Source: Tetracentron sinense
Taxonomy: Eukaryota; Streptophyta; Magnoliopsida; Trochodendrales; Trochodendraceae
DNA length: 64,000 nucleotides
Assembly: GCA_015143295.1 (NCBI GenBank)
Contig: CM026574.1
Location: 11,534,938-11,598,937 of the forward strand
Reading direction: 5' to 3'
Position numbers and translations under genes: made by a program
In this document: positions 1 through 64,000 of the stretch, piece by piece
Layout of the letters: each line of letters begins with the position of its first letter
Position numbering within the stretch: the stretch's first letter is position 1
Notes under the pieces: generated by a model
What the model saw: the letters and a program-made list of their open reading frames with translations, nothing else
The model's database searches: none
Told to the model about the DNA's origin: nothing

Positions 1-261
1 ATCGGATACGAATTCGGATACTGGTATATCCGATCCGATAAATATCCGCCTAATTATATAATATATATAAATAATATATTTAAAATTTATAAAATTAATA
101 TAACCTTTAAATATATTTTTTTAATCAACCCACATTGAGAAGATCTATTGATTTCATGCGAAACACATAGATCATTACCTTTTTTTTTAAATCAACGTTT
201 TTTCAACACTTCTACAAAAATCTAAAAATCTTCAATATTTCGAAAAGTAACTTCAATGAAC

Positions 262-700
262 AAATGAGGATTCCGATGATTTATATCAAGGAATATGAGG
301 GAGGAGATGCAAATACTAGCGACAACGACGATGACGGCAATAATGATGGTGATGACAATAACAATGATGATGATGATGATGAGGGGAGGCATGGTGTTGT
401 ATTAGAAAGGAACATTACTTTGACCATACCACCCTAGAGAGTAGCCATGGTACACATGCCCTTCCTGGTCATGATTCATGAAACTAGATGTATGAGCAAC
501 AATGGCGTGATATTGGGTGACAAGCTGGACGTACGGGTGATTATAGGTAGTCACGAAATATGGATGACATGATACATGGGATGGATAGAGTCGGTGTTGA
601 TGAGCCAATCATCATGATAGTGGCTATGGATATGAGACTACATCTTCGTTCTCATATGGTTATGGTTATGATGCCAAGTCCTACTTATAAGTAACTTATA
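262..700 (+). pseudogene. Remnant of a hAT transposase C-terminal tail
   Basis: The plus strand holds a long Asp/Asn-rich run (SDNDDDGNNDGDDNNNDDDD, from GAT/GAC repeats at 306-385) followed, after frame breaks, by HHDSGYGYETTSSFSYGYGY. An acidic stretch followed by a Gly/Tyr-rich end is common at the C terminus of plant hAT (DUF659/hAT-dimerisation) transposases. The position just inside an element's right end fits. No catalytic region is visible and stops are frequent. Confidence 0.4.
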
Positions 701-1180
701 GACATGACATGATGCTCAGTCCCAAGCAAAGACAAATTTCACAGCTCTTGGGTTTGCAGCTGATTGGGATAGTGGATGCTCCAAATGCCAGTCAACAGTA
801 GACGAACATACAGATGTACAAGGCCATATAGAACGCTTACATGAATTGGACACATTATTAAATCCAGCACGTAATTCCCTGTGGTATTTTTTATGGTTGT
901 AAGTCAATACTTTCTTATGAATTCCATTGATTCTAAGGTTTTTATTTTTACATTGTATTGCCTATACTTGGCTAAGTGGCTATGGCTTGTGTTTTCATAC
1001 CTGTTAATCAACATGCTAGCCTTTTTTTTTTAATTTATAAATTTATAAGATTCTTAATGTAGTTGAGGGACTTCATTTAGTTTATTTTTTTAGCTTATAC
1101 TTACATTAAATGAAGCGTTGTGCAAAGTATCCAAATTTTTCCTTATATATCAAGCGTTTTCTAATTTTTTCCATTGTATC

Positions 1181-2071
1181 CATGGTTCAAAATATCGTTA
1201 CGTATCGGTCTGTATCAGCCGATACGTGCCGGTTTTTGAATTACCCGAGACGCTGATACACAGGAAAAGTTTTTTTGTAGGGTATCATGTCTATATCGGG
1301 CGTATCGGTACCGATACGGACTGATACTCTCGATACAGGTTTCAAAAAACCTCTAAATCCTATTCTCTCCCAAATTTATTTCATAATCAAATTCTAAGCT
1401 AAAAACAACTCAATTGTTGAAAAATAAAGATCTCAGCATTTGATTTTGGATTTGAAAGACCTTCCCTAAACTTTGAAGGTATGTAAAAATTAGTTCTTCA
1501 TTTTACTTCTTTAAATTCATGAAAATAGGTTTTAATCAACCCAAAATGAATAGATGAGTTGGCCACCGTGGTGTCATCATATCTGGAGTACCTATAATAT
1601 ATCACTCAACTCAATTCTTGATCCCAGAGTGACGTATGAGCTGACATGAAACTCAATGTGATATTGAGCTTCTATCATGTATGTAATTTGATTTATGAAT
1701 ACAAGATAATATTTTCTTGTGTATTTTATTAAATGTAAGATTTTAATATCTAGATTGTATTTCCTATACTTGATTAAGTGACTGTGACTTGTATTTTCAT
1801 ACATATTTATCGACGAGCACACCTTTTTAACTTATAAAATTCTGAACTCTCATTTGTATGGTTATAAATGTAATTGTGTCATTTAGTTTGTTTTTAGCTT
1901 ATATTTGCATTAAAAGAGATTTTTTGCAAGGTATCCAAATTTTTCCTTGTGAATCTAAGTTTTTTTTAGCGTATCCTGTTTTTTTCCGCCGTATCCAACT
2001 GATACGGTACCGATACGTATCCTATTTTGGACTTAACGATACGGCGACCGATACCGATATTTTGAATCATG
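1181..2071. mobile_element. hAT-like non-autonomous element A2, nested in A1
   Basis: 891 bp bounded by CATGGTTCAAAATATCG and its inverted partner CGATATTTTGAATCATG (16/17). The flanks ATTGTATC and ATTATACG look like a decayed 8-bp duplication. Both ends are packed with GATAC/GTATC words. Its right arm (about 1735-2071) is a diverged copy of A1's right arm (930-1180 plus 2072-2137), so the element inserted into a relative. Confidence 0.6.
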
Positions 2072-2137
2072 ATTATACGCTTATCCCCAATACATATCCT
2101 AATATTTCCTTATCGATACCGATACTTTGAACCATGG

Positions 2138-3420
2138 GTTTCCCACTCTTGATTCTATCATCCAAACATTCATTAGCGATTAAGATACCATCTAGGATTT
2201 GTCTCCCTAAAACTTTGATCTTGCCACACATCAACCACCAATTTCGAGAAATTCGGGTGTTCCATCCACATGTTCTCAAACTTAAATGGTCAAGGGCTAA
2301 TGCCTATCTATCCACAGGATAATAGGAGTATGATCAAAAGTCGGTCTTCGAAGAGAGAACAATGATGCATTAGGAAACTTTGATTCCTACCAATCACATA
2401 AGAGAAATCTATCTAGCTTACAAAGAATGAGAATCTCTTGCATATTTGACCATGTAAATAGGGTGCTTTTAAGAGGACATACCAATAAACTATGAGGAAA
2501 GATCAACTCCTCAAAGGTCTTTATTCCCAGTGTTTGAATGTTCCCCTGACTTCTCGTGTTGAGATCTTGTACAATTGAAATCCCCACCCATGCACCATGG
2601 AAGTTCCCATCTAAACCTCACGTCATCCAATTATTGCCAAATTTCAAGAGAATCAGTGCCCCCAAATGGCCCATATACTCCTGTAAACACCCAAAAGAAG
2701 TCATCTAATCTGGTTACAAAATTGATAGAGAGGAAGCACCTCTTTCAAAACCCAACACCTCTATCTCCTCTCTATCCTAAACTATAAGGATACCCATGGA
2801 TGCCCCCACAGAAGGAGTTGCCACCCAATCCGAAAATCTCATACCCCAAACTTGTTCAACCACCCAATTTGACACAATTTCCTATTTAGTCCCCTGGATT
2901 CATAAGATAGCCGGTATCTTGGCTTTCACCACTCAACAGACCACTTTCCTCTTGTTTGCATGGCCCAGAACCTTGATATTCCATGATAACAATCATTGAG
3001 GCATTATTACCCATGCCCCCCCCCCCCCCCCCCCCACCTCCTTCCTTTTTGCCCTTTCTCACGGTACCCTTTATAACTCTACTTGAAGACCCCTCATAGT
3101 TGACTCCGTGGCTAAATTCCTGAGTTCTTTAGAAAGCTTTTTGTTCACTGTCCCCATGACTCCCAAGTGCCCACCCATCATAAAAAGGAGCCTAGACAGT
3201 TCCAGACTTTGTAAAAAGAGCTAAAGTCTCTTTCTTACGACCATCATAAGATAACCCCAAAAAATTCTCGAACTCTTCTAGCCTTTCTAGAACCAAAACG
3301 GATACCTCCCCTAGTATCACTGACGAGGATGAGGGACCAGGGTCTTCATCCAAAGACCCTACAGGTTCAAAGCAGTTACTACCAGACGAGACTAGTGAAG
3401 GTCTACCATCATTCACAGTG
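2138..3420 (-). pseudogene. L1-type LINE fragment 1 (ORF1 end, endonuclease, start of RT)
   Basis: Read on the minus strand from 3416: an ORF1 end (LEEFENFLGLSYDGRKKE) that resembles the LINE at 23.5 kb, then an endonuclease region with frame breaks (GVYGPFGGTDSLEIWQ; GGDFNCTRSQ; FTWSNMQ then LCKLDRF), then FENMWMEHPNFSKLV, and finally a jump into an RT segment (ILDGILIANECLDDRIKSG). The hAT-like element A1 cuts it at 2137. The skipped part between endonuclease and RT indicates an internal deletion. Confidence 0.8.
3016..3035. repeat. Poly-C tract
   Basis: Twenty C residues in a row inside LINE fragment 1. It interrupts a coding region, so it arose after the LINE died, or it is an assembly or length artefact. 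Confidence 0.9.
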
Positions 3421-4427
3421 AAACCCCCCTAACATTTCCCATGAGATTGGTTCTGGCTCAGACCTTCAGTCTGTAGTATTCCAGCCCCTTGAGGTTAGCA
3501 TAACTGGATTATTTGATATCTCACGAATTGAGCAATTGAAAGTAGCGCTCTCTATACTATTTCCTCTTAGATTAAGGGATAAAATAGATAGACTGGCCAG
3601 AGGGTTTAGGCATACCTGAATCAGAGAGCAAGGGTGGATCTACCTGATCTGAGATGTCCCTGCACCCGGGTTGGGATTGTCATGGCTCTAACATTCCCTT
3701 CCTATTCATTGTAAGAGTCGAGTAGATCTTGTCGCAAGGTCCCCAACATCACTCCCGCAAAACAGGATGGGTATTGGAGAACCGGAGGCTGACTTAGACA
3801 CAAGATGTAGCCGAAAGCGAACCCAGACCGACAGTAACATACTACATGGAGCATATAATAATTTAGATATGCTTACTTTGACAGACATACCCAATACCCA
3901 GATGTAGTATGGCATCAAATATGTCCGCACATTCATTAATATATGTATGCATACATGCCTCTATAGCATATAATACTCATGCTATGCATCTGACAATGTA
4001 CACATGAGCTATCAAATGACTAAAGCATTATCTAACTGGACAAAACGAAATAGGTAAACAGACAATGAGAAAAAAAAATATTCCAAGAAGTATACAGCAT
4101 CAAAAAGAAAAAAAAGATCAGAATGAAGTGCAAGCCAGCAATCTTGTCCATTTTTTTAAAACTAAAAGCTAGAAGGAAAAGGACAAAGAAGAACATAACC
4201 GAGAAGTTCCTATAAAAATTGCATCCACTGTTTAATATACTTGTGTAATAATCATTCAATCTACAGTTGATTGGATGCAAAGAAAGCATTGAAGAATAAA
4301 AAACTTTGTCTCATTGTTACAGAAACCATCTATATCATATTTTGAAAAAGAAAAGGTAGGGTAAATGATTTACAAACAAGAGACAAGTATTCATTTCATA
4401 TTATTCAGGTCTGATTCCCAAGCTCAC
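3421..4427. other. SAL1 intron 4 sequence, no gene seen
   Basis: Mostly unique-looking AT-rich sequence next to exon 4. An open 76-codon minus-strand frame at 3706-3936 has no recognisable motif and may be further LINE debris. I looked for the next SAL1 exon (FLRGDQYA-like) on the minus strand and did not find it. Confidence 0.5.
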
Positions 4428-4633
4428 CCTTTAGTACCATCTATAGGATCCAAAACCCAATGCCGGCCATGAGAACCCCCTTCAGACTTGCCGCTGTCAA
4501 TGGCATCAAGCACATCTTCTGCTGATAACGGAGAAATTTTGTACGTTCCATCACTAGTGAGAGTGTCGTTCACAAGTTTTGTGATGCGCTCTAGCGTTTC
4601 TTGGGCACCATCCTTGCGAAGATCTCCCGAGTC
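4428..4633 (-). CDS. SAL1: SAL1 exon 4
   Basis: 68 codons plus 2 nt, from DSGDLRKDGAQETLERI to HWVLDPIDGTKG. The DPIDGT box carries the metal-binding and catalytic aspartates of the Li+-sensitive phosphatase superfamily. The acceptor is CTCTAG. The donor is AAAGG|GTGAGC, so the next exon must begin with the last base of a Gly codon. Confidence 0.88.
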
Positions 4634-7600
4634 CTAGAGATAATAGTCAAAATCATAAGACTAGCTTCAAAATTAAAAAGGGGAGAAGAAAAATAAAATA
4701 ACTGCTACACTCTCTGGCAATTATTGTAACTGATTCATCACTTAAATGTGACTTTAACCACTGAAAAGTCTGCACATTACCTCCTCAGCCACCAATGAAA
4801 AGGATTCAGAAGGAAGTTCCTTCTCCAGCACAAAGCTAACCAGTGCCTGTGATCCTGAGAAATCCGGACAAAAGATTGACACATAAATCTATTTGATTTG
4901 CAATTGCAGTTCCTTTTGCAGAAACCACAAAAGCAGTTTCAACCTTATAATCTGAAGAAGTGATAATTACTAAGTACTAACCATTCACCCAAAAAATATT
5001 TATACTTAATTGGTAGTTATCTATTTACATGCCGAATCAAAGTCAAATCAATCTTACAACCAAAGTAAACCTAGACTAGAAGCTTGGGGGTTGTACCATG
5101 AGTGCCATGTCCGCACACAAAAGGTATATTAAATAGGCCAATATTTATCCTGTCACAATCTAGTTTGCAATTGAGCATGCAAATTATATTAGCAAATTCC
5201 CTAAACTTAGTGGTAAGCTATTCTACTGTGAACCTCAATTTATAAGACGTGCTCATGCAAAAAAAAAAAAAATCAATATTCAAAATTTGACAACCACAAT
5301 ACCTGGCAGCAACATAGAGGTAACTAGATAGATCTATGCAAAATTGATGAAGACATCCAGAAGCCCAATGAATTTCAGGTTTACCAGAGGTGGAGGAAGA
5401 AGAACAAGAACCCGTGTCACTTTGGATAGGTGACTTGGGGTATTGAAGACCTCATATGCACACATAGATCATTAGGAAGACCCCACACTAGGAAGGTGTG
5501 CATATGGGGCTGGTTTAGTGTGATTTAGCATAGTTTTAAATCTCAATGGACTGGGCTTTTAGTTAGGGAGGGAACAATTTATTAGTATTGGGTTATTATA
5601 GTCTTTTTATTTGTTTTGGTTATTTGAGTCTTTTTACCATTAGGGTTTCAACTATTTAAAGACTCCTTTTTGTTGTAAATTTTTAGTTAGTGAATGATAA
5701 TCAAAGAATAGAGTGCTTTTGAATATTCTAATGTGATGGGATTCGGTATGATGCCATTGGAGTGATTCCCTAAAGCTCTAAGGTATACTTTTGATCTTTT
5801 TTTTTGCTAGTTCTCATTTAGTTCTTTCGATTCCCTATTTTGTTCTTGAAACCCTAACCTATCAGACACCGACTCTGCCCAATCCGCATCTGTATATGCC
5901 TCAATCCTTATGTGATCATGAGAAGCATATAGGAGACTTTTTCCAGGAGAAGACTATGTCAGGACGGGTGAGGAAGAGCTAGATGAGTCTGCGTATCAGT
6001 CTCTGGTATCTTCCTGTATCAATAAATGAGTCCTCATTGTTGTCCCCAAGTCTATGGTTTTGCTCAGTAGGTGTAGCAATAGGTTAGCATCCCATCATCC
6101 CTGTTTCTTTCAACAGATTAAGAACATACTTTCTCTAAGATATGAAGATACCCTTCTTGGGTCTAGCAACCTCAATTCCTAGAAAGTATTTTATTTCTCC
6201 CAAATCTTTAATTTCAAATTGCAAGGTGATGCTTCAACATTTTTAGCTCTTCCTGATTATTACCTATCATAACAATGTCATCAACATAGATTATGAGGGC
6301 AGATACTTTGTCTTTGCCTCGACTATGCTTGATGAATAGTATGATCAGATGACTCTGCCTGTACCCATACTTAATCATAGTTCTTCGAAACCTATCAGAT
6401 CATGCTCTCGGGGATTGGTTTAGCCCATATAGGGCTTTCTTCAACTTAAAGACCTTTCCTCCAACTGTAGGAAACTTAGAATCAGGAGGCATCCTCATGT
6501 ACACTTCTTCCTCCAACTCACCATTGAGAAAAATATTGTTTACGTCAAGTTGTTGTAGTGACCACCCTTGATTGGCAACAAGGGAGATGAGGACTCGAAT
6601 TGAGTTCATCTTTGCAACAGGATCAAAAGTCTCTTAATAGTCAACACCATACGTCTGAGTGTAGCCTTTTGCAACAAGCCTGGCCTTGTACCTTCCATCA
6701 GACTGATGTTTTATGGTGAAGACCCACTTACAACCCATTGGCTCTTTTCCTTTTGACAGGTCAACAAGATCCCACGTAGCATTCTTCTCGAGAGTCCGTA
6801 TCTCCTCACACATTTCCCACAAAAACAGAAGACAAATATGAGACAAATGCACGATATGATGGAGCCATGGAGTTGTAGGTAACAAAGTGGAAGATAGGAT
6901 ATTAGGTGCATGTACGAATTCCTTTTCTAATAGCAATAGGACAATTAGCATCATTAACAACAGGAGACATAGGAGGAGCGTCAGTGTTACCTGAGATAGG
7001 ATGATCAGAGGAGGCTTCTTGGCAGGGAAGATGAGGTTCATTCTCCTTTGTCTTGAATACACCTACAACTCCTCCTTCACAGCAGGAGTAACTTCATTCT
7101 TCCATGCTCACGGGTATAGGTGAGGGAGAAGACAACTCTTCATCCTGATGCTCCCCTTGCATAGATGTCTTTGGGCTAGGAAAGAAAGGAGTGGTTTCAT
7201 AGAAGGTGACATCAAGAGACATAGTGTTTCCGGGACAAAGGATGGTAGCACTTATACCTTTTCTAGGTAGAAGAATAGCCAACAAAGATGCACTTTAAGG
7301 CCTTGGGATCAAGTTTGGAGCGGTCAAGGTGATAAAAATGAGCATAACAAACATACCCGAACACTTTGGGCGGAATAGGAAACATGGGAGCCTGTAGAAA
7401 AAAGAGATCAAGCGGGGTTTTGAAGCTCAACAGTCGAGAAGACAAACAATTCATGAGAACGGTGTCAGTGAGTAAGACTTCAGACCAAAAAGAGGATGGA
7501 ACATGCATAGTAAAAAGAAGGGATCGAGTGATCTCTAACAAGTGACGGTTCTTCCTTTCAGCCACACCATTTTGTTCAGAGATTTTGCCACAAGAAGTTT

Positions 7601-10600
7601 GATGTTCAATCTCATGTGTAGAAAGGTAGGAAGAAAGATCACTAGATGTGTACTCACCCCCATTATTAGATCGAAGGACTTTGATGGGGGTGCCAAATTG
7701 GGTGCGAACAATAGTATGAAAGGTCTTAAACACATAATATGCATCACTTTTAGCTTTCAAAAGGTAAACCCAAGTGACCCGTGAGTGATCTCATCCACAA
7801 AAGTAAAAAAGTATTTGTAACCAAACAGAGAGATAGTGGGAGATGGACCCCAAACATCATAGTAAATTATATCAAAAAGAGAACTACTTCGATTTCCATG
7901 AAATGAGTAAGAAGATCTATAATGTTTCGCAAGTTCACAGGTCACAATGTAAATTTAAACATGAAGAAGATACAAAATGGGGAAACATCTTCAACAATAC
8001 AAAAGAATGGTGACCAATTGTCAATGTCACTGCATCATATCGGTAGCATGAGAGCTACTCTCAAAACAAGACTGATGAGGCAACCGCGGTGAATGATCTA
8101 GCGGGTATAAGCCATCTTTCTCATGTCCACTGCCTATAATCCTCCTCGTCACCATATCTTGGAAGAGACGATGAGTGTGAAATAATTTAATACTGCAGCT
8201 TAAAGATTTTGTGATACTGCTCAAAGAGACAAAGACATAAGATTAGTTGCAAAATTAGGAACATGTAAGACAACTAAGGGGTATAGAGGAAGTAGCAGCA
8301 AAACTACCCTTCCCTAAGATAGAAGAAAAAAAACCATCGGCAAAACTCTATATTTTCCTGAACAAATATGAAACGAGGAGAAGAGAGATAACATACCTGT
8401 CATGTGATCAGTAGCTCCTGAATCAATGATCGATGAGGGGTTGGTAATGGAAAGAGAGGCACTGTGTGCAGAAGCTGATGTGCCTGAGTGGGCAAACAAA
8501 GAAGCAGTTGTAGAAGGGGTCTCTCACCGAGACATGAAGTGACGAAGAGCCTCAACCTCCTCTCAGGATAGTCCAAAATTGTGCCTGGTGCAAATGAGGG
8601 ATCCGATGATGTAGAACCAATTGACTCGGCTAAGTGGGCAAAGGTGCCACTCATGCCTCCAAAACGGCCGCTCGAGCGACCTCCTCAAATTGCAACTGTT
8701 GGCGATCTTGAAAGATGACCATGGAGGTTCCAACAGGTCTCCTTGGTATGTTGAGTACGGGCACAATGCTCATACTTGAGCTTATCTTTATCATCCATAG
8801 TTGGCCCTATATTCCTGCCTTTACCGTGACCACTACTCCAACTACCTCTTTGAGACATAATCGCCAAAGCATACCTTTCGTGGGTAGAGGCATGTTGCAT
8901 TGTACTTTTCCTACTTTCTTCAATCAACAGATAGGAGTACACTTGATTAAGTGAGGGAAGGGTCTCTTTACTCAACACTTGGACCCAAGATTGCTAATAC
9001 TCAAGAATTAGACCAGCCAAGAATTCAAAGATCCGATTTCCTTCTATCCATTTTTTTACTTCTGTGGCATCCTCGAGGTTGGAGAGTTTAAGATCTTGAT
9101 GGTGATCCAACTCTTCCCACATTCTCCTCAACTGGGAGACGTAGGTAGCAAGAGTCTTCTCTCCTTGACGTAACTAGAAAATACTTTGCTGCAATTGATA
9201 AATGTGTGTCGTATTCCCCACTTGGGAATAGGTCTGCTCCACAACATTCCATAGGTCCTTGGTAGTGTTTAAGAACAATAAACCACCACTGATGTCTGGC
9301 TCCATAGAGTGAAGGAGCCATGACATAACAAAAGAATTCTCAGTACTCCACTTCTCATAGTCAACGGAGGGTTTGTCGTGTTTGGCTACCTTCATAGTAA
9401 TATGATCCATTTTTTGGCTCCCATTGATGTATAGCTTGGCTGATTGGGACCATGCCAAGTAGTTGACTCCATTTAATAGAATAATAGTAATCCCTTGATT
9501 AGGGACATCAACACTACGCCCACTCGACCCAAGTGAAGGGTTGCCCGAAGAGGAAGTTACTTCTGGCATACTTGAATCTTCAAAAATCTACCAACAACCA
9601 ACACCACACTTCAAACAAGCTTCAAATCAAGCACTACACTTCGCCTCAAGAAGTACACACTCGTAGACAAAAACACAAACACCTTCTAGGTGTAAAACAA
9701 GCACTACACTTCAAAAACACACTTTAAATCATCAAAACAAACACCTACCAACTGAGGGAGTCAAATACAGTCATATGTAAGCTGTTCCAATCCCAAATAG
9801 GTCATTCTCATACCTGTCCGTATGGCTGAAGCACAAAAAACTCCAACCAGCAGCCTATATACCCCTTAAAACCATCATAGTAACCTCAAATCAATGAGGT
9901 TCAGCAAGATACCACTTCCAAAGGGTAGGAATGAAAAAGGCGAACCAAGAGGGCGTGATTTCTTCATCAAAAAACAGCTCAGTGAAGAGGAGATGAAGAT
10001 CATTCACTTGAGTTATTTTTCTGGATTTTTTTTCCAATTTCTGTAAAATCCTCGTAGAATCTTCAATACATATCCAAATCACATGAAATGGGGCTAAAAA
10101 ATTCAGACAAATGAGCTCTACTGAAACCATACCTTCAAACAACCAAGCTCATACTCTTGGTCCATACGGCTGGCGTCAACCATACAGACGGTGATGTCAC
10201 CATAGTCGAGCCCCTCCTTTGGTTGGTTGCTTTTGCTTTAAATGAATTCTTTGGAAATTTGGATGTGCTCTGATACCAAGTTGGAATCCAAGAACAAGGG
10301 TTTGGATGAGAGAAGAAGAAGAAGAACAAGAAGAGAAGAAGGAAGAATAGAGAGAGTGCTTAACACGTAAGTCTCCTCTTCTACTATTATAAATATGAGA
10401 TAAATTACAAGATTACATAAATGCCCTTACTAACAAAAAGGAAATAAGGACCTAACATAAGTGAGGACATAAATGCCCTCACACTACAACATAACATAAC
10501 AATATTCTCAACATATACTTGAGTATTTGTTCCCGGCTCACGCTCCGAGATCTGCACAATAATGAGATATTGTGTGTGTAGATTTTGGGGGCGTGACAGA

Positions 10601-13600
10601 TGTGGACGAGTTGGGAGTGTACAATCTGCTTCTCGAATAGGAGGGAGTGATAGTCTAATTGTGTTTTTTGGGGGGTGGGGTGGGGTTTCTCCTTTAGCTA
10701 GATTACTTTAGGTCAAAACTTGACACTTTTATACTTATTATTATCTCAATTTCTTTCAAACAAATTGCAAATTATACAATATTTCATGAAATATTAACTG
10801 AATTCTGTAAAATAATTAATACCTTTAGCCAAAACTTTGTTGACCCCGGAATTAACAATAATTAATTCAGTCGAAGTTTCAAACCATGCAAGTGGCGACT
10901 TCAGATTTTCTTAGTGCCACTTCCAGTTCTGACCGGGGAGAGTTTCCACAGAAAGAAGATAAAATATCATGCAATGTAAAAGTCGGCCTTTGGGCCACTT
11001 CCTTTAAGAACACAAGAAGTTCATTCCGATCAAGGCCTCCTTTTATCAGCATATCATTCTCCTTTTTAGCAAAAGAATCCATGGACCTCTCCTTGATCAC
11101 ACCAAACAGCACAGTAGCGAAGTTGATGTGCTTATCACTTACCTTCCTCTCAGTCGGCTCAGAGAGTGAGTTCAAAGCATTAATTATATGCTTTTTGCGC
11201 CCAATCAAATTCAGCCACATCTTTACCGCATGTCCACTTCGTCACCTCATCAACATCCTTCTATTTACTCAGTCTCTATCTCAACAGAAACTTCCCTGAA
11301 CTCCAATGACTCACTTGCCACCCAGGATGGGTCTGAACGCTGAAGTATCCAATTTATACAATCGGGGGACACCTTGCTCCTTGCACTTTCAACCTATTGG
11401 GCTTTAACCGAGAACATCATGGACAAAGAGGTCGGTATCTAAAGTCGTGCTGAATTATCAAAAGCTCGAAATTCCAAATCGATAATACAAAAGATTGGAC
11501 ACTGGAAAGAGCTCCCTAAGTGTCACCCTTTAACGAACAGATTATTCTTCAATATCAAATGGTTCCACATGCAAATCTAGAGCAGACAGCTATTTCTGCT
11601 GGCCCACCACGTGGATACCGAATGATCAGAGCTATAGTAATTGTTGCTAGAACACATAACAATCCACACTCAATCGAACACAGAACAATTCACACTCAAT
11701 CTTCTCTATACTTTCTTGATATTGCAATCTCCATCCGAGGGGTCATTCATTGGACATAGCTAGACTTCTGGGCAAGCAAAAACGTGTTATCCTCTAGGGT
11801 TACGAATTCTAAGTACTGATTGTTTTTTTTTTAAACGAGGAAAGCTGGGGTTTAGGCGGACGCAGCGGACCCCGACCAGATTTATTAAAAAAACTCAAAA
11901 GAAACAGAGAGGGGGGACGGAAAGAAGAAGAGACCGCTACAGGGGCAGACCCCCGAGGCTACACACAAGACCCAACTACAATGGACAAAGCCCAAATGCA
12001 AACACACACAAAACCCTAGGAACCTGGCCCCAAACAAGAAGCCTCACATCTCGTATACAGATAAATAACGAGTGCCCCTTGACACTCTTCTAGTCCCACT
12101 CGAACAGAGTGTCCACTTGCCACAAGGGGACTCATAATCACCAACCTTATGAGGAATCTGAGATTTAAGGCAACAGATAGGAGGAGGAGACTTATATCTA
12201 GATAACGAGTTTAGAGGAAATGAGGAATATTGTCCTCCTCCACGTCCTCGATCCCAGGCTCAAGAGCATCAACGACAACATTCTCCTACGGAGCAGAAAT
12301 TAAGATTTCTGGCTTCTTCTTGCGACTCTTCTTATTTTTCTTCCTCATAGAAGAGCTAGACCCATCCACGCCAAGAGAATTCGACCCAACCTCTTCAACA
12401 ATCGAGGTTGGGCTATGGGGCCCATAAATCATAGGGATCGAATCTGGCCCAAGAGGAGTGCTAGAGTCTGCCAAAGATTCCTCAAGCAGAACCACGGACT
12501 TCTATGTACTGATTGTGTACCATGGAAATCTGATGATTTGTGAGATTTTAACATTCCAGCAGGCAGATCCTCCAGTAGCGGCCTAGGGATAGACGACGCG
12601 ATATTCAGGCAGAAGCTCCCAAAGACTGGCTAGGTCCAGCATTGTGATGATTCCTTGAATGTTAGATTGATTTGCTGGACAAAATAGACAACTGGAGCGT
12701 CAGGGACTCGTTTCCGATCCTTGGCAATAAGGAAGTGCAGCGTTACTCCCCATTTCCTGAGATCTTTGACATGGATCAAAGGAGAGAGAATATCTCTGTA
12801 GATCTCGTCATAGATTATTAAACTTGCAAGAATTATCATTTCTCCACATAGTCTTGGGAAGAACGTATTTCAGGCCACAAAAATCAACACAATAATACAT
12901 CATAAGCATCACACCTTACATAAACAAGAAACACAACCTACTCTTTACACTTTTTTTCTTCAACCTTACATGAGAAGGTTGAGAAATAGAAGATATAGGA
13001 ATCTTTACACGCCACTGGAGAATTAATGATATTTTCGGGTACCTTGCAGGCAGGCTTGCACCTTCCAAACAGGAGGCTATAACTTAGGTCCAACTTGGTC
13101 CCCATGCAGGCATGGAACACGCTCATATGGCATTACCAGTCGAAGGGACTGTTCACCATCTGATCTGCATACTTCTCTGCAGTCACAGTAACTCAAAGGA
13201 CTAACATCCAAAGGGCCTCAACCTCACACCAGATTTCAAAGCAGGTAAGGTAGCACTAGCTTGTATGGTCCCTTTAGAATTAGATACCCCAGAAGGTTAA
13301 ATCCTTTTTCTAATGTTGCCTTCATGAGTATATAGAGCATAAGACAGGTAAAGAAAGAATTTGATGAAAATTAAAGTTTATCTCATGCTGAAAGGCATCA
13401 AGCAGTGATAAAAGTTAGATCAAGTCAAAATCTCTTTTCAAGCGATGAGCCGGTGATGAAAGGAGTGCTCTACAAACATATTTGAGATGGTTTGATCATG
13501 TGCAACAGAGATCAATGAAATAGAAATTCTCTACAGCTGAGACGGTGATGAAAGGAGTCCTCTACAAACATATTTGAGATGGTTTGATCATGGAAACAAA

Positions 13601-16600
13601 GACCAGTGACAATAGAAATGCTCCAGCTCTACATTTTTGTATAGAATGAAGGCTCCAAAAGGACAAGGGGATGACTGAAAAAGGACATGGATGGAAGCAA
13701 TAAGAAGATTTGAAGCCTTTGGATTTAAAATATGGCTCTAGATAGAGTGGCATGATAGAACACGACCATGTAGCGGACCCAAATAGTTGAGGTAAGACTT
13801 GGACATTGATTAATGGATTTGTAAATATTTCATATTTAAAAAATATTTGTCAGGGTGGTAAATAAGAACAGGGATTTAAATATCGACATTATTTGTGATA
13901 TATTGGCCAATACATCGCAATATTGGTGCCTAGGGATATTTCCCTCAAAAGTAACTATCCTTTTACATAACATTGGCATATATCATGATAAATATCGAAT
14001 ATATTGCAATACATCATTTTTTAAAAATCTTCTCACAGTTATAAAATTCCCTAAATATCAGTCAACATCTAAAATATATCAATTACGTGAAGGAGATATT
14101 GTGAGCTCTCCCCCACCCCATAGTTTTTCTATTCCCTCTCTCTCTCTCTGATTCATTCCATTGGCCTAAATCAACAAAAATGTGCTTATATTTGGTAAAA
14201 AAAAATCATCCGGGGGAAGCCGTGGGAAGAATTTTTCCAGTAAAAACCATAGGGAGGATATTTTTTCATTTAAAAAAAATATATATTATGCTTCATATTC
14301 TGCCAAATCAATATAAAATTTAGTCTGTTGTAAGTTTCTAGCCATTCGATAGATTGGCTAGAAAAGTTTTAACTTTTGGCAATAAATAGAATCTATTAAT
14401 TATTCAAAATAAAAAGTTAAAATTAATTCCAAAATCTGATTTTTGATATGCTAATTCATCATCATTGCCATCGCTGCCTTATGAGGCTTTCCCAGCACGA
14501 CTCTTGTTTCACATTCCGCTCTATTAAAATCCATAACTTCAATTAAATCTCCTATAATTAAATATTTTCACCATCTCCATTCATGTCATATTTTCCCTTT
14601 CACTCGCCCTTTTAGTGCCTTCAACTTACAACAATTCACTCATCACTAGATCTATTAGTGGTCTTTGCTAAACGTGTTAATCCTATCTCAAGCGACTCTC
14701 CCTTATTTTATCATCTACTGAAGCCACTCTCATATTCTCTCAAATGCACTAATTTTCAATCTTATCTTTCCTCGTCTTTCCACTCATCCACCTCAACATC
14801 ATCATCTTGACTACACTAATTGCACCAATATGTTGTTTCTTAGTAGCCTAACATTCTGCTCCATAAAGCATAGTTGGTCCATCACTGTCTTATAAAATGT
14901 CGCTTTTAGTTAGATCGGAATGCATCATTCACATAGCAATCCGAAAGCACATCTCCAAGTTAGCCACTTGGCACTACTTCTATGGGCAACATCATCTTCA
15001 TCAAGGTTTGAAATTTCGTATATTTCGACGATATTTTTCGATCTCGACAGGTTCCGAAACATATGAACCATGTATTTTGATTTTTACAAAATTTCGCAAA
15101 TTTTGATCGAAACTTCGTAAATTTCGACAAAATTTCGTATATTTTGGTCGAAATTTTTCTAATTATTTTTTTTATATTTTCTCACACTGTTTTTACAAAA
15201 TTTCGCAAATTTTGATCGAAATTTCGTATATTTCGACGAAATTTCGTAAATTTCGGTCGACATATTTTCTACTGTTTTTTTTTTTATATATATTTTTTGT
15301 TGTTTACTTATTTATACTTAAGTTGTAATGGTCATTTACAAAATAGAACTTATGTTATAAAATAATAATTTTAAATGTCTCTTTATAAATTAATTTCATT
15401 TTTATTTATATTTCAAAACCCTCCCTTAGATTACACTAATTATAATAAAATATTTTTAAAAAAATTTCATAAATGACCATATTACCCCTGTCTTGCAAGT
15501 ATTAACCTAATTATATTTTATAAATTAAATATTATTTAACTATTCTTAGTATTGATTTTTATAATACACACAATAAAAAATTCAATAAAATCTGAATACA
15601 ATGTTTTTAATTTTAACTATTCTTAGTACTGATTTTGATTGTATTTGAGTTAATTGTTATGCTTGATTGAGAAATGAATGCAACTTTTTATGTAAGTTAC
15701 ATCAATATTAGTGAATCATACATTGTCGTCAGCATCAGTGCACATCTTTAGCTCCCTTCTCATTGCATCTCTTAGATACATTGTTGTTTTTTGAATTTTT
15801 TTAATTCTTAAATGTGTATTAACATCTATTTTAACATTTCCTTAAGTTTCCTTGAAAATTTTCATGTTTTTCACTATTTTTTTCAATTTTTTCCTCCACG
15901 TGCGATATTGTTCCCTCGATATCGATATATCTTGCGAAATATCCTCGATATATCTTTTTCCCACGGCTCGAAATGACATGCGAAATCGAAATTTCGAACC
16001 TTGATCTTCATATGTTGCTTAGTAGCCCAACATTTTGCTCCATAAGGCATAGCTGGTCCATCGATGTCTTATAAAATGTTCCTTTTAGTTAGATTGGAAT
16101 GCGTCATTCACATAGCAAATCGAAAGCACGTCTCCACTTTAGCCACTCGACACTAATTCTATGGGCAACATCATCCTCAATCCTCCAGTCTTTCATCCTT
16201 GTGAATAATTGAGTCGAGATACTAGAACTAGTAGATTTGAGTATCTCCATCCTCCAAGTCATCTATCTTATCTAGGGCCTCAACCCTATTTGTGTTCTTA
16301 CTAAAGTTGCACTCCATATATTCTGTCATGGTCTAACTTATTTGAAAAACCTTAGATTCCAAGGTATCCCTCCACAATTTTAATTTTTCATTTACATTCA
16401 ATAAACTTACAAGTAGCCTAAATTAGTTGAAAAATGAGTATGTTATGTACGTCCATGATTTTTCGATTGTCCGAAAAAATTCAGTTTTTGGAAAAAATAT
16501 ATAAATAAATAAAAATTAATATATTGAGAAGAAAAAATCAAATTAGACTAATGTATTATTTAGTAATTACATACTTTTTAATGATGTACCAAGTCTAAAT

Positions 16601-19600
16601 AAAATAATATTTATGATATAAAATATTATTATATATATATATATAGGGAAGGGATCCGTAGACACATAGGAAAAGACATATATGTTTACATATGCTCACA
16701 ATCATTCGATTGGGAGATCCAACAATGATTATTACTCCAGCCTTTTATTTGGAGAAGGGTATTTTGGAAATTTATTTTTTAATCCATGTTTATTTCCTTT
16801 CTTTCCCGAGTTACTCTCCAGAGTTCTCTGTCTTTCCAGCGTCTTTCTCTCTCTCTTCCTCCCCTCTCCACCAGGTCTAAGTGCTTCACTGTCCTTAACT
16901 CTGTCGAAAACTCTTGAAATCCCTTTCAGTCCTACACTGAAATTAACTCTTCTATAATAACAAGTTAAATATTTTACCAGTCATCCATATTCATAATAAC
17001 AAGTATTTAAGGAATCCTTGTCGAGGCGTCTACGCCTTGATCATTTGATGTTGCCTATCTCAGAGATGTCCTTAGCCAAAACTCATATCTATAATTTTCT
17101 TATTTTGAACAAATAGTCTTTTTGTTTGTTACTAAGCATTAGAAAGAATGTGAGACCCCAATCATTTATAAGATAAAATCCAAAGTTGTAGATAACTTTC
17201 TGCCCCAGGTTCTGGATGATTTAATTTCGCCGACCCAGAGTGCATTTATTGCAGGGAGACTTATCCATGCATGATGATGTCCTTTTAGCACAAGTGCATT
17301 TTAACAAGGTCATTTTGTACTCCAATGCCAATGTAGTGGTTCAATATGTTGAGGATCCTCCATGGAAATCAGCAATATTAGGACTCTCCTTGGAGGCTAT
17401 TTAGTGCTTCAGCCCAATGTAAATATCTCCATGATGTACTTAGACAAAATGTGCCGCTGAGAGAAGAAAGTTGAATTCCGACAAAAATTCTCTCTTGAAC
17501 CAAGGGGGGGATTGAGATTGGGCCGGAGTCCGCGAAATTCCTGTTTTGAAATTTGTCAATGCAGAACGAGAGAAATCATCCCAGAGATAAGAGAGAGAGA
17601 GAGAAAGAGAGAGAGAGAGCGGAGAACATGTGTTTTTTAAGTGAGAGAGAATGCCAGAGAGAGAGGAGAACGCTGGAGAGAGAGGCGATAGAGAGAGAAT
17701 ACCAAAGAGAGAAGAGAACGTATTAAAAGATAGCATGTTTCTTCTCTATTAAGAATAGAAAACTAAAAGATAGAGATGGATCCTTTAAAAAATATTCAAT
17801 TTCCTTAAATGCCCTTTAAATCATAAAAGTGTATATGAATAGTGGCCGTTAGATCCATTGATTGTATGGATGTAGTCATATGTAAACATATAAGTCTTTT
17901 TCCATATGTCTACGGATCCCTTCCCATATATATATATCCATGACCAATACGTTGGCATGTATTATAATGTATACTAGCATGTATTCTAAGTCATATTAGG
18001 ATGTACTCTATCGCTCTATTAGATTATTTGTATTCCAACTCTAGTTATTTTTCTCATTTTACAGCAGTCAGTGCATAGTTCTTAAGATGTCATGAGCCAA
18101 ATGGATATGCACAGTACTTTCGTCAATACACAACATGGTACCATAATCTTTTAAGTAGGGCATAGTGTTGCACTTATGTGGAGAACCAGATATATCGCCC
18201 TCTTGGTCAAAACAGAGTGTCAGAGACCACTACTTCGAGCCTCTGCACAGCTACATGTGGATCTGATGTAGCTCTTGTTGTGAAGTGAGTCCTATGTACT
18301 TGTTGGCCTACATTTGAGTCTGTAACCCTTTTATGAGTATTGGAATATATTTATAACACTTTGTATATGTTATATTCATATCAGATTAAACACCACAACC
18401 AACATATTATTTGTGCCATTCCAAATGAATCTCTTACATACATTGATTTTTTTTATTCTTAAGTGTGTAATTATGTATATTGTAACATTAAAAAAAAATG
18501 TATACTGTAACATATCTTGAAGTTCCAATGCATAAGAGTTTTTCTTAATTTTCCCCAATTATTCCCTCAAACAGTGATACATACTCTATTTTGATTATAT
18601 CTAGTGATAAATCCCTTTTTCGAAGTGTAATATATCTTGCAATATCGATATTTAAATCCTTGGATGGAAAACATTGTCTATGCTACCTATATAATGTAGC
18701 ACATGCCAAAGGATCAAGAGCCACCATTTGCCATTTTTGTTAATCATAAAAAAGAATGTGATAAATCGTTTGGCAGGAGATTATATTCATGTTGCATTAT
18801 TGACCTTCAGGGATATCCTAGATGGGACCCACCAAAAGGTGAATCCTATCCCCTCCATGAGTACTCATGTGTCTGGAACGAGAAGAGAGAATGACTAACT
18901 ACACGTCCTATGATCCAGATGCAAGTGTTACCCTTAATATTGATAATCTTATGTTCCACAAAATATTATGATTTCATCATATGTTCCTCCTATGCACGTG
19001 TATCACGTATTCAATTGTAAGCTAAATAAAGTTGATCTGAACCATGGCAAAAAACAATACTTCTAAAATATTGCAAAATTCAACACACGTGGATTAGAAA
19101 ACAGCTGCTCAATCATTTGAATGAAAACTGAACTATGTATTCTTTTTTATCAAGTTACAGATGAACAAAATCACTGAAATATATAAATTAGATATAATTC
19201 AAAGGTATGTCTGGATAATTAGATAACAAACCATAATCTGCGACTGTAACAGGACTTCTATCTGATTTTGATTGAACATCTGACTGCAAAAGTGCTTTTT
19301 GAACCTTCTGGAGAAATGAACATCAACTATGCATGAAATCCCCCTCATCATACAGAAATTACAAAAAAATACACATGAAAAAAGGCATAGACAATGGAAA
19401 ATCAACCTTCGACATCAAATGACCAATCATATATTAAATAAAGGTTATTAATGCTAAATAATGAGAAAATCTAGAGACAATATGATTAACTAATAATGCA
19501 AGCAACATGTGTTCAATATCTAATTTTGAATGCCCAGCAGCAACCAGGAATAAAATGAGGCATTGACAAGAGCAAATCCATTATAGAAAATGCAACTGAA

Positions 19601-22600
19601 AGGACCAGTAACATATCCTTTTGAGATACAGAAATAACTGCCCAAACGATATCGTATTATACCATAAGCAAATCTTGTTGGCCCTAATTCGTGTATATTA
19701 AATTACATATAACCTCTTAATTCATGCTAAAATTATCTGCACTATACAAAAAAATCGGTTTCAGCTGAGAAATTCCAAATAGTGTATTGTGTGTACTTTT
19801 TTTTTTTTGGAGCAAATGTCATCATTTATCTAAGGTTAGTAGGATAGAAGTTAGATTATTAGGATGGTGGGCCTTTCAACCGCCACAACTCAGACTCGAA
19901 ACCAAGTGGCAAGTCCACACCCCCTATGGGGATACACGTCCTACTCCTACCAATGGAGCAACTAGGGAGGTGTCATTGTGTGTGCAATCATCAATGTCGA
20001 ATGGTATGCCTCAATTGTTTGAGGGAGTGATCTAGATCCAATTGTAGAATCATTTTTGAATCATAAGATTATGTTGAAAAGGAAATAAAAATAGAGAAAA
20101 AGAGGAAAATATGGAGTAAAAAACAGAAAAAGAATAAGAACACCAAGAGAAAAGAAAACTAAAGCAAGCTTTCAAATCGTAAAACATAAAAAAGAAAAGG
20201 GGGGAAAACTACATTGTGAACAATTCTTCAATCATTTCCTAACAAGTATTCATGCTCGGAAATCAGAGAGTTGAACTTTTATCATGCATTTATTATAATG
20301 AAATGTGAATGATTAAACATATCAAGAAAATTTCTGGTATCATTTCATATTAATATTAAAAGAAGTGCATAGTTTGTGGCAATGTCATCATTGAAAACTA
20401 GGAAGGTGCTAATATTGAACTATTATACTAGCTCTGCTGTGATTCTATGATTCAATTGGGATTTTCTACTATGATTCTTTTGCTAGCAATGGGTGTTCTG
20501 TTTTCCTTCAGTGTTCCTGTTTCTTCCTAGGGTGTCAGTGTCTCAAGGGAGCTCTTTTGATGGCTTCGAGGAATCGTTATTTCGCGGTGGAATCCAAATC
20601 TTTTGAGCTTCAGGAGTCCGATTCCAAGGGGGGGTGGGGTATCCTCATTACAGAGCGGGGGAGGAGGGGTATGATTAATCATTTGTGGGTGGAGCAGGAC
20701 ACGTGCAGATGGCTGTCCAAAACGATGGGGGAGGTGATTGAGTCTAACAGAGGTTTTTTGGTCAAGACATTCAGAGGTTCTTCTGGATCTTTGATAGGTG
20801 AAAGGTGAGCCAATCCTAGGGGGGTGTTTTTCTCTCTAAATTTGTTTCAAGGTTCCGATCGAGGTAGGAGGATCATTATTCCCCAAGGCCACTGGCAGGT
20901 GGGGTGGAAGGCATTCCAATCAGCCGTAGTTTTCCTTCTCAATGGGCGGAGTTGCCTCAGGTGTGGCAATCGAAAGTCGAAGAGGTGGCAAAATCGGCTG
21001 TAGTATATGTTCCTCCAGTTGTTGCTAAGGGTAAGCAATGGGTTGATTTTGATAAATGCATTTTGTCTAAGGGTATTGTTTGTCACGTGGAATGGGGGGG
21101 GGCAGCAATAAGGTGGTGGCGGACGCCGACGTTGGTGCTTTTGGGGTATGGGCAGACTTGGTGGTTTGCTCTGTTGGTGGTCCTGATGAACAAATGCAAT
21201 GGAGCGAGGTGCTTCAGCTTCTCCAATTTTTGATTCCTTCAGAGTCCTCCATAAAGCTATTTCCTTTGAATCCCATCCCATCGGGCAATTTTCTTCCCGT
21301 CCTTGGCGAGCAATCGCGAGATTCTTTGTGGTTCCAAGTGTTTCCCGCTAATGAAATGGAATTTCGTCGGATTCCATAGATGGTGGCCGGCTTCTAACGC
21401 TCTATCTTTCACCGGTCTTCTTAAACCTCGCTGGATCGCTATATCTGGGCTCCTGTTTCATTTCTGGATTCATTCGATCTTTAATCAAATAGGCCAAATT
21501 TATGGTGGCCAGATGGAAATTCATGAGTCCACAAGATCTAAATCTGATTTATCTTTGGCAAAAATCAAAGTTTGTGAGGATATGAGGACGATACCTCGGT
21601 TAATCTCGTTGGAGTTCCACTCTATTTCTTTCCCTCTGGAGATCCTGAGTTGGGAGAAGGAGACGAGTGAAAATTGCAGGACCTGGCCGGAATCTTTGGA
21701 GCTAGAGCAGCGCCGAGAGGTCGTCGTCGAGTTGGAGGAAGAAGGAGGCCAGCCAGGGTTGCCAGGGCACCGCGATTCCTCGTTACAGGTGGCCCCAAGC
21801 TGGTTGGGGTGTTAGGTGGAGTCAGGCCTGCGTCGGACAGAGGTAGCATAGGGGATAGGAGGGGCTATTATCAGTTTGCTCACGCAATTGGAGTTCAAAC
21901 TTATGGTGTTGAGGGCAGTGTCAGTACGCAGGTGACTACAGAGGTAGAAGGCGAAGTCCATAGCGATTTGGCTATACGCAGAAGAGGGAAGAATTCCATC
22001 AAAAACAGGAAAAGGAGTTTGAGACGGAAGCGTCTTCGTTGGGTCCAACGGCCAAAGGAGGTGTGTAAGGGTTTTTCTCAAAATGGGGAGGATACTCAAG
22101 ATCGTAGGGTGGTTTCGGAGAAGGTGGTTTTGGGTTCTATGGGCGGAATGGAGGTTGGTAACCAGCTAGAGTCCACCAAATGAGAATTGAGTTCGGATAT
22201 CATTGTGAGCCCAAAGGAGTCAAGCCCATCTAAGGTTTTTAGCCCAGCCTTAGGCCATGGTTCACCTCATCAGGTTTTCAGTCTTAATGGGCTTATGGGT
22301 TCTGGGCCGATCGGGGAAGGTTTTGAGATCTTAGACAAGAGCCTAAGTGGGAGCCCGAAAAAGGAGGCATCTTCGAAGGGGCCAGTTCAAGAGGCTGGGT
22401 CAGACCTTGATGGGTCAGGGTATGGATCCGATCCATTCAATCTTCTCCCCTTAATTCTTTAGGGGTGTCTTGAGCCGAAGGGGATTCTTAGGGCAAGCTA
22501 TCAATCTTCGGAGACTTCGCCTGGGTGTGCAGGTGGGTTAGTTTTTCTCCCTTCCAATGTTTCTTCTTCCTCTCCTCCATTGTTGGCGTCTCTCCGAGAA

Positions 22601-25600
22601 GATCATCCCAACGAGAGAAAGGAGGATTCTATTTCAAGTCTTGGAAGGGACAGGTGCTCCCCCGTGGAGAGCACGGATTGTTCTCAGCAGGTCCAACCCG
22701 TCGCAGGGAATGGGTCAGAGTTGAGGTTTGGCTGGGTTCAAGTTAGTGAGGAAGGGGTGATGCCCTTCAATGAGGAATCGGCTCTCCGGGGCTGGTTTTA
22801 GGAGGATGAAGTGCTTGACTCCGTCGAGATGGGCGTGGGGCAGGCAACATGGATTTGGTGTCTATGCAGAGTATGCAAATTCAAATCTATGAGGAGAGTG
22901 AGAATGGGGGATGAGATCAGGGCATGTCGGGGCATGGATGTAGGGCTAGGGCGAATGGTGATACATTGGGTAGGGCGGAAGCAGTAGTGATGAGGGAGAT
23001 CGAGGTGCCGAGTTCAAGGCTCAATCATACTAGGAGGCATTCAGATCTGGTCGTTCCTGACTCCTCTTGCACGAGCCAAATCCCAGCTTGTTTTGCGGAA
23101 GTGACGTCGGGACGTGGGGCAAAGGATCAGGCTTCGTCTCATCCGGGAGAGATAGCACCTACCAATTCACAGCAAGAAGCGAACCCGCCGGAGAATGGGG
23201 ATACACCAATTGGTCCCTTGAGAGGTACGCCTAAACCCTCCTTGCTCGAGATCTCTCCTCTTCAACCTTCAAGGGGGAAGAGGGGGGATCTAGAGTTTTC
23301 ATTGTGTTCCTTTGTTGAGTCTCTTGATTCAATTTCGCCAGTTTATGGAGCTATGATACCTTAGTCTAATGAGGAAGGGGGTGTAGGACCTAATTTGATG
23401 GTGGATGGCAGAGATCTCACTTAAACTCCACCAAGACCCAAGTCAGTGCCTCCCTTGACCCATCCATAGTTTTCAGAGCAGCCAAGGGGGTCAAGGGAGT
23501 AGCTCCCACACATCTCATAGCCGTAAGACTGGGACATTGTTTCCAAGGTCCCCAAGTCAGCTAAAGGAGCTTGGAAAGTTTCTCGGATTATCATTTGTGG
23601 GTCGTGAAAAGGAAGCCAGGGCTCTATTTCTGCGTCTCACAAGAGAGGGAGTCGAGAAGTCAGTTACTTCCTGTCACAAATCAAAGACAAGGCGGGGGGT
23701 CAGCTCAGCGTTGGAAATGAGGAGACTGGAGTGTAGGGTCAATTATGACAGACCAGGATCTCAGAGTGTTCCGTGCAGTCGAAAGGGCTCTAAAGTTACT
23801 AAATGACAGATTTCTCCATTTTGTCATGGAATGTTTTGGGGTTGGGTTTACCCGAAAAGCACATGGTTGTTCAAAGGTTGGTAAGAGCTAGAAAGCCGGC
23901 TATACTTTGTGTTCAGGAAACCAAATTATAAGAGGTTAAAGACAGCATCATTCATGATTTGTGGGACATTTCTACTCCTAACTGGCTTGCAATTCCATCT
24001 TTAGGAGCCTCAGGAGGGATCCTATTGATTTGGGATAGGGGGAAGCTAGAGGTGGTAAAGTCAGAGTTAGGGGCTTACTCGATTTCCATATATTGTCATT
24101 GGATGGGTGAGGAGTTTGCATGGGTATCTTCAGGAGTTTACGGTCCCTCTGGAGGGTTAGATGATGCATTTTTTTGGGAGGAGTTAGATAATGTTAGTGT
24201 CCGTTAGAGAGCTCCTTGGTGTTTGGGTGGAGATTTTAGCAGTATCCGTTTCTCCGAGGAGCGGAAGGGAGGGTGTGCGGTGAATGCCAAGATGAGGAGA
24301 TTCGGGGCATTTATCGTGCGGCATGAGTTGATGATTTCCCGATGAAGGGTCAGTTGTTTACGTGGGTTCACTCAATTTCCAGTAGCTTAGCGAGCAGATT
24401 GGATAGGTTCCTTTGCTCCCCAGAATGGGAGAGCTAACATCCAAACATGATCCAGTCTTCTTTGCCTCGGCCCATATCAGACCATGTTCCTCTTTTGCTG
24501 GAGTCCGGTCATTTCAGCGGAGGTCCCACTCCGTTCAGGGTTGAGAATATGTGGATTCAGGATGACAGGTTTAAAGGGGTTGTGGCGGAAGTTTGGAATG
24601 CTAGGAGGGGGGGCAGGGATCAGCCAGTACAAGATTTGGGCTCAAGTTAAAGGCGCTCAAAGCCTGCCTTAAAACCTGGAATAAAGAAGTGTTTGGTAAC
24701 ATCTCAGCTACATTAGCTGGCCTCCTCCAGGGCATAGGGCCATTGGACATAACAGAAGAGCCGAGATCTCTTTTTGTTGAAGAGGTCCACTCAAGGGAGA
24801 TAATGAAGGTAGGATATCTACATACGGCCAGGTTGGAAGAGATAAGCTGGAAACAGAAGGCTAGAGTCCAGTGGCTCAAGGAGGGCAATTGTAATACCAA
24901 ATTTTTTCACAGAATGACTAATTTTCATAGAAAAAGTAACTTTATTTCCAAGCTCAAGGTGGATGGAGAGTGGCGGGAGGGTGCAACAACGATTGAGGAA
25001 AGTGTGGTGTCTTTCTATCAAGACCTTTATAAGGAGAAGAAATGTTGGTGTCCCAAATTGGAAGGTTTATCTTTTGATTGTCTGCCAGAAGATCAGAGGG
25101 AGTCCTTGGAGGATGTTTTTGAGGAGGAGGTCTTGAGAGCCATCTGTAATATGGCTGGGGATAAGGCCCCCGGCCCAGATGGATTTACTATCGAATTTTA
25201 TCGGTTTTGCTGGGATATTATTGGTAAGGACTTCCTAGCGGTGATGAGAGAGCTGTTCTAGTTAGGTCGTTTTGATAGAGTGATTAACAACACTTTTGTA
25301 GTGTTGTTACCGAAACACAAAGGAGCGGAAGATATTAAAGATTTCAAGCCAATCAGTCTCGTGAGTAGTGTGTACAAGATTCTCGCCAAAGTCTTAGCAA
25401 GCCGTCTTAAGAGAGTGATGGGACACATAATATCCCCCAACAAGGAGCCTTTGTGGGTGGCAGATAGATTCTTGATAGAATTCTAATAGCTAATGAGTTT
25501 ATTGAGGACAGGATTAGAGCTAAGGATTTGGGATTATTGTGTAAAATGAATATGGAGAAAGCCTATGACCATGTTAACTGGGAGTTTTTGGGCTATGTTA

Positions 25601-28600
25601 TGCATAGAATGGGTTTCGGTCCCAAGTGGTGTCATTGGATGCAGTTGTGCATATCATCTGTGTCTTTTTCCATCCTCATTAATGGAAGCATAGTGACAAA
25701 GTCGGGGTTCGGGAATAATTCGGCAGGAATCAAGTTCGAAAAATTCGAAAAAATTCGGAAATAAAATAAAGTGTAAATTAATAATTATAAACATATACGG
25801 AACAATTTGATTAAAATATATAAAAAAAATTAAAATTTTTGAATAATTCGGGAATTATTCGTAAAAAACGCGAATAAAACGGAAAAACGTCGTTTTTTTA
25901 AAATTCGCGAATTAAACGCAGAACAATTCTGCAGTTGAAAAATGCGCGAATTAAACGCGTTTTTTTCAAAAAAACGGCGTTTTTTGTTACTTGGAATGGA
26001 AGTCCAGTGGGCTACTTTCGCAGTTCTAGGGGGTTGAGACAAGAGCACCCTCTTTCCCCATTTCTTTTTATCATGGTCTCAGAAGCTTTGAGCAGGATGT
26101 TATCTCGTGCTGATGGGATGTTTTTCGAAGACTTTTCCCTAGGTAGAGATAGGTTGAGGATCTCTCACCTCCAGATTGTCGATGATACCTTAAGTTTTGC
26201 AGACCTTCAAGTCAGGACCTCGGTCATCTGAAAGGTATTCTTCATTGCTTTGAAGTCATTTCCGGCTTGCGGGTCAATATGGCTAAATCCGAAATAGTGG
26301 GAGTCGGGGAAATCTCAGAGTTAGATATTCTCACGGAGAATCTCGGATGCAAGGTTGGGTATCTTCCATCAGTTTATCTTGGCATGCCCCTTAGCGCTCG
26401 TTTCAAATCTAAGGCAGCTTGGACCCCGGTCTTGAAGAGGTTTGCCAAGCAATTATCCGGGTGGCAGGCGTCCTTTTTATCTAAAAGGGGGAAGTTAACG
26501 TTGATTCACAGCACCCTGAGTAGCCTACCTACCTATTTTATGTCTATGTTGGTCATTCCCCGCTAGGTAACTGTGTCTCTAGAACGCATGTAGAGAGAGT
26601 TCCTTTGGCACGAGAAAAGTGGTCAGGTTAAGTATCATCTTGTTAATTAGAAGCAGATCTGTCGTCCAAAGAGGGAGGGAGGTCTCAATTTGAAGTCGTT
26701 GTCTCTGGTCAACAGGGCTCTCCTTGGAAAATGGATATAGAGGTTCGGGGAAAAAAAAGAGTCTCTGGCGTTCGGTCATCGCTGCCAAATACAAGGAAGT
26801 TTCTTGTTGGGTTCCTAAGGAGGTGAAGAGGCATCCCTCGTGGTTGAATTCTTGAATTCGTGTCGCACGGGGTGGGGTTGTGAAAGGGGATAATGTCAGT
26901 TGCACGATTGGTTGTCCCTTTCTTCGAATTCAAGGTAGGTGATGGGGCGGAGGTTTATTTCTAGATGGATGTTTGGAGTGGATCATCAAGGCTGCAGGAT
27001 GATTTTGCTATTATCTTTCGTTTGGCATTGGATAGGATGGCGTCAGTCGGGAACTACATCAATAGGAGAGGTGCGGGGGGCGTATGGTGTCCCAAGCTAA
27101 GGAGAGGACTTAATGACTAGGCGATAGTTGAGTTCAGCAGGTTGTTAGAGCGGTTAGGGTCTCTTCCCTCAATTTCTCAGGGTCGGGATTGTAGAGTATG
27201 GTCAGTAGGCAACAAAGGTCGTTTTTCAGTGAGATCTATGGTTCAATTGCTTGAAGCAGGCCCTTCCACTTCCTTTCCTCATAGGGCTGTGTAGAATCCA
27301 GGTATTCCATCTAAAGTATCTTTCTTTCTATGGAATGCGGCTTTGAACAGAATTCTCACTTGTGATCACTTGAAAAATAGAAGGTGGAGGTTGGTTAATC
27401 GTTGTTTTATGTGCCTCCAAGTGGAAGAGTTGGTAGATCACCTTCTCTTGCATTGTCCAATAGCTCATGAGATTTAGAGTTTCTTTTTCCTCTTCCTTTC
27501 ACAATGTCTAATCATGTTGGAATTTGGTAAGTAGGGAAGGGGGGAAGGGTCAAGGTTGGCATTGTGGAAGATTTTGTCGGGTGCCATAGCATGGTCCATT
27601 TGGGGCGAGAGGAATAGGAGAGTGTTCGAAAACTCTTCCTTATCCCCTCCCTCATATTTGTGCTAAAATCCGGTTTTTGATGTTGGAGTGGTGCTCAGTT
27701 AGGCAGGATAGGGTGAGATTAGGCATGATCCTTACCGGGTTTCTGTGATGCTTTTGGGGGCATCTTGTTGGTGGTTAGTATGGGGTTTCATTTTTTTCCT
27801 TTTATTTTGTGCCTGCATCGGTTCACATTCTCATGAACTATGCGTTTTATGTTACTTTGTATCTGCTTTATGCTTATTTTTGAATTGCTTGGATTACCGA
27901 TAAAAAAAAATAATTAGAATTGTTTGTGTGATGAGTTGGGAATCCAATAGGAACCCTGATACATTTCAACAAGGAGTGTACAATGGATTTTTTGTGGCAA
28001 ATTGTGAATCCACTTCGAAGTTTGAACCCCTCAATTATATTTTCAATAATTATTGAAAACAAGGGGAAAAAAAAGATACTCAAAGCCATTCCCCATTCAA
28101 ACCCTGCACAATCATTTGTCCAAGAGGGCAAGGCCATGATCTATCAGACCTCCTAAACCCCAATTGTGCATGCCTTCAATTTTCTCACCACATCTTTGTT
28201 AGCCATACAGGGCCTCTAACAATGTCAAGTTGGTCCTCACAAGATGCAATTCTGCTGTCATAGTTTAGTATTAGGTAACCCTCAATATTCAAAAAGTACA
28301 CAAACAGTCAGAGACCAAGAAAATCCACAAAATCGTGTTACATACCAATGTAGGAAGTGTTCATCTAACGCACAATTATTTTTTGACAGGTAACTGTAAA
28401 ATTATGCACTTAACATGTTGAGAAAAGATGGAAGAAGTTCTCCTAAAAGAAAGAAAGAGAGAAAACAAGAAATTAACACCAATAATCCAATCCGCATATC
28501 AAATCCAGCATGGGACCAACTATGCTTTATAAAGCAGAATATGAGTGACCAATAAGTAACATATTCATACAATTAGTGTTGCCAAGATGAGGATGTTGAG

Positions 28601-31600
28601 ATGGATGAGTAGAAAGATTAGGAAAGACAAAATAAGAAATAAGTGCATTCGAGAGAATTTTTTAGTAACTTTAATAGGTGGTAAATAAGGGGAAATCAAC
28701 TAAGACAGTTCAGACATGTTCAATGAAGACCAGTAATGGCACTAGTGAGATTGAAGGAGTTGGTGCAGAGTGAAGGCTCAAAAAGGGCGAAGGGAAGGCC
28801 AAAAATTATCTAGATGGAGATAGTACAAAAAAAATTTGATAGAACATGCTTTGACCGAATTAATGGCTTTTAATAGAGTAGAAAGGTAAAACAAGATTCT
28901 TTTGGCCAACTCCAACTAATTAAGATAAGGCACAAATGATGATGATGATCTTGAATTCAATATAATTTGTCTCAACTGAACATCTCTTTTCGAATCAACT
29001 AATCTCAATCTGAAACTACATTTACCCAACATGTATTCATGTATGTCCATACGAGCAAAATTATGTGTGTTAAACTGCTAATCAAAGCATTCTGATGGAT
29101 TGTCTTCAACCCATTTGCACCCAGCCTTGTTTGCTTGGTAGGAATTTATGACGGATAAATAATTTCCAAATAAGAACCAACGACAAAAGTTACCACATGA
29201 GGACAAATAGAGAAGAAGACAAAGACCATATTAAAAAAACTACACATCATTTTTTCACAATGAACTCTACGTAAGACCACCTCAATTACAGATATTACAA
29301 TTTTAAAAAGATAAGATAATCCATATCTACTTATTAGCAAACCTCAATTAGATAAGATAACCCAATCTACTTATTTCGTAATCATCAAGTTTCTTGATAT
29401 TAATACACATTTGATTTATAATGGATAAAACATGTGAAAATAATCAGAAATTGATTCAAAATTATTAACATGTAGAGTTTCAATTTCACCTCTAAATGTA
29501 TGTAACCTTACACTTTTCACCTTCTCATCACCTTTGTAGGATTTTTATAAAGTGTATTTCACACTTCATTAGCTATTGCAACTGAAATTCGTTCAGACAC
29601 AGCCTCGTCCATAGCTTGGCAAATAAAGAACAATGCTTTATTATCCTTATTTTGATTCTCTCTCAAAGTTTCATCCTGGATTTAAGAGGCCATCAAGTGT
29701 TGTTTGATACTTTGATAGACGAGCTCATCATAACCATGTACAATGATCTTGATCCGGAGAAGAAATAAGTGTAAATGAACTGTTAGTGGATCCTTGCAAT
29801 GGTGAATCAATAGAGCTATCCATCAGTTGTGAATTTTCAACAAGTTTTTTTATCTTCTATATTTATTGATAAGTAATTTGCCTGTATCTGGATTAAACAA
29901 TTAACAGCCCTTAGTATGATCACTGTAACCAATGAAAATGCACTCCTCCCCTTCTTCATCAAATTTCTTTCTTTCCTCATCTGTAATATGCTTGTATGCA
30001 ACACACCCAAATACTCAAAGATCTTTAAAATTTTGTTTATATCCACTCTATGTCCTCCTGTGCATATCATGAACACTCTATGTAGGACACGAGTTCAAAA
30101 TCAAAACGGAACAAGCAACAGATTCTGCCCAAAATGAATCGAACATAAATCAAATGGATGTTAAGATGTGCTTTTTTGAATGGTTTGCTTGCAGAAGTAT
30201 ATATTGAACAGTCTGAAGGTTATGCAAAGAATGGATACAAGATAAAGTCCTTAAATTGAAGAAGGATCTATCTAGACTGAAACAAGTGCGTAAGGCGTGT
30301 TACACCCGAATTGATTCGTATATCCACAAGCATGGTCTTTACATGTGTCCTTATGAGCACATTGTACATCGAATTTAATTCACATGGCGATATGCTTATT
30401 GTGTTTTTATGTGGATGATTTTACGGGAAATAACCTGAGTATGTTGATGAATTCAAGGAGGCATGACTAGCCAATTTAAGATGATATGGGACCCATATCT
30501 TACTTTCTTAGAATTTAATTGTTGCAAACAAGTAATGGGAATTTTATCTCAGAGGATAAATACACAAAGAATTTATTATAAAGATTAAGATGGAATCATG
30601 CAATCAAATCAAATCTCTAGTTAAAGCAAGATCGGATAGTCATGTGAGCTAGTTAGTTTTAAAAGTATCCCATGTTGTACAATAGATCGCAATTTGCAAT
30701 ATATCGCTAGATTATAATTTTTCGTGTGACAAATAGGCCTAACTCAGTTATAAAACTACATCAATTCTTAGCGTGGTCAAAATTTTGACCGAAGTGAAGC
30801 GATTTTGCAAGTGATTTTCCTTGAAGAAAAAATCATTATTTCTTGTGTTTTTGGCTTTATTAAACGTAAATTGACCCTAACGTGCATCTAAATCGAGGAG
30901 AGAAGTGTGGGAGCCCATTTTTCTCAAAAGAAACTACGAGAAAGTATCCCATTTTCTTATATTTTAGCTTTACTCTTTAGTATTGATTTGAATAAGTTCA
31001 AATTCTAGTATGTTGTGTGTTTTCAGCCAATCTATGATTGGCTGAAATTTGTTAATTTTTTATTTTAAAAAAAAGTTTAATTTAAAATTAATTCTTAAAT
31101 TTTTTTTAAAAAAAAAGTAAAACAAAAGGCTTATTTGTAGGCTATTGAATATGGGAATTAAGTATATCAGGCTGATCTATTGATCATTTGATTGGTTGGA
31201 AAGTTTATTATTAATTGTAATTAATTTTATTATAAATTTTTTATCAATAATTCATTATTGATAAATATGAGTATTCGATGTAATGAGTATAATAAAATAC
31301 TTATAAATATTGATTAAAATGGGTAATTGCGTTATATTGAATATGAGTATTATAAAATATCGATAAACATGTGTATTATAAAATATTTTTAAATAAATGA
31401 GTACCAACATTATGTTTGTGAGTATATGGCGTGGTACCATATCTTATGAGGTGGGCACAATATTGCACACATGTAAGGACTAGTATTATCACCAGGCTAG
31501 TAAGGGCAGAGAGTCCGAGATGATGACTTTCAGCCCCCGTGTAATTCTATAGGGATACAATGTATGATGTCTCTTGCCGGCGTTGCACTTGCCAACCTGG

Positions 31601-33183
31601 ATCTTTATAGGGCTATGTATTCTTTTTTTATGAATATTGGATGTAATGAACAATTTATGGATTTTAATCATGTTACATTCATCTCTTCTTGTGATATGGG
31701 TCATATGGCCGCCACCAGCACGTATCTTGGATCCATTGTAAATGACTCTCTAATATTCGCAGTTGTTGTTTTTTATTGTTTTGATTCCTATGTGTGTGTT
31801 TAGGTTTAATTTTAACATTGCCTCAAGTTTCAAATAAAAATTCCTTATTTTTCCTATTTTTTTCCAAGTTTTTCCTAACCAAATAATAACTCCCGGATTC
31901 CAACTTAGTGAGTATGCATAGGAACAATGACAACAAACGTCATCAAGACAAAGGTGACCACTGCTAGGGGGTTTTCCTCTTAATAACTATTTCAAGGGGT
32001 TCTCCTCCATCTAATACCAATTTTAAGAAATTAATACTAGTAAATAATTATTGAACCAAACCAAAAACTTTATTTTTGTTAAAAAAAAATACCCATCTAT
32101 TTATAGATCTTAACAATTTAACAAGATAAGACCAAATACGATAAGATAATCTAAATAAGAAAATAATCACATCCTCGGTCGGTGACGCGAGGAGGGGCAT
32201 CTCGGCTCCCATTTTCTTGCCATTTGTCCCCCTTCTAACCCCATTTAACTGTGGTTAAGATTCATCCACCCTTAGGGTTCACCCCTCTACCCTTGGTTTT
32301 TAGAAAAAAAAAAAAAATTAACTAAAGGGTCAAAAAGAACTAACCCAAGTTAATGGGAGTTGAAGGGTCGGCTATGTGAGAGCGAGGAGGAATAGTCCCC
32401 TCCTCAGCCAACGTGAGGACTATTGCTCATCTAAATAATCCATATCTACTTATCCCATAAATCCCAATAAGTTAAGATAATAACGCAATCGACTTATTAA
32501 AATATATCATTCTTAACCATACCTCTCAAATTCAATGACGCACATGGACACTGATGTAGGACAATTTAGGAGTGATTTTATTTGAAGGAAACCACGAAAA
32601 ACTTAGTTCTTTTAGAATTAAAAAAAAAGACCCAAACTCAGCAAGGATCACTACCAAACTCATGATACCATGCTTCTCACATCCATATAACTTAATACAT
32701 CACAAAATGTAGGGTCCCATATCTTGGGCTGCATCAAATCCCACCCCAAAAGAAAGAAAGTAAGGATTTGCAGCTAAAAAACGATTTTTAGAATATGGGT
32801 TTTTCACAGATAACAACTTCAATTCCGTTTTTTTGCCCTAAGGGCCCGAGGTGAGGTCCTTCAAGAACAGCATTGCAATCGCAACCTTGGTCTTAAAAAC
32901 ATGAAATTAGGGAACAAGCAAACAGCAGAAATTGCAATCTCAAATGATTAGAATGCTAAATCAAGACCCAAAAGATCGAGTGTTGGAGCTAGTTTACACA
33001 CACCCAAGTGAAGAACGCCATGAATTATCAATGGCGAACAGGACAAAGTATTGATCTTCAATAGTCATCAAAGAAATAACAGATACCCATGTATAAAAGA
33101 GAGGGAAGAGCTCTTGCCTGGCAGAGTCGAGCAGCAAGAGATGCTGCTTTCTTTGCAGCAGCCAGTTCTTTCTCGTAAGACAT
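4428..33183 (-). CDS. SAL1: SAL1/HAL2-like 3'(2'),5'-bisphosphate nucleotidase (PAP phosphatase), exons 1-4, 3' part outside window
   Basis: Four exons, complement(33118..33183, 19232..19307, 4781..4854, 4428..4633), give about 140 residues in frame with no stop. They match the N-terminal third of plant SAL1/FRY1, which turns 3'-phosphoadenosine 5'-phosphate into AMP and is a Li+/Na+-sensitive member of the inositol monophosphatase superfamily. Visible motifs are SPVTVADYGSQA across the exon 2/3 join, FSLVAEEDSGD across the 3/4 join (metal-binding Glu), and HWVLDPIDGTKG at the end of exon 4 (DPxDGT metal site). Exon phases fit exactly (66, 76, 74, 206 nt). Introns are 13,810 bp (GC-AG), 14,377 bp and 147 bp; a fourth starts at 4427 with GTGAGC. 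I found no exon 5 between 1 and 4427, so it should lie beyond the left edge. The start is the first ATG after an in-frame TAG about 60 nt upstream. The intact frame suggests a working gene, but transcription is not shown here. Confidence 0.87.
4781..4854 (-). CDS. SAL1: SAL1 exon 3
   Basis: Two bases complete the Gly codon, then 24 codons reading SQALVSFVLEKELPSESF and SLVAEE. The acceptor is TTTCTCAG and the donor GTAATG. The closing Glu pair contains the metal-ligand glutamate of the family. Confidence 0.87.
4856..5529. other. SAL1 intron 2, proximal part, nothing recognised
   Basis: Intron sequence next to exon 3. No coding region, inverted repeat or known transposon end was recognised. 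Confidence 0.5.
5530..5844 (+). repeat. LTR-like fragment
   Basis: Holds a leader-like stretch (ATTTAAAGACTCCTTTTTG, then GAATGATAATCAAAGAATAG) similar in style to the promoter and R region of plant LTRs. It abuts the truncated end of the copia element but does not match that element's own LTR. Identity is tentative. Confidence 0.3.
5845..7062 (-). pseudogene. Copia reverse transcriptase and partial RNase H
   Basis: Blocks in order: GCKWVFTIKHQSDGRYKAR LVAKGYTQ (near 6700), LQQLDVNNIFLNGELEEEVY (near 6520), KLKKALYGLNQSPRA (near 6410), the LIIYVDDIVMIGN active-site block (near 6280), and a last RNase H piece with TDADW. Several in-frame stops are present. Confidence 0.85.
7263..8500 (-). pseudogene. 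Copia protease and integrase region
   Basis: Protease core SSIIDSGATDHMTG lies near 8430. The integrase core follows at 7945-7263: FDIIYYDVWGPSP, FFTFVDEITH, a GGEYTSSD block and ISEQNGVAERKNRHLLE, ending KALKCIFVGYSS. Catalytic aspartates and the glutamate region are still recognisable, but the frame is broken between 8300 and 7945. Confidence 0.82.
8690..9569 (-). pseudogene. Copia gag region
   Basis: Minus-strand start at 9569 (MPEVTSSSGN). The body reads LLNGVNYLAWSQSAKLYING and KDLWNVVEQTYSQ, typical of copia gag (UBN2 type). After frameshifts a zinc-knuckle region follows near 8770 (EHCARTQHTKETCWNLHG). The first cysteine of the CX2CX4HX4C knuckle is replaced by tyrosine, so the RNA-binding motif is damaged. 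Confidence 0.8.
10282..10513 (-). repeat. Copia 5' LTR plus primer binding site
   Basis: On the minus strand the LTR begins TGTTGAGAATATTG and ends GGATTCCA (232 bp). After a two- to three-base spacer follows TGGTATCAGAGC, complementary to the 3' end of initiator tRNA-Met. A pyrimidine-rich leader sits near its end. Confidence 0.75.
10514..10600 (+). repeat. Possible end of another LTR
   Basis: Ends in TTTTGGGGGCGTGACA, the same kind of end as the solo LTR at 54089-54104. Only this end is recognisable. The rest up to 10878 shows no feature. Confidence 0.3.
10879..12840 (-). pseudogene. SLY1: SLY1-like (Sec1/Munc18) pseudogene, two separated parts
   Basis: SLY1 binds syntaxins in ER-Golgi vesicle fusion. 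The minus strand at 12840-12530 encodes its early part: YDEIYRDILSPLIHVKDLRK, WGVTLHFLIAKDRKRVPDAP VVYFVQ, then in another frame SSIPRPLLEDLPAGML. A later part lies at about 11390-10879: SLEFREVSVEIETE, then LIGRKKHIINALNSLSEP, DKHINFATVLFGVIKERS and GGLDRNELLVFL. The middle of the protein is missing, several frameshifts and stops are present, and a retroposon sits between the parts. It lies inside SAL1 intron 2 on the same strand. The first part begins after an AG, so an exon border may be kept, which favours a decayed gene copy over a processed one. Confidence 0.72.
11823..12504 (-). mobile_element. Internally deleted LINE-derived retroposon with target duplication
   Basis: A 682-bp insertion flanked by GTACTGATTG on both sides (11813-11822 and 12506-12515). 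Its poly-A tail is the T run at 11823-11832, so it reads on the minus strand. Its 5' part is an open frame (MVLLEESLADSSTPLGPDS...SSMRKKNKKSRKKKPE, 12495-12286) like a LINE ORF1 tail. Its 3' part carries AATAAATCTGGTCGGGGTCC and TCCGCCTAAACCCC, tail words shared with LINEs at 49.2 and 58.4 kb. No RT region is present. Confidence 0.75.
12841..13439. other. SAL1 intron 2, nothing recognised
   Basis: No coding region or transposon end recognised on either strand. Confidence 0.5.
13440..13815 (+). pseudogene. RTE-type LINE 3' fragment with a 97-bp tandem duplication
   Basis: The end translates as ARGRPKKTWMEAIRR-like sequence (13650-13710, KAPKGQGDD* region with frame breaks), the plant RTE C-terminal signature. 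Upstream, about 60 bp (TGATGAAAGGAGTGCTCTAC...) is repeated at 13453 and 13550, including the RWFDHV-like block (GAGATGGTTTGATCATG). The piece ends in TTGAGGTAAGACTTGGAC. Confidence 0.6.
14455..16385 (-). pseudogene. RTE-type LINE C-terminal part, interrupted
   Basis: On the minus strand from 16385: KTEYMECNFS, RVEALDKIDDL-like and LDSIIHKDERLEDDVAHRIS, VEWLKWRRAF, then a YGAECW-type block (PYGAKCW at about 16040). After element B the stretch from VEWLKWR to YGAECWATKK is repeated (15000-14831), followed by MMMLRWMSGKTRKDKIEN. It ends near LIEVMDFNRAECETRVVLGK with an ATGATGA tail at about 14460. Several stops. Confidence 0.8.
15002..16003. mobile_element. hAT-like non-autonomous element B with 8-bp target duplication
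   Basis: 1002 bp. Starts CAAGGTTTGAAATTTCG and ends with the inverted CGAAATTTCGAACCTTG (16/17). It is flanked by ATCTTCAT on both sides (14994-15001, 16004-16011), the 8-bp duplication expected of hAT. Both ends are arrays of AAATTTCG/TTTCGACG words. There is no open frame; the core is AT-rich. Confidence 0.8.
16646..17925. mobile_element. Long-inverted-repeat element carrying an L1 RT fragment
   Basis: 1280 bp with about 75-bp inverted ends starting GGGAAGGGATCCGTAGACA. It inserted in an AT run, so the target duplication cannot be read. Inside the left end is a CT-rich tract and inside the right end a GA-rich tract (17587-17700), partly complementary. The middle holds an L1 RT remnant. Confidence 0.7.
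17165..17330 (+). pseudogene. L1 LINE reverse-transcriptase scrap
   Basis: Reads IYKIKSKVVDNFLPQVLDDL and ISPTQSAFIAGRLIHA, then after a one-base shift DDVLLAQVHF. This is the fingers region of an L1 RT (SPTQSAFIPGR...DNVLLAQE type). No other LINE part is beside it. Confidence 0.7.
18663..19231. other. SAL1 intron 2 next to exon 2; one unrecognised small ORF
   Basis: An open frame on the plus strand at 18703-18894 (MPKDQEPPFAIFVNHKKECD..., 63 codons) has a protein-like composition but I do not recognise it. It has no visible neighbours or promoter and is probably a chance frame or gene scrap. Confidence 0.3.
19232..19307 (-). CDS. SAL1: SAL1 exon 2
   Basis: 25 codons plus 1 nt, reading KVQKALLQSDVQSKSDRS then PVTVADY and the first base of Gly. 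The acceptor is TTTCTCCAG and the donor G|GTTTGT. This is the substrate-side segment just after the first helix in SAL1 family members. It lies between a SINE on one side and a nested hAT/LINE block on the other. Confidence 0.87.
19797..19974 (-). mobile_element. tRNA-derived SINE with target duplication
   Basis: 178 bp flanked by ATTGTGTGTAC (19786-19796) and ATTGTGTGTGC (19975-19985). On the minus strand it has an A-box-like TAGTTGCTCCATTGGTAGG, a B-box-like GGTTTCGAGTCT about 45 nt later, and an A tail (T run on the plus strand from 19798). This is the standard SINE layout. It lies about 0.5 kb from SAL1 exon 2, inside intron 1. Confidence 0.7.
19986..20529. other. SAL1 intron 1, nothing recognised
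   Basis: A-rich stretch (20075-20220) and unique-looking sequence; no feature seen. Confidence 0.5.
20557..23806 (+). pseudogene. LINE 2 ORF1
   Basis: Opens MMASRNRYFAVESKSFELQE and continues through several frames. The last recognisable block is FPRSPSQLKELGKFLGLSFV GREKEARALF at 23537, matching the ORF1 end of LINE fragment 1. The central part is low-complexity and charged (21674-22160). Internal stops (for example after 20808, 22180, 22460) show it is dead. Confidence 0.7.
23806..27480 (+). pseudogene. LINE 2 ORF2: endonuclease and reverse transcriptase
   Basis: The endonuclease begins ILSWNVLGLGLPEKH (23820) and continues PAILCVQET, GASGGILLIWDRGKLEVVKS, SSGVYGPSGG and GGDFSSIRFSEERKGG. 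RT blocks are GDKAPGPDGFTIEFYRFCW (25159), FKPISLVSSVYKILAKVLAS (25347), MEKAYDHVNWEFLGY (25553), then GLRQEHPLSPFLF (26032). At the active site (26165-26200) the sequence reads HLQIVDDTLSFAD, Ile-Val in place of the usual Phe-Ala before Asp-Asp. A C-terminal LTCDHLKNR...CFMCLQVEELVDHLLLHC ribbon lies near 27400. Confidence 0.85.
25689..25994. mobile_element. hAT-like MITE in LINE 2, 8-bp target duplication
   Basis: 306 bp flanked by AATGGAAG (25681-25688 and 25995-26002). Removing it and one duplication copy restores the RT reading NGSPVGYFRSSRGLRQ. Ends are CATAGTGACAAA and, inverted, CCAAGTAACAAA. The body is a low-complexity mix of GAATTCG, CGCGAATT and AAACG words. Confidence 0.75.
27911..28514. 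other. SAL1 intron 1, nothing recognised
   Basis: No gene, inverted repeat or transposon end recognised. Confidence 0.5.
28515..28955 (+). pseudogene. RTE-type LINE 3' end
   Basis: Begins near GGGACCAACTATGC (the YGAECW region) and reads MRMLRWMSRKIRKDKIRNKC IREN, then with shifts LRQFRHV-like, EGSKRAKGRPKI and GFNRVER-like blocks, and ends in ATGATGATGATG. It is the same family as the minus-strand copy at 14.5-16.4 kb, whose tail also has ATG repeats. Confidence 0.75.
28956..29589. other. SAL1 intron 1, short repeats only
   Basis: Contains GATAAGATAATCCATATCTACTTATT (split here: GATAAGATAATCC then ATATCTACTTATT) at about 29306 and a similar run at about 29350, which recur near 32440. These look like scraps of one repeat. 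No gene seen. Confidence 0.4.
29590..30137 (-). pseudogene. Ty1/copia integrase fragment
   Basis: Read from 30137: TFWAESVACSVLILN, SVHDMHRR, then LVFGCVAYKHI (frame shifts), EERKKFDEEGEECIFIGYSD, HTKGC, LFNPDTGKLLIN. This is the C-terminal part of a copia integrase (29820-30137). The part below 29800 is probably the same element but is less clear. Confidence 0.72.
30140..30640 (+). pseudogene. Ty1/copia reverse transcriptase fragment, inverted to its neighbour
   Basis: Reads DVKCAFLNGLLAEVYIEQSE GYAKNGYK, then RIDSYIHKHG, EFNSHGDMLIV and DEFKEA blocks and ends near KMESCNQIKSLV. It begins within a few bases of the integrase fragment but on the opposite strand. Confidence 0.72.
30650..31910. 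repeat. Degenerate hAT-like repeat and AT-rich stretch
   Basis: Left part has ATATCGC/GCAATT words. The right part (31740-31880: GATTCCTATGTGTGTGTTTA, then TTTTAACATTGCC and TTTTTCC-rich text) is related to the right arms of elements B and C. 31200-31430 is made of TATTATAAAAT/GAGTAT-type repeats. Ends were not located. Confidence 0.4.
32173..32418. mobile_element. MITE, inverted ends CCTC..GTYGGYGA
   Basis: 246 bp with imperfect inverted ends (CCTCGGTCGGTGACG against CCTCACGTTGGCTGAGG). The core has GTGGTTAAGATTCATCC and CCCTTGG/CTAAAGGG, a sequence shared with repeats at 33.4, 34.0, 56.2, 57.3 and 63.1 kb. The rest of 31911-32172 and 32419-33117 is intron with no recognised feature. Confidence 0.45.
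33118..33183 (-). CDS. SAL1: SAL1 exon 1 (start codon, 22 codons)
   Basis: Encodes MSYEKELAAAKKAASLAAR followed by LCQ, the Lys/Ala-rich N-terminal helix typical of plant SAL1. The exon ends CTCTGCCAG followed by GCAAGAG, a GC splice donor; no GT lies close by that would keep the frame. The ATG is preceded in frame by a TAG, so no longer N-terminal (plastid-targeting) extension is encoded directly upstream in this exon. Confidence 0.87.
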
Positions 33184-33263
33184 TGAAACCACAGGAGCAG
33201 TTCTCGTTATTCTCCTTCTCAAGGGGAAAGGATGTAATAGTGTCTAGCGAGTTTATTCTCCTT

Positions 33264-33607
33264 CACAGCCAATTGCGATTGAATTGGGTGAGAGTTCAAT
33301 CGCATCCACAGGACACCACGTGTCCCTATTAACTCTTATTATCCATATTACACGTGTCCCTATTAACTCTTATTATCCATACTAACCCAGGGTTCAATAA
33401 TTTAACTTGGGTTTTCAGAAAAAATAATTTTTTTTTTTTTAACTCTATTTAAGAACTTTTAACTCTAATGGTTAATATTCTTTTCTAAAAAGGAATGTTA
33501 GATTATTGAATCTCAGGGTTATTGAATCTTAACCACAGTTAATGAGAGTTAACATAGACAGGTGGGTACGATTGAACACTCCCCTAATTCAATCGCAATT
33601 GGCTGTG
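33264..33607. mobile_element. 344-bp MITE just upstream of SAL1
   Basis: Inverted ends of 39 bp (36 match) starting CACAGCCAATTGCGATTGAA. The core includes GGTTCAATAATTTAACTTGG and its near complement, so the whole may fold as a hairpin. A 32-bp unit ACACGTGTCCCTATTAACTC... is present twice (33317-33381). It starts 80 bp upstream of the SAL1 ATG, so it lies in the 5' UTR or promoter. No clear target duplication. Confidence 0.7.
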
Positions 33608-33984
33608 ATTCCACTATCTCTTCGCAATGCCATTGTTGTTTGGTATTAATGTTACAAGTGGGTCTGACGTGCAATGTGTGTCAGAGGGGAGAAGCGGAGA
33701 GAGAAAATGTGTAAGAACAGTGAGTTATGTCGCGATTAAAAACACATAAGAGTAGGAGAGAAAAAAATAAGATTAGATGATTGAGAGAAGTTAATAGATT
33801 TAAAATGACTTTAATACTCTTAAATAATTATTCACTAAGAAGTAATAAGATAATATAATTTGATTTTTTGTCATGGTAAAAAATTCAATCAATGCCACCA
33901 ACCCCTCTTTCTCTCATTATAATCTACTACCTCTCTTTCTCTCATTATAATCTACTAGTGGGCTGCACGTGCGAAACACGTGTT

Positions 33985-34141
33985 TAACTGTGGTTTAGAG
34001 TCTACAACCCTTAGGGTTCAATTTAATTATTTTAACTTAATATCGTTAATATTAACTACAATTAAGTAGGGTTAAAAGGGAGACGTGTTAACCTGTGGGT
34101 GGAACTGAACTCTCCCTAGAGTTCAATCACGATTGGCTGTG
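33985..34141. mobile_element. Partial copy of the same MITE
   Basis: The right end GAGTTCAATCACGATTGGCT matches the inverted end of the MITE at 33264-33607, and the core has the same TTAACTGTGGTT / AGGGTTCAAT words. The left end is replaced by a Helitron-like end (33956-33984). Confidence 0.5.
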
Positions 34142-34157
34142 ATTTTATCTTAAAATA

Positions 34158-34350
34158 GATTGTAGATTAGAAAAGGGTAGTTTGGGAATTAAGTAAAACA
34201 TTAAATAAAGGTTTTGTATATAAGGGTAGTTTGGGAATTTATCAAAAATAAGGCTACGGTTTGTAAGTCAATTGGATTTGGGGTATGCTCAAAGGGTAGT
34301 TTGGAAATTTATCAAAAATCAGGCTACAGTGGCAGTTTGGGAATTTCCAT
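34158..34350 (+). repeat. Tandem repeat (AAGGGTAGTTTGGGAATTTA)
   Basis: The words AGGGTAGTTTGGGAATTTAT and CAAAAATAAGGCTAC recur at about 34225 and 34295, with partial units at 34175 and 34328. Confidence 0.7.
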
Positions 34351-34439
34351 TCTTAAGGGGAGAAATCTCATTATAATAGAGATATATAACTTTATATAAA
34401 ATAGCACAATCACAAAAGGCCAAAATTGTTCAACCATAG

Positions 34440-34960
34440 TTGGATGGTCAAAATACCTCTCATGATTGCTTTTATTCTAAACATGTCCCTTAACAAGATT
34501 TTGATACTAGAAATACCCTTCATGATTCCTCGTGATTATTTTTATTGCAAACACGTCTCTAACAAGATTTTGATATAAAAAATATGTCATGATTTTTTAA
34601 TTCCCAACATGTCCTTAACCAGAATTTGATATCGAAATACCCCGCATGATTTTTTTTATTCCCATGATTTTTTGTTCCCAATAATTTGATATCCAAAATA
34701 CCCATCATGATTTTTTTATTCTCAATTTGATATCAAAAACCCCCCATGATTTTTTTTATTCCTAGCACATCTTGTAACAAGAATTTGATACAAAAATACC
34801 CCTCATAATTTTTTAATTCCCAACACATCCCGTAACAAGAATGTGATATCTAAAAATACCCCTCATAATTTTGTTTGATACCAAAAATATCCTCATATTT
34901 TTTTTATTCCCAGCACGTCTTATAACAATAATTTGATACCGAAAATACTCTCTTAATCAA
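34440..34960. repeat. Degenerate minisatellite
   Basis: At least eight diverged units of about 55-75 bp containing CATGATTTTTTTATTCCCAA, CAAGAATTTGATA and AAAATACCC. Unit lengths vary through internal loss. No coding potential. Confidence 0.75.
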
Positions 34961-35057
34961 TAAGCTTGCATGTGTCTTGCATGTGCACAACCAACTAGTA
35001 ATAGAGATTAATTGAAGTGCATGTTTAAGTGTTTTGTATTAAAAATACTATTTATAT

Positions 35058-35228
35058 GAGCAATGCTAGGTCCACTTTCCGGTAGTCCATTGTCCACTCT
35101 CCGGTAGTTTTTACTATTTTATACAAGAAGACAAAATAATATGACACTTTTTTATAGGTCTCATTACATTTATTTTGTCTTATTATATAAAAATAAGGGA
35201 AATGACAACCAGAAAATTGCATTGCTCT
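35058..35228. mobile_element. MITE (GAGCAATGCTA family), copy 1
   Basis: Ends GAGCAATGCTAGGTCCAC and, inverted, AGAGCAATGCAATTTTC. Matches the better-preserved copy at 40136-40314, including the ACTTTCCGG block. Confidence 0.6.
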
Positions 35229-35284
35229 ATTTCTATTACTTGTTTTATTATTCTAAAAGAGGACTATCAAATAAAGACAAAATA

Positions 35285-35600
35285 GTTATTCAACTAGGTT
35301 TTTTTCCATAATACCCTTATTTGATTTGTTTTTTCCCAACATATCCTTATTAATTTTTTCCCACAATACCCTTTCTTACAAGTTTTCCCATAACACCCAT
35401 ATTAGATTTGTTTTATCTAAAATGTCCCTATTAATGTATTTCCCCATACTACCCTTTCTTACAAGTTTTCCCATAATACCCTTATTAGATTTGTTTTAAT
35501 CCAAAATGTCTCTATTAATTTATTTAACATAATACCCTATAGATTTTTATTTCCTATAATATCCCTATTGATTTGTTTCCAAAATACTCCTATGATCTAT
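35285..35600. repeat. Minisatellite, about 85-bp units
   Basis: Repeats of CCCATAATACCCTTATTAGA, TTTGTTTTATCTAAAATGTC and CCTATTAATTTATTTCCC-type text, three to four units. Similar text continues beyond 35640. Confidence 0.7.
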
Positions 35601-36307
35601 ATGTCTTCTATATACTATAAAAGAGGGCAATCATTTTCCATAATACCCTATTAGTTTTTTTTTTCTTAAAATATCTCTATTAATTTATTTTTTATAATAC
35701 AATTTCTTACAAAATATAATTTCTCAAAAAACCTTATTCACATGTTTTTAGTATTAAATTTGCACGTGCACACCCAACTAGTTATATATTATATAACTAG
35801 TAGAAGACCTGTGCGTAAAGAACAATCAAACCAAAACTTACGAAAATTTTATTTATATTAGGGGTTAACTATTGAACATTATATACTTATATTAGGGGTT
35901 AACTATTGAACATTATATACTAGGCTGCATCGAAGGAGAAAAAATGTGTTCCACTTTTGTGGTTCATGTTATAGATTTCAAGGAGTGTTTTGTTATAATT
36001 TTTTCTACTACTTATACATTTGTTTTTTTTTACAGTAAATGTTTTTTTCCCCAAAATGTGTTTTTTAGATTGCATTTTTCTTCCAAATTCGTTCAAAATC
36101 TTTGTCTTCACTGGCTTTGCCACTTATGTATGTTGTCTATTTGGAAATTTTCATATTTAATAGCTATATCTTCTTATACATCATGTGTATTTGATTACCA
36201 TTTTATTAATATAATACTTCTATTTATTTTATCATGTTATTGGAAATATTATTCTTTATTTAGTGCTTCATCTTCTTAACCCATGCATGGCAAAGGGTCT
36301 TTGCTAG

Positions 36308-36400
36308 TAAATCTTCAATATAAAAAAGAATGCAAAGGTAAGAAAAAAAATATTAATCTTCAATATAAAAAAGAATGCAGAGGTAAGAAAAAAAAATAGA
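36308..36400. repeat. 48-bp tandem duplication
   Basis: AATCTTCAATATAAAAAAGA plus ATGCAAAGGTAAGAAAAAAA occurs twice with few changes. 36400-36600 shows nothing recognisable. Confidence 0.8.
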
Positions 36401-37576
36401 AAAACAGAATGCATGATCCAATGGAACCCATTTTTATGAACCCTCCTCTTAAGGTTGGCATTTGATCTCGGTGCATTCAGTTTTTTTAAGTTTTTTAAAA
36501 CCTTATTGACCAGATAGGGTTCTAGTACAGCTGAAATAAAATGTGTCATCCATTTTTATTTTATTTTAGGGTGTGTACTTTTGCTGAGACTTATAAAGCT
36601 TGGCACTTTGCATTTTAGTTGTTAGGAAATTTGAGTCACTTTGTCAAGGTTTTGGAGGCTGAGGATGAGCTGAAAACATCAAGTTGATCGGTGTCTTGAG
36701 CAGGAAGAGACGTTTTGGGCTCAAACATCCAGGGTTCGTTGCTTAAGGAGGGGGATCGCAACACAAGTTTTTCCATTTATCCACCTTACAACGCCACCAA
36801 TTGAACCGTATTCATGTTTTCCACTCTGAAGAAGGTATGGAGTTCGACTCCCCAACTGAGGTTGAGAATTGTATCTTAAGTCACTTTGAAAATCTTTTTA
36901 AATCCTCTCACCCCGTGCACATTGATGTTGTGCTTGCAGGAGTCCCTAGGAAAATTTCTGATGCAATGAATATGGAGCTCTGCCTTCCTCTTTTAGATTC
37001 TGAAATCAAGACCGCTACTTTTCAACTTGGTCCTTCTAAGGAGTCTGGTCAAGATGGGATACCAACACTTTTTTATCAACACAATTGGGATATAGTGGGC
37101 CCACAAGTCATCCAAGCAGTTAAGGGGTATGGCGTTTTTTTTACTCCAACAGGTGAACCTCACCAATGTTTTTCTTTATTCTGAAGCTTCCTAATCCACA
37201 ACACCTGGGCCAGATGCACCCCATTAGCTTATGCAATGCTGTGTACAAGATATGTGCTCGTGTGCTTGCAAACAGAATGAAGAGCATTTTGGGGGATCTT
37301 GTCCATGCTTCCCAAACAACATTTATCCTTAGGCGCAATGTCCTTGATAATGTTCTTATAACCCACGAGATTCTCCACAACATGAAGGGAAAGAAAAAAG
37401 GAGTGGACTATATTATGGCAGTCAAAATTGACATGGACAAAGCCTATGATCGGTTGGAATGGGGGTTTATTGAGCTGAGAAAATTAGGGTTATGTGAATG
37501 GTGGATTGGTCTGTTAATGCAATGGATCACCACAATGAAATATTTCATCATTATTAATGGGAAAGCATGCGGGCTT

Positions 37577-37757
37577 TGTTGGAATTATGGGTTCCAACAG
37601 TCTACCACTGGGAGATTGCGTCAAACAGTGTCAGCTCTAGCTCGATAGGTGCTTAGCATGCCCAACCGCCCGGGCCCCCGTAATGGGCTATAGATTAAAG
37701 TTACGCCTTCACCACCAGTCGTGGCTTTTGGTGTAGTGGTAAGCGCTTTAAGTAACA
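37577..37757 (+). repeat. TRIM left LTR
   Basis: 181 bp, TG...CA ends. Carries a tRNA-A-box-like TTGGTGTAGTGGTAAGCGC near its right end; with GGGTTCGAGC in the centre (37783) this could resemble a pol III promoter pair, although such words are also common next to primer binding sites. Confidence 0.88.
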
Positions 37758-37815
37758 AGTGGTATTAGAGCGCGATCGCGGGTTCGAGCGCACACAGCGT
37801 AGCTACTGGGGGGAT

Positions 37816-37998
37816 TGTTGGAATTATAGGTTCCAACAGTCTATCATTGGGAGATGGCATCAAACAGTGTCAGCTCCAACTCGATAGGTGCTTAGCATGC
37901 CCAACCGCCTGGGGCCCGTAATAGGCTAGAAGGGATTAAAGTTGCGCCTTCACCACCAGTCACGACTTTTGGTGTAGTGGTAAGCACTTGAAGTAACA
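37816..37998 (+). repeat. TRIM right LTR
   Basis: 183 bp. It differs from the left LTR by roughly 15-20 changes and small indels, so the insertion is not recent. Confidence 0.88.
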
Positions 37999-39899
37999 GG
38001 CTTATCGAGCCTGAGTGGGGCCTTAGGCAAGACGATCCCTTATCTCCATATCTATTCATTTTGGCTTCAAATGATTGTTCCTATCATCCAGTAGGGTTGA
38101 GGAGGAGGGGATTCTACAAGGCATTAAAGTTTGCAGAGATGGTCTCATCATTACCCACATGATGTTTGCTGATGATTGCATCTTTTTTGCTAAAGCCGAT
38201 GTTGACAACACCCTAGCAATCAAGAACATTCTAAAGGAATTTTGTGGTGCCTCAGGCCAAATGGTGAACTTTCAGAAGTCCAAATTCATTTTTAGTACCA
38301 ATATTCTTGTGAAATTCCGATGCTTGCTGGCCCGAATGCTACAAATGAGAGTTTTGGATCATGTTGGGGTATACGTACATGGGGCTACCCACAACCTTTG
38401 GGCGTTCCAAGGGACACTTGTTCACCTCCATCTCCAAGCAGGTGAAGGCCAAGCTGCAATCTTGGCGTGACAAGTATTTAAACAAAGATGGGCGTGAAGT
38501 TTTGTTGAAGGAGGTTATTCAAGCTATTCCATCCTATGTCATGGGTTGCTTCAAGCTCCCCAACTATGTCTGCAAAGGATTTATGCTCTTATGGCCAATT
38601 TTTGGTGGGGACAGTCTGGGTGAATGGAAAATTCATTGGGTTAGTTGGGCCACACTTTGCCATAGTAAGGATGCCGATTGTGGTGGATTCCGAGATCTTT
38701 CTAAATTCAATTTAGCCCTCTTAGCCAAGCAGGGGTGGTTAATCATGAAGAATCCAGATTCTCTGTGGCAAAAAGTATATATTTCCCTCGTGCGACTTTA
38801 TGGCGGCCAAAATAGGCCATCGCCTTCTTGGACTTGGCACAGTCTAGTGGTAGGTTGGAGAACATTGAGTACTGGGCTCCGGGGGCAAGTAGGAAACGGT
38901 TGCACTATTGACCCATGAAGGATGCGTGGATTCCAACTTGGCTGGGATTTTGAATTCTTGCTCTTGGCACAAGATGGAAGACTTTATCATGCCTAGTACA
39001 AAGGAGTGGAACATTCCTAGACTCACAGAAGTTTTCCCCCTGGTCTTTGTGACTCATATTAGCTGAATTCAATGTAGTTAGGTCGGGGCTCTGGATCTGC
39101 ATATCTGGCATTATCAAAATAATGAGGTCTATTCCGTTCGGTCAGGCTACCATCGACTGCAAGAGATGGCTCCATAGGGCAGATTGGCTCGATCTTCCTC
39201 ATCCTCTGTAGTTACCACAGCCAGTTGGCGCACCATTTGGTCATTCAGACTTCCCCCTAAGATAGCCTGGTTTATGTGGCGATGCATGCATTGAGCTCTC
39301 AAGGTTTATCGCACAGGCGTATGGTGGTGATCGATTCCACTAGTCCTCTTAGCGGGTGTGGTGAAGAATCGATATTACATATGGTCCTAAGATTGTTTTT
39401 TTAATTATTCTTTATTAGAGTTTTCTCAATTTGAAATTGTGCTAAATCCCATATCCATAGATATACTTGTGTTACTCTTTCATTCATGTTGATGATATTA
39501 TTCTAATTGGCTCTTCCAATACCTTTCTTTGGACATTTATCTCCAAACTATCCAAGGGATTTGACATTAAGGACTTTCGTGTATGGAGGTACATCGCTAA
39601 AGGAATTTTCTTCTTTGGAGGTGCATCGCTAAAGGAATTATCTTCAACTGACACAAACAAAATATGCACTTGGACCTCTTGATTGACATGATATGTTAGG
39701 AGCAAAACCATGTTCTACCCCATTCTCTACTAGGCACAAGCTATCATATCATGATGGAAATCCTCTTCTTGATCTGTTTGAATATCGGCGTTTGGTGAGT
39801 GCCCTATAGTATCTCAAGCTTACTAGACCAGATCTCACATATGCCATCAATCAAACTTACTAATTTATGCACAAACCAACAACCAGGGGCATGTGCGGT

Positions 39900-40654
39900 T
39901 TCTAAACTTTGGGAAAACATGTAATTAGTTTTTGTAAGACATTATAGCATGGGGTAGCTGCCCCCCTTAAATTTTGGAACATGGGGTATTAGAGCAGCTT
40001 CCCCCTTAAACTTAAAATATATATATATATTTAGTTTATACTATGTTATTTAATTTTTTTAATGAGGCATAGTCATGGGACTAAGGGGCAGATGCCTCCT
40101 TTAACTTCAAGAAAAAAAACTATACTATATTATTTAGAGCAATGCTATGTCCACTTTCCGGCTATCCACTCTCCTCTACTTCTACTTTTATACAAGAAAA
40201 GAAAATAGTATTACACTTTTTGTGGGTCCCACCACTTGTGTTTTATCTTTTTGTTTAGAATTAGTTAAAACAATCGGAGAGTGGATGACCGGAAAGTGGA
40301 TGTAGCATTGCTCTATTATTTAATAAGGTATGGAAATTGGGCAAAGGGCCCTGAACTTTTGCAAACAAAATATATTTCTATATTATGTTATTTAATTATT
40401 TAATAGGACATAGGGCAAGAGGATAGCTGTCTTATAAACAAGGAGAAATAATTATACTCGTAGGATATGTACGGAACGTATGGACGAAATGATCCACAAA
40501 CTTAGTCGTCATTTTTTTCCGGGGGCTATGCACTCTAAATCCCCCATTCACTTGACCAAAAACATTTGATACCCACCTACTCATTTTCAACAAATTCATC
40601 AACAATTACTAACATTTTCAATCAACTATTGTGTGCCCTAGCTATAATAAAATC
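39900..40654. repeat. Insertion in copia, containing a MITE
   Basis: Diverged direct repeats of the type GCATGGGGTAGCTGCCCCCC / CATGGGGTATTAGAGCAGCT / GGGGCAGATGCCTCC, each followed by a TATATTATTTA-like run. The MITE at 40136-40314 lies in it. Origin unknown. Confidence 0.4.
40136..40314. mobile_element. MITE (GAGCAATGCTA family), copy 2, with target duplication
   Basis: 179 bp. Ends AGAGCAATGCTATGTCCAC and, inverted, AGAGCAATGCTACATCCAC, matching over about 40 bp (ACTTTCCGG..ATCCACTCTCC). Flanked by ATTATTT on both sides. Confidence 0.8.
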
Positions 40655-41483
40655 CTAGCGCCACCTTTTCCAACAACCACCCATCTCATTGCAGCCAAAC
40701 ACATCTTGTTGTATCTCAAGGGTACAATTGAAGATGAAATTTCATTCGTTGGTCAATCTTCCTCTAATCTTCTTGCCTAATTGAATGCTGACTGAGCTTA
40801 TAACCTAAATGATAGGAGATCAAGCAATGGTTACTGTATCTATCTTGAGTCTAATCTCATTTCATGGGGAAGCAAGGATAACCCACTGTATTCCGATCAT
40901 GTGTCGAAGCCGTATACCGTGCTCTAGTTGTACCAATAGCTGATATAGTGTGAATTTGCTACATATTGAAAGATCTCAACGTGCCTACAGAACTACTTTG
41001 TGATAATGTTAGCACTACCTATATAGCTTTAAATCTGGTCTTTCACACATGCATAAAAGCACATTGAAATTGACTACCACTCTGTGTGTGAATGTGTCAC
41101 ACATGATGATCTCTCCATATCATTTTGTTTCTACAAATCATCAGCTTATGGGGGCATCTAAGACATTTTTTTGGCATCTTAGACATTTTTTTTCAGATCA
41201 GCAAGAGATTCTTGAGTCCATCCAACGATTGGGTAATACTAGCTACACTTTCTTTAAGGAGAAGACATGTGTTATTGCATTGTTTTACACTATTATTCTA
41301 TCCACTCATAAAGAGTGTATAAACAAAGAAAGTAGAGCTAGCATTATCCATCAAACCACTAAGTAAAGAAAAAACAAGTCAAGTTTCTTTTATTGTTTCC
41401 ATCTCATTTGTTTATTTATCTGTTTGAGTCAAATTTGAATGTAACATTGTAACGATCTTATGTAATATCTCAAGGATTCTCTA

Positions 41484-42177
41484 GGGTATGTTCTTTTCAC
41501 GAAATTTTGAGCATTTTAAAATTCTGGAACTTCAAAAGTATAAGTCTGTTCTTTTATCCAAAGTCCTGGATCTTTAAAGTTCAGTGGAAGTTGAAAATCC
41601 ATGAAAAGTGGAACTTTATAGTTCCATGTAAAAGTGCTGGAACTTTAACGTTCCGTCTAAGTAGAACTTTTAATTGAGCGGGAGCCCGGTAAAAACTGAG
41701 CCTCTCATTCCAAATACACTACTCCCTTCTCACATACCTCATAGATATTAATAATATTAAGTAGATTATTTACTTTTATTTAGGTTTGACATAATTTCAA
41801 ATGACTTGTAGAAAATTGTCGAATGATATGAGAACATTGTGGAATGATGATATGAATACATCGATTCATCAAAGAAATAACCAATTATATTCACATCTTA
41901 TATTAAGAAAATAAAAAAGATTTAAATTATATTTTATGATATTACAAGTACAATTAAGAAATTAAACATCAATGAGTTTTTAAGGTTAAATTTCCAACCC
42001 CAAAGTTCCATGTCAAAAGAATAGTGGACTTGCAAAGTCCCAAAAAGTTAGTCATAAAGACCCACGTCGAAAAGAATATAACTACAAATCTTTTAGGAAT
42101 TTCAAAATCCGGATCTTTGATGCTCTAGGAATTTTAAAGTTCCTGGACCTTTAGAGTTCCACAAAAAAAACACAACC
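41484..42177. mobile_element. Tourist/Harbinger-like non-autonomous element
   Basis: About 694 bp with weak inverted ends (GGGTATGTTCTTTT against GGTTGTGTTTTTTT) and flanks CTA/TAA that could be a decayed 3-bp duplication. The interior repeats words such as GGATCTTTAAAGTTC and GGAACTTTAACGTTCC in both directions. The class is a guess from the GGGTNTGTT start. Confidence 0.4.
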
Positions 42178-42309
42178 TAAGAGATCCTATATTATATATT
42201 CAAACTGTAACACCCAAGGTGGATGTGCAAGATTCCCCAAGTGTTATATATGTTTTAGGCGAGGATCTACAAGCCAATTCAAGAATAGAATTTGTTGCAA
42301 TTAAGTACC

Positions 42310-43302
42310 CACTACAAGAAATCTACCGAGCAGTGACACAATAGTAGTGACAGAATTTATCCCATCACTAATACATCACTTATAGTGACGGAAAGATCCA
42401 TGCCGTCACTAATGTTCCGTCCCAAATAAGTATTTCTACACTTATGCAATTTTTTACAAAATAAAATAAGGTATAGTGATGGAAATATTCCGTCACTAAT
42501 TAGTATAGAGACGGAATTGATTTATTGTGACGGAATATTTCCATCTCTAATGGTGAAAGAGCATTAGAGACATAAATAAATCCCTCACTAATGCTTATTT
42601 TAACATTTGATTATTATTTTTTTTAAATATGTACCTTTAGAGATGAATTTATTTCCATCTCTAATCGTAAAAGACCATTTGTAACGGAAAGAAATCCGTC
42701 ACTAATGCTTATTTTGAAATTAATTAATTCATTGTTTTAAATAAATTTACCTTTAGAGGCGGATTTATTTCCATCTCTAATCGTAAAAGACCATTAGTGA
42801 CGGAAATAAATCCATCACTAAAGATGCAAATTTAAATTGGGGTTTTTCCTATAAAAAAATTGAACTTCCCTCCTTGTGCTCCCTTTTTCCCATTCTTTCT
42901 CTCGCTCAGTCATAAATAATCCCATCGAGGTTTGAGTTTTGAAGATCTTAAGTCATTTTGTGGAATTAATTGACATTCATTCTTTCATTAGATCTCAACT
43001 CAAGCTCCCATCTCCCTTTGTCTTCAACAAGGTACCACAGCAAGCTTCCTTCTCCTTTCATATTATAGAAGAGCAAGCTTCCATCTTTCGTCAACAACAA
43101 CAGTATGCTCCCCTCTTAAAATTTTTTTGTCTTTTCTTTTCTTTTCTTTATTATATTGTGCATGCTAGATTCTAATCATATGCTTTAAGACATATTTTTT
43201 TAGTGATTTTCATGACTTAGAAACTTGAAATTTTAATGGATTTTGGAGCAACCTTTGTCTGCAAAAATAAGGTTAACCTTAACTTTTTCATGGCTTTTGA
43301 AG

Positions 43303-43334
<32 letters not shown>

Positions 43335-43707
43335 ATTATTCTCTCTCTGTTCTATATCTACTCTCTCTTTATTATTTTCTCTCTATTCTCCCTCTCTATT
43401 ATTCTCTCTACTCTACTCTCTCTATTCTACTCGCTCTTTCTATTATTCTCTTTCTCTCTCACTAGAGGGAGGACTGTATTTTAAAATAAAATCAGTTTTG
43501 GAGACGAAAATATTTTCATCCCTAAAAGTAATATACTTTTAGAGACAGAAATAATCCATCACTAATTACTCTAAACCTATTAGTGATGCTAACATCCGCA
43601 ACAGAGTAGCGACAGACAATATTTCCGTCACTAATGCTATTAGTGGCGAAAAAATGATTATTAGTGATGGATTTTGTCCGTCACTGCTTGGTAGTTTTGT
43701 TGTAGTG
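42310..43707. mobile_element. CACTA (En/Spm-like) non-autonomous element
   Basis: 1398 bp. It begins CACTACAAGAAATCTACCG and ends in its inverted partner ...TTGTTGTAGTG, with matching AGCAGTGACGGA-type sequence inside. Subterminal regions hold many TTAGTGACGGAA / TTAGAGACGGAA units in both directions, as usual for CACTA elements. The flanks ACC and ACT may be a decayed 3-bp duplication. No transposase. The core has a (CT)n tract at about 43308-43335 and more CT-rich text to 43465. Confidence 0.85.
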
Positions 43708-44380
43708 ACTTCTTACCTTTTTATGCAATTTCGTATCACTTATGCTTTAACATGAAAGGCCGAGAAGATTGTTTCTATTTATTTATTTTAGTACAGGGAA
43801 GTTGTTCATTCGTTTGAGGAAACCCATATTTTTGGTGGAGATTGTTTAAGAACTTATTTGTGAGGTATAATACCATAATATAATTGAAATGCATAAAAAA
43901 TGTCATTTTATGCATGTTATAGAAAATTTGTGTACAATAAAATTGCACTCTTATAGAAAATTTGTGTACAATCTAATTGCAATAAAATTAATTAGATTGC
44001 ACATTAACTTTTCAAAAGTAGAACTTTTTACACAAACTATGTGAAATGACATAATATTGTAAGAATATGTATATCTCAGATCAAGGGATATATTATGCAC
44101 TATCTGACACAAAATTCTTGTCCCAGAAGGAGAGTGCAATAGAGGGAGAGAAGGCCCAACCAGAACCCAAAATGCATGTCCACATCCCTTATTTGTAAAG
44201 AGGAGTGCTAGTCCTACTCTTAGGCCTTTCCTCCTCTCAGCCTCCACTAACTACTTGTTCATTCTATTGGTTAAAGCACACGTACTCTTTCACGTATGCT
44301 TTAACCAGTAGCTTTTGAATAGGGTATCGGTAGAGACTGATGAAAGGCTTGAGAATAGGGCACAACTCAATCACCATGAT

Positions 44381-44421
<41 letters not shown>

Positions 44422-44912
44422 CAAATTCGAAATTTATGTGGCATATGATGGTTTTGCATTGTACTTCAAAACATAATTAAATCTTTTTAAGATTCGTGTC
44501 AAATTCTTGGGTCGAGTAAATGTGGGGCGAGTTAACCCTTGTATGGAAGGAGAGAATAAATACACATAGAATCCATGAAGAGTGAAGACATACGATTGCA
44601 AGAGGAAGATGAATAAAAAACTATTTACTACTGGGAGCAAGTTTCTAAGTAAGTCTTTCCAACTATATCAACAAAAAACCTAAAGAAAATTAAGGGAAGC
44701 CTTAGCATTATAACGTGTAATAAGAACAGAAAGGCTTCTCTCAAAGAGGAGTGCTATACATTTAATTAGTCACCCCTAATGCACTCTCTCCTTTCCAATC
44801 AAAAAGACAAAGGATTTTGTCTAGTAAGACTTATTGGTCCTACCATAAAATTCTTGTCTTTTTACTTAGCAAAGTCCTCAAAAGTTTTAGAGGAAACATT
44901 TGTTGAGTTTGT
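43708..44912. other. CHX15 downstream region, no gene seen
   Basis: Likely CHX15 3' UTR next to 44912. Otherwise no gene; an (AT)n microsatellite lies at 44383-44418. Confidence 0.5.
44383..44418. repeat. (AT)n microsatellite
   Basis: About 18 AT units. Confidence 0.9.
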
Positions 44913-47849
44913 TTAGGAACCGAGGCCGGGGGAGTTCCACCCCGCACCGTAGCCGTTGGTCTGCTCTCTCTGTGGCATGGTCATGGGTGGAGTACCACCG
45001 CTCACCCAAGGCGGCCGCCTGGTCCCACTGTGTGTGCTGTTGTATTGTTCATTCTGCTGTGCCGGGCTAACCGGCGTTCCAACCCCATCTCCCTGCGGCC
45101 CCCCCACAAACTGCTGCACCACTAGTACCGATATTGTCGCGGCAAAATCCGATGATGCCAACAAGTCCCCAATGGCACCCAACTCCGGGCACTCACTCCA
45201 GTCGGTGAGCCCGGCCGTGAGAGGCGATATCATGCCTTGTCCTCTCCCTACTATGTAGAGATCATGGATGCTGTCCATGGACCTTATAGTTCCCACAGTC
45301 TCCTCCCCATTGTTCACCACCTTCTCTGTATATACAATAGACTCATCACTCACGTTCTTGAGCCTGAAATCACTAATAAACCCATCATCTAACTGCTTCT
45401 CTCTCTCATTATCTGTTATAACTGTCAAGATCCTCTGGTCATTGGAATCACTTGTAGGTTTCAACTTGGGCTGTGCTGCCTCATCCCCAGGAAGGAAGCG
45501 CAGCACCGTAAGGCTAATCCCTGGATGCTCGGACATCCTCCATGCATATGATAATGCCTCTCGGTCATCCGGGCCGCCGAAAAAGAGAACGGCAATGTGG
45601 TGGGAAACATGGTTAGCGGCCACCCGCGAGGACCCACCAAGGCCCCGGTCGACGAGTATGCCGACGGAGCAAGGGGAATTTGCCAAGACATTCTGGTTTA
45701 CTGTCCGAAAGGCCGGGTTGGTAGCTTCCATGCCACCATCCACGGTCTGTTGCTTATGAAAAGGGAGGACAATGAAGGCAACACGCTTGTCGTCTGCAAC
45801 ATTACAGATATCCTCGTGCATTGTGGAGTAAGGGGAAATGGCAGTGAGGGGCTGAACGGAGACGCTTCCTGCGTGCTGTTCATAGTTCTCGAATGCGTTC
45901 ACGATGTGATCTGACTGAGCCTGGGTGCGGTTGAGCGCCGGACGGCCTGACTTGCGGCGGGTGTTGTGGACAATAAGCATGGCCGAGGCACGGCCAGTGA
46001 GCTCCACCAAGTGTAGCGGGTAGACGCAAATTGGGGACCTCTTGGTGGGGTGAGAGGCCTCTAGGAGGTTGATGATGGTTGGAACATTACGAGGAGTGTG
46101 AATGCATGCCAGTATCCGGAGCTCCGCTTCGGCTTCCGCCGGATTCGACCTCTGAATTGTCCGCCGCTTGTACGGTACAAACCGCCTTGCCGGCTTGTAA
46201 ATAAAGGTTACAATTGGCACGATCATGGCTGTCATAACCACAGCTACAATCACCATTATTGCGAATGCTTCATCATTTAAGACCTTCTGGTCTTTCCCAA
46301 CATTGAGGACGATCATTTCCACTAGGCCTTTGCTGTTCATGAGCAATCCTAGAGCAACCCCTTCTCGAAATGGCATCTTATAGTAGAGAGCAATAAGGAG
46401 AGTACCAGCTACTTTTCCAGCACAGGCCAGGACCACGATGAGCACTAGGAGTCCCCAAGTTGAAGATCCCTGGATTGCCCCTATATCGGTCCTAAGCCCG
46501 CTAATGGCGAAGAAGAGTGGTAGCAACAGCCCCGACACGAAATCCTCGAGCTTTTCTATCAGGATTACTCCGAGCGGTCCGTTTGGTATGACTAGGCCGA
46601 AGACGAAAGCTCCGAACACAGAATGAGTACCAATGGCGTCGGTGATGAAACCACAGACCATGACCCCAGTAAGGATCAAACATATGTAGAATTCATTGAA
46701 GTTTTCACCCTCTGGGTTTCGGCGAATGATCCAGGAAATGGCGGGGCGGATGACAAAGATGCAGATGACCACGAAGACGGCGCTAGACAAGATCACCCAG
46801 AGGGAAGCTAGTGGGGGGTCAGATTTGTTCTCGGCCAAGGCAATGGCTAAAGCCAGAAGAACCCAAGCGCACATATCATTCACAATGGCAGAAGACATTG
46901 CTATTCTTCCAAGATCTGTGTTGAGCAGTTTGAGCTCTGCGAGGATGCGAGCAAGAACAGGAAAGGCTGTCACAGAAAGGGCTACTCCGACGAAGAGGAG
47001 GAAAGTGCCACCCCCAATGTCTGCACCTAGCCCTGGGTACGCCCATAAGGCTACGGAAGACCCTATGATGAATGGCAAAATCATGCCTGCTACTGCAATG
47101 CTCAACGCCTTCTTTCCGGTGCGTCGTATCACCGAGAGGTCCATCTCTACCCCTACCAGGAACAAGAAGTAGAGGAGCCCCACATTTGCCATTGTTTCTA
47201 GCACCATTACACTCCTCAATGGAAACACTGTGTTCGCGAATTTCTCGCTTCTTCCCATCAATGATGGACCCAACATTACTCCACCCTGTGCATATATGGT
47301 TCATTCATTATATTAGCCATTCATTCATTCATTCATTATATTAGCCATCAAGTAGCTAGCTAGCTTAGATGGAATTGAAATGGTGGTGATCAGGAATTTT
47401 AATTATATATATGTATATATATATATAGCCTTCGAGGCAAGGACTAGTCCCTTTGGGTATCTGCACCTACCCATTCGGAATTTTCCTTTCAGATACCAAG
47501 GCAAGTCGAGGAGTAATGGGAGTTGAACACATGACCACGCTAGCCAACCGCACCAACCCCACTGGTGGGTTGATCAGGAATTTATATATATATATATACA
47601 CACACACGTACTTACAAGGATCTCGGAGATGACGCGGGGTTGGCCGAGGGGTTTGAGGACGAAGACGAAAACGCGAGTGGTAACAACCACAAGGGTTAGC
47701 TGCAAGATGAAGAGGGGGAGCGAGTAATCCAAAGGGCTGTCACCCTGCCAGATCCCATTTGTGGTTATCATTGTTGGTGCGTAACACACGATTGAGCTTT
47801 CTGTTTTGTTCGCGCTTGACGCTAACCCTACTCCTTTGGTGGCTGCCAT
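44913..47849 (-). CDS. CHX15: CHX15-type cation/H+ antiporter (CPA2 family)
   Basis: Two exons, complement(47616..47849, 44913..47285), encode 868 residues, a normal CHX length. Exon 1 (78 codons) ends ...GQPRVISEIL and exon 2 opens GGVMLGPSLMGR; the intron has GTAAGT and CACAG borders and the join is in frame. Residues about 40-440 are a chain of hydrophobic segments forming the Na+/H+-exchanger domain, with LSVTAFPVLARILAELKLL and the Asn-Asp pair near residue 215 (IVNDMCAW). The hydrophilic C-terminal half carries conserved CHX blocks (HTPRNVPTIINLLEASHPTK, VLFFGGPDDREALSYAWRM, TDWSECPELGAIGDLLASSD). These blocks are closest, from memory, to Arabidopsis CHX15, a K+ or pH-linked exchanger of endomembranes or plasma membrane. 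The longer start is preferred because CYAPTMITTNGIWQGD aligns with the usual CHX leader. No frame damage; probably functional. Confidence 0.95.
47286..47615 (-). other. CHX15 intron, with tRNA-like SINE remnant
   Basis: 330-bp GT-AG intron with TA-rich tracts. On the minus strand at about 47570-47430 it reads like a tRNA-derived SINE: an A-box-like GGTGCGGTTGGCTAGCGTGG, then a B-box-like TGTTCAACTCCC about 30 nt on, followed by a tail toward the acceptor side. The SINE call rests on those two boxes only. Confidence 0.5.
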
Positions 47850-47871
47850 TTTTTTCTATTTACGACCTCTT

Positions 47872-47900
47872 CCACCACCACCACCACCACCACCACCACC
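47872..47900 (-). repeat. (GGT)n microsatellite in CHX15 5' leader
   Basis: Nine to ten GGT (CCA on the plus strand) units lie 23 bp upstream of the CHX15 start codon, in the likely 5' UTR. Variable length between individuals is expected for such a tract. Confidence 0.9.
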
Positions 47901-47913
47901 GATCCTGGTCACC

Positions 47914-47920
47914 CTATATA
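47914..47920 (-). promoter_or_regulatory. Possible TATA box of CHX15
   Basis: The minus strand reads GGTATATAGGG here, 65-70 bp upstream of the ATG. A TATA box at this spot would put transcription start inside the GGT repeat. Position and sequence fit, but nothing else confirms it. Confidence 0.35.
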
Positions 47921-48755
47921 CCTTGTGTTTGATTCACCTTCAACAATATTCAAAAGAAAAGAAAATGAAGATCTAGCCATGAAAAGAGAGACCAGATGAA
48001 GAAAGGCTTGAGACTGTACTAATGGGACATTGAGATTCTTGTTTTTTTTTTTTCCCTTAGAAAGATGGATTAATGGTGTAAGAGAGAGGGAAAGGAGGGT
48101 TAGGTTGGTTTAGGTGTTTGACCGACCCATCTGGGGCTCTTTTTTTGCTATTGCATGTGTGGTCTGTTTATTCTCATTTCTAGGGATTCGGTTTTCTGTT
48201 ATTTTAAGAATCTCTTCTTCACCAACAAACTCCCTATTTTCTTGTAAATGCACCATCTCTGGTTCTTCAATTTCATTGAAAAAAATTCAGTATAAAGAAA
48301 ACGGAATACTATTGATAGACTTGAAAGGTTTACAAGAACCAAACACGTTTTAAATAGATAATTCAATGTTCTAGAAGAAAACCTCAAGAAATTCAAATCT
48401 AATTTAATATTATTTAATCTAATCAATTTAAATTCAAATCACCTTGTTCAGATTAAGTGTCAATTTATTATCACAAAGATCTCTTGCAAAACTTGCCTCT
48501 ATCAATACCTCCCTGCTAATTTCAAGAAAATGCACGTTTTCAAGGAATTCGAATGGACAACAGTGCTCAATGTTGCGTTGTTGCTCGGTTGTGTCTGAAA
48601 AACACGTGAGGCCCATCCTTTGTTGTTGTGGGGCCTACCCTGTGGAATATGGGATTCATTTTTTGCACACCAGTGGGCAACATCGAGTGTTGTTGCCCAT
48701 CCGAACTCATTTTCAAGTAACCCATATAAAATCCAATGGAGTGCTAACCCCACTC
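47921..48755. other. CHX15 upstream region
   Basis: Probable promoter side of CHX15. No further gene. Open frames at 48444-48932 and the opposite strand show no known motif before the LINE tail begins. Confidence 0.45.
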
Positions 48756-49231
48756 TCCCAATATTGCACTCTCTTCGTCCTTTTTGGGCAAGGAGACAAA
48801 ATTTTTGTGACATATTGTGGCTTTGCAAAGGGTATCACTCTCGCCAGAGATCAAGGTATCCAATATTTAATCATCGCCACAGATTCCTTCGGGGTTTACT
48901 GGTGCATCTCCAACAAAAATAACCCTCCTTGATATCTTAAAAATTTGGTCATTTCAACAAGAAAATCGTTAGCTGCTTTTAAGCATTTGATATCCTGTAC
49001 ATCTGCCGTGAATCCAATGGGGCATATTTTAGCAAAGTTTAACAATGCTACTATCTCTATAGTCTTCTCTGCTCGAGACTTGTCTCCTGATCTTATTGAT
49101 CTTGTTAATATTGTAGAGAGGGACAATCAAGGATGTAAATATTAACGTTTTGTAATACCCTTTTAATACATCTGATAGGAGTCCGCCTAAACCCAGCTTA
49201 CCCTCCCCAAAAAAAAAAAAAAAAAAAAAAA
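48756..49231 (+). pseudogene. L1-type LINE 3' end with RNase H remnant
   Basis: Reads GITLARDQGIQYLIIATDSF, then VYWCISNKNNPP, NPMGHILAKFNNATI and ends TCCGCCTAAACCCAGCTTAC followed by about 24 A. This matches the RNase H part and tail of RNase H-bearing plant L1 elements (compare LINE 4 and the retroposon at 11.8 kb). 5'-truncated, on the opposite strand from CHX15. Confidence 0.75.
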
Positions 49232-50466
49232 AGGGTTAACCGATACCTCGTCATAGAACGTGTTAAGTTAGGACAGGAAAATTTAGTGTCTTGAAATTAT
49301 ATGCAGTGTATAATTTTATATGTTGCATATAAAATGCTAAAACCCTAATTTTTTTATGCCCCATGAAGTGGTTGATCTCGCTGGGGAGATCAAGGGAGCT
49401 GATCGAGACCGTATGATCAAATCAATCAGATGGTGACCGTCCCATTGACCCAGACCGCGATGGTGTCTCTTGGGCTATCAACCAATTAAAGGGTGTGTGG
49501 GCAAGTTCAATGAACCCAGCCGGTACAGTGGAGGTGGTCTCAGGCACAAGGACTGAGACCTAAGTGACCAAGCCTACACCCGACCAGACTAGACCATATA
49601 GTCTAGTCATATTAATTTAGTCTACAAGGACCATTAATCATGTAATTCAAATCCATCAAGACCGTTTATCTAGGAAAGACTACAAGGACTTGTCAATCAG
49701 ACCACATAGGGTGGTCCAATTGCGAGTCTCTGATCTAATCAGATACCATCCCTGTCCAAATAGGCAAGGAATAGGAAAACTACATCTGTTTGGAGACAGA
49801 GGATGTGAATTTCAAATCGAAATTGAAACATGGCATGTGTAGACTAATATCTGTCACTATATTGTCAAGAAGAAAATTGAATTAGGTACAACCTTGTAGT
49901 CAAACAGATTTGAGAACATCTACCAGATTAGGGGTATTCGTGTAACCAAACAGCAACCTAGATTAGTCCTAAGCAGAATAGAGAAGACTAATCAAATATC
50001 TAAGAGTGGAACACCAAAGACTTGTACCCAAACAAGTCAGAAATAACAGAGTTATCAAAGAAAATTAAATTTATTTCAAAGGGAGAAGTGGAATAAGTTC
50101 CGCCTTTTCCAAGTAGTTGGAATTGGAGCTAGGAAGGACTTGCAACCAAATAGTTCAAGAAAAGATAAAAACTATCTATAACCAAACAACCTAAAAAAAA
50201 CTCCGGGTACTATTACCAATCAATCTAAAAGGAGAGAGGATCAAGTCCATATAAGATGTAACCAGGCAAATAAGACGGATAAAGTTGAACGTACAACCAA
50301 ACACTGTAAGTGTCAGTTAAAGGTATATTCGATCTAGAATACAATAATATGTAGGGTCTAGTGTTTCCAAACAAGAACTAAAGGGTCAGGAAATGGAAAA
50401 GGCTGTGTAAGAATAGACCAAAAACAAATTCTATATTTTCTATATTATTTTAGAAATCCTTTAAGC
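49232..50466. other. Intergenic, nothing recognised
   Basis: No gene or transposon ends. Recurrent short words (for example ACCAAACA-type at 49950, 50030, 50180, 50300) are noticeable but do not form a clear array. Confidence 0.4.
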
Positions 50467-50592
50467 TATGTTTGGTTGTCGCGAAAATATGGAAAAGAAA
50501 AGAAAATTTTGAATTTATAATACAATTTTTGGTTAAGTTTTGTCTCATTTTCTTTTCCATGTTTTTACTTATTTTCTCGGCAACCAAACATA
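50467..50592. mobile_element. Short hairpin MITE
   Basis: 126 bp, ends TATGTTTGGTTGTCGCGAAA and, inverted, TATGTTTGGTTGCCGAGAAA, with complementary AAAGAAAATT/AATTTTCTTTTCC arms. 50593-50937 has no recognised feature. Confidence 0.65.
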
Positions 50593-50945
50593 AGGAAATG
50601 GGTTAGGTACAGCCGTATTCCACAAAGTGAAAGCTTATAAAGACAGATTGGAGGGAATCCAAGTTAAATTAATTCCTATAAATAGTGCTGTCATTTCTCT
50701 TCCACCGTGAGAGTCTTCGATTATCTTCAGAAAAAACTTCAACAAAGTACCTCTTAGTTGAATGATTCATCAATTCATTTACATATTTTTTTTATAGTAG
50801 TCATTGGTGTGCAAGATTAATTTCTTAGAAATTAATGGACAAATTGAAGATTTATTTCCTTTTTTGGAGCATAATAATAATATCTACAAGAAACCAAAAG
50901 AGGAAGTAGTGTAAGCAAGTATATCCTGACCAGCTTTATTGTAGA

Positions 50946-51204
50946 CAGGGGCGGAGCCAGGATTCTCTTGTAGGGGGAAATTTTTTTTTGGGGCCAAGTT
51001 CATGGGACATCGCCTCTGTTTGTGTCCGTTTTGTTAAGAAAATATTTTTTTCTCAAAATTTCAGGGGGGGCTAGAGCTCCCCGTCCTCTGGCTCCGCCCC
51101 TTTCCTAGGCTACACCCTTATTATTGCTATAGTAAAAAAAATATTCAAAATTTCAGGGGGGTGGGGGGCTGAGCCCCCCCTGGCCCCATGTGGCTCTGCC
51201 AGTG
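50946..51204. mobile_element. hAT-type MITE with 8-bp target duplication
   Basis: 259 bp, flanked by ATTGTAGA (50938-50945 and 51205-51212). Begins CAGGGGCGGAGCCAG and ends TGGCTCTGCCAGTG. Inside, AAAATTTCAGGGGGG occurs twice and an inner CTGGCTCCGCCCCT looks like an older end, so part of the element is duplicated. Confidence 0.8.
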
Positions 51205-51212
51205 ATTGTAGA

Positions 51213-51612
51213 CATTAATTTCTATAATTAAAATGAAGCAGGCATTGGAACTATATTTCTTATGTCAGCTAAGAAAAACATGGAAGCCTAACTTATCTTC
51301 TTTTTTTTTCTCTTTTTAAAAAAAAATTATGGGTGGATATAGAATTTTAAGAGTTTGTGAATTAAGGTTTCTGTAATTTTGAAGAAGTCGAGGATTTGAG
51401 TCTTTGGAACCTAGAACTAAAGTTTTAAGAACTCTTTCCGAATTGCAGGTGAATTAATCTCTAAAGCACTCTTCTTAATTTCCTTCACTATTTGAAGGGA
51501 CTCAATGTATTATTGCTGATTTGTTAGCACAATGTCAATGTGATTGTTAAGCAAATTGAAACAAAATTTTTATATTGCTAAAACTAATTAAGTGTTTACA
51601 TCTAAATAGAGC
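51213..51612. other. Intergenic, nothing recognised
   Basis: AT-rich; no feature seen. Confidence 0.5.
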
Positions 51613-51878
51613 TTTAAAATAGGGAAAATACGGCATTGGACCCTTATTTTTGAAGAAACCTGGAAATAGGCTCCTCTTTTAGGGACTTATTTTTGTAGGC
51701 TCCCACGCATGCAAGCCACGAGCACGTGCTTTCCCTTATGTTTTTCTTTCCAAAATACCCTTCTCTTTGTTTGTTCCCCAAACTTTTCGTTGCCACTGTC
51801 ATAAACCCTTCGTAAACCCCAAACTTGAAAAAGGGGCATCATATTGATGATGAAGAAGAAGAAGAAGTCCTTTGTTAC

Positions 51879-54104
51879 TGTAGTGACCCTAATTTAAATT
51901 CAATACACTCAAGGGTAAATTGGTAAATTACACCATGAGGGTAACTTAGTAATTGATATTTTGGTGTTTAGTCATATGGGTAACCTTGGTGGGGTAGGGT
52001 TAATCCAATGATTTAATTTAATGAGTTAAATTTATTAAATCTAGGTTAAAAGCAAACAGACCTTAGTGGGGATATATTAGTAATTTCCTATATGGAGTTC
52101 AGTATAAATAGATTTGTTTAACCTAATAGCCATATTTTTGCTAAACCTGAATTAGGAGAAGTGAGATACGATCGTTTGGGGAGGAGAGGAGGAAAGCGGC
52201 TGTTGAGTTTGAAATTCTGTCGGATCCGTGGAGAACCCGGTGATGGGAATTGAATCATCCAAGTTAGCATTGAAGCTCTCCTAAGCAATCAGCCTCTTGC
52301 ATTATTCTCGAAATCAAATCTACAGGTAAATGAATATTTCTATAGTTTAGATGTAGGGTGTGTTGTGATCACACAATACTTTTAATGTGTAATTTCTTCT
52401 TGTGTTAATGATTGTGTGTATGAAAATATGCTAGATCGAATAAATATTTTATACAAATATTATTCTGATTTATTAAATATGTTATGAGTGATTTTAATAA
52501 ATGATAAAATAATATATTAGATTTTAGGGAAGAAAATATAAGAGATCTAGGAGATTAAAATTAGTGATTTTCGGAATTGAGTTAATTTAAATGAGATTTA
52601 TTCAGTTTTAGTATTTGGGTCATAACTTTATGACATTAAGTCCGATTTTGGTCTGATAGTACATTGTTTCGAAAAGCTCGAAAAGATCTACAACTTTTGT
52701 GAAGAAAGTTTTCCTAAAATCAATATTTTTGTGGGTCAAAACCCTAGTTGAAAATCAAAAACGGGAAAAAGGGATATTTTTCACATTAATTTTCCTAAAA
52801 TACTTTAATTAAATGTATATATTATTTGAGTGTGAAAATATTGTTTTGTTGAGATTCCTTTATAACTAATTAGTTAGTTTGTTAGATGGTTGAAAGATAC
52901 ATCTAACAAATTTAAATAATTAGTTATTAAATAATTTGTTAGTAATTTGACTTATATTTTATTAGATAATTTGTTAGGTAGTTGAAAGATACCCCTAACA
53001 AACTTAACTAATTAGTTACTAACCAATTGATTAGTAACTGAGCTCATTTATGATAGTATAAGGGTTTTATTAAACTCACTAGCATAAAAGAGTTTTTCCA
53101 AGCTCTTGGGGGTTTGTGAAACCCTGAACCCCATTATCATGGGAGATTGAGAATTTGTAGGATTATAAATATGTGATATTTATAACTAAAGTTTCAGTTG
53201 CAGGAACACAGCTGATACCCGTTTTGAAATAAAGTATGTTATGTCTGCCTAGATATTAATTGTAAATTATAGCATTGTAGATTTTAATTATGAATTATGA
53301 TGTTGACTGTTATAACTATCTTTTAATGTTTTGCTATATTTTCTTAATAGTTGGAATTCATCTTCTAAAATAATGGTGATTCAATAAACATTGTTTTAAC
53401 TTTGGTTAAGGGTCATTCAGGAGTAAATTGTATAAGACCTCCTTAAATTGATCATAGGGTGATGTTGTGTACCACCCAATAATGGTTTCAAGGTGGTGTA
53501 GAGTATCTACCCAGAAACAGAGGATTGAGTTGAATTGTGTAAGACAATCAATTCTCAGATGGGTGAACTGTGTGAGACCCAATGGATAGGGTAAGCTGTG
53601 TGAGACCCCAATGATTCTCTTGATCAATATGGTAAGTTGTGTAAGACCCCTATTTATCGGACTGAACCATAAGTAAAGACTTAATTGAATAATATGAATA
53701 ATTTGTTAGTCATCTTATTATATGAATTGTTAATGCATCTAAATTATAGTTGTATTCTCTTGTTGAGCTGTGGGCCCACCCTTGTTAATTCTTCTTTTTT
53801 AGGTAGTGATTAAAAAGAATAGGAATAGCTTTCGTTTGAGCAAGTGAGACCAGCCTTAAAGTTTTCTTCCCCATTAGAATGTGAGAGAACTGTAGTGAGG
53901 TAAACTATATAAAATTTTTGGATGATTTAGTTTTTGGGAGAATTCATGTTGTTGAGTCTTTTAGTTGTGCTGGTTATTTAAATCTGTTTAATGGAGTATT
54001 AAATGATTTTAATTTCCATTAATATTGGAATTTTATTTCTGGTTCACGCCTTGATATTTATACAAATATTAGTATTATTGTATATAAGTTTTTGGGGCGT
54101 GACA
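51879..54104 (+). repeat. Solo LTR, 2.2 kb, inside the MULE
   Basis: Begins TGTAGTGACCCTAAT and ends TTTTTGGGGCGTGACA, flanked by GTTAC (51874-51878, 54105-54109). The TG...CA borders, 5-bp duplication and absence of internal genes fit a solo LTR left by recombination of a Ty3-type retrotransposon. The strand is assigned from the usual polarity of such ends. Confidence 0.8.
53405..53660 (+). repeat. Diverged GTGTRAGACC repeats in the solo LTR
   Basis: Five to six spaced copies of GTAAGCTGTGTGAGACCCCA-like text (for example at 53430, 53530, 53565, 53590, 53632), spaced about 35-50 bp apart near the last part. Confidence 0.6.
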
Positions 54105-54244
54105 GTTACCCACAGAAATTGCAGGATTTGAAGGCCGAAGAAGAAGAAGTCCTTCGTTATCCACAAAAATCGCAGGAAGGCCAAAGAAGAAAAAGAAGTA
54201 TTTTTTCCCATTTATAGCCTGGTATCCAGCCACAGAGGGTAAAT

Positions 54245-55030
54245 GCTCATTTTCTAGATTTTTTCGAGATTTTTGCCCATAACAATAGCCATTTTGGACA
54301 TTTTGAGACATGACACTGCCCATTTTCGAGATTTTTGGTCATTACAGTTCTCATTTTCGAAATTTTTGGCCAGTATTTTCCTAAAATCTCGAAAATGGAC
54401 ATGTAATGGCTCAAAATATAGAAACCAGGCATGTTATGGCAAAAGTGTCGAAAATGGGATATGTAATGGCTCAAAATGTCGAAAATGACCACTGTTATGG
54501 GCAAAAATCTCGAAAATGGGTATTATAATGGCCAAAAATCTCGATAATGAGACCAGTATTTTCCCAAAATCTAAAAAATGAGACATGTAATGGCGCAAAA
54601 TCTCGAAAACCAGGTCTATTATGACAAAAATGTCGAATATGGGACATTTAATGGCTCAAAATATCCAAAATGGCCATTGTTATAGGCAAAAATCTCAAAA
54701 ATGGCCCCTGTTACCGAACATATGACAAAAATCTACAAGATCACAAAAATGATACAACTAATAAGTAAAAATTTCGAAAATGGGCACTGTCATGGCTAAA
54801 AATCTCGAAAATCACTTAAAAGCTTCTACAAAATCACGAAAATCTCTCTGAAAAAATACAAAAATCTCTTAAAAACCTCTACAAAATCACGAAATTTTCT
54901 TTAAAAACACTACAAAATCATGAAAATGACAACTAATAAGTAAAAATTTCGAAAATCTAAAAATGGGCACTGTCATGGCCATAAATCTCGAAAATGGGTA
55001 CTATCATGGCCAAAAATCTTGAAAAAGAGC
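54245..55030. repeat. Palindromic minisatellite with 183-bp higher-order repeat
   Basis: Units of roughly 40-45 bp built on AAAATCTCGAAAATGGGCAC and TGTTATGGC. A larger block beginning CAGTATTTTCC repeats at 54371 and 54554 (183 bp). From about 54250 to 54370 the units run in the opposite direction, so the array turns round near 54375. Confidence 0.8.
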
Positions 55031-55835
55031 ACTTTAAATACGGAAAAAAATACTTCTTCTTCTTCGGCCTTCCTGCGATTTATGTGGGTAACAAAGGGGT
55101 TCTTCTTCGTATTCTTCAATACGATGCCCCTTTTTCAAGTTTGGGGTTTACGAAGGGTTTACAACAGTGACAACGAAGAGTTTGGGGAACAAACAGGGAG
55201 AGGGGTATTTTGGAGAGAAAAACATAAGGGAAAGCACGTGCTTGTGGCTCACATGCGTGGGAGCCTATATAACTAAGTCCTTAAAAGAGGAGCCTATTTC
55301 CAGGTTTCTTCAAAAACAGGGGCCTAATTCCGTATTTTTCCCTTTAAAATATTCTATTGGTGTAGATTAACTACATGTCTGTAGCCTCATTTCGATTAGT
55401 AATGCAATTGGATTGTAAGAAGGAGCTTGTCTCTATAGCATAATATCGACAAATCTAGGAAAAAATAAAGCAACAAAATTAGAGGAAGCACAACAACTTC
55501 ATGGATGTGTTGATGGTTTGCAAATCTATCTATATCTATACTAAGGTAGAGTGTTTCTCCTTAGTAATGTCATATCGGACTCCTCTTTGAAGCCATGTCA
55601 TCTAATTAAAAAAATTAAAGTGGGGCCCACCTTTTTTCTATCCATTTGCTCTCTCCTGGTCTTCCCAGTTGGTCTCCCCAACAAAACACCCCCTCATCCA
55701 TTAATCTCTCTCTCCATTCGTCTTACATGTAATTGTAAGAGAAAAGAGATTAAGTTTTTTCACTTTCTTTTTCTGTTTTCTAATTTTTAAGTATAACCAA
55801 GTGTACTTAAAGAATACGTCTTTTCAATCTTTTTT

Positions 55836-56126
55836 AACGGAATAGGAGAGTCTTTGATAACTCTTCCTCCTCTATTCATATTATTCAAGCTCGTATCCAC
55901 CTCTTGATCTATGAATGAGAGTTACAGAATGGTGGGATGGATTTGGAAGTTGTGCTGGTATGAGGACGATCATAGATGAGGTCCCGCCAATTGTACTAGC
56001 GGATGACCAATTATGTTTCATTATTGTTACTTTGTTTATGCTACTGTAAACTTGTACTATATCATAGTTAACTTCTTGTATCTCTTTTCAATTAATATAT
56101 CTTTTTGATTATTGATAAAAAAAAAT
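55836..56126 (+). mobile_element. 5'-truncated L1 LINE tail with target duplication
   Basis: 291 bp ending in ATTGAT plus nine A, flanked by ATCTTTTTT (55827-55835, 56127-56135). It starts AACGGAATAGGAGAGT and matches the last part of LINE 2 (GGAATAGGAGAGTGTT..., 27610). Confidence 0.75.
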
Positions 56127-56137
56127 ATCTTTTTTTA

Positions 56138-56387
56138 GCGGACCCAGGGTTTCCATTATGTAATGAAATGACCAGTCCTCATTGGACAACGCCCTATTTT
56201 TAAACAAACACCAACTGTTGTTAAGATTCACTCACCCCTATGGTTAAGCAATCCAACCTTGGTTTTCACAAAAAAAAAACTAAAATTTTAATTTTAATTT
56301 TCTTAAACTTAATTAGGGTTAAAAGAGTGTTAAAAGGTGCGCAAGGACACACGGTAAGATAAGTAGCAGACCCATGGGTGGGTCCGC
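56138..56387. mobile_element. MITE with GCGGACCCA ends and TA duplication
   Basis: 250 bp, GCGGACCCAGGG at one end and inverted GCGGACCCACCC at the other, TA on both sides. The core carries the GTTAAGATTCACTCA / AACCTTGGTTTT sequence seen in several other repeats here. A TA duplication would fit Tc1/mariner-type MITEs, but the ends are not the usual Stowaway ends. Confidence 0.6.
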
Positions 56388-56969
56388 TAATCACTACTAA
56401 AAAATGATTGAAAAACTTACTCTTTAAGTACACTTGGTTGTAATTAAAAAATAGAAAAAAGAAAAAGAAAATGAAATGACTTAATCTTTTCTCTTTCCCT
56501 TACGTGCAAAAAAAGATTGAAAAGATTTACTCTTTAAATATACTTGGTTGTACTTAAAATTAGAAAAAAAAAAGGTGAAAAAACTTAATTACTTTTCTCT
56601 TACCCTTACGTGTAAGACGAATGGATAGGGGGATTAATGGATGAGGGGGTGTTTTGTTGGGAAGATCAACCAGGAAGACGATGAGAGAGCAAATCAACAG
56701 AAAAAGGTGGGCCCCACTTTGATTTTTTTAATTAGATGATGTGGCTTCAAAAGGAGTTCGGCGTGTCATCACTAAGGACAAACACTCTGCCTTAGTATAG
56801 ATATAGATATAGATAGACAGATTTTTCATTGTATTTATTATTTATTATTTATTTTTAATTTTACTTTTTACCTTTTTTATATAGTAACGACATTACCGCT
56901 TTGGCCGATATGTAGCATGCATCTCTCATGTTCTGTTGGGCGGTATGCCACACCTCCCCAGCTTACCAC

Positions 56970-57269
56970 TAGGGGTATCAAATGAGCCCGGGATGGAGGG
57001 TACCCGGCCCTACCCGACCCGTCCAAACCCACCCAAATCTTGCCCTTTCCCAGCCCTTGGGCAGGCAGGGTCAAAAAATACAAAGCCCTTCTTCTGCTGG
57101 GCCGGGCAAGGGCACCCCCCTGCCGGCCTTTATAACCCGGAACTTCTCCTAAGTCATTACATGGTAGTAACCATATATAAACCCTTTGACCTTGCTCGGC
57201 TTGGCCCTTGAAGGGCTAGGGCTAGGGCTGACCCCAGCCCGGCCCCTATCCAACCCTTTGACAGCCATA
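56970..57269. mobile_element. hAT-type MITE with 8-bp target duplication
   Basis: 300 bp, flanked by CTTACCAC (56962-56969, 57270-57277). Starts TAGGGGTATCAAA, inverted end TATGGCTGTCAAA. GC-rich, full of CCCGGCC/GGGCCGGG words. Such TAGGGGTGTCAAA elements are common in plants. Confidence 0.78.
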
Positions 57270-57900
57270 CTTACCACGTATCCTCTTTGACACCAAATAA
57301 TTGTGGTTAAGATTCACTCAATTTTAGGGTTAAATAATTTAACCTTGATTTTTAGAAAAAATATATATTTTTAAAAACTTACCACATGAAGGAGTGGATC
57401 ATAACCAAGGTTTGCAGTAGTTACTTGGACTTACCCTTATGGCACCTTAGCGACTACCTTAGGTCTACCAGTGTGTGTGTTACATGATAACTTTTCCACC
57501 AAAAAAAAATCATAACCAAGGTTAATTATATATATATATAAATATCAGAGCTCCGGAGGCGCTCTCAACCCTATCCTAAATTAAAATTAGGTGCTCTCCT
57601 GCTCCTGCTTTCACTCTAGTTACTTAGTTAGGACCATCCCCAAGCCTTGAAAGATAAGTATGGTGATTTCTTAATCTCATAAACTAACAAATTATCCTTG
57701 GCATTCTCTTTAATCTCCTAGGTCAAACTTTTTTGGAAACAAGGGTATCCAAGCCTCTTAGAGCATCTGATAATTCCATCGAGCAAGTGCAACACCCCCC
57801 AAGCCACACGCACTAGGTAAGACGGGATTACTCCCTGAGGGTGGCCAACAAAGGGAGGGGATTCAAACTCAGGACCTCCACTTCCTGAGGCGTGGTCATA
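57270..57900. repeat. ~630-bp direct repeat, copy 1
   Basis: CTTACCACGTATCCTCTTTG to about GGGAGGGGATTCAAACTC; recurs at 63067-63690 at an estimated 90% identity or more by eye. Contains the GTGGTTAAGATTCACTCA block, a TATA tract, and near its end GGGGATTCAAACTC, a reversed B-box-like word. Confidence 0.85.
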
Positions 57901-58430
57901 CCCGGCCCTTTGACAGCTATGAGCAAGAGAATTTACCGCCTTTCCTTCCGGGCTGGGCCCTACGGAGGAACGACGCTAAACACCTAAAATAAGAGTCACC
58001 ACCTATTTAATTAGGAAAAAATAGGATCTCAAATATACAATGAATAAGGCCTAAGGTCTAAAATAAGATTCTAGGTAAGTGATTCTTTTAAGCCCCTGGA
58101 AAGGTATTAGGCACTTTAGGGTCACATCCGAAGATGGTAACCTACTCCCTATATCTAAGCCAATTAAAGAAGAAATTCAAATAAAATTTAAGTATGTTGT
58201 TTAATTATACTAATTAAGCAAATAAAGCAAGATTAAGGAGAAAAGGGAAACTAATCCTAGGTGAGCTGGACCCATTAGGGCTGCCTACTTACCCGACTTC
58301 GCAGGATCAAGTCATAGTAGTTCTTACAAGCAAGCATGCTAAATTGATTTTTTTTTTTTCAAAAAAATCCTCACAGAGGGAGAGAGGGGGGTTTGGCAGA
58401 CCCCTACCAGATTTATTAAAACAAGAAAAT

Positions 58431-58433
58431 GGG

Positions 58434-58464
<31 letters not shown>
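58431..58464. repeat. Poly-G tract
   Basis: 34 bases of G with a single A, in the LINE 4 3' UTR. A second tract of 26 G lies at 58570-58595, and the DNA between them (ACATAAACCTTACC...) is repeated after it, so a ~130-bp unit is duplicated. Confidence 0.9.
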
Positions 58465-58564
58465 ACATAAACCTTACCTCTACAAACTCAAAGAGAAGAA
58501 AAAAAGAAACAAAGACGGGGGGACATAAAACCTTACCCCTATAGGCACAAAGAAAAATACACAC

Positions 58565-58595
<31 letters not shown>

Positions 58596-58835
58596 ACATA
58601 AAACAAGATTAAAACCTAACTTTTCTAAGATTCCCTACACCTAATTTATCTATTTGGATAAGAGATTTGATATTCCTGGGAATATTATCATAAGAGTAAA
58701 GAATACTTGAAGTCATACTTTCACACCCAATATTAGCCAAGTCATTAGCTACTGAATTAGCTTCTCGATAAATATGATTGAAAGAGTAACCTTCTTGAAA
58801 ATAGCTTTAATTTTAATATCCCAAATCCAAGTCTT

Positions 58836-60452
58836 CTAAGAAAGATTAGACCCTTTCCAAGAGTCAACTAAAGCTTTTGAATCTAATTCAATAATCAAGT
58901 TGTGTAAGTTGAGGCTCTTACACAAAGTGAGGCCATCAAGAAGAGCTCTAGTTTCTGCAATAAAGTTGGAACATGATCCATAATTAGAAAAGAAACAGGC
59001 TATAAAATCCCCATTATGGTCTCTCACAATACACCCTCCTCCAGCATTCCCCGGGTTTCCTCTAGAAGCACCATCCACATTCAATTTGAATCTTGTCTGA
59101 GGAGGACAAAGCCATTTAACAAGAATGACCCGAAACTGTTTATGAGGAGATCTCAAGGGAAATAAAGGTTTGACATAAAGGCTTTTTCGACCACTAAAAG
59201 AGTTAATATCATAGATCTTTTTTTTCATAAACTCAATAAGAAATTTAGCATTATGATAAGAAGAGTCATATTTCCTCCTACATCTTTCTGTCCAGATCTC
59301 CCAAACTATCAAGGCAGACACAAGAATAAATAACTCATTATGTCTAGAATATGCAGCTCTGAACCATCTAGAAAGAGAACACTAAATAAAATCATGAGAG
59401 CTATATAGCATGAAGCACCTAGAAGAGAAAACCCGCCAAACAGAAGAAGCAATCTCACTTCTGATGAATAGATGATTGGAGCTTTTTATCTCAAATCCAG
59501 AACAACAACAACATTTGCTAGCCAAAGGGATGCCTAAAGCTTGGACATCCAAATAAGTAGGAATGATATGATGCATAATTTTCCAACAAAATACACTGAT
59601 CTTGGTAGGAATAACCAGATTCCAAACTGCCTTACACCAGTCATAAACAATCCCAGAAGTCCTCAGAGATTCCCAAGCAGAACAAATAGAGAATTCACCT
59701 GAAGGAGTGATATTCCATATGAATTTATCTTCATTATCTGAGATGAAGAAATTACCTGCTTTGATATCATATATGGTTTCAGGAGGGAAAAGATAACTCA
59801 CTTGAGACAAATCTCACTCCCCATTAGAATTTAAAATGTTAGCAATAGAAGGAATATGTCGAGGAGCTTCAATAGCCAAGTTGATGAGAGTATCTTCCTT
59901 ATACCATCTGTCAAACCAAAAGTTTACTTTAACTCCATTCCCAATAAGAACTGAAGTGTTAACATGCATGTCTTGGACAACTCCACATATAGAAGACCAA
60001 AGTTTCGAAGCTCCACATCTAGGAAACACATTCCAAATATGATTTATGCGGTATTTAGCTTAAAAAAATCTAGTCCAAAGACAGTCAGAAGAATAAATTT
60101 TCCAAGCTTGTTTAAATCAAAAAGCCAGAGCAAAATCTTTCATTTTTCTAATTCCCAGACCACCTTCAAGATGAGGAAGAGCACATTTGTTCCAATTAAC
60201 CCAGTGTTTCCTTCTATGCAAATCCGAATTATTCCAGAAAAATCTGGCCAAAATGTTATCGATCATAGAATAAATGTTAGAGGGAATGTTGATAGCAACA
60301 AAAATATGAACATGAATAGAAGACAGAACATGTTTGATCAATAATAACCGACCACCAAGGGCACTGTCCTCTGATAGATTGAAAACCTCCTGTCTAACCT
60401 TCTCCAAGACAGGAATAGAAGTAAGATAACAATTATTTTCTTCAGAAACCAA
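58836..60452 (-). pseudogene. LINE 4 C-terminal region and RNase H
   Basis: From 60452: an RT linker (EENNCYLTSIPVLEKVRQEV) joins directly to GGRLLLIKHVLSSIHVHIFV and GGLGIRKMKDF. A Zn-ribbon-like region follows (KISVFCWKIMHHIIPTY). RNase H at 59120-58836 reads LNVDGASRGNPGNAGGGCIV, AETRALLDGL and IIELDSKALVDSW, keeping the first Asp, the Glu and the second Asp of the active site. Confidence 0.82.
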
Positions 60453-60687
60453 CTGAGGGATGAAGTCAAGAATATCATTTTCAATGACAATTCTAAAAGA
60501 AGATAAGTTCTGAAAAAAAAAAAAAAATTGCTTCTAAAGCAATATCTCGGTAATTCTCCACCTATTCACCCAAACCATTCTTAATTTGATGAATACTATT
60601 ATTTTTCCTTCTTTGATTAACTACTAAATGAAAAAACTTTGTGTTCTTGTCTCCTTCTTTGACACATTTAATCCTAGATTTTTGCTT

Positions 60688-61815
60688 CTAGAATATTTCT
60701 TCTCGAACTAGAACCTGTTGCAGATTATCCTTCAGAGAAGTACGATACTCATCCATACTATCATCCCAAGAATCTTGAAGAGCAATTTCAGTTTCGCAGA
60801 TTTTTTCCTCTAAATCCTTGATCCTGAGAAAAATATTACCAAAAGTTTCCCTGTTCCAAGTGTTAAGAGATATTTTAAGTCTCTTAAGTTTTAGAAAAAA
60901 ACCAAGAATAGGGTTAGCATAAATAGGTGAAGACCAAGATTCTTCTACTAACCTTTGGAAATCTGAGTGAGATATCCACATCTTTTGAAACTTAAAGGAG
61001 GAAGGATATCGAGAGATTCCAATATCAAACTGAAGAATAAGAGGAGCATGGTTTGAGTTGAGTCTAGATAAATGAGAGACTTGAGAGGTTGAAAATTTTG
61101 AGCTCCAAGCCTCATTATAAAGAATCCTGTCCAATCTTGCATGAATTCTATTCAGACCCGACTGATTATTGCACCAAGTAAATTTATTTCTTGAGTAACC
61201 AGCATCAATAAGACCCATATCAGTGATGAAAGAATTGAATTCATCCATAGACCGGATATTAGGATTTTTGCCACCTCTTTTTTCTTCAGGAGTAGAAATA
61301 GCATTGAAATCTCTAGCAAGAAAGAGCGGACCATTAAAACCTGAAAGAAGCATAGATATGTCGTTCCACAAGAGCATTCTTTCTTCACAAAGACATTTAG
61401 CATAAATAAACCCACATCGAAACTTATCTAATCCTTGTGAAGTCACATCCACAATTAATGCTTGATCTAAAGAGGCATATAGAGCTGTATTAATCCTTTC
61501 CTTCCATAAAAGCCAGATCTTCGGGTGAGCATGATAACCAGGCATTTTTAGCATCTGACTGAGTTGCAATAATTTATTTGGAGGTTGCATAGGCTCCATA
61601 ATGGCAATAATAAAAATATTATGAATTTCCATAATTTTCTTTAAGCGGGCTTTAGAAGCTAAATTCCCTACTTCCCTAATATTCCAAGATAAGATACGAA
61701 TCATTGGAAACTGGGGAGTTTTCTTCCAACGAAATAGGAGCAATCGCTCTAGATCTCGTAATACGATCTCAAGGAGGAATACTTTTCTTAAGTTTTTGAG
61801 TGTTTTCTTTGACAT
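60688..61815 (-). pseudogene. LINE 4 endonuclease region, long open frame
   Basis: A 375-codon open frame. The endonuclease starts at RILSWNIREVGN (about residue 40), with IIAIMEPMQPP, LFLARDFNAISTPEEKRGGK, FTWCNNQSGLNRIHARLDRI and SNHAPLILQF. In most L1 copies the blocks read GDFN and SDH; here they are RDFN and SNH, so the catalytic His remains but neighbours have changed. The lack of stops over 1.1 kb suggests a fairly young copy. Confidence 0.8.
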
Positions 61816-63060
61816 TTTTTTATCTTATAAAGACTACTAAGAAATCCTTTAGCTACATCTATAAATTTAACTTTCGAATCATACTGCAAATTATTAATCT
61901 CATGATGAAATATTGTTGAAGATGAAGAAAGCCAAAGAATATCCCTAGTAAGAATTTTAGGGGATGTAGAGTTCTGCAATCTCTTTTGTAAAATACTCAA
62001 CTTAGACTTATTATGAACCATTAAAAAAGATGAGGGTAAGATATTCAAATCCTTACCTGATATTTCTGGATGGATGGATTTATCAAAAACTTGAACTACC
62101 AGTAAGGAGCTTAGAATTCTCTACACACTCTAAACCTTAGTTTCTTCTTACTTTCTTCAAGACTAAAAAGAAATATAAGGGGTGAAAGTCTTCTAGGGGA
62201 TCATGAGGCCTAAGGAGTGTGCTGGATTTAAGACTTGAGGATTCTTTAGAAGGGTTTTTGGATAGAGAAGATGGAGAGCTAGGGTTTCCACTTGAGATTT
62301 TGGAGGTGAAAGAAATGGCTTATGGAGGTCTTGTATTTATAGAGTTTTCAAGAGATTGTGGTAATTTGGCAATTAATAGAAGGGTTGGTGAGTAGAAGGG
62401 AGGTGATTGGTTGGCCAAAATGTGTGTAGTTGGTGATTGGATAGTAAAAAAGGTGTGTGCTGGTGAGAGGTGATTGAGTGGTCAAAATGATGTAAGAAAA
62501 TAATTGTTTTACAAGAGGTGTAAGAATGAATTGTAAGAAAGTAAGGATGGTGATTGGGTGATCAAAAAGGATGTAAGAGAATTAATTGTTTTGTAAGAGG
62601 TGTAAAAATGAGTTGTAAGATGTGTAAGAGAGTAAGGGAAATGAGTGGTTGGTCAAAAGGTGTGTAGATACAAAACTATGGCTATTTAGGGGTTTGAAGA
62701 AAACATAAGAGGTTTTTGTAGGAAAGTAGGCTTGGGTTTGTGGGTTTTGGATGTTAGCATGTAGATTAGATCTTATGGATCATGAGTTATTAATGATGAG
62801 TCATGGATTATGTTTATTGGATTTTGACTATGATAATTGGGCTTGGGCTATGGTAATCAGACTTTGACTAAAACAATTGAGTTTTGGCTAAGGCAATTGA
62901 GTAATTGGGCTTGGCTACTTGGGCTTGGGTAATGGAATTAGGTACTTGGGTTGTTTGGGTTTAAATTTGGCCAAATGGACTTGGACCTTGGGTGAACCTT
63001 GGAGCCTTTGAAGAAGCGGGAAGAAGGATAAGGAGGTGCAAAAATGGGGTGCTTACAACA

Positions 63061-63692
63061 ACCCTACTTACCACGTGTCCTCTTGACACCAAATAATTGT
63101 GGTTAAGATTCACTCAATTTTAGGGTTAAATAATTTAACCTTGATTTTTAGAAAAAACATATATTTTAAAGAACTTAACCACATGAATGAGTGAATCGTA
63201 ACCAAGGTTTGGAGTGGTTGCTTTAACTTACCCATATGGCACCTTAGCGGCTACCTTAGGTCTGCCAGGGTGTGTGTGTTACATGATAACTTTTCCACCA
63301 AAACAAAAAAAAAAACAAAAATCATAACCAAGGTTAATTATATATATATATATATACCAACACTCCGGAGGGGCTCTCAACCCTATTCTAAATTAAAATT
63401 AGGCGCTCTCCTGTTCCCGCTCTCACTCCTGCTCTAGTTACTTAGGTAGAACCATCCCTAAGCCTTGAAAGATAAGTATGATGATTTCTTAATCTCATAA
63501 ACTAACAAATTATCTTAGGCATTCTCTTTAATCTCCTATGTCAAACTTTTTTGGAAACGAGGGTATCAGGCCTCTTAGAGCACCTGACTATTCTCTCGGG
63601 CACGTGCAACACTTCCCAAGCCACACACACTAGGTAAGACGGGATTACTTCCTGAGGGTGGCCAACAAAAGGGAGGGGATTCGAACTTGCGT
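63061..63692. repeat. ~630-bp direct repeat, copy 2
   Basis: Same content as copy 1 without the hAT MITE at its left edge. Ends in GGGGATTCGAACTTGCG. Confidence 0.85.
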
Positions 63693-64000
63693 AGTCCCGG
63701 CCAACAGCCCAACCCCCAACTTTGACCTTCTTGATGCTATCTGATCGACTGACATTTTTTTGCCTATAAACCATTTGATAGAATTACATTGGATCAAAGT
63801 GGTCCCACCTGATGAAAATGGATTTTTCTCATTCGATAATTAGGGATGCTTTTTGAGACTATGCAAAAGAATTTATTGATCGGGTATTTTAACATATCCA
63901 AGACATGGATATGCCTTGGGCGTCCATGCATCAGGCCAATGTTCTAAATAATGAATGCATGCAACCACGGTAAAAGTGTACATAGAGATGTATCAGGTGA
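63693..64000. other. Right edge, nothing recognised
   Basis: No gene or transposon end seen. Confidence 0.5.

Follow-up and report, generated by a model that had tools for sequence, protein, structure and literature searches.

What does a gene whose introns have filled with transposons still encode, and is it still under constraint? The question is raised by a stretch of 64,000 nucleotides from Tetracentron sinense (here the window, C24:11534938-11598937, C24 being its contig in the searched genome of 1.16 Gb and 1,479 contigs), for which a reading made from the sequence alone had proposed a SAL1 gene stretched by nested transposons with its frame intact.

Structure and identity of the SAL1 gene on C24

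The four proposed exons of 66, 76, 74 and 206 nt lie on the minus strand exactly where the sequence-only reading had placed them, and they join in phase. Their spread over 28.8 kb also stands, but the whole gene is larger, with eight exons over 37,441 bp (minus strand, C24:11568120 down to 11530680). Exon 5, which that reading had suggested seeking to the left, was found there together with exons 6-8 on the same contig, and the left end of the window, which it had taken for flanking sequence, is intron 4. The parts of the gene are as follows, in window positions unless a contig is named.

33118-33183, minus strand: exon 1 in its present coding form, 66 nt, with ATG start and GC donor (CAG/gcaaga)
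19308-33117, minus strand: intron 1, 13,810 bp (1,999 bp in the second copy, on C2, described below)
19232-19307, minus strand: exon 2, 76 nt
4855-19231, minus strand: intron 2, 14,377 bp (15,299 bp in the C2 copy, with mostly different inserts)
4781-4854, minus strand: exon 3, 74 nt
4428-4633, minus strand: exon 4, 206 nt, ...HWVLDPIDGTKG; also matches the PDB sequence
1-4427, minus strand: right part of intron 4 (whole intron 6,422 bp; 7,798 bp in the C2 copy)
C24:11532732-11532942, minus strand: exon 5, 211 nt, beyond the left end of the window
C24:11532553-11532651, minus strand: exon 6, 99 nt, left of the window
C24:11532311-11532464, minus strand: exon 7, 154 nt, left of the window
C24:11530680-11530852, minus strand: exon 8, 173 nt, left of the window

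All acceptors are AG and all donors GT, except for the GC of intron 1, and the phases join without a stop; the spliced model gives a coding sequence of 1,059 nt and a protein of 352 residues, which bears out the intact frame. GC-AG introns are put at ~1.2% of introns in plants in PMC6310983. The next downstream GT was considered as the donor of intron 1; judged by eye, its use would lengthen exon 1 by 31 nt and put the sequence out of frame, so that the GC donor is needed for the conserved protein. In the genome search exon 1 found itself at 100% and the C2 copy at 90% identity.

The spliced protein carries DPIDGTKG at residue 134 and WDHAAG at residue 285, and we take DPIDGT and WDHxAG to be the metal-site motifs of the inositol-phosphatase fold. 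It scores 498.6 bits against NCBIfam TIGR01330 (curated cut-off 267.05), matches Pfam PF00459 at 2.5e-49, and matches Arabidopsis SAL1 (PDB 8f9y) at 7.1e-177 over 348 residues. The SAL1 identity proposed earlier is borne out by the TIGR01330 score and the 8f9y match, which also rule out exon-like matches arising by chance. The C24 gene is a SAL1/HAL2 3'(2'),5'-bisphosphate nucleotidase (3'-phosphoadenosine 5'-phosphate, or PAP, phosphatase), and PAP phosphatase activity is predicted for its product.

A second SAL1 gene on C2

A search of the whole genome with Arabidopsis SAL1 gave 25 matches, of which the 16 at 64% identity or above are pieces of the C24 gene and of a second gene on C2 (C2:42292323-42319644, 27.3 kb, 8 exons, 393 aa). 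The sequence-only reading had named, as what would speak against it, a second intact SAL1 locus with the exons of the window silent; the first half of that pair, a second intact gene, exists. A pair of distant relatives lies at C17:31951465-31958732 and C1:57248838-57255689 (44% identity in the best pieces, matched pieces ~7 kb each), and weak pieces (E of 1 or above) occur twice on C2 near 30.8 Mb and once on C13.

The C24 gene shares with the C2 copy the number of exons, seven of the eight being of equal length, and 92% amino acid identity; intron 2 is swollen in both, and both have an ABCG-type transporter gene downstream in the same relative orientation, the two transporter genes being 79% identical. 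The C2 copy differs in having a 41-residue leader, an intron 1 of only 2.0 kb with a GT donor, and mostly different inserts. The neighbouring genes are:

L005:5447-7420, minus strand: ABCG-type gene on the C24 side, frame open over 657 aa
L027:8610-9998, plus strand: ABCG-type gene on the C2 side, 463 aa of open frame, which runs up to the limit of the sequence retrieved
44913-47300 of the window, minus strand: CHX-type cation/H+ antiporter, 795-aa open frame of 2.4 kb, with Pfam Na_H_Exchanger and CHX17 domains

The CHX gene lies upstream of C24 SAL1 and has its best relative in the genome on C6 (81%); none of the 45 genomic CHX matches is near C2 SAL1, the nearest being at C2:43.2 Mb. Chromosomes 2, 5, 6 and 24 of T. 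sinense are described as collinear in PMC7709256, while another assembly has 19 chromosome-size scaffolds and disputes the number 24 (PMC8810787). The two SAL1 genes are apparently homeologs, most likely left by whole-genome duplication; the ABCG-type neighbour speaks for this, the CHX gene against it. Their exon dS of 0.16-0.18 is less than the ~0.38 expected for 59 Myr at the published rate. At that rate a dS of 0.17 equals ~26 Myr, whereas the duplications in the literature are dated to 59 and 82 Myr, so that the pair is of uncertain age. Anchors shared by introns 1 and 2 of the two copies are mostly 22-31% divergent, which suggests an older date than does exon dS.

Transposons in the swollen introns

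The following elements were delimited in introns 1 and 2 of the C24 gene.

20440-27911, plus strand: LINE in intron 1, antisense to SAL1; A-rich 3' end at ~27902-27911 by eye, 5' end approximate
25689-25978: insert of ~290 bp nested in the LINE, lacking from the related LINE on C2 as well as from each of three LINE loci used for comparison
32159-32428: multi-copy element of ~270 bp in intron 1
5951-10229, minus strand: remains of a copia-type retrotransposon in intron 2, with RVT_2, integrase and SH3 domains
15002-16003: multi-copy element of ~1.0 kb with sharp ends, in intron 2
16616-17937: element of ~1.3 kb with terminal inverted repeats of ~60 bp (92%) and at least one other copy (C11, 88%)

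The presence of transposons in both introns, one of them with a nested insert, is thus confirmed; 'at least a dozen' insertions had been proposed, and this number, though plausible, was not reached, six being individually demonstrated and one further insert, placed between 28363 and 28993 in intron 1, following from the alignment with C2. When intron 1 is aligned colinearly between the two copies, 1,133 of its 13,810 bases chain and ~12 kb are unaligned; the stretch from 32776 to 29073 corresponds to 104 bp in C2. The LINE lies within a stretch of 7.85 kb, between C2 anchors at 20136 and 27984, whose counterpart in C2 is 43 bp. Two of its frames were compared with Pfam and gave no match, so the label LINE rests on the sequence-only reading, the text of the frames and the family copies; as an insert it is individually shown, its 5' end being approximate. 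A target-site duplication was sought around it and not found, the best exact match being 9 bp. The nearest of 39 other scored copies is 92% identical, and identity of 90.9% over 2.6 kb gives an age of ~15 Myr (at a rate of 3.25e-9 and with equal change in both copies), or up to twice this if all the change occurred here. A relative of this LINE, at 64% identity, lies in intron 4 of the C2 gene (C2:42312370-42314084).

In intron 2, copies of the copia match 5951-9684 and 10041-10229, the nearest of 39 other scored copies being 91% identical. The copia claimed here stands as remains, with its right end not fixed and no pair of LTRs found around it. The C24 interval 18748-13858 faces 380 bp in C2, and that from 12828 to 5343, which contains the copia, faces 3.5 kb; conversely, C2 intervals of 3.7 and 6.2 kb face 135 and 8 bp in C24. 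Together with the contrast in length of intron 1, these different inserts indicate that much of the swelling was independent in the two copies and followed the duplication. One repeat family occurs in both introns of C24, as an inverted pair of 71% identity (14499-14880 in intron 2 and 28513-28899 in intron 1). Four anchors link intron 4 of C24 to that of C2, and two of them, at no more than 57-59% identity, may be repeats; a run of C at about 3019-3037 of the window, in the same intron, is a possible weak point of assembly or sequencing. Elsewhere in the window, LINE-like remains lie at 36747-38918 (plus strand, RVT_1 match) and at 58836-61824 (minus strand, RVT_3 and endonuclease-family matches over several separate frames).

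That these introns, or the MITE-like element described in the next section, were mis-joined in assembly is very hard to credit: in the single assembly searched nothing was found to support it, and the intron segments align in order with C2 around inserts of which several have sharp family ends. Introns of large size are probably not unusual in this order of plants, since those of the sister species Trochodendron aralioides average 2,308 bp and its genes 10.6 kb (PMC6859433), though 14 kb far exceeds that mean. The spans compared here are 37.4 kb for C24 SAL1, 27.3 kb for C2 SAL1, ~7 kb for the matched pieces of the distant relatives and 2.4 kb for the CHX frame. For the published models of T. 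sinense itself the mean intron is given as 283 bp (PMC7709256), which suggests that many of these gene models may be cut short. Beside the 2,308 bp of the sister species, this value is in keeping with the earlier expectation that gene finders which break at repeats would report only scraps.

A lost leader and the element beside it

The first 41 residues of C2 SAL1 include 12 S/T, three R/K and no D/E, and in this composition, and when set against Arabidopsis SAL1, which is targeted to organelles (PMC8815814), they resemble an organelle transit peptide, which we regard as putative. At the C24 locus no N-terminal transit peptide is in frame with the core. Instead, the following lie upstream of exon 1.

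33206-33256, minus strand: leader remnant, homologous to codons 12-26 of the C2 leader, with gaps of 1, 1 and 5 nt
33254-33620: MITE-like element with terminal inverted repeats, core 33264-33607 (344 bp), outer ends eroded and approximate; abuts the leader remnant on its upstream side
33631-33633, minus strand: upstream ATG, possibly the old start, in the context ACAACA/ATGG; opens a frame of 14 codons that ends inside the element

The leader loss beside this element and the second SAL1 were missed by the earlier reading, to which the GC donor is a further correction. The remnant aligns to C2 with 35 matches and nine mismatches; its score of 36 compares with 27 at the 99th percentile of shuffles, and none of 2000 shuffles (of single bases, with dinucleotides not kept) reaches it. 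Upstream of the present start the frame meets a TAG at 33246, with no in-frame ATG in between. It can be argued that only the leader was released from constraint, since the remnant has frame-breaking gaps and the core has none. A new upstream exon, spliced in frame ahead of exon 1, might in principle keep the C24 protein organelle-targeted: the 20 codons ahead of the ATG at 33183 (TLLHPFPLRRRITRTAPVVS) are open and rich in basic residues, with an AG among them (by eye). Yet this stretch has no in-frame ATG and is closed by the stop at 33246, no candidate exon is known, and such an arrangement appears improbable.

The element at 33254-33620 is a MITE-like DNA transposon: it is short, has inverted repeats (47 bp, 89% identical to each other in the window copy), and belongs to a family of high copy number and constant ends. 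A first look gave 5,705 candidates, and among the 40 that were scored many hits extend from base 2 of the query to base 348 or 349. Among 25 loci viewed, which include the window copy and of which L047 is the same place as L030 and others are mis-located or differ, in 16 the shared sequence continues, by eye, for about ten further bases at either outer end. No target-site duplication was seen by eye, the outer ends of the window copy being eroded. The nearest of the 40 scored copies are 74-77% identical, which with a symmetric split corresponds roughly to 42-49 Myr. This would make the element older than the LINE, and the core may thus have been conserved for a long period during most of which the leader was already lost.

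Did the element enter the leader itself? By itself, the sequence beyond it shows no significant similarity to the C2 leader (p 0.36). That the element went into the leader, and not beside it, is therefore likely but unproven; it may sit beside the leader and may postdate its loss. When the 101-base flank beyond the element was searched against the genome, nothing matched at E up to 10 but the flank itself. Within 617 bases upstream of the C24 start there are six ATGs. The element contains four, and another, in good context, follows just past it; these ATGs could block translation of C24 SAL1.

Selection on the C24 copy

Over 352 codons the C24 and C2 genes give dN of 0.038-0.039 and dS of 0.16-0.18 (three methods), or dN/dS of ~0.2, and their cores differ at 28 residues and by no indels. 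When these differences are polarised with Arabidopsis (an outgroup sequence whose first 350 residues agree by eye with PDB 8f9y), 10 fall on the C24 lineage and seven on the C2 lineage, and 11 could be assigned to neither. A pseudogene throughout was rejected, for in simulations a neutral d of 0.085 yields 59 changes on average, whereas no more than 28 are observed. Release from constraint was also simulated; both sets of simulations took half of the changes to be transitions and used a rate of 3.25e-9 (PMC7709256). Had constraint ended 12.3 Myr ago, the probability of no stop would be 0.02 with up to 21 changes and 0.002 with up to 16; for 9.2 Myr these values are 0.17 and 0.04, and for 6.2 Myr 0.45 and 0.34. 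A C24 gene that is long dead is therefore excluded, and silencing within the last ~6-9 Myr is compatible with this test.

Such a recently silenced duplicate would owe its intact frame to inheritance, useful expression having been stopped by the LINE, by the length of the introns or by the MITE-like element, with the C2 copy sufficing. An intact, leader-bearing gene is indeed present on C2, ATGs do precede the C24 start, and release 3 or 6 Myr ago gives probabilities of 0.67 and 0.45 (no stop, up to 21 changes). Even so, silencing seems rather unlikely: there is no clear excess of changes on the C24 lineage (10 against 7, with 11 unassigned), and release ~12 Myr ago or earlier, near the symmetric age of ~15 Myr of the LINE, is disfavoured.

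A probable leaderless SAL1 and its known counterparts

The C24 gene is probably a still-constrained duplicate making a leaderless SAL1 that is predicted to be nuclear or cytosolic. The two genes would have arisen as a pair by whole-genome duplication, after which transposons, including the LINE and probably the copia, would have entered introns 1 and 2 on C24 while its exons stayed under purifying selection. Polymerase II would transcribe the long gene, the transposon-bearing introns being spliced out and intron 1 leaving through its GC donor. In Arabidopsis, silencing marks and IBM2/EDM2 are reported to matter for the processing of transcripts with intronic transposons (PMC4417168). Translation starting at MSYEKEL would give the 352-residue enzyme without an organelle leader, and the upstream ATGs would lower its yield unless transcription starts downstream of the MITE-like element. 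The product would then be expected to clear PAP in the nucleus and cytosol, where PAP acts, with the C2 copy serving chloroplasts and mitochondria.

It is tempting to go further and propose that a transposon inserted into the leader of the duplicate created a natural nuclear/cytosolic SAL1 that selection has kept for millions of years; this is tentative, and we hold it to be somewhat short of probable. If it is true, PAP is broken down at the site of action of the signal by one copy, while its organelle-targeted twin still works in the usual place. The loss of the leader is weightier than the stretching of the gene, in that SAL1 controls a chloroplast-to-nucleus signal, and the role of SAL1 in each compartment is described as still being worked out (PMC8815814). 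The locus also offers a natural test, the same exons being present in two copies with a first intron of 2 kb in one and of 14 kb in the other. Among the literature matches listed, no paper was recognised, from its title and the start of its abstract, as describing transposon-linked leader loss in SAL1 or a similar duplicate.

Both transposon-filled genes and the relocation of a duplicate by loss of its leader are of known kinds; C24 SAL1 is a new case, with an internal control in the C2 copy. Compared with Arabidopsis SAL1 (8f9y) and the yeast HAL2 family (TIGR01330), the C24 protein is alike along its whole length, and it keeps DPIDGTKG, Cys167 and a second conserved cysteine (189 here, 190 in Arabidopsis); it differs from Arabidopsis SAL1 in having a serine in place of Cys119, in being without the organelle leader, and in being encoded by a gene of 37 kb. 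Arabidopsis RPP7 and AT3G05410, the latter with ATLINE2, carry heterochromatic transposons in their introns (PMC4417168), and C24 SAL1 likewise combines intronic retrotransposons with an intact coding sequence; for the Arabidopsis genes, measurements were made of how far transcription passes through the element and how this depends on silencing marks. For the protein, a parallel is offered by truncated Arabidopsis constructs: SAL1 without its targeting sequence is reported to be nuclear and cytosolic and to complement sal1, while cytosol-targeted SAL1 accumulates poorly and rescues sal1 poorly (PMC8815814). The C24 product would likewise be the core without a targeting sequence; those constructs were engineered in Arabidopsis, whereas this one would be a natural duplicate.
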